Source of the DNA: Bacteroidales bacterium
Lineage (GTDB): Bacteria > Bacteroidota > Bacteroidia > Bacteroidales > P3
NCBI GenBank assembly: GCA_017962665.1
Contig: JAGCUU010000033.1
Location: 1 to 64,000 of the forward strand
Direction: 5' to 3'
Length of the DNA: 64,000 nucleotides
Shown: positions 1 through 64,000 of the stretch, piece by piece
Layout: each line of letters opens with the position of its first letter
Position numbering within the stretch: the stretch's first letter is position 1
The notes under the pieces: generated by a model
The model's input: the letters and a program-made list of their open reading frames with translations, nothing else
The model's database searches: none
Told to the model about the DNA's origin: nothing
Made by a program: the position numbers and the translations under genes

Positions 1-1017
1 AACAATAACAATAATAACAACAATAATACCGGATGCATCTCTCCTGTTCTAGAGTGGCTGTCTGGCACAAGCACCACCTCGGCAAGTTTTGTTGCGAGGG
101 TGGGGGTCCATTCCAAAAAAGAGATAACCTCGTCGTCACTGACTGTCAACGGTATGTCGGTACGGGGGATGAAGACTGTAAAGAACGATGGCTATGATAT
201 GGTTATCAATGAAAATGTCAACCTTCGTGCAGGCGACAACGAGATTACGGTTACTGCCACCAACGCCTGTGGAACGACAAAGAAAACATTTCATGTAACA
301 TACAATAAGAATGATGTTGTTGTCGACAATATTGAGGGACGTGTGGCACTTGTCATAGGAAATGCCAAATATACAAATCATCCCCTCCTCAATCCAGCCA
401 ACGATGCGGCCGATGTGGCATCCAGTTTGCGTAACCTTGGATTTGACGTACGTGTTATCACCAATGGCACCAAACGGGAAATGGAACAGGCTATTAGCGA
501 CCTCTCCCTGCGAGCCAAGTCCAACGGTGTGGCACTCTTCTATTATGCTGGTCACGGACTTCAAGTAAACGGGCATAACTATCTGGTTCCGGTCAATGCC
601 ACCCTTCGCACAGAGGGAGATGTCGAATATGAGTGTACGGATGTGAATAGGGTGCTCGCAAATATGGAGTCTTCGGGCTGTTCTATGAATATCCTTGTTA
701 TCGATGCCTGTCGTGACAATCCGTTCGAGAGCACTTGGCACCGTTCTGTCGCCACACGAGGATTGACAGGTATTAATGCTCCCAAGGGAACGTTTATAGC
801 CTATGCCACCGCACCGGGAAATGTTGCCAACGATGGCACCGGACGCAACAGTCCCTATACCACCGCATTCCTTAACACTTTGAAGGTCCCCGGCCTTGGA
901 ATTTTCGACTTCTTCCAACAGGTCCAGGCCTCGGTGATGAAGGCTACACGCGATTCGCAGGTGCCATGGGTTTCGAGTTCCTTCCTCGGCAATTTCTATT
1001 TTAATCCTAACAAATAA
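1..1017 (+). CDS. Caspase-family (peptidase C14) protein, 5' end cut by the window
   Basis: The reading frame is open from base 1, so the gene starts outside the window; the GTG at 100 is not a convincing start. The first nine visible codons are all Asn (AAC/AAT), a low-complexity linker, followed by a small Ig-like beta segment. A caspase-like domain follows: the beta strand GRVALVIGNAKY near 340, the catalytic His in YYAGHG (codon 553-555) and the catalytic Cys in IDACRDNPF (codon 709-711). Both dyad residues are present, so an active metacaspase-type cysteine peptidase is expected. The papain-like gene begins only 6 bases downstream, suggesting an operon of two cysteine proteases. Substrate and upstream domains cannot be seen. 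Confidence 0.85.
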   Translation, partial: NNNNNNNNNTGCISPVLEWLSGTSTTSASFVARVGVHSKKEITSSSLTVNGMSVRGMKTVKNDGYDMVINENVNLRAGDNEITVTATNACGTTKKTFHVTYNKNDVVVDNIEGRVALVIGNAKYTNHPLLNPANDAADVASSLRNLGFDVRVITNGTKREMEQAISDLSLRAKSNGVALFYYAGHGLQVNGHNYLVPVNATLRTEGDVEYECTDVNRVLANMESSGCSMNILVIDACRDNPFESTWHRSVATRGLTGINAPKGTFIAYATAPGNVANDGTGRNSPYTTAFLNTLKVPGLGIFDFFQQVQASVMKATRDSQVPWVSSSFLGNFYFNPNK

Positions 1018-1023
1018 TCAGCC

Positions 1024-2400
1024 ATGAAAAAACTGTTGTTCCTTTTTCTCCTCATACCTTTTTTATCTCCAGCGCAAGAGGAGGAATTTGCCATAGGCTC
1101 CATTAACGACGAGGCTGCTTATGCCCAGTTGCCGCAAAAGGCGACGCAGCTGACCCGCAACTATACCTTTCTGCCGCCACGTGCATCGCTGAAAAGTTAT
1201 TGTCCCACACCAAGTAGCCAGGGCAGTTATGGCACCTGCGTGGGATGGTCTACAGCCTATGCCGCCCGTACCATTTTGGAGGCCAAGAATAACGGCATCA
1301 CCAATGCGTCGCAAAACGCCAGAGAGGCTTTCTCTCCTGCATACGTCTATACCCATATCAAGTCGCAGGGCGACGTTAACTGTCAATACGGCAGCTGTAT
1401 CATTGACGCAATGCGGCTGCTCAAAGCCAGTGGCGTATCAAAAAAGACAACATTTTTCGCCAATTGTGCCTCTTCGGTTCCTTCTTATGCCGAGACGGAG
1501 GCTTCATCATATAAAATTGACGACTTTTTCACGCTGTTTTCTACGTCGGCAAGTGCTGAAAAGAAAATATCTTCAACAAAAATGGCTCTTTATCAGGGCC
1601 GTCCGGTCGTTATTTCCATGGCATGCTATAAATCGTTCAGCTATGCTGGCCGTTGTTGGAACGGAGTGGCGGACAAATTGCGCGGATATCATGCCATGTG
1701 TGTGATTGGCTATGATGATACAGTCGCAGGTGGCTCGTTCCAGATAATGAACAGCTGGGGTACCACGTGGGGTGAGGGCGGTTTTGTCTGGGTGCCATAT
1801 AGCCATTATGCCAATTATGTGAATTACGCCTATGAGATGTATGTCAGTAAAAAGAGCAACATAAACACAGTGTCGCTCTCCGGTTCCATGGAGATTCGCC
1901 TTTCATCAGGGGAAACGATGCCTGTCACCCTTTCATACGATGGCAACAACCGAGTCTACAAGGTCTCTCATAGTTATACATCAGGAACGCGTTACCGTAT
2001 ATATCTTAACAACAACGAACCCGCCTATGTATATGTCTTGGGGGCTGATAAGTCAGGCAGCCTTGATAAACTTTTCCCGCAAGCGTCAAATATTAGTCCT
2101 GCACTTGTATATTCCAAAAACAATATAGCCATACCTGACGAAAAATGGTATATTGAAATGGACAACACTGTAGGAACGGACTATCTTTGTCTCCTCTATT
2201 GTCGAGGCGAGATAGATATTAATACTCTCTGCGCACGTATGTCGTCGCTGTCAGGATCACTTCCGCAACGTCTTTATGCCGCCTTGGGCAACACTTATGT
2301 CGATAATTCTGAAATTTCCTTTTCCAACAACAGTGTTGCGTTTTCGACAAAATCCACAAAGTCCGTACTCCCCGTAATTGTTGAAATCCCCCATCATTAA
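1024..2400 (+). CDS. Exported papain-like (C1) cysteine protease
   Basis: The 458-residue protein starts with a signal peptide ending near PAQ (residues 1-18). The papain catalytic set is complete: Gln66 and Cys72 in QGSYGTCVGWS, His223 in GYHAMCVIGYDD and Asn243 in MNSWGTTWGEGG. About 200 residues of beta-rich sequence follow the catalytic domain; I do not recognise them and see no T9SS sorting domain. C1 proteases with this layout are common exported enzymes in Bacteroidota. The 6-base gap from the caspase gene implies co-transcription. The physiological substrate is unknown. Confidence 0.88.
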   Translation: MKKLLFLFLLIPFLSPAQEEEFAIGSINDEAAYAQLPQKATQLTRNYTFLPPRASLKSYCPTPSSQGSYGTCVGWSTAYAARTILEAKNNGITNASQNAREAFSPAYVYTHIKSQGDVNCQYGSCIIDAMRLLKASGVSKKTTFFANCASSVPSYAETEASSYKIDDFFTLFSTSASAEKKISSTKMALYQGRPVVISMACYKSFSYAGRCWNGVADKLRGYHAMCVIGYDDTVAGGSFQIMNSWGTTWGEGGFVWVPYSHYANYVNYAYEMYVSKKSNINTVSLSGSMEIRLSSGETMPVTLSYDGNNRVYKVSHSYTSGTRYRIYLNNNEPAYVYVLGADKSGSLDKLFPQASNISPALVYSKNNIAIPDEKWYIEMDNTVGTDYLCLLYCRGEIDINTLCARMSSLSGSLPQRLYAALGNTYVDNSEISFSNNSVAFSTKSTKSVLPVIVEIPHH

Positions 2401-2403
2401 GTA

Positions 2404-2467
2404 AAGATGTAAGATGTTTGATGTTTTACGTTTCCAATCACTATTTACGAATCACTAACTAATCACC
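2404..2467 (+). repeat. Heptamer-mosaic intergenic repeat upstream of elbB
   Basis: The sequence divides into 7-base units: AAGATGT, AAGATGT, TTGATGT, TTTACGT, TTCCAAT, CACTATT, TACGAAT, CACTAAC and so on, ending just before the elbB start. The same units, notably TTCCAAT-CACTATT, recur at 38408-38489 on the other strand, and related period-7 tracts lie near 44 kb, 46.2 kb, 51 kb and 57.9 kb. Confidence 0.7.
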
Positions 2468-2473
2468 AATATT

Positions 2474-3130
2474 ATGAAAAAAATAGCTGTAATACTATCA
2501 GGCTGTGGTAATCGCGATGGTAGCGAGCTGCAGGAAACGCTGGGACTTCTCTTGGCTATTGACCGTCATGAGATGGCCTATCAGTGTTTTGCTCCCAATG
2601 GCAAGTTCCGTGTAGTAAGTTATATCGATGGAAGTGGAGAAACGGGTGAGCAGCGTGACATATATAATGAGTCGTCCCGTATTGCACGAGGTGACATTAA
2701 ACCAATAGAAGACTATAATCCTGCAGATTATGATGCCTTGGCTCTTCCAGGAGGGATGGGTGCGGCCCGCAATCTTTCAACCTATGCTTTTGATGGTGAA
2801 GGCATGCAAGTACGCAATGATGTAGAGAAGGCAATTCTCGACACCCATGCGGCAGGCAAGCCCATAGCAGCCATGTGTATTGCACCGATGGTTTTGGCAA
2901 AAGTGCTGGGACCATTTGGGGTAAGGTTGACACTAGGAGGGCTCAACGATGCCTCCAATGCTGCGTCTAATATGGGTGCTGCGGTTGAGATATGTGGTCC
3001 TACCGATATCTCTGTTGATGAGAAAAACCGAGTCGTCACAACACCGGCATATATGGCGTCTACCCATATCAGCCAGATCTTTGATGGGGCGGAAAACCTT
3101 GTTGCCCAACTGGTATCGTGGATCAGTTAG
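2474..3130 (+). CDS. elbB: Isoprenoid biosynthesis glyoxalase ElbB (DJ-1/PfpI-like)
   Basis: The 218-residue protein matches the ElbB/ES1 family over its full length: an N-terminal strand KIAVILSGCGNRDGSE, QCFAPN, ARIARGDIKPIEDYNPADYDALALPGG, AARNLSTYAFDGEG, and the nucleophile-elbow Cys in IAAMCIAPMVLAK. ElbB is a cytosolic class-I glutamine-amidotransferase-fold protein; the E. coli protein has glyoxalase activity and has been linked to isoprenoid formation. No signal peptide is present. A heptamer-mosaic repeat separates it from the protease genes, so it is probably transcribed on its own. Confidence 0.9.
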   Translation: MKKIAVILSGCGNRDGSELQETLGLLLAIDRHEMAYQCFAPNGKFRVVSYIDGSGETGEQRDIYNESSRIARGDIKPIEDYNPADYDALALPGGMGAARNLSTYAFDGEGMQVRNDVEKAILDTHAAGKPIAAMCIAPMVLAKVLGPFGVRLTLGGLNDASNAASNMGAAVEICGPTDISVDEKNRVVTTPAYMASTHISQIFDGAENLVAQLVSWIS

Positions 3131-3267
3131 TAATTGTCAAAGAATAAGGTGTAACAATAATTGTTATTGATTTATTGATAATAAACAATCAACAATCTTT
3201 ATACGTTAACATTTACTATATTCCCATAGAAAGAATGCCCTTGGTGGACTCTCCTGTTTTCACTTCA

Positions 3268-3864
3268 TTAAGGGTATTTCAAAATGTCAATGTACCATAT
3301 TGATTCAATACCCGTACCGGTATGTAGTAAGATACCATAAAGCATCAGTTGTTGTGCCACTATCGGGAGTAGTTTGAAACTTCTATGATAGACCCCATCA
3401 GAGTTAAAAGCCCATGAAATAAGAGAGTCAACATCCATGGATTTAATAAACGACAGAAACTCTTGTGGTTGAGTATCGCAAACGAATGCAACAGACCTAC
3501 CCAACACGCGGTCCCTCCCATATAGATATTCAAAGTCATCAGTGCATATATCTTCCAAGACCTTTTTATCTCTAATAGAGGAGGCAAGCAATTCTCGAAA
3601 ATCATCGTCCGAGATTTCATGTCGATTACTATAACTTGACAATAAAAATATTGTCGGTGAAAGTGTTAGCTTTGCATCAGACAAACTATCACAACGTGTA
3701 TATATTGGAATATAATACCCACGATTTGACAAAGACCAGGTTAGTTTGTCTGTCACTTTCTTCATCAAGACAGAATCTTCATAAATAGTACGACGAGGAC
3801 CTGTTTGAGAGTATGCGGCCTTCACCGCAAATATGCAAAAAAATATTATACAAATCTTTTTCAT
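3268..3864 (-). CDS. Candidate immunity protein 1 (exported, unknown family)
   Basis: The 198-residue protein has a signal peptide (KKICIIFFCIFAVKAAYSQ). I do not recognise the mature part. Its ATG overlaps the stop of Rhs tip 1 by four bases (ATGA), the tight coupling expected of a toxin/immunity pair. It is one of eleven genes in this locus that directly follow an Rhs tip and carry an export signal. The immunity role is inferred only from position and this pattern. Because tip 1 is interrupted, this could be an orphan protective gene. Confidence 0.6.
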   Translation of the reverse strand: MKKICIIFFCIFAVKAAYSQTGPRRTIYEDSVLMKKVTDKLTWSLSNRGYYIPIYTRCDSLSDAKLTLSPTIFLLSSYSNRHEISDDDFRELLASSIRDKKVLEDICTDDFEYLYGRDRVLGRSVAFVCDTQPQEFLSFIKSMDVDSLISWAFNSDGVYHRSFKLLPIVAQQLMLYGILLHTGTGIESIWYIDILKYP

Positions 3865-4880
3865 CTTTTTAATAATTGTTTAATTGGGAATCCATCATAG
3901 GTTTTTCTGGGGTTAGTTCCTCCTAGTGCAGCATAAACCCTATTAGCAGCCTGTACAGCCGAATACTCACCTCTTTCTATTTTTTTCTCTCTTATGACCT
4001 TATAGTAAATGTCTAATTGACCTCCGAAAGCTAAATCAATTGTCATTGTTTTCACGCCAGAATCCCACCTACTACAGAAGATGTCAATCAACCGGCATGT
4101 CGCTTCGCTTCTGTCATATATACCTTGGTCCATTTCATAGGCATGTCATGTTTCATGTGCTAAACCTACAACGGCAGGTCTTTCCCACCCTTCTATTTCT
4201 GTTCGATTTGGATTATACTTAATTAATGTACCACTTCCAATACCATTTGAAATGTCCTTATTACCTTCTGTCCCTGGATCCGTTGAATTAAAATTATCTG
4301 ATAATTCTATTGTGTGTTTCTTTTTCGAACCTTCCAAATGTGTAACTTCCTTGTTCATTCCTTTTTCTTTGAGGGTGTTTAAATCTTTCTGAACTCTGGT
4401 AGCGAAATCGTCATTACCCGTATATTCTGAACCATCTTTATTGTACAGTTTTCCGTTCTTATACTGATATTCATTCCCGTCCGATCCTTTAATCCAGATT
4501 TCCCTTCCATCCGGATCTACCAATTTCACTGGATTCCAAGCGCAATACGCATACGGGCTAATGCTCGGGTACTTGTCCGACATCGGGTCGACACTTAGGA
4601 ACAGTCCCGACAAATCGTTGTCGTAATAGCGGGCACCGAAGTATGAATACCCCGTTTCCTCATCGCGTTGCTCACTGTATTTGGTTTTATTCAGCGGTGT
4701 TCGCCACCCATTACTGGAGCCTTTCCCCGTAGTGTGTTCTGCCGGTGGCCGGACGCACGCGAGCGACGCGACGTGTTGGAATAAGCGTGGCACCAAAGCG
4801 AGCTGCCCCGTAAAAGGGGAACAGAAATTATAAGCGTGTTCTCGCTGTGTCGTCCCGTATGGCAAGCCGCTTGACTCCAT
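3861..4880 (-). pseudogene. Rhs tip 1: M91/zincin-like toxin module broken by a TGA inside its HExxH
   Basis: The frame is continuous from the ATG at 4880 to 3861 except for one TGA at 4146-4148. Upstream is the Rhs core (RDEETGYSYFGARYY to VDPDG, about 4505-4669). Downstream of the stop the frame resumes with HAYEMDQG and RGEYSAVQAANRVY. Reading through, the motif is HET-stop-H, followed by a Glu and a second conserved block, as in NleD-like M91 zinc peptidases. A single TGG or CGA to TGA change explains the break. The 5' edge of its core also lacks the usual FTGKE stretch. The sequence before the core has no signal peptide. Cognate gene: candidate immunity 1. Confidence 0.75.
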
Positions 4881-4942
4881 ATTTTAATAACGTTATAATT
4901 TGCAGATTAGTGTATTCTCAGGGAAAGTCCACTGTAAGAAAG

Positions 4943-5085
4943 CGATTTCCTTTCTGTTGTTATGGACTTGCAATCCGCCATAATCTGGCTCTCTCTTCTG
5001 TTTGTCATTTTTCTCTTATTATATAACGGATTACAAGTCCTTATAGTATTATGCGGCGGAGAGAAGATTCTCCGCAACGGGAAAG
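4943..5085. repeat. Dispersed ~135-bp repeat, copy A, ending in a GC-rich hairpin
   Basis: This stretch between candidate immunity 2 and tip 1 resembles 8334-8466 (roughly three quarters identical by eye). Both begin TTTCCTTTCT, share TTTGTCATTTT, and end in a hairpin followed by GCAACG. Here the hairpin has GCGGAGA (5056-5062) pairing with TCTCCGC (5069-5075). A hairpin of the same type closes the locus at 32576-32594. No gene is seen in 4881-5157. Confidence 0.6.
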
Positions 5086-5157
5086 AATATTTTTTTGTCG
5101 GGATTTCTTTAATGCAATATTCTAAGGTTCAATGAAATGCTGTTTGTATTATTCTCC

Positions 5158-5835
5158 CTATATATCAACACAGACCATTACTGTAACCACATCCCAAATG
5201 GCACAATTTTTTTTCCAAAGAAGAATATCAAAACGTAAACAATCGATATCTTTATTATCAAGAGGCCTTTGACTTTCGATGATATAATATGTATTATTCA
5301 GTTTTATATGTGAAAGTGTAACCGATATTTTGTTAATGGCGAAATGATTATTTGTTCTATAATTAGTCGTGGTAAGGTTATGAAGGTCAATGATTGTTGT
5401 ATTGTATGCTATCTTCTCTTCATATTTGTCGGTTACCGAGTTAGCTGCATTTACGTATATACGAGAATGCTTGGATAGAGTATTAAATGCAATCCGTATT
5501 ACTCCTCTCGAGTCTGATATTTTTTTAATTGTATCATTATCGTTGGAAATAAAAAATGCCGATGCTCCTTTAATAGCCAAATCTTCTTTATTTCTTATTG
5601 ATATTTCCACATCACTGTTGATGAATGAGGAATCATGTTGTAGTGAATATGAACAATAGTAGTAGCAGCTATTTTCAATATTTTGCGTATTATAAAGGTA
5701 ATACACGTATAAACCCGCATCGTTGTTGTCTTGAGAACTAACCGTTTTCGAATACATTAACAACAACAGGCATGCTAATGTCCTAACGGTTTTCCTATAT
5801 GGATTAATACAAATTATATGTTGGATATTTTTCAT
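5158..5835 (-). CDS. Candidate immunity protein 2 (exported, unknown family)
   Basis: The 225-residue protein has a long N-region and a hydrophobic segment ending near SKTVSSQ, a plausible type I signal peptide. The mature part is beta-rich and contains the cluster CYYYCSYS; I do not recognise it. It starts 82 bases after the stop of tip 2 on the same strand. An immunity role against tip 2 is inferred from position and export signal only. Confidence 0.6.
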   Translation of the reverse strand: MKNIQHIICINPYRKTVRTLACLLLLMYSKTVSSQDNNDAGLYVYYLYNTQNIENSCYYYCSYSLQHDSSFINSDVEISIRNKEDLAIKGASAFFISNDNDTIKKISDSRGVIRIAFNTLSKHSRIYVNAANSVTDKYEEKIAYNTTIIDLHNLTTTNYRTNNHFAINKISVTLSHIKLNNTYYIIESQRPLDNKDIDCLRFDILLWKKNCAIWDVVTVMVCVDI

Positions 5836-5917
5836 TGAAACTTATTATTATCGTTTTTATCAGCTTTTCAAGCATACATAGAGATTGTTTGAGCTTCTAT
5901 ATTCCCATTATTAAACT

Positions 5918-6967
5918 CTAAAATAATTGTACGCCTTTATAGTAAAAGCCATCTTTAGGATTTTCACTTGAACGCTCGGGTAATATTCCCGGAGTTTGAC
6001 GTTGATAAAGAAATCCTTCCCTTGCAATTGCACTGTAATGGGCATTTTCGTAATCCATATTATAGTGTGTTCTATAATAATTCTCAGATAATTCATGAAA
6101 TAAAATAGATTTTCTTATACTTGTAACGAAGCCTTTTTTATTGGTTTCTTTCCAATCGCCAGACTTTGCTAAAATAACATGCCCATCATAGCCTTCTTTT
6201 GGAGTATGGGTATACATTCCTCTAGAATCTTTGCCATATAACGAAGCATTGACAATGCCATCCATTGTCAGTTCATCACTTGCCATATTATGAATTAATC
6301 CATCTTTATATGTAGAACTGGCATCATCACTTGATTCATATAAGAATTTCTTGTCCGATGTTACTAAATCGTTTATCAAAGCAAGGCCTTTATCATTTTT
6401 TAACATACCTTTCGTAACTTCTTCCGACAACGACACATTACCATTCTTGTCAAACCGAATATACTTTTTGTATTTGTCTTTGACAAGTGAAATAATATCA
6501 AGTTTAGAAGCATAATAATTTTCATCATCTTCATTGGGAATAAAAAGTTCTCTCCCATCCGGGTCTACCAACTTCACAGGATTCCACGCGCAGTAGGCAT
6601 ACGGGCTAGTGTTCGGATACTTGTCCGCCATCGGGTCGACGCTCAGGAACAATCCCGACAAATCGCTGTCATAATACCTTGCTCCGAAATAGGAAAAGCC
6701 CGTCTCCTCGTCGCGTTCTTTCCCCGTGAAGGGTGTAAGGGTTTGACAAAAAAAGCAATATTGACAATCAATGCTTTCTGCTAGCCAAGAAATGGAGGTT
6801 CCAGCACTGTAGAGGGTGCTGTTTGTGTGGCTTGATATGTGTCTGCCGACGTGCAATGGCTTTGGTTTTATCGGAATAACGTGAGGTGGACGGTTTTGTT
6901 GTCCATATTGGTTTTGTCTGTGTGGAATCGTCGCAAGGTTATTCTTTGTCAGTGTTGAGAATGGCAA
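5918..6967 (-). CDS. Rhs tip 2: orphan core plus zincin-like HELSEN toxin domain
   Basis: The longest frame opens at TTG 6967; no good start or signal peptide is visible, so the module looks like a silent donor rather than an expressed gene. The Rhs core runs about 6554-6731 (TGKERDEETGFSYF to LVDPDG, residues 81-138). The variable domain (139-349) contains FHELSENYYRT (from residue 290) followed by DYENAHYSAIAREG, giving an HE...H spacing that suggests a metal-dependent hydrolase. Tip 3 has a related but degraded block. The ~80 residues before the core resemble nothing else in the locus. Confidence 0.7.
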   Translation of the reverse strand: MPFSTLTKNNLATIPHRQNQYGQQNRPPHVIPIKPKPLHVGRHISSHTNSTLYSAGTSISWLAESIDCQYCFFCQTLTPFTGKERDEETGFSYFGARYYDSDLSGLFLSVDPMADKYPNTSPYAYCAWNPVKLVDPDGRELFIPNEDDENYYASKLDIISLVKDKYKKYIRFDKNGNVSLSEEVTKGMLKNDKGLALINDLVTSDKKFLYESSDDASSTYKDGLIHNMASDELTMDGIVNASLYGKDSRGMYTHTPKEGYDGHVILAKSGDWKETNKKGFVTSIRKSILFHELSENYYRTHYNMDYENAHYSAIAREGFLYQRQTPGILPERSSENPKDGFYYKGVQLF

Positions 6968-7045
6968 ATCCTAATATTGACTTACGACGGAATTGCATTC
7001 CGCTGCAACAGACGGAACATCCGACCCGACGGAAACCACAGAACA

Positions 7046-7492
7046 TCAGTGTCGGCTGCGAAATACAATTTCTTTTTCTCCAACGACAATCTTGCATATT
7101 TTGAATGATATATTTTTTGTGACTACATTAATGAAAAAAAACGTTGGAAGACATACATATTTTTCTGTTGTTATGGAGAAGTTCTCTGTTTTTTCTATTG
7201 TCTGTGTAGTATTGTCTAATTCTACAATTAACGTATCGCTATTTATGCAAGTTGTTTTTATTATACATTGATGGTAACTTTCAAATAGCGGTTTTACAAA
7301 AACGTTGACATCTGCATCATTGGATACAGTTCTAAAATGTATAGGGAATTCTATGTTTTTTGTATTTCTTTTGAAAAAAGTTTTATCTACAACCTGAGTG
7401 GATGCTACCGTATTAAAGGATAGCATCAATATGAGAATCAAAGATCTTATTTTTAGTCGACTAATAATTATGGTCATTTCCATCTCTTTCAT
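7046..7492 (-). CDS. Candidate immunity protein 3 (exported, unknown family)
   Basis: About 148 residues if started at the ATG at 7492; ATGs at 7483 and 7477 also give a good signal peptide (RLKIRSLILILMLSF, ending near VASTQ). The start overlaps the 3' end of tip 3, suggesting translational coupling. The mature domain is small and beta-rich, with no family recognised. The immunity role is inferred from position and export signal. Confidence 0.58.
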   Translation of the reverse strand: MKEMEMTIIISRLKIRSLILILMLSFNTVASTQVVDKTFFKRNTKNIEFPIHFRTVSNDADVNVFVKPLFESYHQCIIKTTCINSDTLIVELDNTTQTIEKTENFSITTEKYVCLPTFFFINVVTKNISFKICKIVVGEKEIVFRSRH

Positions 7493-8315
7493 CTTTTCCG
7501 AGAATACGAAGTGCAACATTTTGATTCCGGACCTTATCTATGCCTGGACTTTCTTTACTGATTTTACCCGTTACAATAGTATTATAAAACTCATCTAATA
7601 ATTCGTGAATAAAAGCCGTACTCACGGGAGTTTGTACTTTTTTTAAATTCCCATAAGAATCTGTTCCAGAAGAGAAAAAATCTGTATTATTATCTCCACG
7701 GTCATTAATAAAAATAATATGGCCTAGTCCTGGTAATTCATCGGTTGAAGTTGCTCCAGACCCTTTCACCAATACTATTTCAGGTTCACACTCATAAAGA
7801 TCGTCTCTTCCATATAATTTAAATTTGTTATTGTTTTCTTGTACAATTATTGTTGTTTTTTTAGAAATCTTTATACACTTCTTTATTCCATTTAATAGTT
7901 TTATTTGGTCTTCTGTTGCAATATTGTTATAATAGTTTTTAAATTCTGACTTGTTTATCTTTAAAACACCATTTTTATTAAAATAAAAAAGATCAGATGA
8001 GCCAAACAGTTGATTCATATACTTGTTAATATAAGCCTCTGTTTTCTTATTATATGCTACTATTTTCTCACCATCCGGATCCACCAGCTTCACCGGATTC
8101 CACGCGCAATATGCATAGGGAGAAATGCTCGGGTACTTGTCCGACATCGGGTCGACGGACAAGAACAGACCGCTGAGGTCGCTGTCGTAATACCTTGCTC
8201 CGAAATAGGAAAAGCCCGTCTCTGAGTCCCGTTCTTTCCCCGTGAAAGATAACTCGGAAAAGTGCCCGAAAAACGTGCAATTTCGAGGGTCGGTTTTATG
8301 TGCTGGTTGGTTCAA
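7461..8315 (-). CDS. Rhs tip 3: orphan core plus HELLDEF zincin-related domain
   Basis: The frame opens at TTG 8315, four codons after an in-frame TAA; no ATG precedes the core, so it is probably not translated in place. The leader NQPAHKTDPRNCTFFGHF is shared with tips 5, 7 and 10. The core is at 8070-8247 (to VDPDG, residues 25-82). The variable domain ends with FIHELLDEFYNT (236-246) and DKVRNQNVALRILG. This parallels tip 2's HELSEN and AHYSAI blocks but lacks the downstream His, so it may be a divergent or inactive relative. Candidate immunity 3 overlaps its 3' end. Confidence 0.68.
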   Translation of the reverse strand: MNQPAHKTDPRNCTFFGHFSELSFTGKERDSETGFSYFGARYYDSDLSGLFLSVDPMSDKYPSISPYAYCAWNPVKLVDPDGEKIVAYNKKTEAYINKYMNQLFGSSDLFYFNKNGVLKINKSEFKNYYNNIATEDQIKLLNGIKKCIKISKKTTIIVQENNNKFKLYGRDDLYECEPEIVLVKGSGATSTDELPGLGHIIFINDRGDNNTDFFSSGTDSYGNLKKVQTPVSTAFIHELLDEFYNTIVTGKISKESPGIDKVRNQNVALRILGKDERDGNDHNY

Positions 8316-8333
8316 ATAATTATTGGTTTATAA

Positions 8334-8466
8334 TGTCTGTTTCCTTTCTATTGTTTCGGATTTGCAATCTGCCATACCCTGGCCAGCTCTTCCGTTTGTC
8401 ATTTTCTCTTATAACAGATATCAAATCCTTATGTTTTTTTGCGGCGGAGCGAAAAGCCGTCGCAAC
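8334..8466. repeat. Dispersed ~135-bp repeat, copy B, ending in a GC-rich hairpin
   Basis: Second copy of the element at 4943-5085, again between an immunity candidate and the next tip. The terminal hairpin is GCGGCGG (8441-8447) against GCCGTCGC (8456-8463), followed by AACG. 8467-8547 holds nothing else that I recognise. Confidence 0.58.
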
Positions 8467-8547
8467 GTATCTAAAGCAGCAATGCCAATGTAACACCCGA
8501 AATCATAGGACGGACGCAGAATAATAACGGATTTCCCAAATGTATCT

Positions 8548-8994
8548 CTATGGCATTTCATTCAATTTGTTTTCCCTTTTTAAATAATCATACAAAAACG
8601 CATCGAATCTTCTATCTTCATTATCTCCAAAATAAAATATTTTAAAACAAGCACAATTTAAATCAATAGAGGGTACGCCGTCCTTCCATACTAAAATTGT
8701 GGGGGATTTAAGGCCAATAGAACTATTATATATTAAGTCGCACATTCCTCTATATAAGGTAGTGTCGCCAATTTTGACAGAGAAACCAGAACACGATATG
8801 CTTCGGGAAACCACTGCTTCCATAGAATCAGGAACAATAAATACAGTATGATTGTCCCAATCATACGTTTTAATATCATACCCAAATATCCAAGGATGCT
8901 CAATGCCATTACTGTCCAACAAACATATCTGTAATTCAACAGGAGGACTTGTGATGAACATAAAAAACAGGATGTTGACAAAACAATTGTTCAT
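8548..8994 (-). CDS. Candidate immunity protein 4 (exported, unknown family)
   Basis: The 148-residue protein has a short signal-like N terminus (NNCFVNILFFMFITSPPVELQ). The mature part is compact, with several Cys residues (CSGFS, CACFK); no family is recognised. It starts 4 bases after tip 4 ends, so the two are almost certainly one transcription unit. Immunity to the cysteine-hydrolase-like tip 4 is inferred from position. Confidence 0.6.
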   Translation of the reverse strand: MNNCFVNILFFMFITSPPVELQICLLDSNGIEHPWIFGYDIKTYDWDNHTVFIVPDSMEAVVSRSISCSGFSVKIGDTTLYRGMCDLIYNSSIGLKSPTILVWKDGVPSIDLNCACFKIFYFGDNEDRRFDAFLYDYLKRENKLNEMP

Positions 8995-8998
8995 ATTG

Positions 8999-9862
8999 TT
9001 ATCTTTTATTATAGTATGGAGTACTATGTCCTATTAATGGTGTAGGAATCCCATAATCATTAAAACGAGTTCCAGCTAAGTTACTATGCTCATAATCTGG
9101 AACATGAAAATCATCTATTTTTTGGATATCCCAATTGTACTTCCATCCATTTTTTGTGAACACATATTGTTGACCCTTTAAGTCGGTACCCATATAAGTT
9201 GCAAAATGAGTTGTTTCTCCTGGATATTTCCCATTTTCACCACTATTTGAGAATCTAACAAGTGTGTTCCCAACATTTGCATCACTTTTTGGGACAGAAA
9301 TTCCATTTACAACTAATATTACATCTGCGTCCATTTTTTTTGCAATCATTTTCCCATTATATCGATAATGTGGATCAACGACCCCATTGGTAAGTATTGA
9401 CATGCTGGTACCCCAACAATTCACATCATTTGTTGGACTATTATTGATTGCATCAGTCATCTCTTGAAAAACGCAACCGTATGATTCTGTAAGATTAATA
9501 ACTCCATTGCTCATTGTCCCATATAAGCATTCAATAACATCCCTATATGCATCACCCATAAAATCACGTAAGGTATTAATGTCGTCTCCGTCCTCAGCTG
9601 TTAAAACAACATTGTTATTTTCATCTAATCCGGGTATCCATTCCCCATTAGGATCTATGTATTTCACAGGATTCCAGGCGCAGTAGGCATACGGACTAAT
9701 GCTCGGATACTTGTCACTCATCGGGTCAACACTCAAGAATAGTCCTGATAAATCGCTGTCGTAGTAGCGCGCACCGAAGTAGGAATACCCTGTTTCCTCA
9801 TCCTTCTCTTTCCCCGTGAAAGAAACACTGCGGTTACGCCCATATTTGCCCCTGTTTTCCAT
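8999..9862 (-). CDS. Rhs tip 4: orphan core plus papain/NlpC-like Cys-His domain
   Basis: The frame starts at ATG 9862 with only 14 residues before FTGKE and no signal peptide. The core is at 9643-9822 and ends VKYIDPNG, a variant of the usual KLVDPDG. The variable domain (74-287) has Cys149 in NCWGTS and His219 in GETTHFATYMG, followed by GQQYVFTKNG. A Cys near the start of a helix and a His in a beta strand followed by a displayed-strand block is the layout of NlpC/P60, CHAP and papain-like hydrolases, so peptidase or peptidoglycan amidase activity is plausible. It is the only tip here with a clear Cys-His rather than metal-type motif. Confidence 0.65.
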   Translation of the reverse strand: MENRGKYGRNRSVSFTGKEKDEETGYSYFGARYYDSDLSGLFLSVDPMSDKYPSISPYAYCAWNPVKYIDPNGEWIPGLDENNNVVLTAEDGDDINTLRDFMGDAYRDVIECLYGTMSNGVINLTESYGCVFQEMTDAINNSPTNDVNCWGTSMSILTNGVVDPHYRYNGKMIAKKMDADVILVVNGISVPKSDANVGNTLVRFSNSGENGKYPGETTHFATYMGTDLKGQQYVFTKNGWKYNWDIQKIDDFHVPDYEHSNLAGTRFNDYGIPTPLIGHSTPYYNKR

Positions 9863-9952
9863 CTCGTTTGTCTAGTTGTTCCGTATTCTATTTGCTAAGT
9901 TTATTTTAGACTTTGGTATTATGATAACGGAGTAACAATCCATACAATATGC

Positions 9953-9977
9953 CGTTTCGGATGGCAAATCCGAAACA
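9953..9977. terminator. Hairpin between candidate immunity 5 and tip 4
   Basis: A perfect inverted repeat, GTTTCGGAT and ATCCGAAAC separated by a few bases, lies in the 148-bp gap downstream of candidate immunity 5. No T-tract follows on the minus strand, so a terminator role is tentative. It is followed by AACG, like the larger hairpins at 5056 and 8441. Confidence 0.35.
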
Positions 9978-10010
9978 ACGAATGGTCGAAAATCCAATGC
10001 AACCGCTTCC

Positions 10011-10685
10011 TCATTTAGAAGACACCTTTATTGATTGTAGCATGGATAATACATCCATGAAAGAAAAATCATCAAAAGATTGTAACATATAGAATTCCAA
10101 TAGCACTTCTTTGTTGTCTATGATAGAATAATAATAACAATCTGTTTCAACAGAATCCATTGGCAATGTGTTGTCTTCAATCATTGGAATATTGCCCCAA
10201 GTGGTATCAGAATTAGAGTATCTGGTAAACTGCATAATGTAATAAAAAGCATTTCCATTATTGTCTACGTCATAATACACAAGGGGCAACCGGATATCCC
10301 AATCCATATTATCTAAAAAAAGCGTATTTATTATACCGGCGGTGTCTAATGTGTGATGATTTGACAGTGTTATTTCTTTTGATAGGTCATAAACATATAG
10401 AGACACATACGAACGGCTCTCGTCGGGTGAAAAATATATGGAGGCATCCCATGATATGATGTTCTTGTCGTTAAAAAATGCGGAGGACTCTCTTTCATCG
10501 CGCAAATCTTTGGAATAATTGTCCGGAATAGAAAACTCAATTATCAAGCCCTCTTTTTTTTCGGTGTGTCTTGATAATCCACAATCATTTACATCAATAT
10601 TTTTGTTACAGGATGAGACTAAAACCATTAATAACACATCAATACATAACGTAAGGATGTTCTGTCTTGTTCTTTTTTGTGACAT
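10011..10685 (-). CDS. Candidate immunity protein 5 (lipoprotein)
   Basis: The start at 10685 is preferred because it gives a basic N-region (SQKRTRQN), a hydrophobic stretch and the lipobox LVSSC; a longer frame opens at 10712. The mature ~200-residue part has no recognised family and contains DVDNNGNAFYYIM. The start lies inside the 3' end of tip 5 (overlap of 47 bases), so the pair is translationally coupled. It probably protects at the periplasmic or outer-membrane face against the metzincin-like tip 5; this is inferred. Confidence 0.62.
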   Translation of the reverse strand: MSQKRTRQNILTLCIDVLLMVLVSSCNKNIDVNDCGLSRHTEKKEGLIIEFSIPDNYSKDLRDERESSAFFNDKNIISWDASIYFSPDESRSYVSLYVYDLSKEITLSNHHTLDTAGIINTLFLDNMDWDIRLPLVYYDVDNNGNAFYYIMQFTRYSNSDTTWGNIPMIEDNTLPMDSVETDCYYYSIIDNKEVLLEFYMLQSFDDFSFMDVLSMLQSIKVSSK

Positions 10686-11547
10686 AATTACTGCTTGCTT
10701 TATTGTTTCCAAAAACAGCTTTCATTTTTTCATTATAGAAACTATTATTGTTTTTATTCAATACAATATCCATGTTCCTGTTGTTGAACCACGAATGAGC
10801 ATCTCCTCCCATCATGATTGCTGCTGTATGCTTGGACTGTCTATTGTCTCTTGTCTGCTCATTGGAATGATTCATTCCTGCATTATGTCCTGCGCCATGC
10901 ATTATTAGAAAAGCTCCCATCGTTTTTGAATCTGTTTTTAAACGCGCAGCGGCACTCTCAAGTGCGTTGACATCTATGCCAATAATATCCCCCTTTTGAG
11001 ACCTGTTATTTACTGATTTTTCAGGATTATTTGTTCCTCCAAGCCAATTTGAGAACGTACTATATTGATTGGGTGAATTGTTTTTTACGAATTCTTTTAT
11101 TGAACTGACATCACCAATCAAAGCATACGAATCAGTATTATCCATGTATTTTGGATTAAAGTTGACTCCATCTGGTGCCAACATTGCTCTTGTTTCCAAA
11201 CCAAGTGCCTTAAATCGATTATTAGTCTCTTCAATTATCTCATTTACATTAACAGTTCCATTCTTCCCTTGAAGATTTACAATATAAATAATATTTTCAG
11301 TCCCATCCGGATCTACCAATTTCATCGGATTCCACGCACAGTATGCATACGGACTAATGCTCGGGTACTTGTCCGCCATCGGGTCAACGGACAAGAACAA
11401 TCCGCTGAGGTCACTGTCATAATACCTTGCACCGAAGTAGGAATACCCTGTCTCCTCGTCCTTCTCTTTCCCCGTGAAAGATAACTCGGAAAAGTGTCCG
11501 AAAAATGTGCAATTTCTCAGGTTGGTTTTATGTGCTGGTTGGTTCAA
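10639..11547 (-). CDS. Rhs tip 5: orphan core plus metzincin-like domain with Glu to Gly
   Basis: The frame starts at TTG 11547, directly after an in-frame TAA, so no normal start exists. The shared leader NQPAHKTNLRNCTFFGHF precedes the core at 11302-11480 (ending MKLVDPDG). The variable domain carries HGAGHNAGMNH at 217-227. It matches the metzincin zinc motif HExxHxxGxxH at every position except that the catalytic Glu is Gly. A Met-turn-like block, AAIMMGGD, follows at about 242-249. The fold call is therefore strong for so short a signature, but classical Glu-dependent catalysis would be lost. Candidate immunity 5 overlaps the 3' end. Confidence 0.7.
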   Translation of the reverse strand: MNQPAHKTNLRNCTFFGHFSELSFTGKEKDEETGYSYFGARYYDSDLSGLFLSVDPMADKYPSISPYAYCAWNPMKLVDPDGTENIIYIVNLQGKNGTVNVNEIIEETNNRFKALGLETRAMLAPDGVNFNPKYMDNTDSYALIGDVSSIKEFVKNNSPNQYSTFSNWLGGTNNPEKSVNNRSQKGDIIGIDVNALESAAARLKTDSKTMGAFLIMHGAGHNAGMNHSNEQTRDNRQSKHTAAIMMGGDAHSWFNNRNMDIVLNKNNNSFYNEKMKAVFGNNKASSNYVTKKNKTEHPYVMY

Positions 11548-11666
11548 TTAACTACCTTTCTCTTTATTTGAATATAGAGTGACTCGTCTTCACATGTAAA
11601 AGCATGAGTCAAGTATAACAATAGAGTGTCACTATTGTCATTGTAAAGTTCAATCATTTACTTTAT
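11302..11666 (-). repeat. Left copy of a ~365-bp inverted repeat (partner at 29066-29429)
   Basis: Read on the minus strand it contains, in order: the last codons and stop of candidate immunity 6, ~100 bp of intergenic DNA, the TTG leader of tip 5, and the Rhs core up to VDPDG. The plus strand at 29066-29429 carries the same series with only scattered differences. Outside these limits the two sites are unrelated. The repeat arms enclose about 17.4 kb including the recombinase and the full-length rhs gene. Confidence 0.85.
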
Positions 11667-12288
11667 CTTTATATTTATCCCAGTCATTAGGGGCAATAAA
11701 CTTTTTATTATCCTGCAAGTGAACGGAAAAAACTAATCGATTAAAAGGCATTGGAGCAAATGGTTTGATCGAGCCACATGTATTTAGTTCAAATTTAATT
11801 GATTCTTTGGTGTGTTTAATATAATAATATATTTCTTCACGGGACACCCATGTGTATGCATCAACCAAAAAGATGTATCCGTTTATTCTAATACACCCAA
11901 TAGTTTTCAAGTATTCCAAATGTCTGAAAGTCGCTAAAGGAAACAGATTTCTAATACTATAAGGATTAATTGAAATTGTCATAGTGTCTGGGTTGTCAAA
12001 TGTGGCAAAGAGCAGAACAAAAATATATCCATACGTCTCATTGTAATTCCAATTTTTTTCCAATTGAGATATAGCCGAAGAAATAGAGTCTTGTAGTTCC
12101 TTATCTGTTACCACAAACAAAGGCAACTCCAATGTCGTGTCTGGCATTAAATATATCGAGTTCTCTTGGGTCTGACCGAATCTGTTGTCCGAATTGCTGT
12201 GTTGGGCCAAACAAACTCCTTCAATACATATCAAACAAAAAGCTATAATAATCTTTATAAAACTACTCTTGTTTACAATATGGCTCAT
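11650..12288 (-). CDS. Candidate immunity protein 6 (exported; paralogue of protein 11)
   Basis: The 212-residue protein has a signal peptide (SFIKIIIAFCLICIEGVCLAQ). The block IGCIRINGYIFLVDAYTW followed by a YYYIK segment parallels IGCTYVDNYLILISSYTF and YEYIN in candidate immunity 11. So a diverged homologue accompanies the homologous tip on the opposite arm, the best evidence in this locus that tip and exported protein travel as cognate pairs. Its ATG overlaps the stop of tip 6 by 26 bases. No named family is recognised. Confidence 0.66.
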   Translation of the reverse strand: MSHIVNKSSFIKIIIAFCLICIEGVCLAQHSNSDNRFGQTQENSIYLMPDTTLELPLFVVTDKELQDSISSAISQLEKNWNYNETYGYIFVLLFATFDNPDTMTISINPYSIRNLFPLATFRHLEYLKTIGCIRINGYIFLVDAYTWVSREEIYYYIKHTKESIKFELNTCGSIKPFAPMPFNRLVFSVHLQDNKKFIAPNDWDKYKDKVND

Positions 12289-13168
12289 AGTTCAGAATCT
12301 TTGATTTAACGAAATATCTAATAATACCACTTGTTGGATTTTTAAAATTATTGGGAATAACATTGTCAAAACGATATGATTTCCCACAATAATCCAAATA
12401 ACAAGGTATATTTATTATTCGTGCGTATAAAATATCCTCTGGAGATGGAATAGAATAATCCAAATCGCTATAGTACGGTTGATAATGACGTACAGATTGG
12501 GTCAATCCGCCTAAACTACAGAAATTAAATACATCTATTTCGTCTCTTTTATTGGATGTAATAAGTTGGGACGGAACATTGAACTTGTTTTTATAATAAT
12601 TCCATTCGACAGAAGAAGTAGATGAGCTTTCGGTTCTTCCTGATAATTGATTATAAACTGATTCGGCATCAGAATCATCTCCAAAATCAATTACCGAAAC
12701 TCCACCATTCTTATATGAATATACATAACCATTACAAGGATATTCACTAATTGAATTGCCGTTGTCGCCATCTAAAAAATTAACAATACATCCGCGAGTA
12801 TATTTTTCTGTGGTTTCTTGTTTAATATTCCCATTATGAATATTAATTGAAACAATTGTATCCATGCCATCCGGGTCCACCAACTTCACCGGATTCCATG
12901 CGCAGTACGCATACGGCGACAGACTCGGATATTTGTCCGCCATCGGGTCAACGGACAAGAACAGACCGCTGAGGTCGCTGTCGTAGTAGCGCGCACCGAA
13001 GTAGGAATACCCTGTTTCCTCATCCCGTTCTTTCCCCGTGAAAGCTGTTGTATTATAGGAAAAGCGTGCACTCTGATCATCAGTGTTTTCCAGATTTTGA
13101 AAAGAACATTTTTCTGTCTTTAATAAACCCCTTTTAGAATCAATTGATATGTCTTCGCTGATTTGCAA
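12263..13168 (-). CDS. Rhs tip 6: orphan core plus JAB-like domain (paralogue of tip 11)
   Basis: The frame opens at TTG 13168; the core is at 12867-13044, ending KLVDPDGMDTIVSI. The variable domain aligns with tip 11: both begin DGMDTIVSI and share VEWN, RHYQPY, YS-PS-ED, CYLDYC and YR-DN-IP. The spacing of RHYQP to PSxED resembles the JAMM motif HxHP...PSxxD of JAB metallopeptidases, known among polymorphic toxin domains, but with Gln in place of the second His. Peptidase or isopeptidase activity is a guess; the homology to tip 11 is direct. No signal peptide. Candidate immunity 6 overlaps the 3' end. 13169-13347 shows no gene. Confidence 0.68.
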   Translation of the reverse strand: MQISEDISIDSKRGLLKTEKCSFQNLENTDDQSARFSYNTTAFTGKERDEETGYSYFGARYYDSDLSGLFLSVDPMADKYPSLSPYAYCAWNPVKLVDPDGMDTIVSINIHNGNIKQETTEKYTRGCIVNFLDGDNGNSISEYPCNGYVYSYKNGGVSVIDFGDDSDAESVYNQLSGRTESSSTSSVEWNYYKNKFNVPSQLITSNKRDEIDVFNFCSLGGLTQSVRHYQPYYSDLDYSIPSPEDILYARIINIPCYLDYCGKSYRFDNVIPNNFKNPTSGIIRYFVKSKILNYEPYCKQE

Positions 13169-13347
13169 AACCTCTTTTTGTATTATTAACGAGTATAATG
13201 CAGTTCTATTGTCTTTGAACGGATGACGAACAGGTTAGTTGTGTACTTTTCAACAGTATTTCCAACCATTCTACACAACATCTATAACAAGATAATGCTA
13301 AAACAGAGAAGTGAACCTTGGGTTTAGATAATAGTTGTTCGACTGGT

Positions 13348-14085
13348 TTATAAATCAGGGCCATAAATATCTCCATAAAGAATAATTCGTGAGAACGAGC
13401 AATTATCACCAGATAATACCCTGTAACAATTAATACAAAGAGCGTTGAGCTTCGCATATATGTTTGATTTATAGCAGTCACCCTCGGTTTTTCCGTTTAA
13501 ATATCCATTAATCAGGCAATTCCAGTCCAATTCGTCAAAAAGAGGGTCTTCCTTGCACCATGTGTCAATCATTGTTCTTATTCGATTCATTGACATGCCT
13601 TTTTGAAGAAGCCTATCGAAAAAAATCTTCAAGTCACATTCTGTATAGCCTGCGACACGAATCCAAATAGTATCTTCAAAATGCACAACTTTATTGTTGG
13701 TTGATTCAAATCTCAGCACATAGTATGATGAATAGTCCTGATGAATTTTGAATAATTGTACCGAATAAATGTCTCCGTCATATTCCTCGTTGCCCCAATA
13801 ATGCAAACGGAGACATTCTGAAGCCTCATATCTTAATGATTTATAATTGGATTTGGTGTCGTTTACTAAAAGGTCAAACTTATCTTCAAGATAATAACCG
13901 GTCAATGAAACCTCATCAACCAAACAACTTAAAAATAATATTTTCTTTTCATTTTCTGAATAACTTTTCTGTCCATAGCAGTATTGAATGTTAAAAAGAA
14001 TGCAAATAATTATAACCAAGATGCTGTTAATAATCCTCTGGATTAGGTCGACATAAACGATTAAATGATGTGATGTATTTTTCAT
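13348..14085 (-). CDS. Candidate immunity protein 7 (exported or membrane-anchored)
   Basis: About 245 residues from the ATG at 14085 (another lies at 14091). The N terminus has a long hydrophobic stretch, IINSILVIIICILFNIQYCYGQ, readable as a signal peptide or anchor. The rest is Cys- and Tyr-rich and unrecognised. The start overlaps the end of tip 7 by about 59 bases. The immunity role is inferred from position and the export signal. Confidence 0.58.
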   Translation of the reverse strand: MKNTSHHLIVYVDLIQRIINSILVIIICILFNIQYCYGQKSYSENEKKILFLSCLVDEVSLTGYYLEDKFDLLVNDTKSNYKSLRYEASECLRLHYWGNEEYDGDIYSVQLFKIHQDYSSYYVLRFESTNNKVVHFEDTIWIRVAGYTECDLKIFFDRLLQKGMSMNRIRTMIDTWCKEDPLFDELDWNCLINGYLNGKTEGDCYKSNIYAKLNALCINCYRVLSGDNCSFSRIILYGDIYGPDL

Positions 14086-14881
14086 AATCAAAAGAATATT
14101 TTGTTGTTGGGATGTCTTTATAATTCAATCCCATGTTATTTGTTTTTTCATTATACTCTGGACGAGATATACCGAACACTATGTCACCAAATTCGTTGGC
14201 AAGGGTTCCCACGCCATTAAAACCATCATTGAAACCATTGCTATATAATTCTACACTAATAGTATTACAATCTATTCCTATAATTCGCTTTCTGTTTTTT
14301 AGGTATTTAATAGTAGTTTGTCCAACGGCTCCATCTATGGGATTGAACGCTTCGTCGCGCAATGATATATATATGTTTATGGCATTACCTTTGAAAGAAA
14401 TATTGTCTATTCTTTTATACTCCTTTTCGTTATATTTCTTAAATTCCTCCAACAAATCATTTACAATATTATATCTTATATTATTATTCTTAAGTCGTTC
14501 TATTTCATTTTGATATTCAGAAGCAACCTCTTGATTACATGTGTTATTAATTAGAGACTCATAATATTCAATGTCTTTACTTATATCCTTGAATTGTTCA
14601 TAAGCATTTTTTATTGTATCTCCATTCGGATCCACCAACTTCACAGGGTTCCAAGCGCAATATGCATACGAGCTAATACTCGGATACTTGTCACTCATCG
14701 GGTCAACACTCAAGAATAGTCCTGATAAATCACTGTCGTAATACCTTGCTCCGAAGTATGAATACCCCGTCTCCTCGTCCTTCTCTTTCCCCGTGAAAGA
14801 TGATGGGGAAAAGTGCCTGAAAAACGTGCAATTTCGAGGGTCGGTTTTATGTGCTGATGTGGTCAATTCGTTATTGCCCAA
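14027..14881 (-). CDS. Rhs tip 7: orphan core plus domain with NEFGD in place of HExxH
   Basis: The frame opens at TTG 14881 with a partial copy of the shared leader (SAHKTDPRNCTFF). The core is at 14621-14799, ending KLVDPNG. The variable domain has a coiled-coil-prone start (residues 90-150) and later GVGTLANEFGDIVFGISRPEY. NEFGD sits where zincins have HExxH, with both His positions changed (Asn229, Asp233) and Glu230 kept. It may be a changed metal site, a dead relative, or coincidence. No export signal. Candidate immunity 7 overlaps the 3' end. Confidence 0.62.
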   Translation of the reverse strand: MGNNELTTSAHKTDPRNCTFFRHFSPSSFTGKEKDEETGYSYFGARYYDSDLSGLFLSVDPMSDKYPSISSYAYCAWNPVKLVDPNGDTIKNAYEQFKDISKDIEYYESLINNTCNQEVASEYQNEIERLKNNNIRYNIVNDLLEEFKKYNEKEYKRIDNISFKGNAINIYISLRDEAFNPIDGAVGQTTIKYLKNRKRIIGIDCNTISVELYSNGFNDGFNGVGTLANEFGDIVFGISRPEYNEKTNNMGLNYKDIPTTKYSFDYEKYITSFNRLCRPNPEDY

Positions 14882-14908
14882 AGGTGTTATTGTTTTGGAA
14901 TTACATTT

Positions 14909-15514
14909 TTATTTGTACAGCGGCAAATATCTATATGCAAAAACCTCGTTCTTCGTGAGAAACATATACTCATTCAAGACAAAATCATAGAAACATTTTT
15001 TATTTGGAATGACGTTCTCATAACTTATGCTTACATATCCTATTCGTTTGAGTTTCCAAAATAGTCCATTTTCGCTAATTCCTTCAAGTGTTATAGATTG
15101 AGGATAATATAAAGAGCTGTCCTGTAACATCCCAAGTATAGCTACTTTATAATATTCTCTTTGGAGTGCACATAGAAAGTCATTCCCAAAACATTTAGAA
15201 ACAGTGTCTTCATAGATAGATTCTAAATAATGTTCAATTGTAGAAGGTACAACAGGTGTTGAATTAAATCGAATAATGGCACCGTCATCACATAAAATCA
15301 CAAAACCATCATAATTAAAGTCATTCATGGGTTTCACGTCATTATTAGGAATGCATATCTTAATGTATGACGTATCTTTTTTACCCGTAAGGATTTTTTT
15401 CCATTTTTGCTCTAATTGTATGGTGTCATATCTATACAATTGGTTTTCTTGCGAATATAGTGGCGTACCTGCAATAAATAAAAATTGTAATAAGCCAAGA
15501 ATAATATTTTTCAT
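14909..15514 (-). CDS. Candidate immunity protein 8 (exported, unknown family)
   Basis: The 201-residue protein has a clear signal peptide (KNIILGLLQFLFIAGTPLYSQ). The mature part is a mixed alpha/beta sequence of unknown family. It lies 50 bases downstream of tip 8 on the same strand, and the next tip begins only 27 bases further on. An immunity role against the M91-like tip 8 is inferred. Confidence 0.6.
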   Translation of the reverse strand: MKNIILGLLQFLFIAGTPLYSQENQLYRYDTIQLEQKWKKILTGKKDTSYIKICIPNNDVKPMNDFNYDGFVILCDDGAIIRFNSTPVVPSTIEHYLESIYEDTVSKCFGNDFLCALQREYYKVAILGMLQDSSLYYPQSITLEGISENGLFWKLKRIGYVSISYENVIPNKKCFYDFVLNEYMFLTKNEVFAYRYLPLYK

Positions 15515-15564
15515 ATAGAGAGAATTGGTTGAAAACTATACAAGGATATTGCATTTGTCTAGTT

Positions 15565-16539
15565 TTAAAAATCTATAAACGGATTAATAGGGCCGCCATC
15601 ATTAAACAAAGCAGTTCCAGAACACGGTATATATCTCCCTGATTTTTCTTCTACACTACCTCCATAGATAGTCTGTTGTGGGAACCCCATAAAAGAACCG
15701 ATACAATTTGCTTTCATGCAAGCGCTCCATTCATTTATTTTCAATCCATTAAATAATCTATCGTCCATCGTTCCAAAATTCGCATCATATGCATGGCATA
15801 ACTCATGTAGTAACTGATATGTAGGGTCGTTTCGCAGACCTTTTTCTGTAAAAATCATATACCCTTCTGTATTCCACATAACATCTCCGCCAGAACCAAA
15901 TTTGTGTCCGTGTTTAATAAAATCTTGCCAATGATCAATGAATGTTTGGTTATTTCTTGCATAAGCATCAATGGTATTACTTTCATTAAATTCACTCACC
16001 TTATCGGTTTCTTGTTCCTTGATATTAAAAATATTTTTAGAAGAGCACAATGTATTGATTAAATCTACTCCTTCATCACCACCTTTATTATAGATATCAT
16101 TTAATGCATCCACTGTTTTCTTCGCAAATCCTTTTAATCCTTCAGATGACATACCAGCAGTATATATAAATTTCCCGTCACCATTATTTATCCAAATTTC
16201 CATTCCATCCGGGTCAACCAACTTCACAGGATTCCAGGCACAATAGGCATAAGGCGATATATTAGGATACTTGTCACTCATCGGGTCGACGGACAAGAAC
16301 AGACCGCTGAGGTCGCTGTCGTAATACCTTGCTCCGAAGTAGGAATACCCCGTTTCCTCATCGAGTTCTTTCCCCGTGAAAGCGAAGAATGCAAAATCTG
16401 CGGAACATGTTTGTGCACAATTCATTCCAAGGAATTCCATTATGCCGTTTTTTGCAGAAAAAGCATAAAAATGCACAGTCGCAACGCCTCCTTTTGGCAT
16501 GGCATATCCTGTTCCCGATAAGGTGTGTCCGTTTTGCAT
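15565..16539 (-). CDS. Rhs tip 8: orphan core plus intact M91-like zinc peptidase domain
   Basis: This tip starts with ATG 16539 and has a well-matched promoter just upstream (16562-16593), unlike the other orphan tips. The ~53-residue leader has no clear signal peptide. The core is at 16204-16381, ending KLVDPDG. The variable domain contains LLHELCHAYDANFG (HExxH at 245-249) and INEWSACMKAN, placing Glu270 as third zinc ligand, then GFPQQTIYGG. This matches the layout of NleD-like M91 zinc peptidases. All zinc-binding residues are present. Being nearest the recombinase and promoted, it might be made without the delivery part, or the promoter may be left over from an earlier inversion. Confidence 0.72.
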   Translation of the reverse strand: MQNGHTLSGTGYAMPKGGVATVHFYAFSAKNGIMEFLGMNCAQTCSADFAFFAFTGKELDEETGYSYFGARYYDSDLSGLFLSVDPMSDKYPNISPYAYCAWNPVKLVDPDGMEIWINNGDGKFIYTAGMSSEGLKGFAKKTVDALNDIYNKGGDEGVDLINTLCSSKNIFNIKEQETDKVSEFNESNTIDAYARNNQTFIDHWQDFIKHGHKFGSGGDVMWNTEGYMIFTEKGLRNDPTYQLLHELCHAYDANFGTMDDRLFNGLKINEWSACMKANCIGSFMGFPQQTIYGGSVEEKSGRYIPCSGTALFNDGGPINPFIDF

Positions 16540-16561
16540 CCCGACCGCATTTTCTCAGATG

Positions 16562-16593
16562 CAAAAATACTATTATTCCATGGATCAGACAAA
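16562..16593 (-). promoter_or_regulatory. Bacteroidetes-type promoter reading into tip 8
   Basis: On the minus strand TTTG (16593-16590) is followed after 20 bases by TATTTTTG (16569-16562), an exact match to the Bacteroides -33/-7 consensus TTTG, N19-21, TAnnTTTG. The tip 8 ATG is 22 bases further on. I could not find an equivalent box in front of the other orphan tips I inspected. Confidence 0.6.
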
Positions 16594-16651
16594 TTGTTGT
16601 ATCTTTATATTTTGACTTCAAAATCATTTTTCAATACAATCATCTGACACA

Positions 16652-17644
16652 ATGAACATTAAAATCGACTCCAACTTTCGTTTCTCCGTGGCCGCCATAC
16701 ATTACAGCGCCTCAGGGGAGCTCTGCATCACCCTGGCGTCCGACAGTTTTTCCCCCGACACGCATTACCAGTATTCCGCAGTCCTCGGCGACGGACAGGC
16801 GGAAGAGAGACCGATTGTCAGCCTGCTGCAATATGCCAGATCCTTCGCCGCGTCCGCCAATATAAAGTCCAAGACCAGAGACTCATACCGCCTGATGTGC
16901 CTCCACCTTGAAGCCTACGGCGACAGCGCCGTTGAAAAAGTCACGACAGCATACCTCCAGGGCTTTATCAGACATCTCCAGTCGAAGGGTTTGAAGTCCG
17001 GCACCGTGCGGCTGTACTTCCAGAAACTTGCCAGTGTACTCCACGACGCATACAAGAACGGCCTTTTCGACGACAGGATACTGCAGAGGGTGAAGCGCCC
17101 CCGGCGTGAGCAGGAGAAGCGGAGTTTCCTCTCGGAGGCGGAGCTGAAGAGACTGACCAGGCACCGGCTGCCGGAAGAATACAGCAACATCCAGACGATG
17201 TTCCTCTTTTCCTGCATGACGGGATTGCGCTACAGCGACGTGCGTGGCCTGCGGTGGAAGGACGTGAGGCGCAACGGCAAGCACCTGCAGCTGGAGTTCC
17301 ACCAGCAGAAGACCGACACCAGCGAGCGGCTGCCGCTGTGTGCAGAGGCGGAGACGCTGCTGAGGGGCATCGAGCGCAGGGGCGAACATGTGTTCCTGGA
17401 GGAGAGCAACCAGAGAGTGAACGTGGTGCTCAAGCGGTGGTGCAGGAATGCCGGCGTGAGGAAGCGGGTGTCGTTCCATGTGGCGCGCCACACATTCTGT
17501 GTGCTGCTGCTTGACAGGGGCGTGCCGATATACACCGTGCAGCGCCTGATGTGCCACTCCGACATAGAGGCGACGAAGGTGTACGCCGACATCCGAGCCA
17601 GCACCGAAGCCAGGGCGGTGAGGAAGATGCCGCTCATAGAGTGA
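16652..17644 (+). CDS. Tyrosine recombinase (phage-integrase family), catalytically complete
   Basis: The 330-residue protein has an Arm/SAM-like core-binding domain (about 55-150) and a C-terminal catalytic domain. All catalytic residues are visible: Arg193 in TGLRYSD, Lys220 in HQQKTDTS, His276 and Arg279 in HVARHTF, His302 in LMCHSD and Tyr311 in KVYADI. Bacteroidetes recombinases of this size commonly act as shufflases on invertible DNA. It lies between eight inverted Rhs tips and the full-length rhs gene, inside every segment that a core-to-core inversion would flip, so it is the natural candidate for moving tips. Its GC-rich codon use matches the rhs delivery gene, not the AT-rich tips. 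Confidence 0.88.
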   Translation: MNIKIDSNFRFSVAAIHYSASGELCITLASDSFSPDTHYQYSAVLGDGQAEERPIVSLLQYARSFAASANIKSKTRDSYRLMCLHLEAYGDSAVEKVTTAYLQGFIRHLQSKGLKSGTVRLYFQKLASVLHDAYKNGLFDDRILQRVKRPRREQEKRSFLSEAELKRLTRHRLPEEYSNIQTMFLFSCMTGLRYSDVRGLRWKDVRRNGKHLQLEFHQQKTDTSERLPLCAEAETLLRGIERRGEHVFLEESNQRVNVVLKRWCRNAGVRKRVSFHVARHTFCVLLLDRGVPIYTVQRLMCHSDIEATKVYADIRASTEARAVRKMPLIE

Positions 17645-17681
17645 CAGGAGTCTGTCATGACGAAAAAAAAAAGCAACTGTT

Positions 17682-17713
17682 TTTCACAAAACCGGAGAAA
17701 AAGTGTATATTTG
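17682..17713 (+). promoter_or_regulatory. Promoter of the surface-protein/rhs transcription unit
   Basis: TATATTTG at 17706-17713 matches the -7 box TAnnTTTG. TTTC at 17682-17685, 20 bases upstream, is one base off the TTTG -33 box. The start codon of the next gene is 41 bases downstream. It probably drives both the T9SS-sorted protein and rhs, and it would move with them on inversion. Confidence 0.6.
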
Positions 17714-17754
17714 CACAATAAACAAAAAAAACTTATCAAGACAAGTGACTGTAT

Positions 17755-19056
17755 ATGAAAATATTGTTTCGTTTTCTCCTTATATTTGCCGCGCTGGCCG
17801 CATGGAGCCAGTCACTGGCGCAGAATCACGAAGCCCTGCCTGAACCGGCGATGGTCTGGCGTTGTACCGTAGGCGACACCGCCTTCAACCACAACCCGGC
17901 CATGATGCTGGGCGGCGACAGTGTCATAGTCTTCGACAGCCTCCCCTATGCGTCGGACTATACGGTGATAGCGGTGTACAAGCCCGCGTATGCCACCGAG
18001 ACAGTCATCTGGAACCTTGATTTCGGCGGAGGAGTCCTTAACGGCCTGACCAGCGAGACCGTCGTTTCCGGCGGAGTCCCTGTGCGCTACGCCGACTCCA
18101 CGTCCGTCGAGCCGGCGATAGGCACGCTGAGGCAGTCGGCGCCGGACAGCGTGTCGCCCCATGTGCGCCTCACCGTCGGCGGAGGGTCGGCGCTGAAGGT
18201 GGCGGAGATACGCTACTACACCGCGAGGATAGGCACCCGTACACTGCGCAGGCTTCAGGGAGCCCTGGCGGTACGCTACGGAGTGACCCTGGGGCCGGTG
18301 GACTATCTGGACAGCCGGGGCGTGTGCATACGAGAGTATGCCGACAGCGGACTGTACAGGCACCGCGTCACGGGGCTGGGCAGCGACAGCGCCGCGGGGG
18401 TGTGCCAGACGCGGAGCCGTTCCGAACACACGGGGTCGGTCATTGCCATGGAGGGAGGGACGCTTCCCGAGGGGGCCTTTGTCACGGCGGGTGACGACGA
18501 CGGAGAACTGTCGTTCTCACACGACGGTTTCGCCCACATGCTCGGCAGGGAGTGGAAGACGGTGTCGTCAGTACCGGACAGCACCCGCTTCACCCTGGTG
18601 TTCGACACCAGGGACTTCACCACGCGGAGCGACAGCATGGTGCTCCTCGTGGGTGCTGTGCCATATCCGCCGTATTCCGTGTCGGCGGAGCGCGTGGAGT
18701 ACCGCGGTGTGTCGTTTCCGACAGGCGTGAGCCGTTTCACGCTGGGATACGGGGACGACCTGTGGCGTGTCGCGACGGAAGGAGGCCGGAGCAAGGTGTC
18801 GGAGGAGGGCGCTGGCATGGCCGCGGGCGCCACGGTTTATCCAAACCCGACATCGGGGGACTACACCGTCGAGGTTGCCGCCGCCGGCAGGGTGCGTGTG
18901 ACAGTGTACAACATACACGGGGCGGTGGTGGCCGTGCATGGCGGTGACAGCGAGGGCGTGTGCCGTTTCAACGGGGAACTGCCGTCGGGAGGAGTCTATT
19001 TCGCCGAAGTGGAGACTGGAAACGGAAGCCAGACAATAAAGATAGTGGTGAAATGA
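17755..19056 (+). CDS. T9SS-sorted surface protein with DUF8202-like domain, rhs partner
   Basis: The 433-residue protein has a signal peptide ending near SLAQ (1-23). The middle contains RRLQGALAVRYGVTL, then HRVTGLGSDS and VCQTRSRSEHTGS, the pattern of a domain frequent in Bacteroidota surface proteins (I believe DUF8202). The last ~75 residues form a type A T9SS sorting domain (VYPNPTSGDYTVEV ... SGGVYFAEVETG ... KIVVK), predicting export across the outer membrane and cell-surface attachment. It lies 108 bases upstream of rhs with similar GC-rich codon use and no terminator between, so it is likely co-expressed and may help to present the Rhs particle. Confidence 0.8.
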   Translation: MKILFRFLLIFAALAAWSQSLAQNHEALPEPAMVWRCTVGDTAFNHNPAMMLGGDSVIVFDSLPYASDYTVIAVYKPAYATETVIWNLDFGGGVLNGLTSETVVSGGVPVRYADSTSVEPAIGTLRQSAPDSVSPHVRLTVGGGSALKVAEIRYYTARIGTRTLRRLQGALAVRYGVTLGPVDYLDSRGVCIREYADSGLYRHRVTGLGSDSAAGVCQTRSRSEHTGSVIAMEGGTLPEGAFVTAGDDDGELSFSHDGFAHMLGREWKTVSSVPDSTRFTLVFDTRDFTTRSDSMVLLVGAVPYPPYSVSAERVEYRGVSFPTGVSRFTLGYGDDLWRVATEGGRSKVSEEGAGMAAGATVYPNPTSGDYTVEVAAAGRVRVTVYNIHGAVVAVHGGDSEGVCRFNGELPSGGVYFAEVETGNGSQTIKIVVK

Positions 19057-19164
19057 ACGGCGGTGAAAAACCATCAAAAAAGTATTAAGAAAACGTTTGC
19101 GAAGCCTGGAAAAAAGAAAGGCAGTGGCACAACGACAATCATGAACAAAAAGAAAGGCAGAGAC

Positions 19165-22100
19165 ATGAAAAAAATATTATTGGCATTATTGTTTGCAATG
19201 CTGTTCCCGATGCCGCTGTTTGTCGGGTGTGCCGAGGTGGTGGACACGGACGAGCCCTGTGCAGGCGATGCTGCCGTGCCCGGGGTCGCCGACACCGGTG
19301 CCGACAGTGCCGCCGCTGTCGTCGCCGACGTGAGGATGCCTGACGTGAAGGTCGTCGTGCGGCGCGGAAAGCCCCTCCGCATGGAGACAGAAGGCCTGGC
19401 GCTGACTGCCGCCGACGCCGCCGTGCGCCACAGCGGTGAGTACTCTGTGACATCGCTCTTCCCCGGCGAGCTGCCGCGGCTGCCACAGGGCATGGTGAAC
19501 ATGACCGCCGCCTGCGGAGGCTACCGTCTGCTGCCCTCCGGCGAGCATTTCGCCCCCGCCGCAGAGCTGCGGATGACCTACGACCCTGGCAAGATACCTG
19601 CGGGCTACACCCCTGACGACATATACACCTCGTACTACGACAGCGCCTCACAGTCATGGGTGCGCCTGGAGCGCGTCGGGGTGGACACCGTCAACCACGA
19701 GATAGTGTCGCTCACCACCCATTTCACCGACTTCATCAATGAACTGCTCAAGTCTCCCGAAATGCCCGAGACACAGGCCTTCGTGCCGACAGCCATGAAA
19801 GACCTGGAAGCGGCACACCCCGGCAACGGGTACACGCCGCTCCGCACGCCGACGGCAAACCGTAACGGCACCGCCGAGCTGAATTATCCTCTGGATATTC
19901 CTCCCGGACGTAACGGAATGCAGCCGAATCTGGCGTTGACATACAGCAGTTCCGGAGGGGGAAGCTGGCTCAGCGACGGTTGGGACATTCCACTGTCCTC
20001 GTTAAGCGTGGACACTCGTTGGGGAGTGCCGAGATATGATGCCGACCTGGAAAGCGATGTGTACCTTCTGGACGGAGAACAGCTTGTGACGTTTGACGAA
20101 GACGGGCGGGTGCGGGCCATGCCCCAACGTACGACTGATTGGACAGAGAGACTGCCGGACAAGACACGCTTCTACTCCCGTGTGGACAGGAAATACGACA
20201 GTATCGTGCGGCACGGGAACAATCCGTCAAACTACTGGTGGGAGGTATACGACCGTACAGGTGTTGTGCACCGTTACGGGCACTATGAGACTCTCAACAA
20301 CGATTCTGCGGTAAGCACACTGTGTAACGACAGGGGAGACATAGCCAAATGGTGCCTTGCAGAGAGCGAGGACCCATACGGCAACATGGTGAGATATACT
20401 TATGACACCGTGCATGATGCCGGTATTAATGGCGGAATAGTCAAAGGCCGTCAAATATACCCTGCGGAGATTCGCTACACTATGCACCGCGACGGCAACG
20501 GAACGGTGGACGACACCGGTCTCCGGCGCGTGGTGTTTGTCCGCGAGGACAACGACGTGGCACGTCGGCACAGTTACTGCTTTCAGTTGCAAGAGCCTCC
20601 TTCTGCCGGTTCGTGTCCTGAGCGTATTCCGGCCGCTATAGACTGTCGGCATGGGTTCAAGGAGGTTACGGCATCGCTCTTGACTGCAGTGGAGGTTATG
20701 TGGCGCGACACGATCATGCAAATGTGGCGGTTTGGCATGAAATATGGTCCCGAGACGGGATGGAAAGTGAAGTTGACATCGATGGGGCTCGTTGTCCCGC
20801 CGGAACAGGATTACAGCCAGTGGATTGTATCCAACAGTCTTCAAGGCAAAGGGGTTATGTACTGGGGTGACGCCCAGACAGGTGACGATGTGCTTCATTT
20901 CGTGTACAAGGAAGCGCCCGATGCCCTGTTCGGGGATGAAGTCAATGTCGGGGCCGTATGGCGAGCACACGAAGGGGGTTTGTTTCCTTATGGAGAAGAT
21001 GTCAAGTCCACAGGAATCTCACTTGACCCTGTTGGCGATTATGCCGGCGAACTCAGTGTCACCGCCCTGGGTGGAATGCGGGGCTACGGTTTCAGTGCCG
21101 GCGGCGGTTTGAGCGCAGGTCTGGGATACTCCGTGTTCTGGACCGAGCTCACAGGTGGCGGCAACTTCAATATCAACGGCAGCTATGAAGAGGGTGTCCT
21201 CCAACTTGTCGACCTTGATGGTGACGGACTTGCGGACAAAGTGTTCCGTAATACGTTCGGCGATGTGTACTACCGCAAAAACATGCTTCTCCCCGACGGG
21301 ACATTCTTCTATGGTCCGGCCAAACGGCTCAACATTGACAAAATTATCGAGAGTACCACATGGAGCAGCGAATTTGGACTTCAATTGTCTTTGGGTGTGT
21401 CACTGACAGGGTCATACACCCATAGCCGTACCACCACGACGACATATTTCTGCGACATCAACGGTGACGGACTCGCGGACCTGGTGACAGACAACGGAGC
21501 ATACTATAACAACCTGGTGAACGGACTTCCTGTGTTCAGCATTGCGAGGAGGCATTCAGAACCAGGGGTGGCCGACACGGTGTACAGCACAGCCACACCC
21601 TGCGGCTACGTCATCCATGACAACGCCATCAACGACAGCGTCTATTGCCCTGTCGTGAAAGAGGTTTACAACAAGGACTATGCTATTGACGCCAACATAG
21701 ACAGTGCGTTGAGTGTCGATTTTATTTCAGTGGGGATCGTTGTTGACAGTATCAGAAACCATGTAATATATGGCCACAAACTGAAACACGACTGTTCAGA
21801 GGTATCCAAAGCATACGATGTCGGCTTGGGGCCGAGGATGGAGTCTGTGCGGGTATGGGTTGCCCCGTTCGATGGATTTGTAACGGTGCGTGACAGCATC
21901 CGCATGCTGCCGGATACCACAGGCGGCGTTGCCAGGTCGCGTCATGCCGACGGAGTACACAGGAGTGTGCAATGGCTGCATGAAGTCACTGATTTCGTAA
22001 ACATCACCATTATTGGCACACGCAACGATACAATCGGTGCCCTGTGCGGAACACTCGGAGTCAATGACACAGTGTGGACAATACACGACACAACCATAGA

Positions 22101-25100
22101 GGTTAAGACTGGCGACATACTGTTCTTCCGCCTGCAGTCCGGCGACAACAGGGGATGGGACCGCGCGGACTGGAGACACACCGTGACATACACGGAACTC
22201 TCATCAGACGCCGACATCTACGGTATGCCCGTAAACAGGTACAATTCCGTCGAGGACTTCATGGTTTCCGGAGACAACTGTTTTCAGGCTCCTGCGGCGG
22301 GGAAAGTGCTTCTGGACATTGACGTTGCCACAGGCACGCTTCAGGGTAATTCCCTGGGAGTGAAAGTCTGCAAGAATGGCAGTTCAATCGAAAATTATAA
22401 CCTGACTTCCAACCAGACTGGCACTATTCATGTCAGCCATTTGGGAAACGTGCTTATCCCTGTTTCGCGTGGCGACAGCATACAGGTTAAGTTGTACGGG
22501 GCACTCCTGAATCAGACGACATGGGGACGGGTGATTTGCAAGCCGCACTACCGTTTCATACCGTCGTCGGGGTCGGAAGTGCGCGACACACTCAGTTACC
22601 ATATAGCGCCGAATGTTCCATATAGTCCTTTTTACCCTTCGTTGGCATACAGGCGCCTTTTCGGGCCGCTGTACAGGGGATGGGGTCAGTTCACATATTT
22701 TGCCGAGGGCACGGAACCGTCGGACTTGATAAACCCATTAACACTGGTCTACAACCTTGGCACTTTCTCTGCCGGCGACACGGCAGGCATGAAGGAAGCG
22801 GGCCTTTACCTTGACGTCAACAACCTTGGGTTCTCAATGGATGATTTATCCAGTGTCATGGATAACACACATAACTATAACCCGTTAAGCGCCTTTACAA
22901 GCCGCTGGAGGCGCATGGAGGCTGACAGCAGGCTGCAGGCATGGGTCGGGTTCGGGAACAGCTCATTGCTGACGCGCACCATGGTCACCAACAGTTTCCC
23001 ACAGGAACTGTATGCCCGCGACGAGGCGGCAGGGATCAAGCAGTACGACTGCCCGGCACCCGCACCTACGGCGGAGTATCCCAAAGTGAGGACTCAGGCG
23101 AGGGTCACGGTATCCGAAAACTGGAACTTCTCGGGGAGTGTCGGAGGACCCGTCTCCGTCGGGAAATCATCCAGCCACGGCAGCGTGGACACTGAGAGCG
23201 ACTGCATCGACCTCAACGGCGACCGCTACCCGGACATTGTTTCCGGAGGGTCGGTGCAATACACCATGCCCTACGGAGGACTGTCTCCCCACGTCACGGC
23301 GGTGTCGTACAGCGGCTCCAGCTCCGGCAGCCGCAGCAAGGGGGTCAATGTAAGTGCCGGCGACCCGTCGCAAGACACACGTCCCATGTTCGGCAAAACA
23401 TCAGACAGAGCTGTCTTGAGTTCAGTCCCTGTCAGGCCGCAGGGCGGCGGAGGCAGTGTGGCAGGCAATGACTCCACCAGTATCGGTTTCTCCGACATCA
23501 ACGGGGACGGACTGCCGGACATGATAAAAGGAAACGGAATTGTAAGGCTCAACATTGGATATGGATTCCTGCCTGAAGAAGTATATGGTAGCGGATACAT
23601 GCGAAAGGGCAGCCATTTCAGCCTGTCCACGTCGGCCAGTGCCTCTGTGCCGGCGTTCAGCATTGGCAAGTTCAGCATTGGGGGAGGTATGAATATCGGC
23701 ATATCGGACAACAGTGTCAGGGAGCTGCTCATAGACATTGACGGCGACGGTCTTGCAGACAAACTCGAATTGTCCCAGTCGGGTGTGACAGCGAAACTAA
23801 ATGTGGGTACGGGACAATTCAGGACAGTGTCGTGCGGATTGCCCCAAATAGGCGGTGGATATGGGTTTAACGGAGCCGCCAATGCCGCGGTGACATTCGG
23901 TTTCACGTATGGATTTGCCAAGATAACGGCATCGTTAAACGGAACACCGTATTCAAGGACGTTCAGCTGCGACAGGGTGCAGATGATCGATGTCAACGGC
24001 GACGGTCTTCCCGATATGGTAACATCCGGTGGTGAAAGTTTCATGAAGGTGCGCTTCAACCTATACGGACAAACAGGTCTTCTTGTAGGTGCTTTGGAAG
24101 GTGACGACACTCTTTTCACTCTGGGATACGACTATGAAATCCCCACGTATGGCATGCCACGCGGCAGATGGGTTATGGCATCATGCAACGAAAAAGGCGA
24201 TCCGACGCTTGGAGTGTCGGACGGCTACACCACTTTCAGCTATCGCAACCCCGTGCACGACAGGTTTGAACGCACCGATTACGGATATGATTCAGTCATC
24301 AGCGTGCACTACTTGGCATCAGGGACGGCATGGACGCCGTACCGTGTAGTCATTGAAGGTTACTGCAACACCGACTACTTCAAAAGGGGTGAAATCAGGA
24401 GCATGAGCGTAAGCGACCCTGACGGACACATGTGGGATGAGACACTTCATGACATTGTGGTGGTGAACATGGAGGACGGCAGCATTGTCGGAGACGGTGA
24501 CTGCCCTACTGTGGCGTATCCCCTGATAAAGAAAACCATAACAAACCACTACGAAGGCTTTCAGGCTCCGCGACAGACAACAGCTGTCGGCTTCGAGTAT
24601 GACAGCCGCCGCAACGTTATTGTGTATACGGAATGGGGAGACACCAACTTCACCGGCGACGAGCTGCGGGCTGACATTGCATATCTCGAAGGACAGCAAC
24701 GGAATATGATATCGCTTCGCGGAGACGTGACAGTTCGCGGCGGTTCCCGCAGCGACTCACCTGTAATGAGGCATTCCTCTTTTTCCTACAACACCAAAGG
24801 CGGTCTTGTCTTGAAAAGCGATTTCCTTGACGCGTCAAACAGCGCAGACATGCATTTGCGATACGATGCATACGGAAATGTCGACAGTGTGGTCTTCCCG
24901 CCTAACGCATCTGGACAGAGAATGTGGATGAAGTACACCTACGATCCTGTCCTGCACATGTGCTTGGTAAGGACTGACGACGCCTATGGACGTTTCTCCA
25001 CGGCGAAATACAAATACCGGTTCGGGAAGCCAATCACTGTTATTGACGCCGCCGGAAACATCTGCCAATACACCTACGACACTCGTGGAAGGACAGAGAC

Positions 25101-28100
25101 TGTCACAGCACCGGACGAAGTCGCCTCGGGGCAACCCTACACATGGAAAGCACGATATCCCAGTTTCCGTCGTGCCGTGACATACCGCTTCGACAGGCAA
25201 CATCCGTCGGATACCCTGCGCACGTTCACCTTATGCGACAGGCACATGCGCACCGTCCAAGTCAAGCACGACGCTTCCGTCGCCGGACAGCACAAGCTCC
25301 TTGTCAGCGGCAGGACAGAATACGATGCCCTTGGACGTGCCGTGAGATCCTATGACCCCGGCGTGGAAAATCCTGGAGCAGAAATGTTTTATAATGCAAA
25401 TTCCACAACCTTGCGCTCCGTGGCGGGATATGACATCCTCGACCGTGCAGTGCGGTGTACGACATACCACGACAACTCTATATTGACTGATGTTTCAGAG
25501 TACTCGTATGTGACATCCGGCGGGCGCACCCTTTTCAAGACAAAGTCCACCGACGCTGCGGGACATATCACCAACACTTTTGCAGACGCATTCGGACGTA
25601 ACCTCATGGTCGAAGACGCTCTTGGCGGAATCACGACATTCACTCTTGACAGACTCGGCAATATTTTATCAGTCACCGATCCGGACGACTTTACAACATC
25701 ATATAGCTACGACATGCTTGGAAGGGTGACGGAACGGATACACCCTGACGCAGGACGGACAACAATTGCATACGATTCCGCCGGCAATGTCAAATGGCAG
25801 GTGAATGCCATGGGGGACACCGTGTCGTACCTCTACCATTATTTGCGTCCTGTACGTAAACGCTATTCACGGATACCGGGAAACGAGGTCCGGTGGAGCT
25901 ACGATGCTGCGGGCAGGCTTTCCTCTGCAAAGGACGGAAGCGGCACCACGTCCTACAGCTATGATGCTTTGGGGAACGTGTCCGGAATAGTCGCAACGTT
26001 CGCTATACCATACCTCCCGGGCACATTCTCTTTTGTGACAGAATTCGAATACGACAGTTGGGGACGCACCCTGGACATTACCTATCCTGACGGGGAGCGT
26101 CTGGACTACGAATATGACAGGGGCGGTGAACTGTACTCTGTCAGCGGCACAAAAAACGGCAACACCTACAGCATCGTAAGCAATATATACTATGACATGT
26201 ATGGGAAACGGAGCAGGATGAACTACGGCAACGGGAGCTATACGGTATATAACTATGACGATCTGCATCGACTGTCAAGGCTCAGGAGCTATGCATCAGG
26301 GCATGGCGCGGGAGTCCCTATGCAGGACATCACCTACAGCTATGACAATGTGGGCAACATCACATCCGCTGCCAATGCCGCCGCTGCCATAGGCGCTCTC
26401 GGCGGCACATATACAGACACATACCAGTATGATGACATCAACAGGCTTGTACTTTCCTCGCAGAACTACGGCCAGGGCAACAGTCTCGCCATGTCATACA
26501 CGCCGTCAGGTATGCTGTGCGGCAAGACGCAGACTTTCACCGGCAATGACATGACTTTCGCTTATCAGGATGACGCCGGACACAGGCCTGTGAGAGCGTT
26601 TGAGTCAAACTCTACAAGTCTGTACAATATGCAATGGGACCCCAACGGCAACTTGGCGCAGATCGGCCGTTACACTGTCAACAACGGCATAGCCTCACAT
26701 AAGGGGGAAAGGTACCTCTTATGGACTGAGGACAACAGGCTTGCCAATGTCGTTGACGAAAACAGCTACAGCTACTACGCTTACAGCCATACCGGTGAAC
26801 GCGCGCTTAAACTTACAGGGAAAAACAGCATTGTCGATGTCAACGCGCAGGAAGTTGTATGCAACACTGTACTCGACAATGTTACGCTGTACGTTTCACC
26901 CTACCTTGTAGCGAACAACAAGGGATATACCAAGCACTACTATGCAGGAACAGAGCGGCTGTGTGCCTCTGTCGGTGGTGGAGGTCTCGATGCCTCCTCA
27001 CTGTTCATCGGACTTTCCGACAGCAACAATATAGTGGCGAATGCTTTGTTCAATTCATGCAACAAGTCATTGAAAGACAACAGGCCTTTGGTAGCGTTTT
27101 CCGGTGATCTGCTCGAACTCTGCGAAGACAACCCGGATGAAATCAATACCGGCGTTGACCCGGAACCGACAGCGGTGTCCGCAAACACGGCCATTTATAC
27201 AAACAGTTTCGGCGAAGTGATTGGCTTGTTCGGTGATGTGGTTTCCTCCACTGAAGCAAGATATTTCTACCACGGTGACCATCTGGGCAGTGCCAGCTGG
27301 ATTACCGACGCAAACGGCTCTCCCGTCCAGCATCTGCAGTACCTCCCCTTCGGCGAACCTTTCGTCAACCAGCGTGCCGCAGGTTCCACCTACAGCGAAC
27401 GCTTCACTTTCACGGGGAAAGAGAAGGACGAGGAGACAGGGTATTCCTACTTCGGAGCAAGGTATTATGACAGCGATTTGTCGGGATTGTTCCTGAGCGT
27501 CGACCCGATGGCTGACAAGTACCCGAGCATTAGTCCGTATGCCTATTGCGCCTGGAATCCTGTGAAGTTGGTGGACCCGAATGGAGAAGAAATCAATGTA
27601 TCTTCATTAAATAAGAAACAGCAAGAAAGAATTGTGAAGAATTTGAGTATTGTTACTGGGTTATCTTTGTTTGTTGAAAACGGAAGATTAAAATACAATA
27701 ATGTTTCAGAAAATAATAATGGCTCGAAAAAAGCAAGAAACGATTTGATGAGAGCAATTGATGACAAATCCTTTGTTACAGCTGTTACAGAAAGCAGCTA
27801 CGCGAATAGTTCAAGAGAAAAAGGAGTATATACAAACATCGACAATGGCATAGTTTCGGAAATACAATATGATGCAATTATGGGACTTAATTTTAACAGT
27901 AATCAGGAAGATTATTCCACATATGGACTATCCATGGAGTTCATGCATGAGTTACTGCACTGCTATTACAATTACAAAGACCCTACAAAAAGAGAAAACA
28001 ACAATACGTTCCGAATTAGTCCGAACGGTCAAATAATAATTGCTCTTCCAATTGAAAAAACCATTTCATACCTACTCGGTCGCTCGGCAGTTGGTAGAGT

Positions 28101-28233
28101 AAATGAATACAGAAGAGAACTGGGATTTGACTGTAGGGTAACCTATGCAGGTCTAGATATTGGCATACCCTTTCGTAATTCTGAAGGTGAGTTATATTGG
28201 ATCAAACAAGAAAAGCAAGAAAAAAATGAATAA
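19165..28233 (+). CDS. Full-length Rhs/Tc-type toxin delivery lipoprotein with zincin-like tip 9
   Basis: About 3,022 residues from ATG 19165; ATG 19141 and GTG 19063 are in frame, but 19165 gives the cleanest signal (KKILLALLFAMLF, lipobox-like LFVGC). Order: a domain of unknown type; SpvB-like region from ~214 (GYTPLRTPTANRNGTAELNY); VCBS/FG-GAP repeats (DLDGDGLADK, DINGDGLPDM and others); many YD repeats; then the HGDHLGS block (~2702) and Rhs core 2748-2806 ending VDPNG, the usual Rhs self-cleavage site. The tip (2807-3022) has MEFMHELLHCYY (HExxH 2928-2932) and later RVNEYRRELG, zincin-like with a possible Glu ligand. Known Tc BC and Rhs proteins form a shell around the toxic C terminus. 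DNA is GC-rich to 27584, then abruptly AT-rich. Stop overlaps the immunity start by 8 bases. Confidence 0.88.
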   Translation: MKKILLALLFAMLFPMPLFVGCAEVVDTDEPCAGDAAVPGVADTGADSAAAVVADVRMPDVKVVVRRGKPLRMETEGLALTAADAAVRHSGEYSVTSLFPGELPRLPQGMVNMTAACGGYRLLPSGEHFAPAAELRMTYDPGKIPAGYTPDDIYTSYYDSASQSWVRLERVGVDTVNHEIVSLTTHFTDFINELLKSPEMPETQAFVPTAMKDLEAAHPGNGYTPLRTPTANRNGTAELNYPLDIPPGRNGMQPNLALTYSSSGGGSWLSDGWDIPLSSLSVDTRWGVPRYDADLESDVYLLDGEQLVTFDEDGRVRAMPQRTTDWTERLPDKTRFYSRVDRKYDSIVRHGNNPSNYWWEVYDRTGVVHRYGHYETLNNDSAVSTLCNDRGDIAKWCLAESEDPYGNMVRYTYDTVHDAGINGGIVKGRQIYPAEIRYTMHRDGNGTVDDTGLRRVVFVREDNDVARRHSYCFQLQEPPSAGSCPERIPAAIDCRHGFKEVTASLLTAVEVMWRDTIMQMWRFGMKYGPETGWKVKLTSMGLVVPPEQDYSQWIVSNSLQGKGVMYWGDAQTGDDVLHFVYKEAPDALFGDEVNVGAVWRAHEGGLFPYGEDVKSTGISLDPVGDYAGELSVTALGGMRGYGFSAGGGLSAGLGYSVFWTELTGGGNFNINGSYEEGVLQLVDLDGDGLADKVFRNTFGDVYYRKNMLLPDGTFFYGPAKRLNIDKIIESTTWSSEFGLQLSLGVSLTGSYTHSRTTTTTYFCDINGDGLADLVTDNGAYYNNLVNGLPVFSIARRHSEPGVADTVYSTATPCGYVIHDNAINDSVYCPVVKEVYNKDYAIDANIDSALSVDFISVGIVVDSIRNHVIYGHKLKHDCSEVSKAYDVGLGPRMESVRVWVAPFDGFVTVRDSIRMLPDTTGGVARSRHADGVHRSVQWLHEVTDFVNITIIGTRNDTIGALCGTLGVNDTVWTIHDTTIEVKTGDILFFRLQSGDNRGWDRADWRHTVTYTELSSDADIYGMPVNRYNSVEDFMVSGDNCFQAPAAGKVLLDIDVATGTLQGNSLGVKVCKNGSSIENYNLTSNQTGTIHVSHLGNVLIPVSRGDSIQVKLYGALLNQTTWGRVICKPHYRFIPSSGSEVRDTLSYHIAPNVPYSPFYPSLAYRRLFGPLYRGWGQFTYFAEGTEPSDLINPLTLVYNLGTFSAGDTAGMKEAGLYLDVNNLGFSMDDLSSVMDNTHNYNPLSAFTSRWRRMEADSRLQAWVGFGNSSLLTRTMVTNSFPQELYARDEAAGIKQYDCPAPAPTAEYPKVRTQARVTVSENWNFSGSVGGPVSVGKSSSHGSVDTESDCIDLNGDRYPDIVSGGSVQYTMPYGGLSPHVTAVSYSGSSSGSRSKGVNVSAGDPSQDTRPMFGKTSDRAVLSSVPVRPQGGGGSVAGNDSTSIGFSDINGDGLPDMIKGNGIVRLNIGYGFLPEEVYGSGYMRKGSHFSLSTSASASVPAFSIGKFSIGGGMNIGISDNSVRELLIDIDGDGLADKLELSQSGVTAKLNVGTGQFRTVSCGLPQIGGGYGFNGAANAAVTFGFTYGFAKITASLNGTPYSRTFSCDRVQMIDVNGDGLPDMVTSGGESFMKVRFNLYGQTGLLVGALEGDDTLFTLGYDYEIPTYGMPRGRWVMASCNEKGDPTLGVSDGYTTFSYRNPVHDRFERTDYGYDSVISVHYLASGTAWTPYRVVIEGYCNTDYFKRGEIRSMSVSDPDGHMWDETLHDIVVVNMEDGSIVGDGDCPTVAYPLIKKTITNHYEGFQAPRQTTAVGFEYDSRRNVIVYTEWGDTNFTGDELRADIAYLEGQQRNMISLRGDVTVRGGSRSDSPVMRHSSFSYNTKGGLVLKSDFLDASNSADMHLRYDAYGNVDSVVFPPNASGQRMWMKYTYDPVLHMCLVRTDDAYGRFSTAKYKYRFGKPITVIDAAGNICQYTYDTRGRTETVTAPDEVASGQPYTWKARYPSFRRAVTYRFDRQHPSDTLRTFTLCDRHMRTVQVKHDASVAGQHKLLVSGRTEYDALGRAVRSYDPGVENPGAEMFYNANSTTLRSVAGYDILDRAVRCTTYHDNSILTDVSEYSYVTSGGRTLFKTKSTDAAGHITNTFADAFGRNLMVEDALGGITTFTLDRLGNILSVTDPDDFTTSYSYDMLGRVTERIHPDAGRTTIAYDSAGNVKWQVNAMGDTVSYLYHYLRPVRKRYSRIPGNEVRWSYDAAGRLSSAKDGSGTTSYSYDALGNVSGIVATFAIPYLPGTFSFVTEFEYDSWGRTLDITYPDGERLDYEYDRGGELYSVSGTKNGNTYSIVSNIYYDMYGKRSRMNYGNGSYTVYNYDDLHRLSRLRSYASGHGAGVPMQDITYSYDNVGNITSAANAAAAIGALGGTYTDTYQYDDINRLVLSSQNYGQGNSLAMSYTPSGMLCGKTQTFTGNDMTFAYQDDAGHRPVRAFESNSTSLYNMQWDPNGNLAQIGRYTVNNGIASHKGERYLLWTEDNRLANVVDENSYSYYAYSHTGERALKLTGKNSIVDVNAQEVVCNTVLDNVTLYVSPYLVANNKGYTKHYYAGTERLCASVGGGGLDASSLFIGLSDSNNIVANALFNSCNKSLKDNRPLVAFSGDLLELCEDNPDEINTGVDPEPTAVSANTAIYTNSFGEVIGLFGDVVSSTEARYFYHGDHLGSASWITDANGSPVQHLQYLPFGEPFVNQRAAGSTYSERFTFTGKEKDEETGYSYFGARYYDSDLSGLFLSVDPMADKYPSISPYAYCAWNPVKLVDPNGEEINVSSLNKKQQERIVKNLSIVTGLSLFVENGRLKYNNVSENNNGSKKARNDLMRAIDDKSFVTAVTESSYANSSREKGVYTNIDNGIVSEIQYDAIMGLNFNSNQEDYSTYGLSMEFMHELLHCYYNYKDPTKRENNNTFRISPNGQIIIALPIEKTISYLLGRSAVGRVNEYRRELGFDCRVTYAGLDIGIPFRNSEGELYWIKQEKQEKNE
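27408..27584 (+). repeat. Rhs core repeat (~177 bp), shared by all eleven tips
   Basis: The stretch from TTTCACGGGGAAAGA to the GACCC(G/C)(A/G)ATGG that encodes VDP(D/N)G recurs at about 6554-6731, 8070-8247, 9643-9822, 11302-11480, 12867-13044, 14621-14799 and 16204-16381 (minus strand), 29251-29429 (plus), and incompletely at 4505-4669 (minus) and 30738-30907 (plus). Identity is high inside it and absent after it. It is the obvious place for homologous or site-specific exchange of tips. Confidence 0.9.
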
Positions 28234-29038
28234 AAATAGACAATTAATAATAGTCGTAGTTATGGTCTTATTGTTGTCTTCTTGCAACAAAGGTCATTAT
28301 GTATATATTAGTGCAACAACCCCAGCTTGCGACAGTACTATAGTGAGCAATGCCAAAAAAATGTATCAAAAGATATGCGGAGTGTATAGTTGCGATAGTA
28401 TTCAGATTACAATTTGGCTTTACGATGATGGAACATATGCTGAATGCAACCGATGGGGATGGTTCGGTGGATATTATAAATATGACAAGCCATTGATTAA
28501 TCAGGATTATTACTATATTCGCACAATGGAAAGATACCCATGCGGTAGAGACCAAGTATTAAATAATTTTAAATATGTATATCAGTATAATAACTCAACT
28601 CTTTGCGACAGGTTTTTCGTTTTTGGTAGGGATGGGTCACTTGTTAACATAAAGGCTTTTTGTTATTACGACAGTCTTGACAATGAGAGTTTCAACAACA
28701 TTGTCTGTAATCATAATATTATTCCGTCAAACACAAAATATATCTCAATTTCAGACCTGTCTGTTAATTCCAGTGGCCGTGTTCCTGTCAAAAAAGGATA
28801 CAATATTATTTTCTATCTTAGACCGAACTTTAATAGTTGTAATATTAGATGGAATGACACAAAAGGGTTGTTTTTTGTTTCCGATGATGGAGAAATCCAT
28901 TATTTTAAAAAACGACACTTGGATGCGATGTTAAAAATTGCCCCACCTATAAGTGAAAAAGAAAGTTGTCAGAATGGTACCATTATTAGTTTAGATAAAA
29001 ATATTATTCCACATGATCTCAGGCTCTTTCAGAAGTAA
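28226..29038 (+). CDS. Candidate immunity protein 9 (lipoprotein), cognate of the expressed tip
   Basis: About 270 residues from ATG 28226, overlapping the rhs stop by 8 bases. The N terminus is a clean lipoprotein signal (NRQLIIVVVMVLLLSSC). The mature part has several Cys residues and blocks such as WGWFGGYYKYD; no family is recognised. As the gene coupled to the only full-length rhs, it should protect the producer and its kin from the zincin-like tip 9. The lipobox places it at the periplasmic or outer-membrane face, not in the cytoplasm. Confidence 0.66.
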   Translation: MNKNRQLIIVVVMVLLLSSCNKGHYVYISATTPACDSTIVSNAKKMYQKICGVYSCDSIQITIWLYDDGTYAECNRWGWFGGYYKYDKPLINQDYYYIRTMERYPCGRDQVLNNFKYVYQYNNSTLCDRFFVFGRDGSLVNIKAFCYYDSLDNESFNNIVCNHNIIPSNTKYISISDLSVNSSGRVPVKKGYNIIFYLRPNFNSCNIRWNDTKGLFFVSDDGEIHYFKKRHLDAMLKIAPPISEKESCQNGTIISLDKNIIPHDLRLFQK

Positions 29039-29065
29039 AAGATGAACAATGTTTTGTTTTACAAC

Positions 29066-29429
29066 ATAAAGTAAATGATTGAACTTTACAATGACAATAA
29101 TGACAATCTGTTGTTATACATGACTCATGCTATTTCATGTGAAGACGAGTCACTCTATATTCAAATAAAGAGAAGGGTAGTTAATTGAACCAACCAGCAC
29201 ATAAAACCAACCTGAGAAATTGTACGTTTTTCGGACACTTTTCCGAGTTATCTTTCACGGGGAAAGAACGCGATGAGGAGACGGGGTACGGCTACTTAGG
29301 AGCAAGGTATTATGACAGTGACCTCAGCGGATTGTTTTTGTCCATCGATCCAATGAGTGACAAGTACCCGAACATTAGTCCGTATGCCTACTGCGCCTGG
29401 AATCCTGTAAAATTAGTCGACCCCAATGG
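29066..29429 (+). repeat. Right copy of the ~365-bp inverted repeat (partner at 11302-11666)
   Basis: It begins with ATAAAGTAAATGATTGA, which on the left arm encodes the last residues and stop of candidate immunity 6. Here it follows immunity 9 and codes for nothing in context, so it is the scar of a former cassette. It then carries the same intergenic DNA, the TTG leader and the core. 29039-29184 holds no gene of its own. Confidence 0.85.
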
Positions 29430-30012
29430 CATGGATACAATATTTGTCAACAATGAAGCAAGAAAAATATTCAATAGCGTGTATGATAGAGTATCAAAAG
29501 AAGTTGATAGGCTTGAACGAAAACAAAAAACAACATCGTCACAATATCAATCATTAAAAAAAATGAAAGACGCTTTTACTGATGTTATCAACTCTTCTAC
29601 AAAGTTCTATTTTAAATCTGTAGACAAAGATGAAAAAGGCAATACACTGTTGAAAGGTGGAAATACCTATGGAAAAGTTGGTGTCACTGGTATTTGTGTT
29701 GATTTTGCCAACTATTACGAAGGTAGTTTTATCCATGAACTAAGGCATGCAGCAGGTTATAAAAACGGAGAATGGGATATAGATTTATCAAAAATAGACG
29801 AATATGGACATTTTTATTTAATAAACTATGATTATCAAGATGAGTATGAAGCCTATTATCTTGAAAATCGCTACAACCATCATTTCAATAATGAATTGTT
29901 AAAAGAAGATTATGAAATAAAAACCGAAGTGCGAAAATATAGTAGTTATACAAACATTATTCCCGAATTTATTCAGTATTCGCGTGTAAATCCCTATAAA
30001 CCTCATAATTAA
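29185..30012 (+). CDS. Rhs tip 10: orphan core plus zincin-like HELRH domain
   Basis: The frame starts at TTG 29185, directly after an in-frame TAA, so as it stands it is probably a silent donor. Leader NQPAHKTNLRNCTFFGHF and core (29251-29429, ending KLVDPNG) are followed by a 190-residue variable domain. This has GSFIHELRHAAGY (HExxH at 184-188) and, ~35 residues later, YQDEYEAYYLENRYN, offering a Glu as third zinc ligand. All residues expected of a gluzincin-type site are present. It lies in the same orientation as rhs, so core-to-core recombination would delete tip 9 with immunity 9 and fuse tip 10 to the delivery protein. Confidence 0.7.
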   Translation: MNQPAHKTNLRNCTFFGHFSELSFTGKERDEETGYGYLGARYYDSDLSGLFLSIDPMSDKYPNISPYAYCAWNPVKLVDPNGMDTIFVNNEARKIFNSVYDRVSKEVDRLERKQKTTSSQYQSLKKMKDAFTDVINSSTKFYFKSVDKDEKGNTLLKGGNTYGKVGVTGICVDFANYYEGSFIHELRHAAGYKNGEWDIDLSKIDEYGHFYLINYDYQDEYEAYYLENRYNHHFNNELLKEDYEIKTEVRKYSSYTNIIPEFIQYSRVNPYKPHN

Positions 30013-30710
30013 TGAAAAAAATACTAATAGTTCTATCCCTATCCTTTGCCTTTATTTCATGCAGCAATACTAAGGGATTAGCCGGCTCTTTTGGAGTAAT
30101 ATATGACAACCCGGAGCACGATACTCTTCAGCTTGAAATATATCCAGATGGTTTTATTGTATTCTCTCACCAAAGCGATGGTTTTTGTGGAGAATATCAT
30201 GTTGGTTTTTATGTCATAGCGACGGATTCCAATAATCATTACACATTAAAACCTTCTTCAATATCAAATAATAATATTCCATTAAATGTTACAAAGAAAA
30301 AAAAAGTAGAAGATGGAACCGAATTGGTGTTTAAGGAATTAAGTCCATTCTTTCAATGGAAGTTAATTTTGTTTGATACAGTTATGGAAATATCTGAAAA
30401 AAAGTTAATGCTTGAAAAGGAATACACTACTTTTCAGTTGATGGGATTATTCAAAAAAGAAAACAGATATGTTCATGATACAATCCTAACCGAAAGAAAA
30501 CAAATATTTCAGGGTTATAATAATTATGTCACGATTGATAAGCGATATTATAGCTCAATTCATTATATGGGAACACATAAAGAAGGAATTATCTTTAATA
30601 TGAGGGGAGATGAGATTTTTACGACTACGTCTGGACACAAAATGAAGCGTTTAAAGAAAAAATACTTTGTCTGGGAAAAGATATTAAAAACTGACTCATT
30701 GTGCCATTGA
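30012..30710 (+). CDS. Candidate immunity protein 10 (lipoprotein)
   Basis: The 232-residue protein begins with a lipoprotein signal (KKILIVLSLSFAFISC). Its ATG shares one base with the tip 10 stop (TAATG), typical coupling. The mature part is beta-rich (YPDGFIVFSHQSDGFCGEYH ...), roughly lipocalin-like in feel, but I do not assign a family. Immunity to tip 10 is inferred. Confidence 0.62.
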   Translation: MKKILIVLSLSFAFISCSNTKGLAGSFGVIYDNPEHDTLQLEIYPDGFIVFSHQSDGFCGEYHVGFYVIATDSNNHYTLKPSSISNNNIPLNVTKKKKVEDGTELVFKELSPFFQWKLILFDTVMEISEKKLMLEKEYTTFQLMGLFKKENRYVHDTILTERKQIFQGYNNYVTIDKRYYSSIHYMGTHKEGIIFNMRGDEIFTTTSGHKMKRLKKKYFVWEKILKTDSLCH

Positions 30711-30737
30711 ACTGTCGTACCGTTTGTTCTGTTCATC

Positions 30738-31505
30738 GGCAAGGAAAGAGACTCAGAAACAGTTTTTTCCTAATTAGGCGCTCGCTACTACGACAGTAAT
30801 TTGTTAGGACTGTTCCTCAGTGTCGACCCGATGAGTGACAAGTACCCGAGTCTGTCGCCGTATGCATATTGCGCCTGGAATCCGGTGAAGCTGGTGGATC
30901 CGGATGGGATGGATACAATAGTTTCTATCGACATAAATAATGGTAGTATAAGCGTTGAAAAAAGCGATAAATCCGTTATAGGATGTAGGGTTGACTTTAC
31001 ATATAATGGAGAATTGTTTGATAGTTATTTATGCAAGGGTGATGTAAATAGTACCTCATCAGATAATTCGAAATTTGAATGGAATAGCATTTTCTTTTCT
31101 CAATATCAAGATGCAAATAATGTGTATTCTATTTTGACTGGCAAAAACAATAATAATTTGGAATCAGGTGTGGAGTGGAATTTATATAATTATCAAGCGC
31201 TGGGCTTTTCAGAACTAGTTACTTCTCAAAAAAATAATGAAATCAATCTTACAGGATATAACACATCTCATGTTTCATCCATGAGACATTATCAACCTTA
31301 TGGATTGGGGAATGATTATAGTTATCCGTCAGTAGAAGATTTTAATCATTCGCGCGATTTGAATGTTCCATGTTATCTTGATTACTGTAAAGGTAATAGT
31401 TATAGATATGATAATCTGATACCACATAATGTATCATTGAATAGCTATATTATTAAAGAATCCGTAAATAGAAATATAATACACCATGTATCATCGTGTA
31501 GATAA
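30738..31505 (+). pseudogene. Rhs tip 11: degenerate core plus JAB-like domain (paralogue of tip 6)
   Basis: The core is recognisable from GKERDSET at 30738 but has an in-frame TAA at 30771-30773, where other copies have a Tyr codon (SYFGARYY here reads S-stop-LGARYY). The frame is then open to 31505. The variable domain parallels tip 6 (DGMDTIVSI, RHYQPY, YSYPSVEDF, PCYLDYC, YRYDNLIP). No start codon precedes the stop usefully. Recombination into rhs downstream of the stop, anywhere in the last ~135 bp of the core, would yield an intact chimera. As a donor it may therefore be functional even though it cannot be expressed in place. Confidence 0.68.
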
Positions 31506-32550
31506 TCCAGAAATCGAAACTAAATATCAATATTGCATTTTTTGCTTTTTTTTGTCTTGTGTTTTTTTGTTTTCATGCACAAGTATTGCAACTATAGATA
31601 CCTACGAAACAAAAAACACAAGTGATGTTAAATACAGGGATTCGACTATTTTTTTAAGTAAATATGAAATTGTAAATGATAATTTAGTTGATTCATTAAA
31701 AAATGCAATAGAGTTGTTTAATCATAACGGGGGGTGCTTCCAAGATTCTAATGGATATTATTTTTCATTATCATTTTTACTATCTGCTCTTGACAGTAAT
31801 CTACACATTATTATTAAGGTATGTGGCATGTCTAAATTATGCAGTCACATAAACTTCCCTTTTGATAAAGGAAATGTATCTGAGAAGATAATCGGATGCA
31901 CGTATGTCGACAACTATCTGATTCTTATCTCAAGCTATACTTTTGTCCCATTTTCCGAACTATACGAATATATAAACAAGTCAAATGGATTATTTGAAAT
32001 TGCAATGAATTGCAATTCCGATGATAACACTATATATACAGCCCGAACCGACTCACCTTTTCACCACCATGAAATATTGATGCCGTTAAAATCCGACACC
32101 TCATATAATCCATCATATAAACCTGTTTATACTGTACAAAAAAAAATATATAATATATTACGATTCATGTCAAACATAGAGGCCCAGAATTTTTCATGGA
32201 TAGAATGTACACCGAAAGATCCTGAAAACAAAAGGCAAGAATCAAAATGTCTAAAAATGATTGAAGAATTATACGACAGCTTATCGTTTGACTCTTTTTC
32301 TTCCAATGGAAAAATTATAATTTATGGAAAAAAATATAATGCGGAGGGTTTGAGTGGAAATATTTTTGCAGAAATGAAAAAATTGGATAACCTGTTAAAG
32401 GAATTTAGACAACAAATCATTAATTCCAGTATGAGTGACGATGAAATAATAAACAATCTTTTATGGGAGGAAATAACTGTGCAAGCTGGAGAGGTACTGA
32501 AAGAATGGAATCAAAGGGACAGAAACTTTGATACACGTAGTGGCAATTAG
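31486..32550 (+). CDS. Candidate immunity protein 11 (lipoprotein, long form)
   Basis: The 354-residue protein starts inside the end of tip 11 (20-base overlap). The N terminus leads to a hydrophobic stretch and the lipobox FLFSC at about residue 31. The first ~200 mature residues parallel candidate immunity 6 (IGCTYVDNYLILISSYTF, EYINKSNGLFEIAMNC). The last ~130 residues are a charged, helical extension absent from protein 6. Tip and immunity are thus duplicated together on the two arms. Family unknown. Confidence 0.66.
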   Translation: MYHRVDNPEIETKYQYCIFCFFLSCVFLFSCTSIATIDTYETKNTSDVKYRDSTIFLSKYEIVNDNLVDSLKNAIELFNHNGGCFQDSNGYYFSLSFLLSALDSNLHIIIKVCGMSKLCSHINFPFDKGNVSEKIIGCTYVDNYLILISSYTFVPFSELYEYINKSNGLFEIAMNCNSDDNTIYTARTDSPFHHHEILMPLKSDTSYNPSYKPVYTVQKKIYNILRFMSNIEAQNFSWIECTPKDPENKRQESKCLKMIEELYDSLSFDSFSSNGKIIIYGKKYNAEGLSGNIFAEMKKLDNLLKEFRQQIINSSMSDDEIINNLLWEEITVQAGEVLKEWNQRDRNFDTRSGN

Positions 32551-32573
32551 TAGAGAAAAGCAATCTTTCTTTT

Positions 32574-32601
32574 GAGGCGGAGCTAAGATCCGCCGCAACG
32601 G
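32574..32601 (+). terminator. GC-rich hairpin closing the Rhs locus
   Basis: GGCGGA (32576-32581) pairs with TCCGCC (32589-32594), followed by GCAACGGG. It is the same hairpin type as at 5056-5075 and 8441-8463. It follows immunity 11 and precedes a convergent gene, so it could act as a terminator, though no T-tract follows. It may instead be a boundary element of the array. Confidence 0.4.
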
Positions 32602-32617
32602 GATGGCCCCCAAAAAC

Positions 32618-33412
32618 TCAAAACAAATTGGAGAGTACCGTATAAAGGTTGCTTAACCCATGTACGCAACTGGATGCCAAATAGGCGGCTGGGATAGACA
32701 GAAGTACTGCCTTGAATTTGTTTGGGACCTCTTGTCGTGCCCTAATCAGACGATAAGTATAATAAAGCACCATTCCGAATGCGAGTGCAAACATCACACC
32801 CGCAGCTCCTTGAATCCAAAGATGCATCGTAATATTGTCTCGACCAGACATATTTAATATGTCGAGATGCATAAATCCAAACTGCATCTGTACACAAAAA
32901 ATCATCACGGCAAAGAGGCAACCCAGCACAATCCGCCAACGTTTGGAGGTGACAATGGTCAACGGGATAACTGCGGTCATGAACGGCAGCAACCTGTACA
33001 TTGCTTCCTCTTCTAATGGACCCACAACTGTCAACTCCACGATTTCAGACAAGAAATAGACACCGTGACAATCATATATATTACAGAAAACACTTGCCCA
33101 AACCAAATCAGCAAGAGTGACAAAAATCACAAACAGAATGTAATAAACCCAGTATCGGTTGAAAACACGTTTGAAGGTATCGACAAAACGTTCCTCTGTA
33201 TGTTTGTGCGAATAAACGGCCGCATAGCCAGCAAGGACGGCAAAGACCAACGCAACAAAGAATACCAGATAATACATATAACCCGGCCAGCGTTCCGGGA
33301 TGGTTATCGTTGTGATACAAGCTGCTACCGCCAACACGCCTCCTACGGCCATCCAAGGCCATATCTTGCCACCAAATAGTTGAATGTCTCTCTTTTCCAT
33401 GCTATAATTCAT
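32618..33412 (-). CDS. CPBP-family intramembrane metalloprotease (CAAX/Abi type)
   Basis: The 264-residue protein has about seven hydrophobic segments and the three CPBP signature motifs: EExxxR in GPLEEEAMYRLLPF, FxxxH in FGFMHLD, and a late HxxxN in CVHGLSN. These supply the glutamates and histidines of an intramembrane metal site. Family members process prenylated or membrane substrates or act in bacteriocin self-immunity. The ATG overlaps the stop of the 55-codon gene upstream by four bases, making a coupled chain with sstT. The substrate is unknown. Confidence 0.8.
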   Translation of the reverse strand: MNYSMEKRDIQLFGGKIWPWMAVGGVLAVAACITTITIPERWPGYMYYLVFFVALVFAVLAGYAAVYSHKHTEERFVDTFKRVFNRYWVYYILFVIFVTLADLVWASVFCNIYDCHGVYFLSEIVELTVVGPLEEEAMYRLLPFMTAVIPLTIVTSKRWRIVLGCLFAVMIFCVQMQFGFMHLDILNMSGRDNITMHLWIQGAAGVMFALAFGMVLYYTYRLIRARQEVPNKFKAVLLSIPAAYLASSCVHGLSNLYTVLSNLF

Positions 33413-33576
33413 TTAGAAACACATTCTGTTGTGTTGTCCTCTTGATTACTCTCATCATATAACACCAGTCTGCCTCGTGTATTGGACAAGACCCAAAGAA
33501 GGGCCATCAGACACAGACACCACACCACAGCGTCCAATATCCATTGCCACAGTTTCTTGTTTTTCACAGTTCTCAT
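33409..33576 (-). CDS. Small single-pass membrane protein (55 residues)
   Basis: A short frame between sstT and the CPBP gene, linked to both by ATGA overlaps: its ATG overlaps the sstT stop (33573-33576) and its stop overlaps the CPBP start (33409-33412). The protein has a basic N terminus (RTVKNKKLWQW), one membrane span (about 13-31, rich in Leu/Trp/Val) and an acidic hydrophilic tail (YDESNQEDNTTE). The overlaps at both ends make a real coding gene likely. Function unknown; a partner of the protease or the transporter is possible. Confidence 0.7.
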   Translation of the reverse strand: MRTVKNKKLWQWILDAVVWCLCLMALLWVLSNTRGRLVLYDESNQEDNTTECVSK

Positions 33577-34808
33577 TTTGAAATCTTGTTATCGCGTTTT
33601 TTTCGGTCGTAATACTCTGCAGTTGCTGTAAAGAAGGCGTCTCCGCTACTGTTGAGTGCTGTCTCCACGCTGTCTTGCACCACGCCGATGATAAATCCTA
33701 TTGCTACCGCCTGCATGGCTATGTCATTACCAATGCCAAAAAATGAGCAAGCCATCGGTATCAACAAGAGACTTCCTCCAGCTACCCCCGATGCACCACA
33801 GGCTCCAAGTGTGGCGATAATGCTAAGGAAGAGGGCAGAGGCAAATGATACTTCCACGCCTACAGTGTTGGCTACGGCAAGCGCAAAAAGGGTGATGGTT
33901 ACTGCCGCACCGTCCATGTTGATGGTGGCACCAAGCGGTATGCTCACAGAATAGAACTCTTCGTCCAACCCCAGTTTCTTGCACAACGACATGTTGATTG
34001 GGATGTTCGCGGCTGACGAGCGTGTGAAAAAGGCCTGCAAACCACTTTCCTTCAAGCAGGTGAGGAGCAGTGGGTAGGGGTTCTTGCGAAGCATGATGAA
34101 GGAGATGAGCGGATTGAACACCAACGCATTGGTGAGCATGCAACCAATCAATAGGAGTAACAGGTGTCCGTAAGTCGTGAACACTGAAAGTCCATTCTCG
34201 CTCACTGTGGAAAAGACCAGACCTAAGATACCAAATGGCGCAAACTGGATGACCCACTTCACAACCTTGGTAATGACATTCGATAGGTCGTGTACCACAT
34301 TGACTGTGGCTTTACTGGCCATCGTCTTAAGAGAGATGCCGATGACTATGGACCAGAAAAGAATTGCAATATAGTTGGCGTTGGCCACTGCAGCTATGGG
34401 ATTGGCCACCATGGATGTGAGCAGGTTGGTGAACACATCGGCCAACGAACCGGCCGAGGTTTCAACTTCTGCCACTTCGCCCAACTCCAAGGTCACAGGG
34501 AAGAGGAAGCTGCCAATCACGGCACATACTGCGGCGATAAAGGTCGAGAGCAGGTAAATGGTTATCAGCGAACGGAAACGCCGTCCCATGCCGGTGCCGG
34601 CTTTTGCCACCGACGATATGACAAGCACTGCGACAAGTACAGGTGCTATGCCTTTCAATGCGCTTACAAACATTCTTCCAAGAATGCCGATTCCGTGCCA
34701 TCCGGGTAGCAACAATCCCATTGTTGCTCCAATCAGCAATCCGATGACAATTCGCAGCATAAGACTTATGCTGGTCCACTTGTCAAGCGCCCTTTTGATA
34801 CCGCTCAT
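33573..34808 (-). CDS. sstT: Serine/threonine:Na+ symporter SstT
   Basis: The 411-residue protein is a DAACS-family transporter matching SstT: MLRIVIGLLIGATMGLLLPGW, the serine-rich re-entrant loop with FFTRSSAANIPINM, SIPLGATINMDGAAVTI and ACGASGVAGGSLLLIPMAC. It imports serine and threonine with sodium across the inner membrane. It is the first gene of a three-gene chain (sstT, 55-codon gene, CPBP protease) joined by ATGA overlaps. Confidence 0.92.
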   Translation of the reverse strand: MSGIKRALDKWTSISLMLRIVIGLLIGATMGLLLPGWHGIGILGRMFVSALKGIAPVLVAVLVISSVAKAGTGMGRRFRSLITIYLLSTFIAAVCAVIGSFLFPVTLELGEVAEVETSAGSLADVFTNLLTSMVANPIAAVANANYIAILFWSIVIGISLKTMASKATVNVVHDLSNVITKVVKWVIQFAPFGILGLVFSTVSENGLSVFTTYGHLLLLLIGCMLTNALVFNPLISFIMLRKNPYPLLLTCLKESGLQAFFTRSSAANIPINMSLCKKLGLDEEFYSVSIPLGATINMDGAAVTITLFALAVANTVGVEVSFASALFLSIIATLGACGASGVAGGSLLLIPMACSFFGIGNDIAMQAVAIGFIIGVVQDSVETALNSSGDAFFTATAEYYDRKKRDNKISK

Positions 34809-34835
34809 TGCTATGGATGATGGTTGACGCTTGTC

Positions 34836-36530
34836 TTATTTCATTATAAGTCTGAGGGAGCCCCAACTCTCTTTTAGTTTTCCCCCTACGGTTATGGTCG
34901 GTTCCTGTAAGCGCCCCTGCAACGCTGATTCTTTCTGAACCGCAAGATCAACACTGTTGTAAAGATCGTAATGGTCAATGTCGCCTTTGCGCTTTTTCAA
35001 CTCTTTAAGTATGTAGTAGGTGAAAAAGCCGTGGTGCTGTTCGTCGAACGCGTATGCTGTCTTGTCGAATGCGGCGGCTGTCATGACGACAATGTCGTTG
35101 CGTATTCTAAGTCCTTTTGCCTTCTTGTCGCCATGTTTCATGTTCACCAACGGGTATCCGTCGCGCTGGTTGTCGTCGAATGAGGCGTCGAGAATAATGG
35201 TTATTGACTTGAACGGCATTCTCGCAAACCAATTGCAGAGGGTGTCGACACGAAGACACTGGTTGAGCAGATTCTTGGTGTCGCGTCCCGACATGCGTGT
35301 GTCGGTGTCTATCTCTTTCTTGTTCTTTAAAGCCTTGACTTTTGTGTAGTCGATGCCGGTGGGAACCAGATAGGGGTTGCGGTCGTAGTCGGTAAGTCCG
35401 TGTCCGGCATAATAAATCACAAACTGACAGTCGCCTTTACGCGACACGGCAATGTCTTTCATCCAGTTGATTCCTTCGATTTTTATCTGCTGCAATGTCG
35501 CATCCTCAATAATCTTCACCTGGCGGTGGGGGACTCCCAGGGTGCGTACACAATACTGCTGAAACACCTCTCCGTCGTTGTAGGCGTAGGGTACGTTGGG
35601 CATTGGCTGGCCATAACGTTCGTTGGCAATTATCAGCACGTATGTCTTTTCGTTGCTGTTTTCCTCGATTTTGGGAATATTGTAGTCGATAAACTCGTCA
35701 TTGATGAGTTTTTCGTTCATCTGAACAATCTCCTCGTCAAAGGCTGCATGTATGGTTATCTCCACTCCAACGTTGCGGTATTGGGAGCCGACCTCTTCGT
35801 AGCTCCTTGTGTCGTAAAAATAGCTGTTATCGGTTTTTTTCAGGTGCTGGATGTTCTGCTCCATATTGTGTCGCAATCCTTGGGCACGGAGGAACGCAAG
35901 TTGTGCATTTGTGCTGATGCCGGTCTGCGGCGAAACAGATATGCGGACAGACTCTCCATTGTATCGAGCTGCCTCGTATTTAAAATCCCCATATTCTCCA
36001 CCATAGTCCAAATGGGTTACTTCGGTGATGTCTGTCGAGGCTTTTATTTTGATATCCACTTTCTTGCCTTGCTTGAAAGCGTCTTTGCTCATCTCGTCGA
36101 TCATTATCCGTGTGAGTTCGCACACCGCCATGCTGGCATTCGACTGCTCGCAAAGATACTGTCCGGTGGGGTAGTTGTCCGTCACACTCTCAAAATGGCG
36201 GCAGGTGTAGTCTATGGCAATGCGGTAGTTGAGCTCGGCATGTCCTTCGCTGTTTACTCCGCTGACCAAATTGGCTTTGATTCCAACCTTGGACTCGTCG
36301 TATAGTTTTTTGTCGTTGGGAAGTGACAGCAGGTAGCTCTCGGCACGGTTTTTCATCGCCTTTTCCCTCTTCTCGACACTCTTCTGCAATTGCTTGAGGA
36401 TTATCTCCCTGTATTCGCTGTTTACCAATGCTTCGGATATCTGCGTCCTGGCCGGCATAGAACATGTCAATAGTCCGGCTAAAATAATTATTTTTGCGGT
36501 AACGTTATGAAAATGTAATTTTTGCATCAT
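34836..36530 (-). CDS. Exported caspase-like protein with catalytic Cys replaced by Ser
   Basis: The start at 36530 (an adjacent ATG lies at 36527) is chosen because it gives a signal peptide (TAKIIILAGLLTCSMPARTQ) and sits ~25 bases from a promoter -7 box; the open frame runs to 36644. About 564 residues: an N-terminal ~290-residue region I do not recognise, then a C14-like domain starting NEKTYVLIIANERYG. The catalytic His is present in YYAGHG (~377). The Cys site reads TIILDASFDDN instead of DACxS, encoded GCC TCA at about 35188. A Ser nucleophile is unusual in this clan, so it is probably a pseudo-enzyme or an altered hydrolase. Confidence 0.8.
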   Translation of the reverse strand: MMQKLHFHNVTAKIIILAGLLTCSMPARTQISEALVNSEYREIILKQLQKSVEKREKAMKNRAESYLLSLPNDKKLYDESKVGIKANLVSGVNSEGHAELNYRIAIDYTCRHFESVTDNYPTGQYLCEQSNASMAVCELTRIMIDEMSKDAFKQGKKVDIKIKASTDITEVTHLDYGGEYGDFKYEAARYNGESVRISVSPQTGISTNAQLAFLRAQGLRHNMEQNIQHLKKTDNSYFYDTRSYEEVGSQYRNVGVEITIHAAFDEEIVQMNEKLINDEFIDYNIPKIEENSNEKTYVLIIANERYGQPMPNVPYAYNDGEVFQQYCVRTLGVPHRQVKIIEDATLQQIKIEGINWMKDIAVSRKGDCQFVIYYAGHGLTDYDRNPYLVPTGIDYTKVKALKNKKEIDTDTRMSGRDTKNLLNQCLRVDTLCNWFARMPFKSITIILDASFDDNQRDGYPLVNMKHGDKKAKGLRIRNDIVVMTAAAFDKTAYAFDEQHHGFFTYYILKELKKRKGDIDHYDLYNSVDLAVQKESALQGRLQEPTITVGGKLKESWGSLRLIMK

Positions 36531-36554
36531 AAACAATCGGTATTTGTTAAAATG

Positions 36555-36588
36555 CAAATTTACAAATTTTTTTAATAAAAAAACGAAA
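36555..36588 (-). promoter_or_regulatory. Promoter of the caspase-like gene
   Basis: On the minus strand TAAATTTG (36562-36555) matches the -7 consensus; TTTCG (36588-36584), 21 bases upstream, is close to the -33 box. It supports the start at 36530. Confidence 0.5.
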
Positions 36589-36672
36589 TGAATTATGAAA
36601 TCGTTGCGGAAAGTCCTTTCATTATTCTCAAAATCATATTCCATGCCGCATGTGCATGCGCACTTGTGGCGG

Positions 36673-37086
36673 CTATCTCTCTATTCCGAAACTGAATTTT
36701 TTTTGCAGCTTGTCGCGCATGAAATACAAAAAGACAAAATAAACAGCTATCAGTGCTATGACAATAAATGCCACTAACGCCTCCGAGGGTGTGTATATCG
36801 ATAGAACGATGACGGCCGCAATGATGACTATGGCGGGCAGGAAATAGGCCAGCAATACAGCAAGCAGCCCGAGACTCTCGTTTACACTCACCATAACTTT
36901 GTCGCCTACATGGTATTGCTGCCATTCGGGGGCCTCTACCTCCACGACTTTGTCGGCTTTGTCCACAAATCCACATTTTTCATGAGCCTTACAGCTGGCG
37001 CAGGCCGACAATACGTGCATCTCCACTTTTACCAGACCGTTTTCTATGGCGGTTACTATCCCTTCATGTTTTGCTATTTGTGCCAT
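36673..37086 (-). CDS. rseC: RseC/SoxR-reducing system family protein
   Basis: The 137-residue protein has the RseC layout: an N-terminal domain with the Cys cluster LSACASCKAHEKCG, the soluble motif VEVEAPEWQQYHVGDKVMVSV, then two transmembrane helices (about 70-90 and 96-116) and a basic cytosolic tail. In Bacteroidota it usually precedes an rnf electron-transport operon; no rnf gene is visible here. It starts one base after the WG-repeat gene ends and is probably the last gene of that transcript. Confidence 0.85.
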   Translation of the reverse strand: MAQIAKHEGIVTAIENGLVKVEMHVLSACASCKAHEKCGFVDKADKVVEVEAPEWQQYHVGDKVMVSVNESLGLLAVLLAYFLPAIVIIAAVIVLSIYTPSEALVAFIVIALIAVYFVFLYFMRDKLQKKFSFGIER

Positions 37087-37087
37087 G

Positions 37088-38407
37088 TCAAAGGTTGAAT
37101 TTTATCTTTTTGGGGAAAGTCTTGCAATTCTTCACGCATACGCCATCGGTATTGATTTTATAGGTGGTGTTCTGGTAAACGACTTCGGCTCGTCCCCATT
37201 CAAAATATGACGCGGCATCGAAATAGAAGTCGCACACTAAACGCCCTTTCTTGTCGATATAGCCCCACATGTTTTTCATCTGTACCGGTATCAACCCTTC
37301 GGTGCATTGGTGTGCCGACTCATATATCAGGGGTATGACGACCTTGCCCTGTTTGTTCACAAAACCGTATTTTCCGTCTTTCTCGACCATCGCCAAACCT
37401 TCGGAGAACAGATATTCCATTGAGCGCCATCCGCTGTTGTCGTACTCTATCGGCAGTATCACTTTTCCCCTTTGGTTGATGATGCCATATTTGCCGTTGA
37501 GTTTTACCATCGAGTAGCCGTCGTAAAAGCCGCTAACGTCGTCGTACATACCGAACCGCTCCTTTCCTTTGACATCAAGGAAGGTGACTTTCCCTTTGCG
37601 CTGCACTGTATAGAAGCCTTCATTGTAAGAGATTATCCTCTCGTAGATGAATCCTGTCAGTTGCTTGAATCTGTTGTCGAACATGGCGGCGTTCTCGCTT
37701 GCCGCGTCCACGGCGAAGAACCGCCCGTCGTTCATGCCGGTGATTTCAAGGTATTTGCATGGCACGACTTCATTGCCATTTTTGTCTATCATTCCAAAGC
37801 GGTCGTATTTCTTTACAACAGCATACCCCTCCTGGAAGGTCATGGCGTATTCAAACTCGGCGGGAATGACCAACTCGTTCTTTTTGTTTATGTAGCCGTA
37901 GCCTATAGTCGAACTGTCGAAGTCTATGAGCACTACGGCATTGTCTTCGTTAAAGCCAGATGCGGTACGATATTGGAAATCTATCACTTTGTTTCCGGCG
38001 GTGTCAAAAAAGCCGTAAAGTCCGTCTTTTTTTACTCTGATCATCCCGTCGCTTGGGTAGTTGATCTCTTCATATTCGGGTACAATTATCTCCTTTCCGT
38101 TGCGGTCGATGAGTCCGTATTGGTTGTAGCCGTGTAGAACGATACAGTAATTCCCGTGAAACTGGTCTACAAACTTGTATTTCGGCTCGGCAAAGACGGT
38201 GCCGTCTTCGCGCTTGAAACCGAACAACCCGTTGCGCTCGATGGTTTGTATCCCGTCGATAAAATAAAGTTCGCACCCGCACGATTCGTCGTCTACCACC
38301 ACGACTTTCTCTTTTTGCTTATCCTTGCCTTGCGCCTGTGCTGTCGGTATTGAAGCTATTCCGGATACCATTGCCGCAAGAATTATCGTTGTCGTCAGTT
38401 TTTTCAT
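37088..38407 (-). CDS. Exported WG-repeat protein
   Basis: The 439-residue protein starts with a signal peptide ending near AQAQ. The rest is a tandem of WG-type repeats (GLFGFKREDGTVFAEPKYKF, YGLIDRNGKEIIVPEYEEI, KYGIINQRGKVILPIEYDN, MWGYIDKKGRLVCDF and others), about eight or nine in all. Such repeats form propeller-like or solenoid surfaces of unknown ligand. The gene lies between the Bat operon and rseC; a heptamer-mosaic repeat fills the 90-bp gap upstream. A second WG protein is encoded at 61046. Confidence 0.85.
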   Translation of the reverse strand: MKKLTTTIILAAMVSGIASIPTAQAQGKDKQKEKVVVVDDESCGCELYFIDGIQTIERNGLFGFKREDGTVFAEPKYKFVDQFHGNYCIVLHGYNQYGLIDRNGKEIIVPEYEEINYPSDGMIRVKKDGLYGFFDTAGNKVIDFQYRTASGFNEDNAVVLIDFDSSTIGYGYINKKNELVIPAEFEYAMTFQEGYAVVKKYDRFGMIDKNGNEVVPCKYLEITGMNDGRFFAVDAASENAAMFDNRFKQLTGFIYERIISYNEGFYTVQRKGKVTFLDVKGKERFGMYDDVSGFYDGYSMVKLNGKYGIINQRGKVILPIEYDNSGWRSMEYLFSEGLAMVEKDGKYGFVNKQGKVVIPLIYESAHQCTEGLIPVQMKNMWGYIDKKGRLVCDFYFDAASYFEWGRAEVVYQNTTYKINTDGVCVKNCKTFPKKIKFNL

Positions 38408-38489
38408 GATCTTTGGTGAATAGTGATTAGTGAATAGTGATTGGAAACATCATACATCTTTAATCTTTAACCGTTAACCGTTAACCTTT
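38408..38489 (-). repeat. Heptamer-mosaic intergenic repeat upstream of the WG gene
   Basis: Read on the minus strand the gap divides into AAGGTTA, AAGGTTA, ACGGTTA, ACGGTTA, AAGATTA, AAGATGT, ATGATGT, TTCCAAT, CACTATT, CACTAAT, CACTATT. It ends next to the start codon, as does the related element at 2404-2467. Confidence 0.75.
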
Positions 38490-38497
38490 AACCTTTA

Positions 38498-41089
38498 TTA
38501 GATGCGTTCTGCGCCACCTCTCATCCATCCACTCTTCCCGTCGGCGATTTCAATATGCCACCACTCGTCCTGACTGTCGGTGATTGTCAGTTTGGTGCCC
38601 TCGTGCAATACAAATTTGTCAACGCTCTTCGGGTCGGGTGAACTTTTGACTATGGTCATAGGCTCTGTGACGATTGCTTTTTTGCTATTAGACAAATTTT
38701 TTGCCGAAATTGTTGCGTCGATACTTGAAAAAAATGTTAAAAGTAATAATATTGCTCCAACGACAAACATGCTCTTCCGTAGTTTATAGTCTTTGGCTAT
38801 GAAGAATATACATGCAGTTGCGCTTAGCAGGAAAACCAGTACAATTATTATTGCTCGCCATCCTCGTGGAGTGGTCAGGCTTACGATGGCCTGAGTCCAT
38901 TCTATAAGGAACATCTGTGGCAGCTCCTCGATATTGTCGGATGTTTTGCTGCGTGCAAGTGCCAGATTGTCTTTTACTATTTTCTTGTTGGGCGCCAGTC
39001 TAAGAGCTCTCTCATAGCTGAGTATGGCCTTGCCGAGGCTGTCCTGGCGATAGTAGGCGTTGCCCAGGTTGTAGTATAGTTCCCAGCTGCCGTAGCCTTC
39101 TTCGATAATAGTCCGGTAGTTTGCTGATGCAACATCGTATTGGCCGCTGTCGTATGCCGTGTTGGCATCGGCCATCAGTTTGCCCATGTCGTTGCTGTTG
39201 TCGGCGTAAATGTTGACGGAGAGAAGCAGGGCTGCCAGTATTGTGAAGACTTTTATGGCACCTATCTTCGTTATTGTGTTCATGGCTTCGTTGAAAATAG
39301 TCTGCTTTTTTGTACTGCTGTCGCCTGGTGCAAAGCGGGCAAAATCCACATCGTTGAGAGTCTGAAGGATGCTTTCCTTGAGAGCTTCGTCAACTTTTTT
39401 GTCGTCGAGATGGCGACGTATTGTCTCTGACGACAACAGCGACTGCTGGATATTGAACTTGTCTGCTATTCCACCCCACAAGGCTTTGTATATTTCCTCG
39501 TAGAATTGCTCGTCGTTGCCGTCGTTCAGGTGACGCTCGGCGTTGCGGAGACGTTTTTTTGCGAGTTTTGTGGCTCTTTGCAGCCTCATGCTGGCCTCGT
39601 CTTCGTTGATGTTCTGTCTGTGTCGCACCACCAATATAACCGTGATTGCTACGACGACGGGAAACAGTAGCAGTGTCCAGAACAGCGGCGAGGCGCCATC
39701 TTCTGATTTGTGTTTCAGGTTTTCTTTTTTCTGGATGTAGTGAATGTCGCTGTTCAGCTCTTCCACATCGCTCTTCGATGTTGTCGTGTGGAGTGGTTTG
39801 GATACTTTTATTGCTATTGGGTTACATTGTTTCTTGACATATTGTCCTGTGACAGGGTCGAAGTAAACGTAGTCAAAGGCAGGAATCTCGTATTCACCCT
39901 GTGTTTGCGGTGTTATTATCCATTCGAATGTGCGGCTTCCGCTCAGTCCGTTGTCGCCTTTGTTGATGTTGTCTATCACTTTTGGTTCATAGACCTCCAT
40001 CCCTTTTGGGAAATCTATTATGGGGGTCTCAAGCAGACAGAGGTTGCCTCTTCCGCTGACTGTGACGCTGTATGTGAAGGCCTCGTTGGCGTGTAGCTCT
40101 TTGAGGTCGCTTTTGGCACTGATATTGAAATTACCCACACCTCCTCCAAAGCCTTCGGGAGCTTCTGGCAGCGATTTTACCTTGACATTGATGGAATTGC
40201 TTGTGAGCGACTTGACGACGGCTTGTTGTTGTGGGATGTTGAAGAACGGGTCATCGATGAAGAAGTCGAAGATGGAACCTGTCCTCTGTCGTTGTGTCTG
40301 TGTCTGGATTATTGCCACCACATCTGTTTTCAGGGGTGCTATGGTCAGTGTGCCGCTCTCCTGTGCATACAGTGCGCCACGACGTATTTCCGCCACTTGG
40401 TATTGGCGTCCTCCGACGGTCTCGCTGTACTGCTTTACCTGAGTCATGTTCTCGCTCAGGTCTTCGCTCCAGAATCCTTTGTTACGAGGCAGCTTGTCTA
40501 TCTGGAACTGTGTCAACGGCACTTGGGTGTATATCTTGTACACGATGATGGCCTCTTCGCCCTGGTAGAGGGTGCTTTTATTTATGCTTGCCTTGGCGAA
40601 AAGGGTGTTGGCGTCGATGGTCTTGGCGGGTTCCTGTCGTGGCTGTTGTCCTCCTGGTTGCGATTTGTTGCCTGTATTGGGGTTGCCTTTCTCCACCTTG
40701 ATGGAAAAAGGCTTGCTGCTTACCGTCTTTCCGTCCACTGTGCAGCTTGCCGCGCCAACGTTAGCTGTGCCCTCTTTGTCAGCCTGCACCAATATAGTGA
40801 AGGTGTTGGAGACCGACTGGGTCATTTTGCCGTTGATGATTGTCATGGAGTTGCTGTATCCTGTGCTGGGGCCCCCGACATGCGTCAGTCCTTTTAAGGT
40901 CGGCATCCTGAAATCCTGTGCCTTGGCGTTGACATCAAAGGTTATCTGGAATGTCTGACCCTCTGACACTGTCGTGCGTGTACGCACGTTCATCACGGCT
41001 TCCTGTCCATGTATGTCGCCGATTATGGCGGCAATTAATAATGAAAAAATTATTGTGAGACTTCTTTTCATGATTGTTATTGGTTTCAA
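38498..41089 (-). CDS. batD: BatD-BatE fusion protein of the Bacteroides aerotolerance operon
   Basis: The 863-residue protein joins two usually separate proteins. Residues 1-~600 are BatD: signal peptide, BatD beta domains (MPTLKGLTHVGGPSTGYSNS ... WIITPQTQGEYEIPAFDY), a transmembrane span near 480 and a cytosolic region. An internal signal-like span (ITKIGAIKVFTILAALLLSVNIYA) then leads into BatE: TPR motifs from 638 (ANTAYDSGQYDVASANY, ELYYNLGNAYYRQDSLGKA), two membrane spans and a C-terminal SH3-like domain ending EIADGKSGWMRGG. ATGs at 41089 and 41071 are both possible. It follows batC by 10 bases. Bat proteins are envelope proteins linked to oxidative and envelope stress; exact roles are unsettled. 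Confidence 0.85.
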   Translation of the reverse strand: MKPITIMKRSLTIIFSLLIAAIIGDIHGQEAVMNVRTRTTVSEGQTFQITFDVNAKAQDFRMPTLKGLTHVGGPSTGYSNSMTIINGKMTQSVSNTFTILVQADKEGTANVGAASCTVDGKTVSSKPFSIKVEKGNPNTGNKSQPGGQQPRQEPAKTIDANTLFAKASINKSTLYQGEEAIIVYKIYTQVPLTQFQIDKLPRNKGFWSEDLSENMTQVKQYSETVGGRQYQVAEIRRGALYAQESGTLTIAPLKTDVVAIIQTQTQRQRTGSIFDFFIDDPFFNIPQQQAVVKSLTSNSINVKVKSLPEAPEGFGGGVGNFNISAKSDLKELHANEAFTYSVTVSGRGNLCLLETPIIDFPKGMEVYEPKVIDNINKGDNGLSGSRTFEWIITPQTQGEYEIPAFDYVYFDPVTGQYVKKQCNPIAIKVSKPLHTTTSKSDVEELNSDIHYIQKKENLKHKSEDGASPLFWTLLLFPVVVAITVILVVRHRQNINEDEASMRLQRATKLAKKRLRNAERHLNDGNDEQFYEEIYKALWGGIADKFNIQQSLLSSETIRRHLDDKKVDEALKESILQTLNDVDFARFAPGDSSTKKQTIFNEAMNTITKIGAIKVFTILAALLLSVNIYADNSNDMGKLMADANTAYDSGQYDVASANYRTIIEEGYGSWELYYNLGNAYYRQDSLGKAILSYERALRLAPNKKIVKDNLALARSKTSDNIEELPQMFLIEWTQAIVSLTTPRGWRAIIIVLVFLLSATACIFFIAKDYKLRKSMFVVGAILLLLTFFSSIDATISAKNLSNSKKAIVTEPMTIVKSSPDPKSVDKFVLHEGTKLTITDSQDEWWHIEIADGKSGWMRGGAERI

Positions 41090-41099
41090 CAGTCGACTA

Positions 41100-41945
41100 C
41101 TACCAGTCTTTTTCTATACGGCCCAAATTGCCTTTTCTCCGCTCTTTGCCAGCTTCTTTCATCCTTACGGCTTTCATTGTCTGTTGCTCGTTGTTCTTCA
41201 TGGCATTAAGCATCTGTTCGGCCTCACGGCGGTTCTGTTCCTGTTTCTTTTTGTCCTGTTTGTTCTGCTGGTCCTGATTTTGCTGGTTCTGATTTTGCTG
41301 GTTCTGTTGGTCTTTATTCTGTTGATCTTTATTCTGTTGGTCTTTATTCTGTTTGTCTTTGTTTTGCTGGTCTTGGTTCTGTTGGTTTTGCTGCTGGTCT
41401 TGGTTTTGCTGGTTGTTTTGACCGCCGCCGTTTTGTTGGTCGGGTCTTAGCAACTGTTTTGCCAGTGACAGGTTGTGCTGAGCCTCTTTGTTTTTGCTGT
41501 TCAGGCGTAGAGCCTCTTTGTATTCCTCTATTGCTGCGGACAGGCTTTGCGGATCGTATCCGCCTTCGTTTCGCGCTGCCAGGGCTTTGCGTAGGTGCAC
41601 GTTGCCGGCATTGTAATGTGCTTGTTCACGCTCTTTGTCTGTGGCGTTGCCGTTGTTATAGGCTCTGCTATAGTAATGCAGTGCGGAGTCGCTCTGGTTC
41701 AGTCCGTTGTGTGCAATTCCGTTGTTGTATTGTGCTTTCGCATAGCCACTGTCGGCATGCAGAGCCTGTCTGTAGTGTGTTACGGCGTTGCTATAGTTGT
41801 TTTTCTTCAGTTCTTTGTTGCCGGCACGGGTTTCTGTACGGCGTTGCTTAGTCACCGACGAGGAGGGCTTCTTTGTGTTTTGCGCCTCGGAAAGGGTCAC
41901 TCCTGCAATAAACAGTGCCAGCAGTATGGTCAGGCTTTTTTTCAT
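41100..41945 (-). CDS. batC: BatC, TPR protein with a long Gln/Asn repeat tract
   Basis: The 281-residue protein has a signal peptide (1-21), TPR repeats (about 43-165, YSNAVTHYRQALHADSGYAKAQYNNG and HYNAGNVHLRKAL) and then ~70 residues of almost pure Gln/Asn/Asp/Lys with repeated NQDQQ, NKDQQ and NQQ units (170-238). A basic helical tail follows. BatC proteins often have a short polar linker; this one is long and repetitive, so it may vary in length by slippage. It overlaps batB by 4 bases and is co-transcribed with it. Confidence 0.85.
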   Translation of the reverse strand: MKKSLTILLALFIAGVTLSEAQNTKKPSSSVTKQRRTETRAGNKELKKNNYSNAVTHYRQALHADSGYAKAQYNNGIAHNGLNQSDSALHYYSRAYNNGNATDKEREQAHYNAGNVHLRKALAARNEGGYDPQSLSAAIEEYKEALRLNSKNKEAQHNLSLAKQLLRPDQQNGGGQNNQQNQDQQQNQQNQDQQNKDKQNKDQQNKDQQNKDQQNQQNQNQQNQDQQNKQDKKKQEQNRREAEQMLNAMKNNEQQTMKAVRMKEAGKERRKGNLGRIEKDW

Positions 41946-43021
41946 CTCTTTTTTCTCCCTATTATCCTGTTGAAGTTTATTCTTGGGTTGCGGCGTTCCA
42001 ATATAAAGAATTCAAGCAGCAGACAGAACAGTCCTGCGGCAAGAGGGTACTGGTATTGGCTTTCGTACGATGAGAACTGTGCCGCTCCGAATTTCTGGCT
42101 GTCCAATGTGGAAAGTTGTTTCATTACGTCCGTCACTGCGGCGTTGCCGTTGCCTGCATGGGCGTATATTCCGTTGCCGGCGCTGGCCACCTCTTTCAAC
42201 ATTTCTTCGTTGAGATAGGTCGTGATAATGTTTCCATCGCGGTCTTTGCGCCAGTCCACTATCTTGCCGTTGCGGTCGGTGACAGGTATCTGTCCGCCTG
42301 TGGCAGACCCTATGCCTATGGTGCATACCATTATGCCCTGTTCTGCGGCATGTTTAGCGGCTTCCACGGCATCGTCCTCGTGATTCTCTCCGTCACTGAT
42401 AATCACTATCGCCCGGCTTTTGTTGGGTTCCCACTGGGGCTGGTCTGCTGTACCGTCTTCGCCGTATCCGAGCGTGGCCATGCCTTTTTCAATGGCGTCG
42501 CCTATGGCTGTGCCTTGCTCGTTGATGAGGTCGGTGTTAATCTGGTCAAGGAACATTTTGGTGGCACTGTAGTCGTTGGTCAGAGGCATCTCAATATAGG
42601 CTCTTCCAGCAAAGACAACCAGCGATATTCTGTCGCCTCCAAGCTGACTCATAAGGTTCTGTATCACGTTTTTGCTCCTCGCCATACGGCTGGGTTTCAT
42701 GTCCTGAGCCAACATGCTGTTAGACACGTCTATGCACACGGCCATGTCGATGCCTCTCTGCTCGCCTTCGGCAATGGTGCTGCCCATCTGAGGGTTGGCC
42801 AAGGCGATGACGAGAAAGCCGTATCCGAGTGTAATGAGGATGAATTTTATGAGCGGACGGCGGTGTGACGCGTCGGGCTGTAGCCTGTCGAGCATTTTCC
42901 TGCCTCCGTCGGCAAATGCTTCGAGCTGCTTTCTTTTACGCCGCTGTATAAGCACGAATGCCAATGCCATTAAAGGTATGAGGGCAAGCAGCCATAATAT
43001 TTTAATATGTTCAAAATGCAT
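41942..43021 (-). CDS. batB: BatB, membrane-anchored von Willebrand factor A protein
   Basis: The 359-residue protein has two N-terminal membrane spans (about 8-25 and 58-76), a vWA domain with the MIDAS motif DVSNS (98-102) and the TNDYSAT and ISDGENHED blocks, and a C-terminal membrane span (PLAAGLFCLLLEFFIL). Function follows the family: a Bat complex component with its metal-binding domain in the periplasm. It starts 17 bases after batA and overlaps batC by 4. Confidence 0.88.
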   Translation of the reverse strand: MHFEHIKILWLLALIPLMALAFVLIQRRKRKQLEAFADGGRKMLDRLQPDASHRRPLIKFILITLGYGFLVIALANPQMGSTIAEGEQRGIDMAVCIDVSNSMLAQDMKPSRMARSKNVIQNLMSQLGGDRISLVVFAGRAYIEMPLTNDYSATKMFLDQINTDLINEQGTAIGDAIEKGMATLGYGEDGTADQPQWEPNKSRAIVIISDGENHEDDAVEAAKHAAEQGIMVCTIGIGSATGGQIPVTDRNGKIVDWRKDRDGNIITTYLNEEMLKEVASAGNGIYAHAGNGNAAVTDVMKQLSTLDSQKFGAAQFSSYESQYQYPLAAGLFCLLLEFFILERRNPRINFNRIIGRKKR

Positions 43022-43038
43022 AATAGTGCTTCAGTTTT

Positions 43039-44013
43039 TCATTTTACGAATCTCAACAGCATCTCTGCGGCGAGGGCAAGCAGTGCCAACATCAGGAACA
43101 GCTTGAATTCCTCCTTGGTTTGGTGGTACTGTGTGACGTCTATGCGGGTCTTCTCCGTCTTGTCAATCTGTTCAAAGATATCTTTCAGCGAGTTCTTGTC
43201 GGTGGCTCTGTAGTAGTGGCCGCCGTCGGTGGCTTGAGCCATGTGTGTCAGCAGCTGTTCGTCGAGATCGGCTCTTGCGTGGTAGGGGCGTCCGTATTCG
43301 TCGTGGTAGAGTACGTCGCCGCGGCTGCCTACGCCGATGGTGTAAAGCCTTATCCCGTATTCTGCAGCCAGTTCCGCTGCGGTTTCAGGATCTATTGAGC
43401 CACGGTTGTTGACTCCGTCGGTCAGTAGTATTATCACTTTGCTTATGGCCTCGCTCTCTTTTATTCGGTTGATGGCTGTCGCCAGTCCGTCGCCGATGGC
43501 GGTGCCATCCTCGAGCAATCCGGTACGCATGGAGGCCAGTTGGCGGTTCAGCACGTTGTGGTCGATGGTCAGAGGTGTCTGGGTGAAGGCTTCGCCGGCA
43601 AATTCCACGAGAGCGATGCGGTCGTTGTGGCGTCCATCGATGAATTCGCGTGCCACATCTTTGGCGGCCTCAAGTCTGTTGGGGCGAAAATCTTCGCCTT
43701 TCATGCTCCCCGACACATCTATGGCCAGGACAATATCTATGCCCTCAATCTCCATCTCTTCGAAACTTAGTTTGCTCTGCGGCCTTGCAATGGCGACAAC
43801 CAGCAAGGTCACGGCCAAGCATCTAAGCACGAAACGTAAGTGGTAGAGTACATGACGGGGCGTACGCAGCGGCTTGCCGAACATCTCGGTGGATGGTATA
43901 TGCAGCGGCGCCTTTATGCGTTTGTGACGCAGAAGGTACCACAGCACCATCAGCGGCACTGCGACAAGCAGCGTAAGCAACCAGGGATGTGCAAAACTTA
44001 TATTTCCAAACAT
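43039..44013 (-). CDS. batA: BatA, membrane-anchored von Willebrand factor A protein
   Basis: The 324-residue protein has N-terminal spans (10-27, 58-75), a vWA domain with a complete MIDAS DVSGS (99-103) followed by LTIDH and LLTDGVNNRGSID, and a C-terminal hydrophobic helix (FKLFLMLALLALAAEMLL). It is the paralogue of BatB in the same operon. A ~100-bp heptamer-repeat tract separates it from the gene upstream, so it may have its own promoter or be reached by read-through. Confidence 0.88.
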   Translation of the reverse strand: MFGNISFAHPWLLTLLVAVPLMVLWYLLRHKRIKAPLHIPSTEMFGKPLRTPRHVLYHLRFVLRCLAVTLLVVAIARPQSKLSFEEMEIEGIDIVLAIDVSGSMKGEDFRPNRLEAAKDVAREFIDGRHNDRIALVEFAGEAFTQTPLTIDHNVLNRQLASMRTGLLEDGTAIGDGLATAINRIKESEAISKVIILLTDGVNNRGSIDPETAAELAAEYGIRLYTIGVGSRGDVLYHDEYGRPYHARADLDEQLLTHMAQATDGGHYYRATDKNSLKDIFEQIDKTEKTRIDVTQYHQTKEEFKLFLMLALLALAAEMLLRFVK

Positions 44014-44112
44014 TTTTTATGTTTAAGGTTTTATGTTTAAGGTTTTATGTTTAACGTTTGACGTTTAACGTTTGACGTTTCCAATCGCTCATCTCCATTC
44101 ACTCATCACCAA
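44014..44112 (+). repeat. Heptamer-mosaic intergenic repeat inside the Bat operon
   Basis: The unit TTTTATG-TTTAAGG (14 bases, two heptamers) occurs twice in full; then TTTTATG-TTTAACG and TTTGACG-TTTAACG-TTTGACG follow, and then TTTCCAA, TCGCTCA, TCTCCAT, TCACTCA, TCACCAA, TCACTTA. The phase of seven is kept across nearly the whole gap, with no coding sequence. Confidence 0.75.
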
Positions 44113-45132
44113 TCACTTATCGCTCGGTTCTTCGTTGGCTTTGTGTGTCTCGGCCACCGTGCGTACAAAGTCTATGGCGTTCTGCATTGCCTTGTCGTGT
44201 TCGTAGCTCTCGGGCTGTGATTTGGCGAATTTCACCATGTCGGCTTGTTGCAGCAGATGGCGAAGCAGTGACTCGCTGTCTTCGCTCCAATCGGCAATGC
44301 CGTGAAAAGCTTTGAGCGTCTGGCGTGTGGTCATCTCAGAGGCATTGATGCCGTACATGTTGCGCAGAAACCTGCGCACAATATCGGTCATGTCTGTGTA
44401 GTATTTCTTTACACGCCCTTTTTGCCACAGCTCTTTGCGTCTCAGAGCCTCCAACTCGTTTAGAGCACGCCTGTCGGCAGGAACGGGTTTCTGGTGAGGC
44501 AACACCATGATAGGTTTGTTCTCTTTACGTCGCTTGATTATCCATACTGTCATGAAAACCAGCAAGGCGACAACGACGAATAGCAGTCCCCATCTGGCTG
44601 TCTCCCAGAAGGTGTATGGTTCCTTGAGGAATGAGGCGTCGTTCATCACCTCGCATTTTGTGGTGTCGGCATCTGCCGCATAGGCCACATTGACGAACAA
44701 GCTGTCTGCCGGAGCAATAAGGTTCTGCATGCCGCCTTCTTCCACGATTAACGCAATTTTCTCTATCCGGTGGCGACCGGCATCAAACGATGTTATGGTG
44801 ACGGTCTGTCTGATTTGCTCTATGGCTCCGCCAGCATCCATTGTGGTGTCGCAGTGACTCTCATAGGCCTCGATGGCACCGGAGGTCAAGGCTTTGGGAT
44901 TGGGGAAAACAATGTTTGGCATCGTGGCGCCATCCAAACGGGTGACGATGATGTATAGGTTTTTCTGCTCGCCCACAATGATTGTGGTTGTGTCGATGCT
45001 TGCAGTGACTTCAACGCTTGCGGTCCTGGATGGCATAATCATTGCCGCTGTGCTGTCTATGGCGGTCTGTCCCCAGAGGAGGCCAGGCATTGCAAAAACC
45101 ATTGCCGCTATTTTTTTCAGGAAATGTCTCAT
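44113..45132 (-). CDS. Bat-operon membrane protein (BatD/DUF4381-like)
   Basis: The 339-residue protein has a signal peptide ending near LLWGQ, a ~150-residue periplasmic beta domain (VEVTASIDTTTIIVGEQKNLYIIV ...), one transmembrane span (WETARWGLLFVVVALLVFMTVWII, ~180-203) and a cytosolic helical part (LNELEALRRKELWQKGRVKKYYTDMTDIVRRFLRNMY). It corresponds to the protein found between the DUF58 and BatA genes in Bacteroidota. It may be a short BatD-like adaptor linking the MoxR ATPase side to the periplasmic vWA proteins. Spacing to the DUF58 gene is 16 bases. Confidence 0.75.
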   Translation of the reverse strand: MRHFLKKIAAMVFAMPGLLWGQTAIDSTAAMIMPSRTASVEVTASIDTTTIIVGEQKNLYIIVTRLDGATMPNIVFPNPKALTSGAIEAYESHCDTTMDAGGAIEQIRQTVTITSFDAGRHRIEKIALIVEEGGMQNLIAPADSLFVNVAYAADADTTKCEVMNDASFLKEPYTFWETARWGLLFVVVALLVFMTVWIIKRRKENKPIMVLPHQKPVPADRRALNELEALRRKELWQKGRVKKYYTDMTDIVRRFLRNMYGINASEMTTRQTLKAFHGIADWSEDSESLLRHLLQQADMVKFAKSQPESYEHDKAMQNAIDFVRTVAETHKANEEPSDK

Positions 45133-45148
45133 AAAATAATTCCTCTTT

Positions 45149-46024
45149 TCATTGTCCGCGCATCTTGAATAACCCTATCAGAGGCTTAACAAAGTCCTGG
45201 CCTGTCGTTAGGGTTACATGATCTATGCCGTATTTTTGCAACAGTTCGTCGCTTTTCTGGCTGTATCTGCGGTAATAATCGGAGTAGGCTTCACGTACTG
45301 CCGCCGCCGAGGTGTCTATCCATCTTGTCTCACCACTCTCCATGTCTTCAAACGACATAAGACCCATCTTTGGCAGTGTGCGTTCGCGGGGGTCGTCTAT
45401 GCGCAGCACGGCAAGGTCGTGTTTCCCTGCCGCAATCTTGAGCGCGTTTTCATAGTCGTCGTCATACATGTCGCTCATCAAAAAGGCTGTAGAGCGTTTC
45501 TTGGTGACGTTGGTGAAATAGCGCAAGGCCTCGGAGATATCTGTTCCACGGCTTGTCGGCTTGAAGCCAATCAGTTCGCGGATAATTCGCAGGATATGGC
45601 TGCTGCCTTTCTTTGGTGGTATGAATTTCTCTATGCGGTCGCTGAATACCACAACTCCGACTTTGTCGTTGTTGTGTATGGCCGAAAAGGCAAGTGTCGC
45701 CGCCACTTCGGCAATGAGTTCCGACTTGTACTGGCTTGTGGTTCCGAAGAGGTTTGAGCCGCTCATGTCGATAAGCAGCATTACGGTCAGCTCGCGTTCC
45801 TCTTCAAAAACCTTGACGTAAGGATGGTTTAGTCGAGCCGTGACATTCCAGTCGATGTTGCGAACATCGTCGCCATACTGGTATTCACGCACTTCGCTGA
45901 AGGCCATTCCACGCCCCTTGAAAGCGCTGTGGTACTCACCCGAAAACATCTGCTGCGACAGACCGCGAGCCCGAATCTCAATACGCCTGACTTGTTTAAT
46001 TATATCGCTCTCCTGCATACTCAA
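45149..46024 (-). CDS. DUF58 protein, vWA-like partner of MoxR
   Basis: The 291-residue protein contains the DUF58 signature: GEYHSAFKGRGMAFSEVREYQYGDDVRNIDWNVTARLNHPYVKVFEEERE, then the MIDAS-like DMSGS and MSDMYDDDY. DUF58 proteins act with MoxR AAA+ ATPases, probably as cytosolic substrate or metal-sensing partners. ATGs at 46024 and 46018 are both possible. The gene precedes the other bat genes at close spacing. Confidence 0.88.
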   Translation of the reverse strand: MSMQESDIIKQVRRIEIRARGLSQQMFSGEYHSAFKGRGMAFSEVREYQYGDDVRNIDWNVTARLNHPYVKVFEEERELTVMLLIDMSGSNLFGTTSQYKSELIAEVAATLAFSAIHNNDKVGVVVFSDRIEKFIPPKKGSSHILRIIRELIGFKPTSRGTDISEALRYFTNVTKKRSTAFLMSDMYDDDYENALKIAAGKHDLAVLRIDDPRERTLPKMGLMSFEDMESGETRWIDTSAAAVREAYSDYYRRYSQKSDELLQKYGIDHVTLTTGQDFVKPLIGLFKMRGQ

Positions 46025-46439
46025 TCCCCTTTGTTGAGTTGTTTATTTGTTGAGTTGTTTTATTGTTGATGTTTGATGTATTTATTTTATAGTCGCCTTT
46101 GGCGAGAAATTTCTCAAAATTTATTTTAAAATTATTCAAATCTCATTTTGTATAATTTGGGGTCAATTTGTTGAATTTCCACGCGTCAGCGTGCTTCATG
46201 GATCGCTTGGCACGTGTTCAAAATGTCTTTAACCGTTAAATTTTACAAAACATCATACATCTTACATCTTTAACCTTTAACCGTTACTATAAGGGAAATT
46301 AAAGAAGTTAAGAGAAGTTATCGCGCTTTGCGCTGGAAGTTAAAGGGACAATACAATCAGAGCAAATACATTTGTCCTTTAACTCCCATTAACTCCACAC
46401 CATCTTCCTTTAACTCCTCTCTTTAACTTTTACCGTTAT
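46025..46439. repeat. 415-bp intergenic region with heptamer repeats and a hairpin
   Basis: No gene is visible. At about 46251-46288 the sequence splits into ACATCAT, ACATCTT, ACATCTT, TAACCTT, TAACCGT, the same family as elsewhere. GTTAAAGGGACAA (46339-46351) can pair with TTGTCCTTTAAC (46372-46383), a candidate hairpin between moxR and the DUF58 gene. TTTAACTCC and AACTCC units also recur from 46378 to 46432. Confidence 0.6.
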
Positions 46440-47435
46440 TTATGGAACATCCACTCGGTTAAGGATTTCGTTGACAATTTCCTCGCTTTTCACATTCTCG
46501 GCTTCGGCTTCGTATGTCAGACCGATGCGGTGGCGTAAAACATCCATTGCAATGGCTCGCACATCCTCGGGGATGACATATCCGCGGCGTTTCATGAATG
46601 CATAGCTTTTAGAAGCCTGGGCAAGAGATATAGAACCACGCGGCGAGGCACCGTAGCTGATGAGGTCTTTCAGTTTTTCCAAGCCGTATTGTTCTGGATA
46701 TCGGGTAGCAAACACGATGTCGGTAATATAGTTTTCTATCTTTTCATCCATGTACACTTCGCGTACAAGTTCGCGGGCTTTTATGATTGCAGAGGGATCC
46801 ATCATGGCGGTCTGGCGGTTGAAGCCTTCGCCAAGGCTCTGATGCAATATCTGCCGCTCTTCCTCTTTCTCGGGATAGCTGATTACCACTTTGAGCATGA
46901 AACGGTCTACCTGTGCCTCGGGTAGGGGATAGGTGCCTTCCTGCTCTATGGGGTTCTGGGTGGCCATGACAAGGAATGGTTCCTCAAGTTTGTAGGTGTT
47001 CTCGCCTATGGTGACCTGTCTCTCCTGCATAGCTTCAAGCAAAGCACTCTGAACCTTTGCCGGGGCGCGGTTAATCTCGTCGGCAAGAATGAAATTTGAG
47101 AAAATCGGACCTTTTTTAACTTGGAAACTCTCGTTTTTCTGGCTGTAAATCATCGTTCCTATCAGGTCGGCGGGCAGTAGGTCGGGAGTGAACTGGATGC
47201 GGCTGAACTTGGCATTGATGGCTTTTGCCAATGTGGTTATTGTCAAGGTTTTGGCAAGTCCTGGGACACCTTCCAACAGAACGTGTCCGTTCGAGAGCAG
47301 TCCTATCATCAGGCTCTCGACCATGTGCTTCTGTCCGATGATGTTTTTGCGCATTTCCATAACGAGGGCGTCGACAAAGGCACTCTCCTGTTCGATACGC
47401 ATGTTTAACTCTTGAATGTTGATGGTCTCATTCAT
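46440..47435 (-). CDS. MoxR-family AAA+ ATPase
   Basis: The 331-residue protein has Walker A GVPGLAKT (56-63), the MoxR block PDLLPADLIGTMIYSQKNESF, Walker B ILADEINRAPAKVQSALLEAMQE, sensor 1 ATQNPIEQEGTYPLPEAQVDRF, and a C-terminal lid with YGASPRGSISLAQASK. It is the chaperone-type ATPase that heads Bat operons and is thought to act with DUF58 and vWA proteins. A 415-bp repeat-rich gap separates it from the rest of the operon. Confidence 0.92.
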   Translation of the reverse strand: MNETINIQELNMRIEQESAFVDALVMEMRKNIIGQKHMVESLMIGLLSNGHVLLEGVPGLAKTLTITTLAKAINAKFSRIQFTPDLLPADLIGTMIYSQKNESFQVKKGPIFSNFILADEINRAPAKVQSALLEAMQERQVTIGENTYKLEEPFLVMATQNPIEQEGTYPLPEAQVDRFMLKVVISYPEKEEERQILHQSLGEGFNRQTAMMDPSAIIKARELVREVYMDEKIENYITDIVFATRYPEQYGLEKLKDLISYGASPRGSISLAQASKSYAFMKRRGYVIPEDVRAIAMDVLRHRIGLTYEAEAENVKSEEIVNEILNRVDVP

Positions 47436-47574
47436 GTTTTGTCTATTTTATTTTTCTATTGTTTTTCTAAAAAAAAATTGCGTTGCACAAACCTGATTGC
47501 AGTGCGCAAAACAAACGTGCCCGACTTCAAAAAATTGTAATGTTGATAATTTTTTTGTATTTTTTAATAGCTGT

Positions 47575-47608
47575 TTTGGTGTTATTCAAAAAAAAATGAT
47601 TATCTTTG
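47575..47608 (+). promoter_or_regulatory. Promoter of the T9SS-sorted propeller protein
   Basis: TATCTTTG at 47601-47608 matches the -7 box exactly. TTTG at 47575-47578 lies 22 bases upstream, one more than usual. The start codon follows 53 bases later. Confidence 0.55.
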
Positions 47609-47660
47609 CATGTTATATTTTTATGCTGAAATCAAAAATCTAATTAATTATTAATATCTT

Positions 47661-50600
47661 ATGAAAAGTAAAAAGTTACTAATCGGCTTAATTGTTGCTG
47701 CTTTTGTATGCGGAGCGCACCTTGCTTCCGCCCAAACAAAGGCTAATTACCGTAACGCCCTCGTCGAAATCGGACCCGACAATATCGCCGGACGTGTCCG
47801 TGCCATTGTTGTCGACAATGCCGACCCGAACCACACCACTCTATATGCTGGCGGCGTGGCAGGTGGCTTGTTCAAGAAAGTTGGCGAAGAGGCTTGGCAG
47901 TATATACCATTTGGTAGCGACAATCAGCAAGTCACTCTTCCCATCTCCTGCATGGTGCAACTTCCTGACAACACCCTGCTGATCGGTACCGGTGAGGGTA
48001 TCGTCGAAAATCACGGTATCAGCGACGACCGTATGTCTCCCAAAGGTCGCGGTGTCTATATCTATGATCCCGCCAACGGAAGCTTTACGCTTATCGACGC
48101 TACAAACCCCAATACTAACAGCGATTGGACTTTTGTTAACCGTTTCGCGACTTTGAAACGCAATGTCAATGGAACTGATTATCTCTTCATATATGCTGCA
48201 ACCTCCTCCGGTCTTTACCGTTGGAAGGTTAACGCCGCCAATCCTTCCTGGACTACGGCTCCTACAAAGGTTGCCACTGGCGACTTCCAGGATGTGATCA
48301 TTATTTCGGCTGACAATATTGCATACGCCTCCACTCCCAACAAGCTCTACCGCGTCGGTAACGTGACAGGTGAGAGCGCCGCAGTCGAGGTGACCGGAAG
48401 CAACAACGCTTTCGCAACGGCCAGCCGCATCGAACTTGCCGCAATGACAGACTACGGTGCCCACATTACCTATGTCTACGCTTTGGTGGCTGACTCCACA
48501 GGCCTGTTCGATGGTGTGTACCTGACCACTAACCAGCAGACTTGGACCCGCCTTACCACCTCGACGGTTTCTCCTTTCACCTCTGAAAACCCTGGCAACC
48601 TCAATGCCGCCATTAGCATAAACCCGCTCAACATTAAGGACATCTTCATCGGTGGCGCCACCCTGTGGAACGGTGAAGGCTTTGTGGAAAACTCATACTA
48701 CCAGTGGACCAAACAGAGCGCCTCTGAAAGCGAACTTAACTATGGCAACTACATGAGCACCGTTTACTCCGAAGCGTCGTTCATTCACTCTGGCATCCAT
48801 CAGATTATCCATACTTGGGCTGTCGATAACGGCGATACCAACTGGGTTCTCTACTTCGCTACTGACGGCGGTGTCTTTAAAGGTACCAGCATGTCTGTTG
48901 GCTCTATTACCTACTGGACTTTCAAATCACTCAACAAGGGTTTGAATACCGTTCAGTTCAACCATATCGCAGTCTCTCCTGACGGCTCTATCGTCGGAGG
49001 TGCTGTCGATAACAGCTGTCCTTTCATTCAGGCACGTAATGCTCATGAAGGCGCTCTGCCGTCCGACACTTGGTATGACGATAATGACAGCTCTATTCTG
49101 AACCACATATCCAACATTATCTGGTTCGGTAACGGTGGCGGTGTTGCTTCGTCCATGTTCCAGCAACTTAAACCTTTTACCCGCCGCTCGCTCTTCGTCT
49201 CCGCTGAGTCAGGCCGCTTCTCACTCAACACGGGTATGGGCGTTCAGGGTGTTGCCAGTTACGCTCGCGCATGTGCCGACTATGCCGACTTCACCAACAC
49301 ACAGACCTGGACAATCGCCGAAGGATTTGTTGCCAACACCATCATGAACACTAACCCAATACCTCAAATCAGGCTTTGGGAAACCACCAACAACACAATC
49401 TGGAACGATAGCATCACATTCAATATCGATACAAACCTTACCTATATTCATAACGGTACTGAGATAGCCATGTCGGGAAACACTGTATTCGTTCCCGGTG
49501 ACAGCATCCTCGTGGCCTCAAAACCGAACTTCGACTATCCTTTCTATCATAAGTTCACTGAGACTCTCAAATTGCGCGACACAGTTTATTACACCGATAC
49601 GGTTCTTGTCAATGGCAACAATGTCGCAGTTGATACATTCAAGGTGGTCTACAACTTCAAACAAACAGTCCACAACCCAGTCGTAAGCCGCATCATTGTC
49701 AACGGTCGCCACTCGGACGGCAGAGGTACTGTCTATTTCAACACGACTCCTAACTACTTCCGCAATGTATGGAGCATGGCCGAATCCAACTCGCCAAATG
49801 TCATGCATTGGGCTTATATCTATCAGGCCAACATGGGCAACAGCGTGGGCGATATCGCTTTCAGCCGCGACGGTACCAACATCTTTGCCGCTGTTACCGA
49901 GGATGCCACAGGTAAGAGCTACATCATGCGCGTCTACAACTTTACTGGTGTCGATGTCAACAACCCCGTCGAGATGAAACGTCAGCTTAACTTCAAACCG
50001 GACGACACCGCATTCACTACCAACCCGCGTGTAACTCTCTACGACACCATCTTCTCCGCTACCGGTGACTTCTTCAACCGTCCTATTTCCTCTATTGCCG
50101 TCGACCCGCGTGAAGGTCAGGACAACCTCATCATCACCTTCTCCGACTATAACGATGGAGAGCCTAATATGGTCATAATCAAAAATGCCACCAATGCTGC
50201 CACCCGTACCGTCTCCAACCTCAATGTTGTCAACAGCGCTAACAATATGACCGCTGCCGACCCAGTTTACTCGGCAATCATCGAGTGTACCACTGGTACC
50301 ATCTACGCTGGAACCGAGAAAGGTGTATTCACAACTCCTTTCAATGGTAGTTCATGGACTCAGTTCGGTGCCTTCAACGGTGTTCCCGTTACATCAATCG
50401 TACAGCAGACAAGAAGCCTCGAACGTCAAAAATATATCGCTCGCGAGGGTGTCAATGACGTTACCTATCTCTTTGCTAAAACCAAATATCCTTACGCCAT
50501 CTATTTCGGCACCTATGGTCGCGGCGTGTTCATGGATACCACATACGTCACCGACCATGTCGCTGAAGTCAGCAACCCCGAAGACTATGTAGGTATCACC

Positions 50601-50870
50601 ACCGTTGACAACGGCGACAACTACATGAGAATTTATCCTAACCCCGCTGCCGACTATGCTACCATCGATCTCGGTATTGTCAACGCAGGCAATGCTGTTG
50701 TTAAGATCTACGACGTGACCGGCAAAATGGTTTACAGCGAGAACCTTGGTTACCTCAACGAAGGCGAACACAAGTACAGCATCTATTGCGGCAAATTCTC
50801 ACGCGGTGTCTACCTCGTGAATGTCAATGTTGGCAGGGAGTCCGCTACCTCTAAACTGATCGTTCGATAA
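47661..50870 (+). CDS. T9SS-sorted beta-propeller surface protein
   Basis: The 1,069-residue protein has a signal peptide ending near HLASAQ. The start GPDNIAGRVRAIVVDNADPNHTTLYAGGVAGGLFKK is typical of BNR/sortilin-like propellers (repeat pattern GG-(L/V)(W/F)K); further blades include YAATSSGLYRW, FATDGGVFKG and YAGTEKGVFTT. The last ~85 residues are a type A T9SS sorting domain (IYPNPAADYATIDL ... VYSENLGYLNEGEHKYSI ... RGVYLVNVN ... KLIVR). It is probably secreted and anchored on the cell surface; ligand or enzyme activity is unknown. It has its own promoter and a strong terminator. Confidence 0.85.
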   Translation: MKSKKLLIGLIVAAFVCGAHLASAQTKANYRNALVEIGPDNIAGRVRAIVVDNADPNHTTLYAGGVAGGLFKKVGEEAWQYIPFGSDNQQVTLPISCMVQLPDNTLLIGTGEGIVENHGISDDRMSPKGRGVYIYDPANGSFTLIDATNPNTNSDWTFVNRFATLKRNVNGTDYLFIYAATSSGLYRWKVNAANPSWTTAPTKVATGDFQDVIIISADNIAYASTPNKLYRVGNVTGESAAVEVTGSNNAFATASRIELAAMTDYGAHITYVYALVADSTGLFDGVYLTTNQQTWTRLTTSTVSPFTSENPGNLNAAISINPLNIKDIFIGGATLWNGEGFVENSYYQWTKQSASESELNYGNYMSTVYSEASFIHSGIHQIIHTWAVDNGDTNWVLYFATDGGVFKGTSMSVGSITYWTFKSLNKGLNTVQFNHIAVSPDGSIVGGAVDNSCPFIQARNAHEGALPSDTWYDDNDSSILNHISNIIWFGNGGGVASSMFQQLKPFTRRSLFVSAESGRFSLNTGMGVQGVASYARACADYADFTNTQTWTIAEGFVANTIMNTNPIPQIRLWETTNNTIWNDSITFNIDTNLTYIHNGTEIAMSGNTVFVPGDSILVASKPNFDYPFYHKFTETLKLRDTVYYTDTVLVNGNNVAVDTFKVVYNFKQTVHNPVVSRIIVNGRHSDGRGTVYFNTTPNYFRNVWSMAESNSPNVMHWAYIYQANMGNSVGDIAFSRDGTNIFAAVTEDATGKSYIMRVYNFTGVDVNNPVEMKRQLNFKPDDTAFTTNPRVTLYDTIFSATGDFFNRPISSIAVDPREGQDNLIITFSDYNDGEPNMVIIKNATNAATRTVSNLNVVNSANNMTAADPVYSAIIECTTGTIYAGTEKGVFTTPFNGSSWTQFGAFNGVPVTSIVQQTRSLERQKYIAREGVNDVTYLFAKTKYPYAIYFGTYGRGVFMDTTYVTDHVAEVSNPEDYVGITTVDNGDNYMRIYPNPAADYATIDLGIVNAGNAVVKIYDVTGKMVYSENLGYLNEGEHKYSIYCGKFSRGVYLVNVNVGRESATSKLIVR

Positions 50871-50888
50871 TAATAATTAGATAGAGAA

Positions 50889-50924
50889 AGAGGTACTGAC
50901 TCAAAGGCGGTACCTCTTTTTTTT
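50889..50924 (+). terminator. Rho-independent terminator after the propeller gene
   Basis: AGAGGTAC (50889-50896) pairs with GTACCTCT (50910-50917) and is followed by a run of T. Confidence 0.9.
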
Positions 50925-50969
50925 GTAATAATATATTAAGGAATAAACATATTTTATATTGCACCTTTA

Positions 50970-51021
50970 AACTTTAACCTATAAACTTTAACCTATAAAC
51001 TTTAACCTATAAACTTTAACC
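50970..51021 (+). repeat. 14-bp (2 x 7) tandem repeat upstream of tyrS
   Basis: The unit AACTTTAACCTATA occurs three times plus a partial fourth, ending ten bases before the tyrS start codon. It is the most regular member of the heptamer family in this window. Confidence 0.9.
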
Positions 51022-51031
51022 TTTACATATA

Positions 51032-52306
51032 ATGAGTAACCTTGTTGAAGAACTTAAATGGCGTGGCATGATCCACGATATGATGCCGGGTACGGAGGAA
51101 CAACTCAATAAGGAGGTAACCACGGCATACGTCGGTATCGACCCTACTGCCGACAGTCTGCATATTGGTCATCTTGTCAGTATTATGCTTTTGAAACATC
51201 TTCAGATGGCAGGCCATAAACCGTTGGCTGTCGTCGGTGGAGCAACTGGCATGATTGGCGACCCCTCTTTCAAGGCGGCGGAACGAAAATTGCTTACTCC
51301 CGAGGAGATACAGCATAATGTGGCTTGTATAAAAAAACAGCTGGAACGTTTCCTTGACTTCGACAATCCTGTCAACGGTGCCGAGATTCTGAACAACTAC
51401 GACTGGATGAAGGACTATCTCTTCCTTGACTTTATCCGCGATGTAGGCAAACATATCACCGTCAACTACATGATGACCAAGGATTCCGTGAAGAAACGTA
51501 TGGAGACAGGTATTTCCTTCACAGAGTTCTCGTATCAGCTGCTACAGGGATATGATTTCTTAACCCTATACCGTACCAAAGGCTGTAAGCTTCAAATGGG
51601 CGGCAGCGACCAGTGGGGCAACATTACCACAGGTACCGAACTGATACGTCGTATGGAAGGTGGCGAGGCTTTTGCTCTTACCTGCCCGCTGATTACCAAA
51701 GCCGACGGCACCAAGTTCGGCAAGACCGAAGGTGGCAACGTGTGGTTAGACCCCGAGAAAACCTCTCCGTACAAGTTCTACCAGTTCTGGTTGAACTGCT
51801 CCGATGTCGACACGGCAAAATATATACGCATCTTCACACTTTTCACGAAGGAAGAAATTGACGAGCTGGAACGTCAGCATGCCGAGGCTCCCGAACGCCG
51901 TGTCTTGCAAAAGGCTTTGGCAAAGGACATCACAATCCGTGTCCATGGCCAGGCCGCATACGACGGAGCAGTCGCAGCCTCAGAACTGTTGTTCGGAAAG
52001 GGTACCACTGAGCAGCTTAATGCCTTGGACCGCGATACACTGCTTAGCGTCTTTGAGGGTGTTCCCCAGTTCACCGTAAGCCGTTCGGCCATTGAGACGG
52101 GTGCTTCGCTTATCGATCTGGCTGCCGAGGTGGGTATGTTTGCATCCAAAGGTGAAATACGTCGAGAATTGAAGCAGAATAGTATTTCTGTCAATAAAGA
52201 AAAAGTCGGAGAAGGCTGTATTTTGCATTCTTCGAATATTCTCAATAGTGGTTGCATACTTATTCAAAAAGGCAAGAAGAACTACTACATTATCAATGTG
52301 CAATAA
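51032..52306 (+). CDS. tyrS: Tyrosyl-tRNA synthetase
   Basis: The 424-residue protein is a bacterial TyrRS: the class I motif HIGH in [18 protein letters not shown], tyrosine-pocket blocks [19 protein letters not shown] and [28 protein letters not shown], and the KMSKS-equivalent KFGKT. A C-terminal S4-like RNA-binding domain follows (about 355-424, [21 protein letters not shown]). It charges tRNA-Tyr in the cytosol. The 14-bp tandem repeat just upstream could affect its leader. Confidence 0.96.
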
Positions 52307-52313
52307 AATTTTT

Positions 52314-52343
52314 TTTGTATATTGAAAAAAGTTTGTATTTTTG
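52314..52343 (+). promoter_or_regulatory. Promoter of the fibronectin-repeat surface protein
   Basis: TTTG at 52314-52317, 18 bases of spacer, then TATTTTTG at 52336-52343. The start codon lies ~90 bases downstream, after an AT-rich leader. Confidence 0.6.
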
Positions 52344-52431
52344 CATTTTCAAATTTGTAAAAATACAATAAAACAGATAGTTAGTTTAACTTTTATTAAG
52401 AAACTTTTTTTTAAATTTAATTAATAAAATT

Positions 52432-55400
52432 ATGAAAAAAATTCTACGAACTTTGATGCTTGCGGCACTAATGCTGCCGTTCGTATCGAATGCACAGACG
52501 ATGTATTTGACGGTTGCCGATAGCACGGCCACCAACAGCTATGTTCCTGTGTATGGATTGTATATGGACGATCCTTTGGGATGCCAGTCCATTTATCCAG
52601 CCTCGATGCTTACCGATATGATCGGTGAAAACATTCTGAGTTTGCATTATTATGTGAGCTCGGGTGGTAGTGCAAGCTGGGGCACAGACAAACCTATGCT
52701 TGTCAAAATGATGGTAGTCACAGAAAGTGACCTCTCTACGGGCTACATCGACGTGTCAAATGCTACTACGGTTTATAACGGGACAATTTCAGCGGGTGAC
52801 GCTACAGTTGCAGATGGCTTCACTGTTGACCTCACCACTCCATTTATGTATACGGGTGGTAACCTGTTGATCAGTTTCCAAATTAACCCCAACGATGTTG
52901 GTGGTTACACTAGCATTAGCTGGTATGGAAAGAACATCAATGGTGCTAGTCGTAGTGGCTCTGGAGCTACTAACTATGATTTTTCCGCACCTGGTACGGT
53001 TCGCAACTTCCTTCCGAAGACCACCTTTACCTATGGTACTGCACCTACCTGCTTTAAAGTGACAGCTCAGACTATTGATGCTACTCAGACAACAGCCAAT
53101 AGTTTGACACTTACTTGGACTGATGCTCTCAATACCACCGCTACTTATAGTGTTTACAATATGAGTGACACTTCTCTCATCCAGAGTGGTATCACCGCAT
53201 TGACTTATACTGTTAACAACCTCACCCCCAATACCGCCTATTCTTTCGGCATTCAGACCGACTGCGGTGGTGGTGATATTGCCAATGGATATGCTGTCGT
53301 CAATGGTCGTACAGCTTGCTCTGCTTTAGCTACTCTGCCTTATACTTGTGGTTTTGAAGCTAATGAAATTCTCGCCACCACACCCAATGTCGATGCATTG
53401 CCTTTCTGCTGGAATCGCTATGCTTCCGGCTCCGGCAGCTACACCTACTATCCTTACAGCTACAGCAGCAGTTCCTATGCTCACAATGGTAGCCGTTTGC
53501 TCTATTTCTATGATGGTACCTCTACCACTTATCCTGATACGATGGTAGCTATTCTTCCTGAGTTGGATGTGACAACATATCCTATGAATGGCAATCGCCT
53601 CACTTTCTGGGGCCGTGTGTCTACTGGTACTAATACTAAGAATGTCCAGGTTGGTACTATGACCAATCCTGCAGATATGAGTACTTTTGTCCCTGTTTCA
53701 ACAGTGGCTGTCAGCGGCACCACCCATACAATGTACTCAGTTCCTCTCAGCAGTGCCTCTGCTACTGCACCGTATGTGGCTATTATGTTGGTTAGAAGTA
53801 GTTCAGGTTATCTTTGCATTGACGATGTAACTCTCGAGGAGATGCCCTCTTGTGTTGAGGTTATGGGTCTTACCGCCAGCGATATCACATCCAACAGTGT
53901 AACACTTTCTTGGACTGATAATGGCAACAGCGCTGCTACCTATAGCGTATACAATATGGCCGACACCACCCTCATTCAGGGAGGTCTCACTGCCAACACC
54001 TATACCGTTACTGGTCTTAATCCCAATACCCAGTATACATTTGGTGTACAGGCCAACTGCACTGCCGGCGATGCAGGTATTATGACCGTCGGTGCTCGCA
54101 CCTCTTGCGTTACCGAGGATCTTCCTTTCACCGAGAATTTCAGCGCTAGCCTATCTTCTGATCCATGTTGGCGTGGCGCCTCGGGAACAACTGCAGCTGA
54201 AGTTTTTGCCGGCTCTACTCTGACCCTCACAACCCCCAACTGGACCTACGCTTCAAGTGTGAACAGTGGTATTGAAGCTGGTCACTATTACAAAAATATT
54301 TATGGTACATCTTGCAAGAGCTGGATCATTACTCCTACTATTGACCTGAGCACTGCTACCTCTGCACAGTTGAGTTTCGATGCAGTATTTACTGGTTACA
54401 GTAGTGCTTCCGCTGCCAGCGGATTTGAGAGTAACAGCAGCCAAGCCTTTATGGTTATTGTCTCTGCTGACGGAGGCAACACTTGGCTTGAAACCAACGC
54501 AACCAAGTGGCAGAATGAGGGTGGCAACTATACTCTCGCTTCTCTTGCTGGCACTAGCTATATGAATCAGGTAATCAACCTGAATGCTTATCTTGGCGAC
54601 ACTATCAGAATTGCCTTCTATGCACAGTCTACTACCAGTGGTGGTGACAACAACCTCCATATTGACAACATCGCCGTTACTGAAGTTCCGGGTTGCCCCA
54701 ACGTGATGGGTCTGACCCTCGACAGCAGCGATGCTTCCAGTGCCTATGTCAGCTGGAATGACAATGGTGCTACCAGCTATGAAGTTGATGTTCTCCAGAA
54801 CGGCACCTCGCTGACAACTGTTACTGTAGTTGTCACCGACACCACAGCTGCTATCAGCGGTTTGGCTCTCGACAACGACTATCAGGTTGTTGTCCGCGCC
54901 ATCTGCGGCAGCGACAATGGTCAATGGACCAGCCCGCTGAATGTTCACATCGGCTACTGCTTACCTACTCCTACCTCTGTTGATAACAGTGGTGTCACCA
55001 GCGTAAGCTTCGGTGGTATGACCAACACCACCTCTCACGCAGGTTCCACTGCTGCATATGTCAATAATAGCACAATGGCCGGTTCGGTTCCTGCCGGTAC
55101 CACTGCAAGCGTGGATATCACTTATGCAACAGGTTATACCTATGGTACCATCATTTGGGTTGACTGGAATGATAATATGAGCTTTGAGGGTACAGAGGTT
55201 GTATATGCTGGTGAAAGCACCAACAGCAACCCCACCACTCTGACCGCCACTTTCGATATTCCTGCAACCCAGGCTGTGGGTAACTACCGTATGCGTATTT
55301 TGGGTGCTGATATGGACTTTGATGACTACACAATCTCTATTGCTGATGCAGCTTCAGCCAATCCTTGCGCTTCATTCGCTTATGGTATCGCCGAGGACTA

Positions 55401-57828
55401 TACCCTCACCGTCACTGGTATGCCTTCTTGTATGGCTGTTACCAACCTCGCTGTTGATAGCGTAAGTGCTACCAGCATATCTATCAGCTGGAGCGACAAT
55501 GACAACACTGGCGCTACCTATAGTATTTATGGCAGCACCGGTACGGTTGTCGCCAGTGGTATCACCACCACCAGCTACACCATCACCGGCCTTACTGCCA
55601 GCACCAGCTACACCTTTGGTGTTGTTGCCAACTGCTCGGCTACTGAATCTTCTGATGTTGCCACTATCACCGCTATGACCGATTGCGCCGGCGGCAGCTG
55701 CGTTATCACTATTGCCGCTCAGGACGGTTGGGGTGACGGTTGGGAAAACTCCCACATTACCATCAGCCAGAATGGTGCTACCGTGGCCACCTATAATATG
55801 GCAGACCAGAACATGTCATCGACAACTATCTATGACACCTTCCTGGTTAGCGTTTGCAGCGGTACTCCCGTTACCTTCAGCTGGACCAGCGGAAGCGACT
55901 ATGATGATGAGGCCGGCTTCCAGATTATCGACGGTGGCGGCGCAGTTGTCTACACCGTAAGCGATGCCAGCACGCTGACTGACAATGCTGTGTTCTACAC
56001 TTTGGCCGATGCTTGCCCGAGCTGCAACACTCCTGTTGTCACTGTTGACAATGCTACCGAGAATACCGTCACTATCAGCTGGACTGGCTCTGCCGCCAGC
56101 TACGATGTATACAATGGCACCACCTTTGTTGCCAACGTTACCACCAACACCTATACTTTCACCAACCTCACAGCTGGTACAGCCTACACCTTCGGCGTAC
56201 AGGCTATCTGCTCGGCTGCTGACAGCTCATGGATGGCTACCATCACAGTTATGACTACCTGTGCCGACGTCACCGCTCTGCCTTATTTCGAGGGCTTCGA
56301 GAACGACCTTGGCTGCTGGAACACTGTTAACGGCAGCACCGACGGTATGCCTTGGTTTACATACGACTGTGCAGCTCTCAGCACTGTCAATCCTCACGGT
56401 GGCAACTATGTTGCTTCCTCTTGGAGCTGGAACAGCAGCGCAATGCATGCTGACGCTTGGCTGATTTCACCGAGATTCGTCCTGCCTAACGTCAATACTG
56501 GCGACAGCATCACCTTCAGCTGGTGGGAGATTGCCAACGCTAACTATGCCGACAGCTACAGTGTGGCTATCTCTACAACCACTGACGACACCGCTTCCTT
56601 CACCGTCGTACGTCCTTCTACAGCAGCCGCTGGTACATGGACTCAGCAGAGCATCGACCTGACTTCTTATGCCGGACAGAGCGTCTATGTAGCTTTCCAC
56701 CATGTTGACTATGACGAGAACTATCTGCTTATCGACGATGTTGAAATGTATGTTGGTTCATACGTGCCTCCTGCACCTGACACTCTGACGGTGAACTTCA
56801 TTACCGATAACGCCACAATGGGTACCACCATTCCTGCCCCCGGCACCTATCAGTACCTCACTGGCGACACCGTACATTTCGGCACACAGCGCAACCCGGG
56901 CTATCGCTTCCAGCAGTGGGTGATCACCTACGGTACCGGCAGCGATGCTGAAAGTGACACCATCGGCTCTCAATACGCCAATGGCTACTACATCCTTGCC
57001 AACGCCCTGATGTCATATCGCACTGTCACCTTCAAGGCCTTCTTCGAGGCTGGCAATCCTGACAGCATCGAAGTCACCTACGCTGTGAACGATGCCACTA
57101 TGGGTACCACCAACCCGGCACCCGGTGTCCACAGCGTCTATGTTGGCGACGAACTCCTTATCGAGGCTATTCCCAACACAGGTTACATGCTCAGCGCTTT
57201 TGCATACACCTTTTATATGAATGGTAATACCGTTGGAAGTGATACCATATTCTCCGGTGACGATGACTTCACCAACCCGAAGAGCTTTGGCGCAGTGTCA
57301 CAGAGCTACGTCAATAACGGCATCACGTTTACCTTCACCGCTATATTCGAGGTCGACACAACCACTCCTCCTGTCAACTACTACAACGTGACTGTCAACT
57401 ACGACGCCACAATGGGTACTGTTACCGGCATCCCGACTGAGGCAGTCGAGGAAGGCACAAGCGTGACCCTCACCGCTACCGCCAATGAAGGCTACGAGTT
57501 TGTGGGCTGGATGGTCGACAACAACACCATCACCGACAATCCCTACACCTTTACGGTTACTGGCGATGTTACCATCATGGCTCATTTCAGAGAGGTCGTT
57601 GGTATCAATGGTGTCGACGAGGCCAATATCAAGGTCTACAGCACCGAGAACCGCGTTATTGTTAGTGGTGCCGAAGGCAACGATGTGTATGTCTACGACA
57701 TCAACGGTCGCACGATGGGCATGAGCCTCAATGCTGGCGAACAGGTTGAATTCCGTATGCCGGCTACAGGTGTCTACATCGTCAAGATCGGCAACACTGT
57801 CACCAAACGTGTCGTTGTTATCCGCTAA
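52432..57828 (+). CDS. Giant T9SS-sorted multi-domain adhesin-like protein
   Basis: The 1,798-residue protein has a signal peptide ending near SNAQ. Five or so fibronectin type III domains (VMGLTASDITSNSVTLSW, VTNLAVDSVSATSISISW and similar) alternate with choice-of-anchor/cleaved-adhesin-like domains (LPYTCGFEANE, LPFTENFSASLSSDPCW, LPYFEGFENDLGCW). A GEVED-like domain lies at ~840-990 (IIWVDWNDNMSFEGTEVV ... GIAEDYTLTV). From ~1440 there are InlB-like repeats (NYDATMGTVTGIPTEAVEEG). The C terminus (VYVYDINGRTMGMSLNAGE ... TGVYIVKIGN ... RVVVIR) is a T9SS sorting domain. Probably a surface adhesin or scaffold. It has its own promoter and a strong terminator. Confidence 0.85.
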   Translation: MKKILRTLMLAALMLPFVSNAQTMYLTVADSTATNSYVPVYGLYMDDPLGCQSIYPASMLTDMIGENILSLHYYVSSGGSASWGTDKPMLVKMMVVTESDLSTGYIDVSNATTVYNGTISAGDATVADGFTVDLTTPFMYTGGNLLISFQINPNDVGGYTSISWYGKNINGASRSGSGATNYDFSAPGTVRNFLPKTTFTYGTAPTCFKVTAQTIDATQTTANSLTLTWTDALNTTATYSVYNMSDTSLIQSGITALTYTVNNLTPNTAYSFGIQTDCGGGDIANGYAVVNGRTACSALATLPYTCGFEANEILATTPNVDALPFCWNRYASGSGSYTYYPYSYSSSSYAHNGSRLLYFYDGTSTTYPDTMVAILPELDVTTYPMNGNRLTFWGRVSTGTNTKNVQVGTMTNPADMSTFVPVSTVAVSGTTHTMYSVPLSSASATAPYVAIMLVRSSSGYLCIDDVTLEEMPSCVEVMGLTASDITSNSVTLSWTDNGNSAATYSVYNMADTTLIQGGLTANTYTVTGLNPNTQYTFGVQANCTAGDAGIMTVGARTSCVTEDLPFTENFSASLSSDPCWRGASGTTAAEVFAGSTLTLTTPNWTYASSVNSGIEAGHYYKNIYGTSCKSWIITPTIDLSTATSAQLSFDAVFTGYSSASAASGFESNSSQAFMVIVSADGGNTWLETNATKWQNEGGNYTLASLAGTSYMNQVINLNAYLGDTIRIAFYAQSTTSGGDNNLHIDNIAVTEVPGCPNVMGLTLDSSDASSAYVSWNDNGATSYEVDVLQNGTSLTTVTVVVTDTTAAISGLALDNDYQVVVRAICGSDNGQWTSPLNVHIGYCLPTPTSVDNSGVTSVSFGGMTNTTSHAGSTAAYVNNSTMAGSVPAGTTASVDITYATGYTYGTIIWVDWNDNMSFEGTEVVYAGESTNSNPTTLTATFDIPATQAVGNYRMRILGADMDFDDYTISIADAASANPCASFAYGIAEDYTLTVTGMPSCMAVTNLAVDSVSATSISISWSDNDNTGATYSIYGSTGTVVASGITTTSYTITGLTASTSYTFGVVANCSATESSDVATITAMTDCAGGSCVITIAAQDGWGDGWENSHITISQNGATVATYNMADQNMSSTTIYDTFLVSVCSGTPVTFSWTSGSDYDDEAGFQIIDGGGAVVYTVSDASTLTDNAVFYTLADACPSCNTPVVTVDNATENTVTISWTGSAASYDVYNGTTFVANVTTNTYTFTNLTAGTAYTFGVQAICSAADSSWMATITVMTTCADVTALPYFEGFENDLGCWNTVNGSTDGMPWFTYDCAALSTVNPHGGNYVASSWSWNSSAMHADAWLISPRFVLPNVNTGDSITFSWWEIANANYADSYSVAISTTTDDTASFTVVRPSTAAAGTWTQQSIDLTSYAGQSVYVAFHHVDYDENYLLIDDVEMYVGSYVPPAPDTLTVNFITDNATMGTTIPAPGTYQYLTGDTVHFGTQRNPGYRFQQWVITYGTGSDAESDTIGSQYANGYYILANALMSYRTVTFKAFFEAGNPDSIEVTYAVNDATMGTTNPAPGVHSVYVGDELLIEAIPNTGYMLSAFAYTFYMNGNTVGSDTIFSGDDDFTNPKSFGAVSQSYVNNGITFTFTAIFEVDTTTPPVNYYNVTVNYDATMGTVTGIPTEAVEEGTSVTLTATANEGYEFVGWMVDNNTITDNPYTFTVTGDVTIMAHFREVVGINGVDEANIKVYSTENRVIVSGAEGNDVYVYDINGRTMGMSLNAGEQVEFRMPATGVYIVKIGNTVTKRVVVIR

Positions 57829-57860
57829 GAACTGCATTAGCATATAGACAATGATAATAA

Positions 57861-57895
57861 TATGGGGTTCCTGCTTCAGGAGCCCCATATTTTTT
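57861..57895 (+). terminator. Rho-independent terminator after the adhesin gene
   Basis: TATGGGGTTCCTG and CAGGAGCCCCATA pair around a three-base loop, followed by TTTTTT. Confidence 0.92.
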
Positions 57896-57941
57896 ATCCA
57901 TTAATTAATTTATGGTCAATTTATGGCAATTCGTGTTAAGT

Positions 57942-57982
57942 AAAGGTTCAAGATTCAAGGTTCAAGGTTCATGATTCAAGGT
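57942..57982 (+). repeat. Heptamer repeat in the gap before the MFS gene
   Basis: AGGTTCA, AGATTCA, AGGTTCA, AGGTTCA, TGATTCA, AGG run in a phase of seven. The rest of the 343-bp gap (57829-58172) holds the terminator, AT-rich sequence and the MFS promoter box, with no gene. Confidence 0.8.
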
Positions 57983-58139
57983 TTGCTCATCGAACTCGCA
58001 GGCCTGCAGGGCAGGCAGAAAGATTATTCATCGCTAATTATTAGTAAACTAACAATAATTATTGTTACAACTTATTTTATTATCATTACTAAAAAAAACA
58101 ATTTTTTAATTTGTCTGTGTGTATTTTGGGAAATTTATG

Positions 58140-58147
58140 TAAATTTG
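58140..58147 (+). promoter_or_regulatory. -7 box of the MFS transporter gene
   Basis: TAAATTTG matches the Bacteroides -7 consensus and lies 25 bases before the start codon. No well-spaced -33 TTTG is present, so this is a partial match. Confidence 0.4.
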
Positions 58148-58172
58148 CAAAAAATTACTAAAAGCATAATTT

Positions 58173-59837
58173 ATGACACAAACTGGTATTAAAACTTTGA
58201 GAGACAGCGCTGGAATGCGCTGGACGGCATTGCTGCTGCTGGCTTTGGCTATGTTCTGTAGCTATGTTTTTATGGATATTCTGTCACCTATCAAGGACCT
58301 GATGCAGGACACCCGTGGCTGGGACAGCGCTTCGTTCGGACGTATGCAAGGTGCTGAGGTGTTCCTCAACGTCTATGTGTTCTTCCTTATCTTTGCGGGT
58401 ATTATCCTCGACAAGATGGGTGTGCGTTTCACCGCCGTACTCTCTGGCGCTGTGATGCTCTTCGGCGGATTGATTAAGTTCTATGCTGTCAGCGACATGT
58501 TTACGGGAACTGCTCTTGAGCAATGGTTTACGACACATCTTAATTGGAATGGAGAACTGCCGGTAATTGGCGCTATCTTGCCATTCTGTGACGGTATGCC
58601 TGCATCTGCCAAGCTGGCTGCTCTGGGTTTCATGTTCTTCGGTTGCGGCTGTGAGATGGCCGGTATCACCGTCAGCCGCGGTATCGTGAAATGGTTCAAA
58701 GGCCGCGAGACAGCCCTGGCCATGGGCTCCGAGATGGCTCTTGCCCGTTTGGGTGTTGCCACATGTATGATTTTCAGCCCCTATTTCGCAAAGCTCGGCG
58801 GTGAGATTCACGTTGACAACGCCGTAAAGTTTGGCGTCGTGCTGCTCTGCATCGCCCTCATCATGTTCATCACATACTTCTTCATGGACAAGAAACTCGA
58901 CAGTCAGACCGGCGAGGCCGAGGAGAAGGACGACCCCTTCAAGATCAGCGACCTTGGCAAGATTTTCTCCAGCCTTGGCTTCTGGCTCGTGGCTCTGCTC
59001 TGCGTACTCTACTACAGCGCTATCTTCCCATTCCAGAAATATGCTGTCAATATGTTGCAGTGCAACCTGACACTGACTCCGGCAGACCCCAACACCTTCT
59101 GGGGCGGTAACTCTGTCACCATCGTGCAGTATATACTGATGCTCGTCGTGGCTGCAGGCTCGTTCTCAAGCAACTTCATTAAGAACAACAAGGCGCTGAA
59201 GTTCGGTCTTATGGGTATCGCCGTCGTTGCACTGGTTGTATACTGCTATATGGGTTATATGCGTGGTACGGCGGAGACTATTTTCGCTGTCTTCCCGTTG
59301 CTGGCTGTCGCCATCACACCTATCCTTGGCAACTATGTAGACCATAAGGGCAAAGCTGCTTCGATGCTTATGCTTGGCTCCCTGTTGCTTGTTGTCTGCC
59401 ACCTTACATTTGCCTTCATCCTGCCTGGCGTCTCTGCCAGTTCCGCCGTTGGTGGTGTCATTGTGGCTTATGTCACCATCCTCGTCCTTGGCGCTTCCTT
59501 CTCGCTGGTGCCTGCCGCCCTGTGGCCCTCTGTGCCCAAGCTGGTCGATGAGAAGATTATCGGTTCTGCATACGCGGCCATCTTCTGGATTCAGAATATC
59601 GGTCTTGGCCTCTTCCCCGCACTCATCGGTATTGTCCTCAACAACACCAACGAAGGCAAGGCTTCACACGAACTCGACTACACTTGGGCTCTCGTCATGC
59701 TCGCCGCACTTGGCATCGCCGCTCTTCTGATCTCTGTCTATCTGAGAGCTGTCGACAAGAAGAAAGGCTATGGTCTTGAACAACCCAACATCAAAAACGA
59801 GGTGGTTGAAGAAAGCAACGCTGAAGAGAAAGAGTAA
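58173..59837 (+). CDS. Major facilitator superfamily transporter
   Basis: The 554-residue inner-membrane protein has about twelve hydrophobic spans. The first half shows an MFS-like loop (GIILDKMGVRFTAVLSGAVMLFGG) and a second such segment (GNYVDHKGKAASMLMLGSLLLV). A charged loop near residues 240-255 (SQTGEAEEKDDPF) separates the two six-helix halves. The insertion around residues 110-145 between early helices is longer than in typical MFS proteins. The substrate cannot be deduced. It is flanked by strong terminators, so it is monocistronic. Confidence 0.85.
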   Translation: MTQTGIKTLRDSAGMRWTALLLLALAMFCSYVFMDILSPIKDLMQDTRGWDSASFGRMQGAEVFLNVYVFFLIFAGIILDKMGVRFTAVLSGAVMLFGGLIKFYAVSDMFTGTALEQWFTTHLNWNGELPVIGAILPFCDGMPASAKLAALGFMFFGCGCEMAGITVSRGIVKWFKGRETALAMGSEMALARLGVATCMIFSPYFAKLGGEIHVDNAVKFGVVLLCIALIMFITYFFMDKKLDSQTGEAEEKDDPFKISDLGKIFSSLGFWLVALLCVLYYSAIFPFQKYAVNMLQCNLTLTPADPNTFWGGNSVTIVQYILMLVVAAGSFSSNFIKNNKALKFGLMGIAVVALVVYCYMGYMRGTAETIFAVFPLLAVAITPILGNYVDHKGKAASMLMLGSLLLVVCHLTFAFILPGVSASSAVGGVIVAYVTILVLGASFSLVPAALWPSVPKLVDEKIIGSAYAAIFWIQNIGLGLFPALIGIVLNNTNEGKASHELDYTWALVMLAALGIAALLISVYLRAVDKKKGYGLEQPNIKNEVVEESNAEEKE

Positions 59838-59856
59838 TCTTTATATAACAACAAAC

Positions 59857-59887
59857 AAAAAGCGCGGTGCCGATGCACCGCGCTTTT
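59857..59887. terminator. Bidirectional terminator between MFS and DUF2461 genes
   Basis: AAAAAGCGCGGTGC and GCACCGCGCTTTTT form a perfect stem with a T-run on either strand, serving both convergent genes. Confidence 0.93.
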
Positions 59888-59901
59888 TGTTGCTGTATGG
59901 G

Positions 59902-60582
59902 TCATTGTGTGGATTGAAGTATGAACTTGTTGAGAGGGACGGTGGCGGAAAAGACTTTCATGACATAATCCTTAAAGCCGTCGCCGAGCACCACTTCTTT
60001 CGGTACCTCGTGCATCGTGCAATAGTCGTTGTACTTTAGCAATTCCACATGCTCCCAATCGTTAGGGTAGCCTTTTGGGGCACGGCTCATGAACTTGGTC
60101 GTAAAAAAGGTTGAGCCGAAATACTTTTTGTATTTTTTCTCGTTGATAATGGAGAGAAATTGGTCGGTATTGTAAAAAATTTCCTGTCTTATTGAAGCGA
60201 GTTTTTCCTTGTCGGGCATAAAGATTCCGCCGCCAAGGCTGCAGTTGCCATGCAGTCCGTACTCTTCCTGTCCTATTTGGAGGTAGTAGCCAGCCTCGCC
60301 TGAACGTTTGATGCCGTTGCTGCTCAGAAAAAAGGCAATATGGGTTTTATATGGTCGCTTGTCAGGCGAGAAACGCAGGTCTCTGTATATGCGGTAAAGG
60401 CATTTCTTGGGATCGGGATGGCCAATGCTCGGGTCAAGAAGACTCAGTTCTTCGATGATTTCTCCCGTGAATTCGGTAAACTCTTCTTTTATGGTGTCAT
60501 AGCGACTCTTGTTGTCAAGAAACCATTCCCTGTTGTTGTTCGCCTGCAGTTCCTCAAAAAAAATGAAGACATCTTCGTTCAT
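59902..60582 (-). CDS. DUF2461 family protein
   Basis: The 226-residue protein matches DUF2461 (TIGR02453) over its length: FFEELQANNNREWFLDNKSRYD, YRIYRDLRFSPDKRPYKTHIAFFLS, the YYLQIG segment and LGGGIFMPDKEKLASIRQEI. Cytosolic, with no signal peptide. Its biochemical function is unknown in the family. It converges on the MFS gene. Confidence 0.88.
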   Translation of the reverse strand: MNEDVFIFFEELQANNNREWFLDNKSRYDTIKEEFTEFTGEIIEELSLLDPSIGHPDPKKCLYRIYRDLRFSPDKRPYKTHIAFFLSSNGIKRSGEAGYYLQIGQEEYGLHGNCSLGGGIFMPDKEKLASIRQEIFYNTDQFLSIINEKKYKKYFGSTFFTTKFMSRAPKGYPNDWEHVELLKYNDYCTMHEVPKEVVLGDGFKDYVMKVFSATVPLNKFILQSTQ

Positions 60583-60637
60583 CTTTGTGCGGCTTGTTGA
60601 CTTTTTAAAAATCTGTCTGATTCACATGGAATCGCAT

Positions 60638-60931
60638 TTATTTCGTGACCTCTTTTATCGGTTTGACGATGTCGATAACCCCATCGCTGACACATTTAAG
60701 CAATTGCTCTTCCATGGCATTGCAGTAGGCCGTGTCGTTAAGAAATTCCTGGTTGTCATTTTCTATCTTTTTCAGACATCCCTCAACGGCTTCCAGTCCA
60801 TCTAGTTTGTAACACTCGCAGGCGGCTTTGCCGGCATCAATACCTTTTTTGCGTGGGTCGCCTTTGCCACACGACGAGGCAAACAGCAGGGCTAAAGATA
60901 AAATTGCAATATTTTTAATTGCCTTATTCAT
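60638..60931 (-). CDS. Small Cys-containing lipoprotein
   Basis: The 97-residue protein has a lipoprotein signal (KNIAILSLALLFASSC). The short mature part is helical and has four further Cys residues (AACECYKL, VEGCLKKI, YCNAM, LLKCVSD), suggesting disulfides in the periplasm or at the surface. Its promoter lies at 60970-61000 on the same strand. No family is recognised. Confidence 0.75.
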   Translation of the reverse strand: MNKAIKNIAILSLALLFASSCGKGDPRKKGIDAGKAACECYKLDGLEAVEGCLKKIENDNQEFLNDTAYCNAMEEQLLKCVSDGVIDIVKPIKEVTK

Positions 60932-60969
60932 AGTAAGATAGTATTAATAGTAATATTTTTTTAAACATG

Positions 60970-61000
60970 CAAATTTACAAAAAAAGACAATTGCCGCAAA
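60970..61000 (-). promoter_or_regulatory. Promoter of the small lipoprotein gene
   Basis: On the minus strand TTTG (61000-60997), 19 bases, then TAAATTTG (60977-60970): an exact Bacteroides consensus. The gene starts 39 bases downstream. Confidence 0.7.
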
Positions 61001-61018
61001 TAATAGAAAAAAAAGTGG

Positions 61019-61026
61019 TACTTTTG
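61019..61026 (+). promoter_or_regulatory. -7 box of the second WG-repeat gene, divergent
   Basis: TACTTTTG matches the -7 consensus 19 bases before the start codon; no well-spaced TTTG is seen upstream. It lies within 20 bases of the divergent promoter for the lipoprotein gene. Confidence 0.45.
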
Positions 61027-61045
61027 TACTTTAAAATATTGAGAT

Positions 61046-62233
61046 ATGAAAAGAGAAAACTTTCCTTTTTTGTTTGCGGCGACAATAGTTGTCATAGCGT
61101 TCTGCAGCCTCTCTTTCAAAATGGCTGGCAGAGGCGCTTCCGATGATGATTTTTTGTTTATCTATATTGAAAATCGGCTGATGGGTTTTATTGACAAGAC
61201 GGGCAAGACGGTTATTCCTGCAAAATATAATTCAGCGGCAAACTTTATCGAAGGTTTTGCGGCAGTTTTGTATAAAGATAAATGGGGCTTTATCGACAAG
61301 TCCGGACGCATGGTCGTGAAGCCTCAGTTCGACGGGGCTGGATCATTCCAGGAGGGTATGGCGATGGTATGGAACACAGTGGTTAAGGGAGACGGGGATG
61401 AGGAATGGGATGAGTTCTATTATGGATATGTCGACAAGAACGGCAGGACGGTAAGTGAACCGCAATACAGAGGGGCATCTGATTTCAATGAGTGTTTGGC
61501 GGCAGTAATGATTGGCGACAAGTGGGGCTATATAGACAAAAACGGAAAGATAGCGATACAGCCACAGTACGATATGGCCTGGTCTTTCAGCGAAGGTCTG
61601 GCTCCTGTGAAGGTGGGAGAGAAACAGGGATTTATTGACAAGACGGGTAAGATAGTGATTGAACCTCAATATGACGATGTGGGGTTGTTCAAGGATGGCT
61701 TGGCTATTGTCACCATAGGAGACTGGCATTCCGGTAAAAGCGGCTATATCGACAAGTCAGGGAAAATCGTCATAAAACCTAAATTCGCCGAAGCCACCGC
61801 TTTCGAGGACGGTATGGCAAGGGTAAATGCCGGTTTTAGCAAGTTTGCCGTCAATTGGGCATATATAGACAAAAAGGGTAACTATCTCATAAAGCCACAA
61901 TACGCATTTGTCTCACCGATTAGCGAAGGGCTGGCGGCAGTGAAGATAAGACAGTCGTGGGGCTTTGTGGATATCAACGACAATATTGTAATTGAACCAC
62001 AGTATGAGCAGGTGGGCAGGTTCAGTGATGGGCTGGCCGCAGTGGCTTCGGTAGTCAACGGCAAGAAAAAATACGGTTTCATAGACAAGACCGGTAAAAT
62101 GGTGATAGAGCAGAAATATGACCATGCAGGCGAATTCTGGGGTGGCTTGGCATGGGTGTCTATTGGCAACAAACAAGGCTATATCGACAAGGAGGGAAAT
62201 ACTGTGAGGATGTGGGTAGATGATGATAAGTAA
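61046..62233 (+). CDS. WG-repeat protein, probably exported
   Basis: The 395-residue protein has an N-terminal hydrophobic segment (FPFLFAATIVVIAFCSLSF) acting as signal or anchor. About eight WG repeats follow (LMGFIDKTGKTVIPAKYNSA, KWGFIDKSGRMVVKPQFDGA, KWGYIDKNGKIAIQPQYDMA, KQGFIDKTGKIVIEPQYDDV and others). They are more regular than those in the protein encoded at 37088. The ligand and role are unknown. Confidence 0.85.
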   Translation: MKRENFPFLFAATIVVIAFCSLSFKMAGRGASDDDFLFIYIENRLMGFIDKTGKTVIPAKYNSAANFIEGFAAVLYKDKWGFIDKSGRMVVKPQFDGAGSFQEGMAMVWNTVVKGDGDEEWDEFYYGYVDKNGRTVSEPQYRGASDFNECLAAVMIGDKWGYIDKNGKIAIQPQYDMAWSFSEGLAPVKVGEKQGFIDKTGKIVIEPQYDDVGLFKDGLAIVTIGDWHSGKSGYIDKSGKIVIKPKFAEATAFEDGMARVNAGFSKFAVNWAYIDKKGNYLIKPQYAFVSPISEGLAAVKIRQSWGFVDINDNIVIEPQYEQVGRFSDGLAAVASVVNGKKKYGFIDKTGKMVIEQKYDHAGEFWGGLAWVSIGNKQGYIDKEGNTVRMWVDDDK

Positions 62234-62277
62234 AATCGTCCGAAAAGGGAGATAGAACCTCTTGTTTGAAAATATTT

Positions 62278-62308
62278 TTTGACATTTCTTTGGGTTTTGT
62301 TATTTTTG
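62278..62308 (+). promoter_or_regulatory. Promoter of secA
   Basis: TTTG at 62278-62281, 19 bases, TATTTTTG at 62301-62308: an exact Bacteroides consensus, 76 bases before the secA start codon. Confidence 0.7.
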
Positions 62309-62384
62309 CATGTTATTGCGTTGTGCATTCTGTTGTGCAACGCCTTAAGTTATAGTGTAATAAATAATAATGCAATAATATAAA

Positions 62385-64000
62385 ATGGCTAACTTTTTAA
62401 GTAGACTGTTTGGAAACAAGTCTCAACGTGACCTTAAGGAGGTCCGTCCTTTCCTTGATGCGACCCTTGCGGTATACCCTGACATACAGAGATTGGATAA
62501 CGATAATCTCCGTGCCAAGACGGCAGAATTCAAAAAACGTATCCAAGATGAAATAAACGAGGAAGAGAAGGAACTCTCTGCATTGCGTAAACGCATTGAA
62601 GAAGAGTATGATATGCCTGTAGACGAGAAAGAGACAATCTACAAACGTATTGACGAGCTTGAGAAAACCTCATACGATAAAACACAGAAGGTCTTAAATG
62701 ACATCCTCCCAGAGGCCTTTGCAGTGGTTAAGGAGACGGCACGCCGTTTTGCAGAAAACACTGAAGTGGTGGTTACTGCCAACGACCATGACCGCGACCT
62801 CTCGGCAAAACGCGACAATGTGGATATCGACGACGCAGGTAAAGCCCATTACAAGAACAGCTGGATGGCTGGTGGCAACATGATTACATGGGATATGGTC
62901 CACTATGATGTCCAGCTTATCGGCGGTGTGGTGCTGCACAGCGGCAAAATCGCCGAGATGGCAACAGGTGAAGGCAAGACACTTGTCGCCACATTGCCTG
63001 TCTACCTCAACGCTCTGCCGGGCAAAGGTGTGCATGTCGTTACAGTGAACGACTACCTTGCCAAGCGTGACTCAGAATGGATGGGCATGCTCTTCGAGTT
63101 CCATGGTCTCAAGGTGGACTGCATCGACAAATATGAACCACACAGCGAGGAGCGCAAGGCTGCCTATAATGCCGATATCACATACGGTACCAACAACGAG
63201 TTCGGATTCGACTATCTGCGCGACAATATGAGCCGCAACCCTGATGAACTGGTTCAGCGCGGACATAACTATGCCATCGTCGACGAGGTTGACTCGGTGC
63301 TTATCGACGATGCACGCACCCCTCTTATCATTTCCGGTCCTACCGCCAAGGGTGAAGATCAGGAGTTCGACCGCTTCAAGCCGGTAATTGAAAAGCTGTA
63401 TAACACCCAACGCCAGCTCGTGACGACCATCCTCGCCGACGCCAAGCGTGAGCTGAGCAACGACTTGGATCAAAAACCCGACCAGCATGGTGCCATGTCT
63501 CTCCTCCGTGCCTATCGCGGACTTCCCAAAAACAAGGCTCTTATCAAGTTCATGAGCGAGACTGGCGTGAAATCCCTCCTGCAAAAGACAGAGAACTTCT
63601 ACATGCAGGAACAGAACAAATATATGCATATCATCGACGACGAGCTCTATTTTGTTGTCGACGAAAAACAACGTACTGTGGAGCTTACCGAAAAGGGTAT
63701 GGAGTTCCTTGCCGATCTTGGCGAAGACCGCCGTTTCTACCAGCTTCCCGACGTGGGCGCAGAAATTGCCGAACTGGAACGTACCAGCCTCTCAGCTGAT
63801 GAAAAGGCAAAGAAAAAAGAGGAGATATACAACAACTTTGCCATACAGAGCGACCGCGTCCATACTGTCGACCAGCTGCTCAAGGCATACACCCTTTTCG
63901 AAAAGGATATTGACTATGTCCTCACAGAGGACCGACAGGTGAAAATCGTTGACGAACAGACGGGACGTATCATGGAAGGCCGCCGTTGGAGCGACGGACT
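62385..64000 (+). CDS. secA: Preprotein translocase ATPase SecA (3' end outside the window)
   Basis: The frame opens at ATG 62385 ([18 protein letters not shown]) and runs off the window after 538 codons. Visible hallmarks are Walker A MATGEGKT, the DEAD-box [34 protein letters not shown], and the preprotein cross-linking domain with [15 protein letters not shown]. After [11 protein letters not shown] there is a short lysine/glutamate-rich insert. Bacteroidetes SecA proteins carry extra segments such as residues 55-105 here ([18 protein letters not shown]). It drives Sec export of the signal-peptide proteins encoded throughout the window. Confidence 0.95.

What the first reader, a model, noticed from the sequence alone, without database searches (positions are those of the whole stretch)
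3268..32550. Eleven-module Rhs toxin-tip array around one delivery gene and a recombinase
One full-length SpvB/YD-repeat delivery gene is surrounded by ten orphan tip/immunity modules that share its last ~177 bp of core. Eight are inverted on its left, two follow it on the right, and an intact tyrosine recombinase sits between. Orphan Rhs tips with immunity genes are known in enterobacteria. An opposed two-arm array with its own recombinase, in a Bacteroidota genome with a T9SS-sorted partner gene, is to my knowledge not a described system. It looks like a toxin-cassette exchange locus.
Basis: partly seen in the sequence, partly recalled or inferred. Interest (0 to 1): 0.95.

Follow-up and report, generated by a model that had tools for sequence, protein, structure and literature searches.

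The report
Recombinase-linked two-arm toxin-tip cassette array
A gut bacterium keeps ten spare toxin tips, each with its antidote gene, in two opposed rows around one toxin-delivery gene and a DNA recombinase, a layout seen in related species and probably used to swap the tip that is delivered.

Summary
In detail: eight Rhs-core tip/immunity modules (minus strand), an intact tyrosine recombinase, a T9SS-tagged protein gene, a 3056-aa SpvB/YD-repeat delivery gene, two more modules. It recurs: of 16 GTDB loci with recombinases at least 54% identical, 15 hold Rhs cores and 12 have an opposed core just upstream of the recombinase; 20 of 22 distinct spacers between them carry a TAnnTTTG promoter box. 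The first ~12 core bases match within arrays but differ between arrays; 9 of 11 window copies are identical there, the exceptions being the outermost, decayed modules. In six young pairs (upstream at least 97% identical, tips unrelated) identity breaks within 26 bases of the core start, for L5/R1 of the two window arms at base 14; one young tip transfer breaks at the core's other end. Tip families change context between species (24 of 30). I read it as a shufflon-like toxin-tip exchange locus: recombination between opposed cores flips the central unit. Recombination was not seen, integron-like insertion is not excluded, and arrays without intact recombinase are common.

The parts
3268..4730 (-). 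Module L1 (outermost left, decayed): immunity-like ORF 3268-3864, tip fragment 4146-4505, core 4489-4669, ~50-bp insert just upstream of 4671
   Evidence: (partial Peptidase_M91)
5158..6840 (-). Module L2: immunity 5158-5835, tip 5918-6553, core 6554-6730, boundary element b 6733-6840
7046..8322 (-). Module L3: immunity 7046-7519, tip 7461-8069, core 8070-8246, boundary element a 8236-8322
8548..9820 (-). Module L4: immunity 8548-8994, tip 8999-9643, core 9644-9820; no element a or b recognised in front
10011..11554 (-). Module L5: immunity 10011-10712, tip 10639-11301, core 11302-11478, boundary element a 11468-11554
11650..13152 (-). Module L6: immunity 11650-12288, tip 12263-12865 (related to R2 tip, 41% aa), core 12866-13042, boundary element b 13044-13152
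13348..14873 (-). Module L7: immunity 13348-14091, tip 14027-14620, core 14621-14797, boundary element a 14787-14873
14909..16539 (-). Module L8, next to the recombinase: immunity 14909-15514; ORF 15565-16539 = leader + core 16204-16380 + Peptidase_M91 tip
16381..16651 (-). Spacer between recombinase start and L8 core (271 bp): TATTTTTG box 16569-16562 with a TTG 20 nt upstream, in-frame ATG at 16539 facing the left arm
16652..17644 (+). Tyrosine recombinase, 330 aa (Phage_int_SAM_5 + Phage_integrase; nearest NCBIfam models XerA, XerD, XerC, all below cut-off)
17755..19056 (+). 433-aa protein with a T9SS type A sorting domain
19063..28233 (+). Delivery gene: SpvB, FG-GAP, RHS/YD repeats; core 27409-27585; fused tip 27586-28233 with an HELLH motif
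27409..27422 (+). Candidate recombination site at the core start of the delivery gene: TTCACGGGGAAAGA, identical in 9 of 11 window copies
28160..29038 (+). Immunity-like lipoprotein ORF of the fused tip (real start probably further in)
29178..30710 (+). Module R1: boundary element a 29178-29264, core 29254-29430, tip 29431-30012 (HELRH), immunity 30012-30710
30730..32550 (+). Module R2 (outermost right; decayed core start, in-frame TAA in the core): core 30732-30908, tip 30909-31505, immunity 31486-32550

Best explanation
A self-contained toxin-tip exchange locus. One SpvB/YD-repeat protein delivers whichever C-terminal tip is joined to its core; ten other tip/immunity cassettes wait in two outward-pointing arms. 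The recombinase encoded in the central unit (spacer, recombinase, T9SS-tagged protein, delivery body) recombines short sites at the 5' edge of the cores (TTCACSGGSAARGA, of which CACSGGS is a candidate 7-bp crossover region). Because the arms are opposed, crossing the delivery core with a left-arm core inverts everything between: the delivery gene then reads into that left-arm tip, and the former tip becomes the first orphan of the other arm. This works like the R64 shufflon, which selects alternative C-terminal ends of PilV. Several orphan tips have a stop just in front and no evident start, while immunity ORFs have their own starts and export signals; the recombinase-proximal module has its own promoter and leader. 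Shown: anatomy, its recurrence, the array-matched core start, junctions between identical upstream DNA and unrelated tips at that edge, tip context changes between species. Inferred: that this recombinase acts at these sites, that inversion is the main product, that the tips are toxins acting in the periplasm.
For: Arms point away from the recombinase/delivery unit in the window and in L026/L027, L037 and L078, which have long recombinases and delivery genes. Recombinase start and opposed core are 247-271 bp apart in 16 of 22 distinct spacers, with TAnnTTTG in 20 of 22 and a TTG 16-24 nt in front of it in 11 of 22. Third positions 6, 9, 12 of the core mismatch within arrays at 0.162 against 0.450 for shuffled arrays (z -8.3; 31 arrays, 104 cores); the ratio rises from 0.36 to 0.93 towards the 3' end. 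The first codon is TTC in 102 of 102 F codons, against 87 of 104 at codon 15. Six young pairs (last 100 upstream bases at least 97% identical, tips unrelated) break at core positions 5, 8, 8, 14, 20 and 26; they include window L5/R1 from opposite arms (14, range 3-15) and four pairs with recombinase-type spacers. The same spacer/recombinase stretch, 98.7% identical in G087 and G065, stops matching 14 bases into the core. Conserved centre and right side with variable left side is the described design of R64 sfx sites (passages). Window tips in other contexts elsewhere: D tip an orphan in L035; L8 delivery-type in L033; L6/R2 on a 2807-aa frame in L063; L7 and L2 recombinase-proximal in L045 and L028. 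All 11 immunity ORFs have a hydrophobic stretch within the first 40 residues; L1 and L8 tips match Peptidase_M91.
Against: No recombination event was observed; flank genes are not next to arrays in the stretches fetched from other species. Cores occur in 66 of 99 genus genomes but the recombinase in 20 of 120 at E<=1e-40, and several centres are collapsed with recombinase fragments. Breakpoints are not all at the edge: the 14 less similar pairs spread from 11 to 162, and the youngest tip transfer found (tip identical over 150 nt, G087 and G070) breaks at core position 165, the 3' end, as plain homologous recombination would give. The six young pairs are not independent (three come from three copies of one spacer). 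In G111, G008 and G070b the delivery core differs from its array within the first nine bases. L030 has a delivery fragment pointing towards an arm, not away. Mixing of tip contexts is about what random labels give (24 against 20.3 +- 2.2). Element a was found at 4 window junctions and b at 2; L4 has neither.
Confidence: 0.5

Rival explanations
1. Integron-like capture: the recombinase excises circular cassettes (tip, immunity, boundary element) at cores and inserts them at two docking sites, the recombinase-proximal core behind the spacer promoter and the delivery core. Orientation away from the recombinase follows automatically.
For: Recombinase with a divergent promoter box beside the first cassette; a palindromic boundary element with covariation (74.0% of cells paired, covariation 0.166 against 0.117 +- 0.011, 0 of 500 shuffles) whose 8 full-length copies in the own genome all lie at Rhs core starts and nowhere else; not found in 197 other genomes of the order; elements also at module ends with no intact core detected behind (13 of 42 hits).
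Against: The recombinase is far below the integron-integrase cut-off (59.8 of 265 bits). No delivery or spacer core shows the element (best spacer hit E 0.59). Element a may be a terminator: the pattern scan flags 2 of the 3 left-arm copies.
Confidence: 0.22
2. Plain homologous recombination: orphan modules pile up by RecA-dependent exchange and displacement at the shared core, and the recombinase is a passenger or acts elsewhere.
For: Orphan arrays are known in loci for which no recombinase is described (Poole 2011, passages); arrays with broken or undetected recombinase persist in the genus; array identity falls off as a gradient; breaks at 38-162 in less similar pairs and one young tip transfer breaking at core position 165.
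Against: Linkage and near-fixed spacing of the recombinase to opposed cores; array identity is highest at the last bases before homology ends; six of six young pairs defined by upstream identity break within 26 bases of that edge.
Confidence: 0.23
3. A relic: tips and immunity genes kept only as a bank of immunity against neighbours, with no present exchange.
For: Outermost modules decayed; collapsed central units in the genus; all 11 immunity ORFs keep export-like N-termini.
Against: Recombinase, delivery frame and 9 of 11 core starts are intact in the window; young exchanges exist in relatives.
Confidence: 0.05

Closest known systems
Orphan cdiA-CT/cdiI and rhs tip/immunity arrays (Poole et al. 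2011, PMC3150448; passages seen)
   Same: A full-length delivery gene followed by orphan tip/immunity pairs that start at the shared junction and mostly lack translation starts; up to eleven orphan pairs in one locus.
   Different: There the orphans lie downstream of the delivery genes, the words recombinase and integrase do not occur in the main text held, and the exchange mechanism is called unknown. Here two opposed arms flank a unit with its own recombinase, promoter spacer and boundary elements.
R64 shufflon, recombinase Rci and sfx sites (PMC11852207; passages seen)
   Same: Tyrosine recombinase beside a set of alternative C-terminal ends for one gene; sites with conserved 7-bp centre and right arm and variable left arm.
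   Different: PilV ends are adhesins, no immunity genes (recalled); only C-terminal segments invert, whereas here the delivery gene and recombinase themselves would lie on the invertible piece. No recombination shown here.
Integrons
   Same: Recombinase gene diverging from a promoter that faces an array of co-oriented cassettes; palindromic element at cassette boundaries (general features recalled).
   Different: Not an integron integrase by score; the site lies inside a coding core; two arms instead of one.
rAID clusters of Bacteroidales (PMC12247911, passages) and polyimmunity loci beside XerC/D (PMC3482391, passages)
   Same: Tyrosine recombinase with arrays of immunity genes and, in rAID, conserved intergenic motifs.
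   Different: rAID holds orphan immunity genes, co-oriented, and is described without toxin tips or a delivery gene; here each immunity gene has its tip and one tip is fused to a delivery protein.
Bacteroides fragilis SusC/SusD and type I R-M shufflons (PMC11852207 and PMC5729914, passages)
   Same: Inversion-driven choice between alternative genes in Bacteroidota.
   Different: Other cargo; no toxin/immunity cassettes.

Membership tests
Polymorphic toxin of the TcdB/TcaC (SpvB) type | SpvB domain, integrin-like repeats, RHS repeats, variable C-terminal tip followed by an immunity gene | tested here: met
   Pfam SpvB 5.5e-24, RHS_repeat 2e-18, FG-GAP_3 1.8e-13; Rhs_assc_core; tips of relatives differ. 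Toxicity and immunity not tested.
Orphan tip/immunity array | Several tip fragments sharing the pre-tip core of a full-length gene, each with a small gene behind it | tested here: met
   Ten modules; immunity function inferred from position and export-like N-termini
R64-type shufflon | Recombinase gene next to opposed copies of a short common site | tested here: met
R64-type shufflon | Site with conserved centre and right arm and variable left arm | tested here: inconclusive
   Pattern fits but the site borders are inferred and some breakpoints lie elsewhere in the core
R64-type shufflon | Inversions observed | not testable with these tools
   No reads or strain pairs
Integron | IntI-type integrase | tested here: not met
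   TIGR02249 59.8 bits against cut-off 265; PRK15417 39.8 against 435
Integron | attC-like folded site at each cassette boundary | tested here: inconclusive
   Palindrome with covariation at 4 window junctions, another element at 2; terminator not excluded
rAID cluster | Tyrosine recombinase upstream of co-oriented immunity genes without toxins | tested here: not met
   A tip precedes every immunity ORF; two opposed arms
rAID cluster | Recombinase homologous to the rAID recombinase | not tested
   The B. fragilis reference was not at hand

The most novel reading that the evidence does not exclude
A dedicated DNA-rearrangement system for polymorphic toxins: a tyrosine recombinase of its own clade, encoded on the invertible unit together with the delivery gene, recombines array-matched sites at the edge of Rhs cores and so switches the delivered toxin within a clonal population, while a second promoter on the same unit reads the opposite arm.
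Probability: 0.4. Interest if true: 0.92.

Novelty: new variant of a known kind. Interest (0 to 1): 0.8.

Why it matters
How delivery genes of polymorphic toxins exchange tips with orphan cassettes is an open question; Poole et al. 2011 call the mechanisms unknown (passage). This family would give one lineage a dedicated machine for it, with predicted sites, a predicted product and a simple plasmid test. It would also mean that a clonal gut population can vary its toxins as others vary pili or surface proteins, and it joins three things usually kept apart: orphan toxin arrays, shufflons and recombinase-linked immunity banks.

Tried and rejected
Phage origin of the recombinase: no relative in viral contigs; the anti-phage defence library gave nothing for six window proteins. 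Orientation test against outer flanks: SstT-like and DJ-1-like flank genes occur in 69 and 88 of 99 genus genomes but not in the array stretches fetched, so no inversion could be scored. T9SS machinery: the SprA_N search was silent in the own genome and in all controls, so it says nothing; 35 Por_Secre_tail matches argue for a working T9SS. RNAalifold alone found only 3 pairs in element a; the 21-pair palindrome was read by eye from the common genus form and then counted, so it leans towards that form, and single-sequence folding of the window copies is weak (z about 0). More distant recombinases (63 loci, at most 36% identity) have cores in 4 loci, none at the usual spacing. An attI-like palindrome in the spacer: no consistent inverted repeat seen by eye.

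Caveats on counts. Context labels are automatic; 'delivery' includes truncated delivery fragments. The 7 long delivery frames (2807-3058 aa) are those in the listed part, whose list was cut. One search used 104 of the 134 cores (177-nt cores, duplicates within an array removed, arrays with at least two copies). Array structure does not vanish downstream: the four downstream blocks still give z -7.0, -3.6, -3.7 and -2.9. The genus surveys used the 99 to 120 genomes held, one per species; 40 stretches were fetched, chosen by hand from places listed. Element models were trained on sequences taken in front of cores: the HMM on 81 of them, A3 on 33 of the 46 listed, and all 8 own-genome copies are in A3; so the independent part is that no further copy lies elsewhere. 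For element b, 9 of the 10 hits at cores are its own seed sequences.

Literature: ten library searches listed no paper whose title or abstract start describes such a locus; papers were seen as found passages only. The first rAID paper was not seen.
Full report
What is there. The window lies in contig C15 of a 1.88-Mb, 41-contig genome, 77% complete; its nearest named recombinase relatives are Bacteroidales or Bacteroidetes MAGs. Eleven copies of a ~177-bp Rhs core were found: eight on the minus strand between 4489 and 16387, one inside the delivery ORF (27409-27585) and two behind it. Each is followed by a tip and then a small ORF. Within the window only the L6 and R2 tips are related (41% identity) and, weakly, their immunity ORFs (27%). 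Tips L1 and L8 match Peptidase_M91; D, R1 and L8 have HExxH motifs. All eleven immunity ORFs have a hydrophobic stretch within the first 40 residues, several with a lipobox-like motif, so the toxins probably act outside the cytoplasm (inference). Between the arms stand the recombinase, a T9SS-tagged protein and the delivery gene, all on the plus strand.

It is a family. Sixteen loci in the GTDB contig collection carry recombinases at least 54% identical; the seven titles that name an animal name a ruminant (sheep 3, red deer 2, yak, reindeer). Fifteen of 16 have an Rhs core in the fetched stretch and 12 of 16 have it in opposed orientation just upstream of the recombinase. In the genus, 20 of 120 genomes have the recombinase at E<=1e-40 and 66 of 99 have cores. 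The order spacer, recombinase, T9SS-tagged protein, delivery gene recurs, for example in L026/L027, L037, L074, L078 and L080. Other loci have a collapsed centre: a recombinase fragment (for example residues 1-39, 1-47, 1-110, 1-135, 1-170) and a C-terminal piece of the delivery gene, with the spacer kept. One locus, L030, has a delivery fragment that points towards an arm.

The spacer. Recombinase start and opposed core are 247-271 bp apart in 16 of 22 distinct cases; the other six range from 168 to 352. TAnnTTTG, which I recall as the -7 element of Bacteroidota promoters, faces the core in 20 of 22; a TTG lies 16-24 nt in front of it in 11. In the window an in-frame ATG lies 22 bases behind it (16539), so the recombinase-proximal module is a leader-core-tip ORF of 324 aa. 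The three kinds of sequence in front of cores (delivery, spacer, intermodule) are unlike one another, yet mostly meet the core at the same base.

The site. Over 117 cores of 177 nt, the first codon is TTC in 102 of 102 F codons, and codons 2 and 3 use almost only ACC/ACG and GGC/GGG. Within-array diversity divided by between-array diversity is 0.27, 0.33 and 0.48 at positions 6, 9 and 12, and mostly 0.75-1.1 after position 90. Against shuffled arrays the third positions 6, 9, 12 give z -8.3 and ratio 0.36; the ratio is 0.68 for positions 15-30 and then 0.86, 0.86 and 0.93. In the window nine of eleven copies read TTCACGGGGAAAGA although the cores are only about 73-90% alike; the two that differ are L1 and R2, the ends of the arms. 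TCTTT-CACSGGS-AAAGA is a possible inverted repeat around a 7-bp centre in many but not all copies (read).

Breakpoints. One search compared all pairs of cores with alike upstream DNA and unrelated tips: 20 pairs qualified. The six youngest (last 100 upstream bases at least 97% identical) break at core positions 5, 8, 8, 14, 20 and 26. One of them is window L5 against R1, one from each arm (break 14, range 3-15). Three of them involve the same spacer in two species (G087 twice, G065 once), 98.7% identical over 675 bp up to base 14 of the core. The other 14 pairs, 85-94% alike upstream, break at 11 to 162. Seen from the other side, one tip identical over 150 nt in G087 and G070 sits on cores only 80% alike with the break at 165. 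So the 5' edge is the favoured place in the youngest cases, and exchange elsewhere in the core happens too. That fits a site-specific recombinase plus ordinary homologous recombination; it does not prove the first.

Boundary elements. An 87-bp element a lies directly in front of L3, L5, L7 and R1. Its 21-pair imperfect palindrome has 74.0% of cells paired and covariation 0.166, against 0.117 +- 0.011 in shuffles (0 of 500) and at most 0.099 when slid. A covariance model finds 8 full-length copies in the own genome, all at Rhs core starts, 4 of them in two further module groups on C1 and C16; all 8 were in its training set, so what is new is that there is no other copy. At E<=1e-4 it is in 39 of 119 genus genomes and in none of 197 other genomes of the order (stricter filters). 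A second element b precedes L2 and L6 and cores in other species (nearly all hits are its seeds). Element a could be a terminator, a recombination element or both; the scan flags 2 of 3 left-arm copies as terminator-like. L5 and R1 share 367 bp at 89% including this region. A ~50-bp insert sits behind the first ~13 core bases in several array-end modules, window L1 among them.

Exchange between species. Of 122 tips from the fetched loci, 85 fall in 30 families of two or more. 24 of 30 families occur in more than one context (delivery-type, recombinase-proximal, other orphan), and all 24 span genomes. Shuffled labels would give 20.3 +- 2.2 mixed families: tip family and context are unlinked. 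Of the 7 long delivery frames listed, 6 carry a tip family that is an orphan or recombinase-proximal tip elsewhere (window, G119, G002, G022, G115, G014; not G122). Most of these are old events.

How it most likely works. Cores in opposed arms are inverted repeats; recombination between the delivery core and a left-arm core would invert the unit between them, hand the delivery gene a new tip and park the old one at the head of the right arm. That rule by itself keeps orphans pointing outward and keeps spacer and delivery edge fixed to the unit, as seen. The R64 shufflon is the closest working model. Cassette excision and insertion would give the same orientations and a use for boundary elements. 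RecA alone explains the breaks inside the core but neither the recombinase linkage nor the matched edge. Which process dominates cannot be settled without reads.

Novelty. Orphan arrays, shufflons in Bacteroidota and recombinase-linked immunity arrays are known. The searches named under Tried and rejected listed no description of toxin tips with a delivery gene in a recombinase-centred two-arm array; most subscription papers are not in that library. I file it as a new variant of a known kind, with a fair chance that it deserves more.

Noticed in passing
own genome C1 (L046:8119 and 10490) and C16 (L047:288, 1613, 3175, 4630): Two further Rhs module groups in the same genome; C1 cores are 98% identical in protein to the delivery core and share its TTCACGGGG start; C16 has its own TTCTCCGGG start in 3 of 4 cores and a spacer-like module without a detected recombinase.
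   Followed up: partly
window 4671-4730 and L045:13154, L045:4643, L036:12370, L040:3660, L041:8410, L056:9142: A recurrent ~50-bp insert (GCACCCCGTAAGGGG...CTGAATA...GAG) right behind the first ~13 bases of the core, often in array-end modules; in some copies followed by a broken core or a delivery fragment.
   Followed up: partly
L045 (G087) 6132-9762: Spacer plus the N-terminal 135 residues of the recombinase occur twice with a module between, so the centre itself can be duplicated.
   Followed up: partly
L035:1688-2055 and L089:2165-2728: Orphan cores lie directly against a recombinase fragment (N-terminal 78 residues in front of a core; residues 203-329 behind one), as if modules had landed in the recombinase gene.
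   Followed up: no
window 100-1017 and 34836-36644: ORFs that look caspase-like by eye (YYAGHG and similar motifs; recalled, not searched) lie on both outer sides of the array.
   Followed up: no
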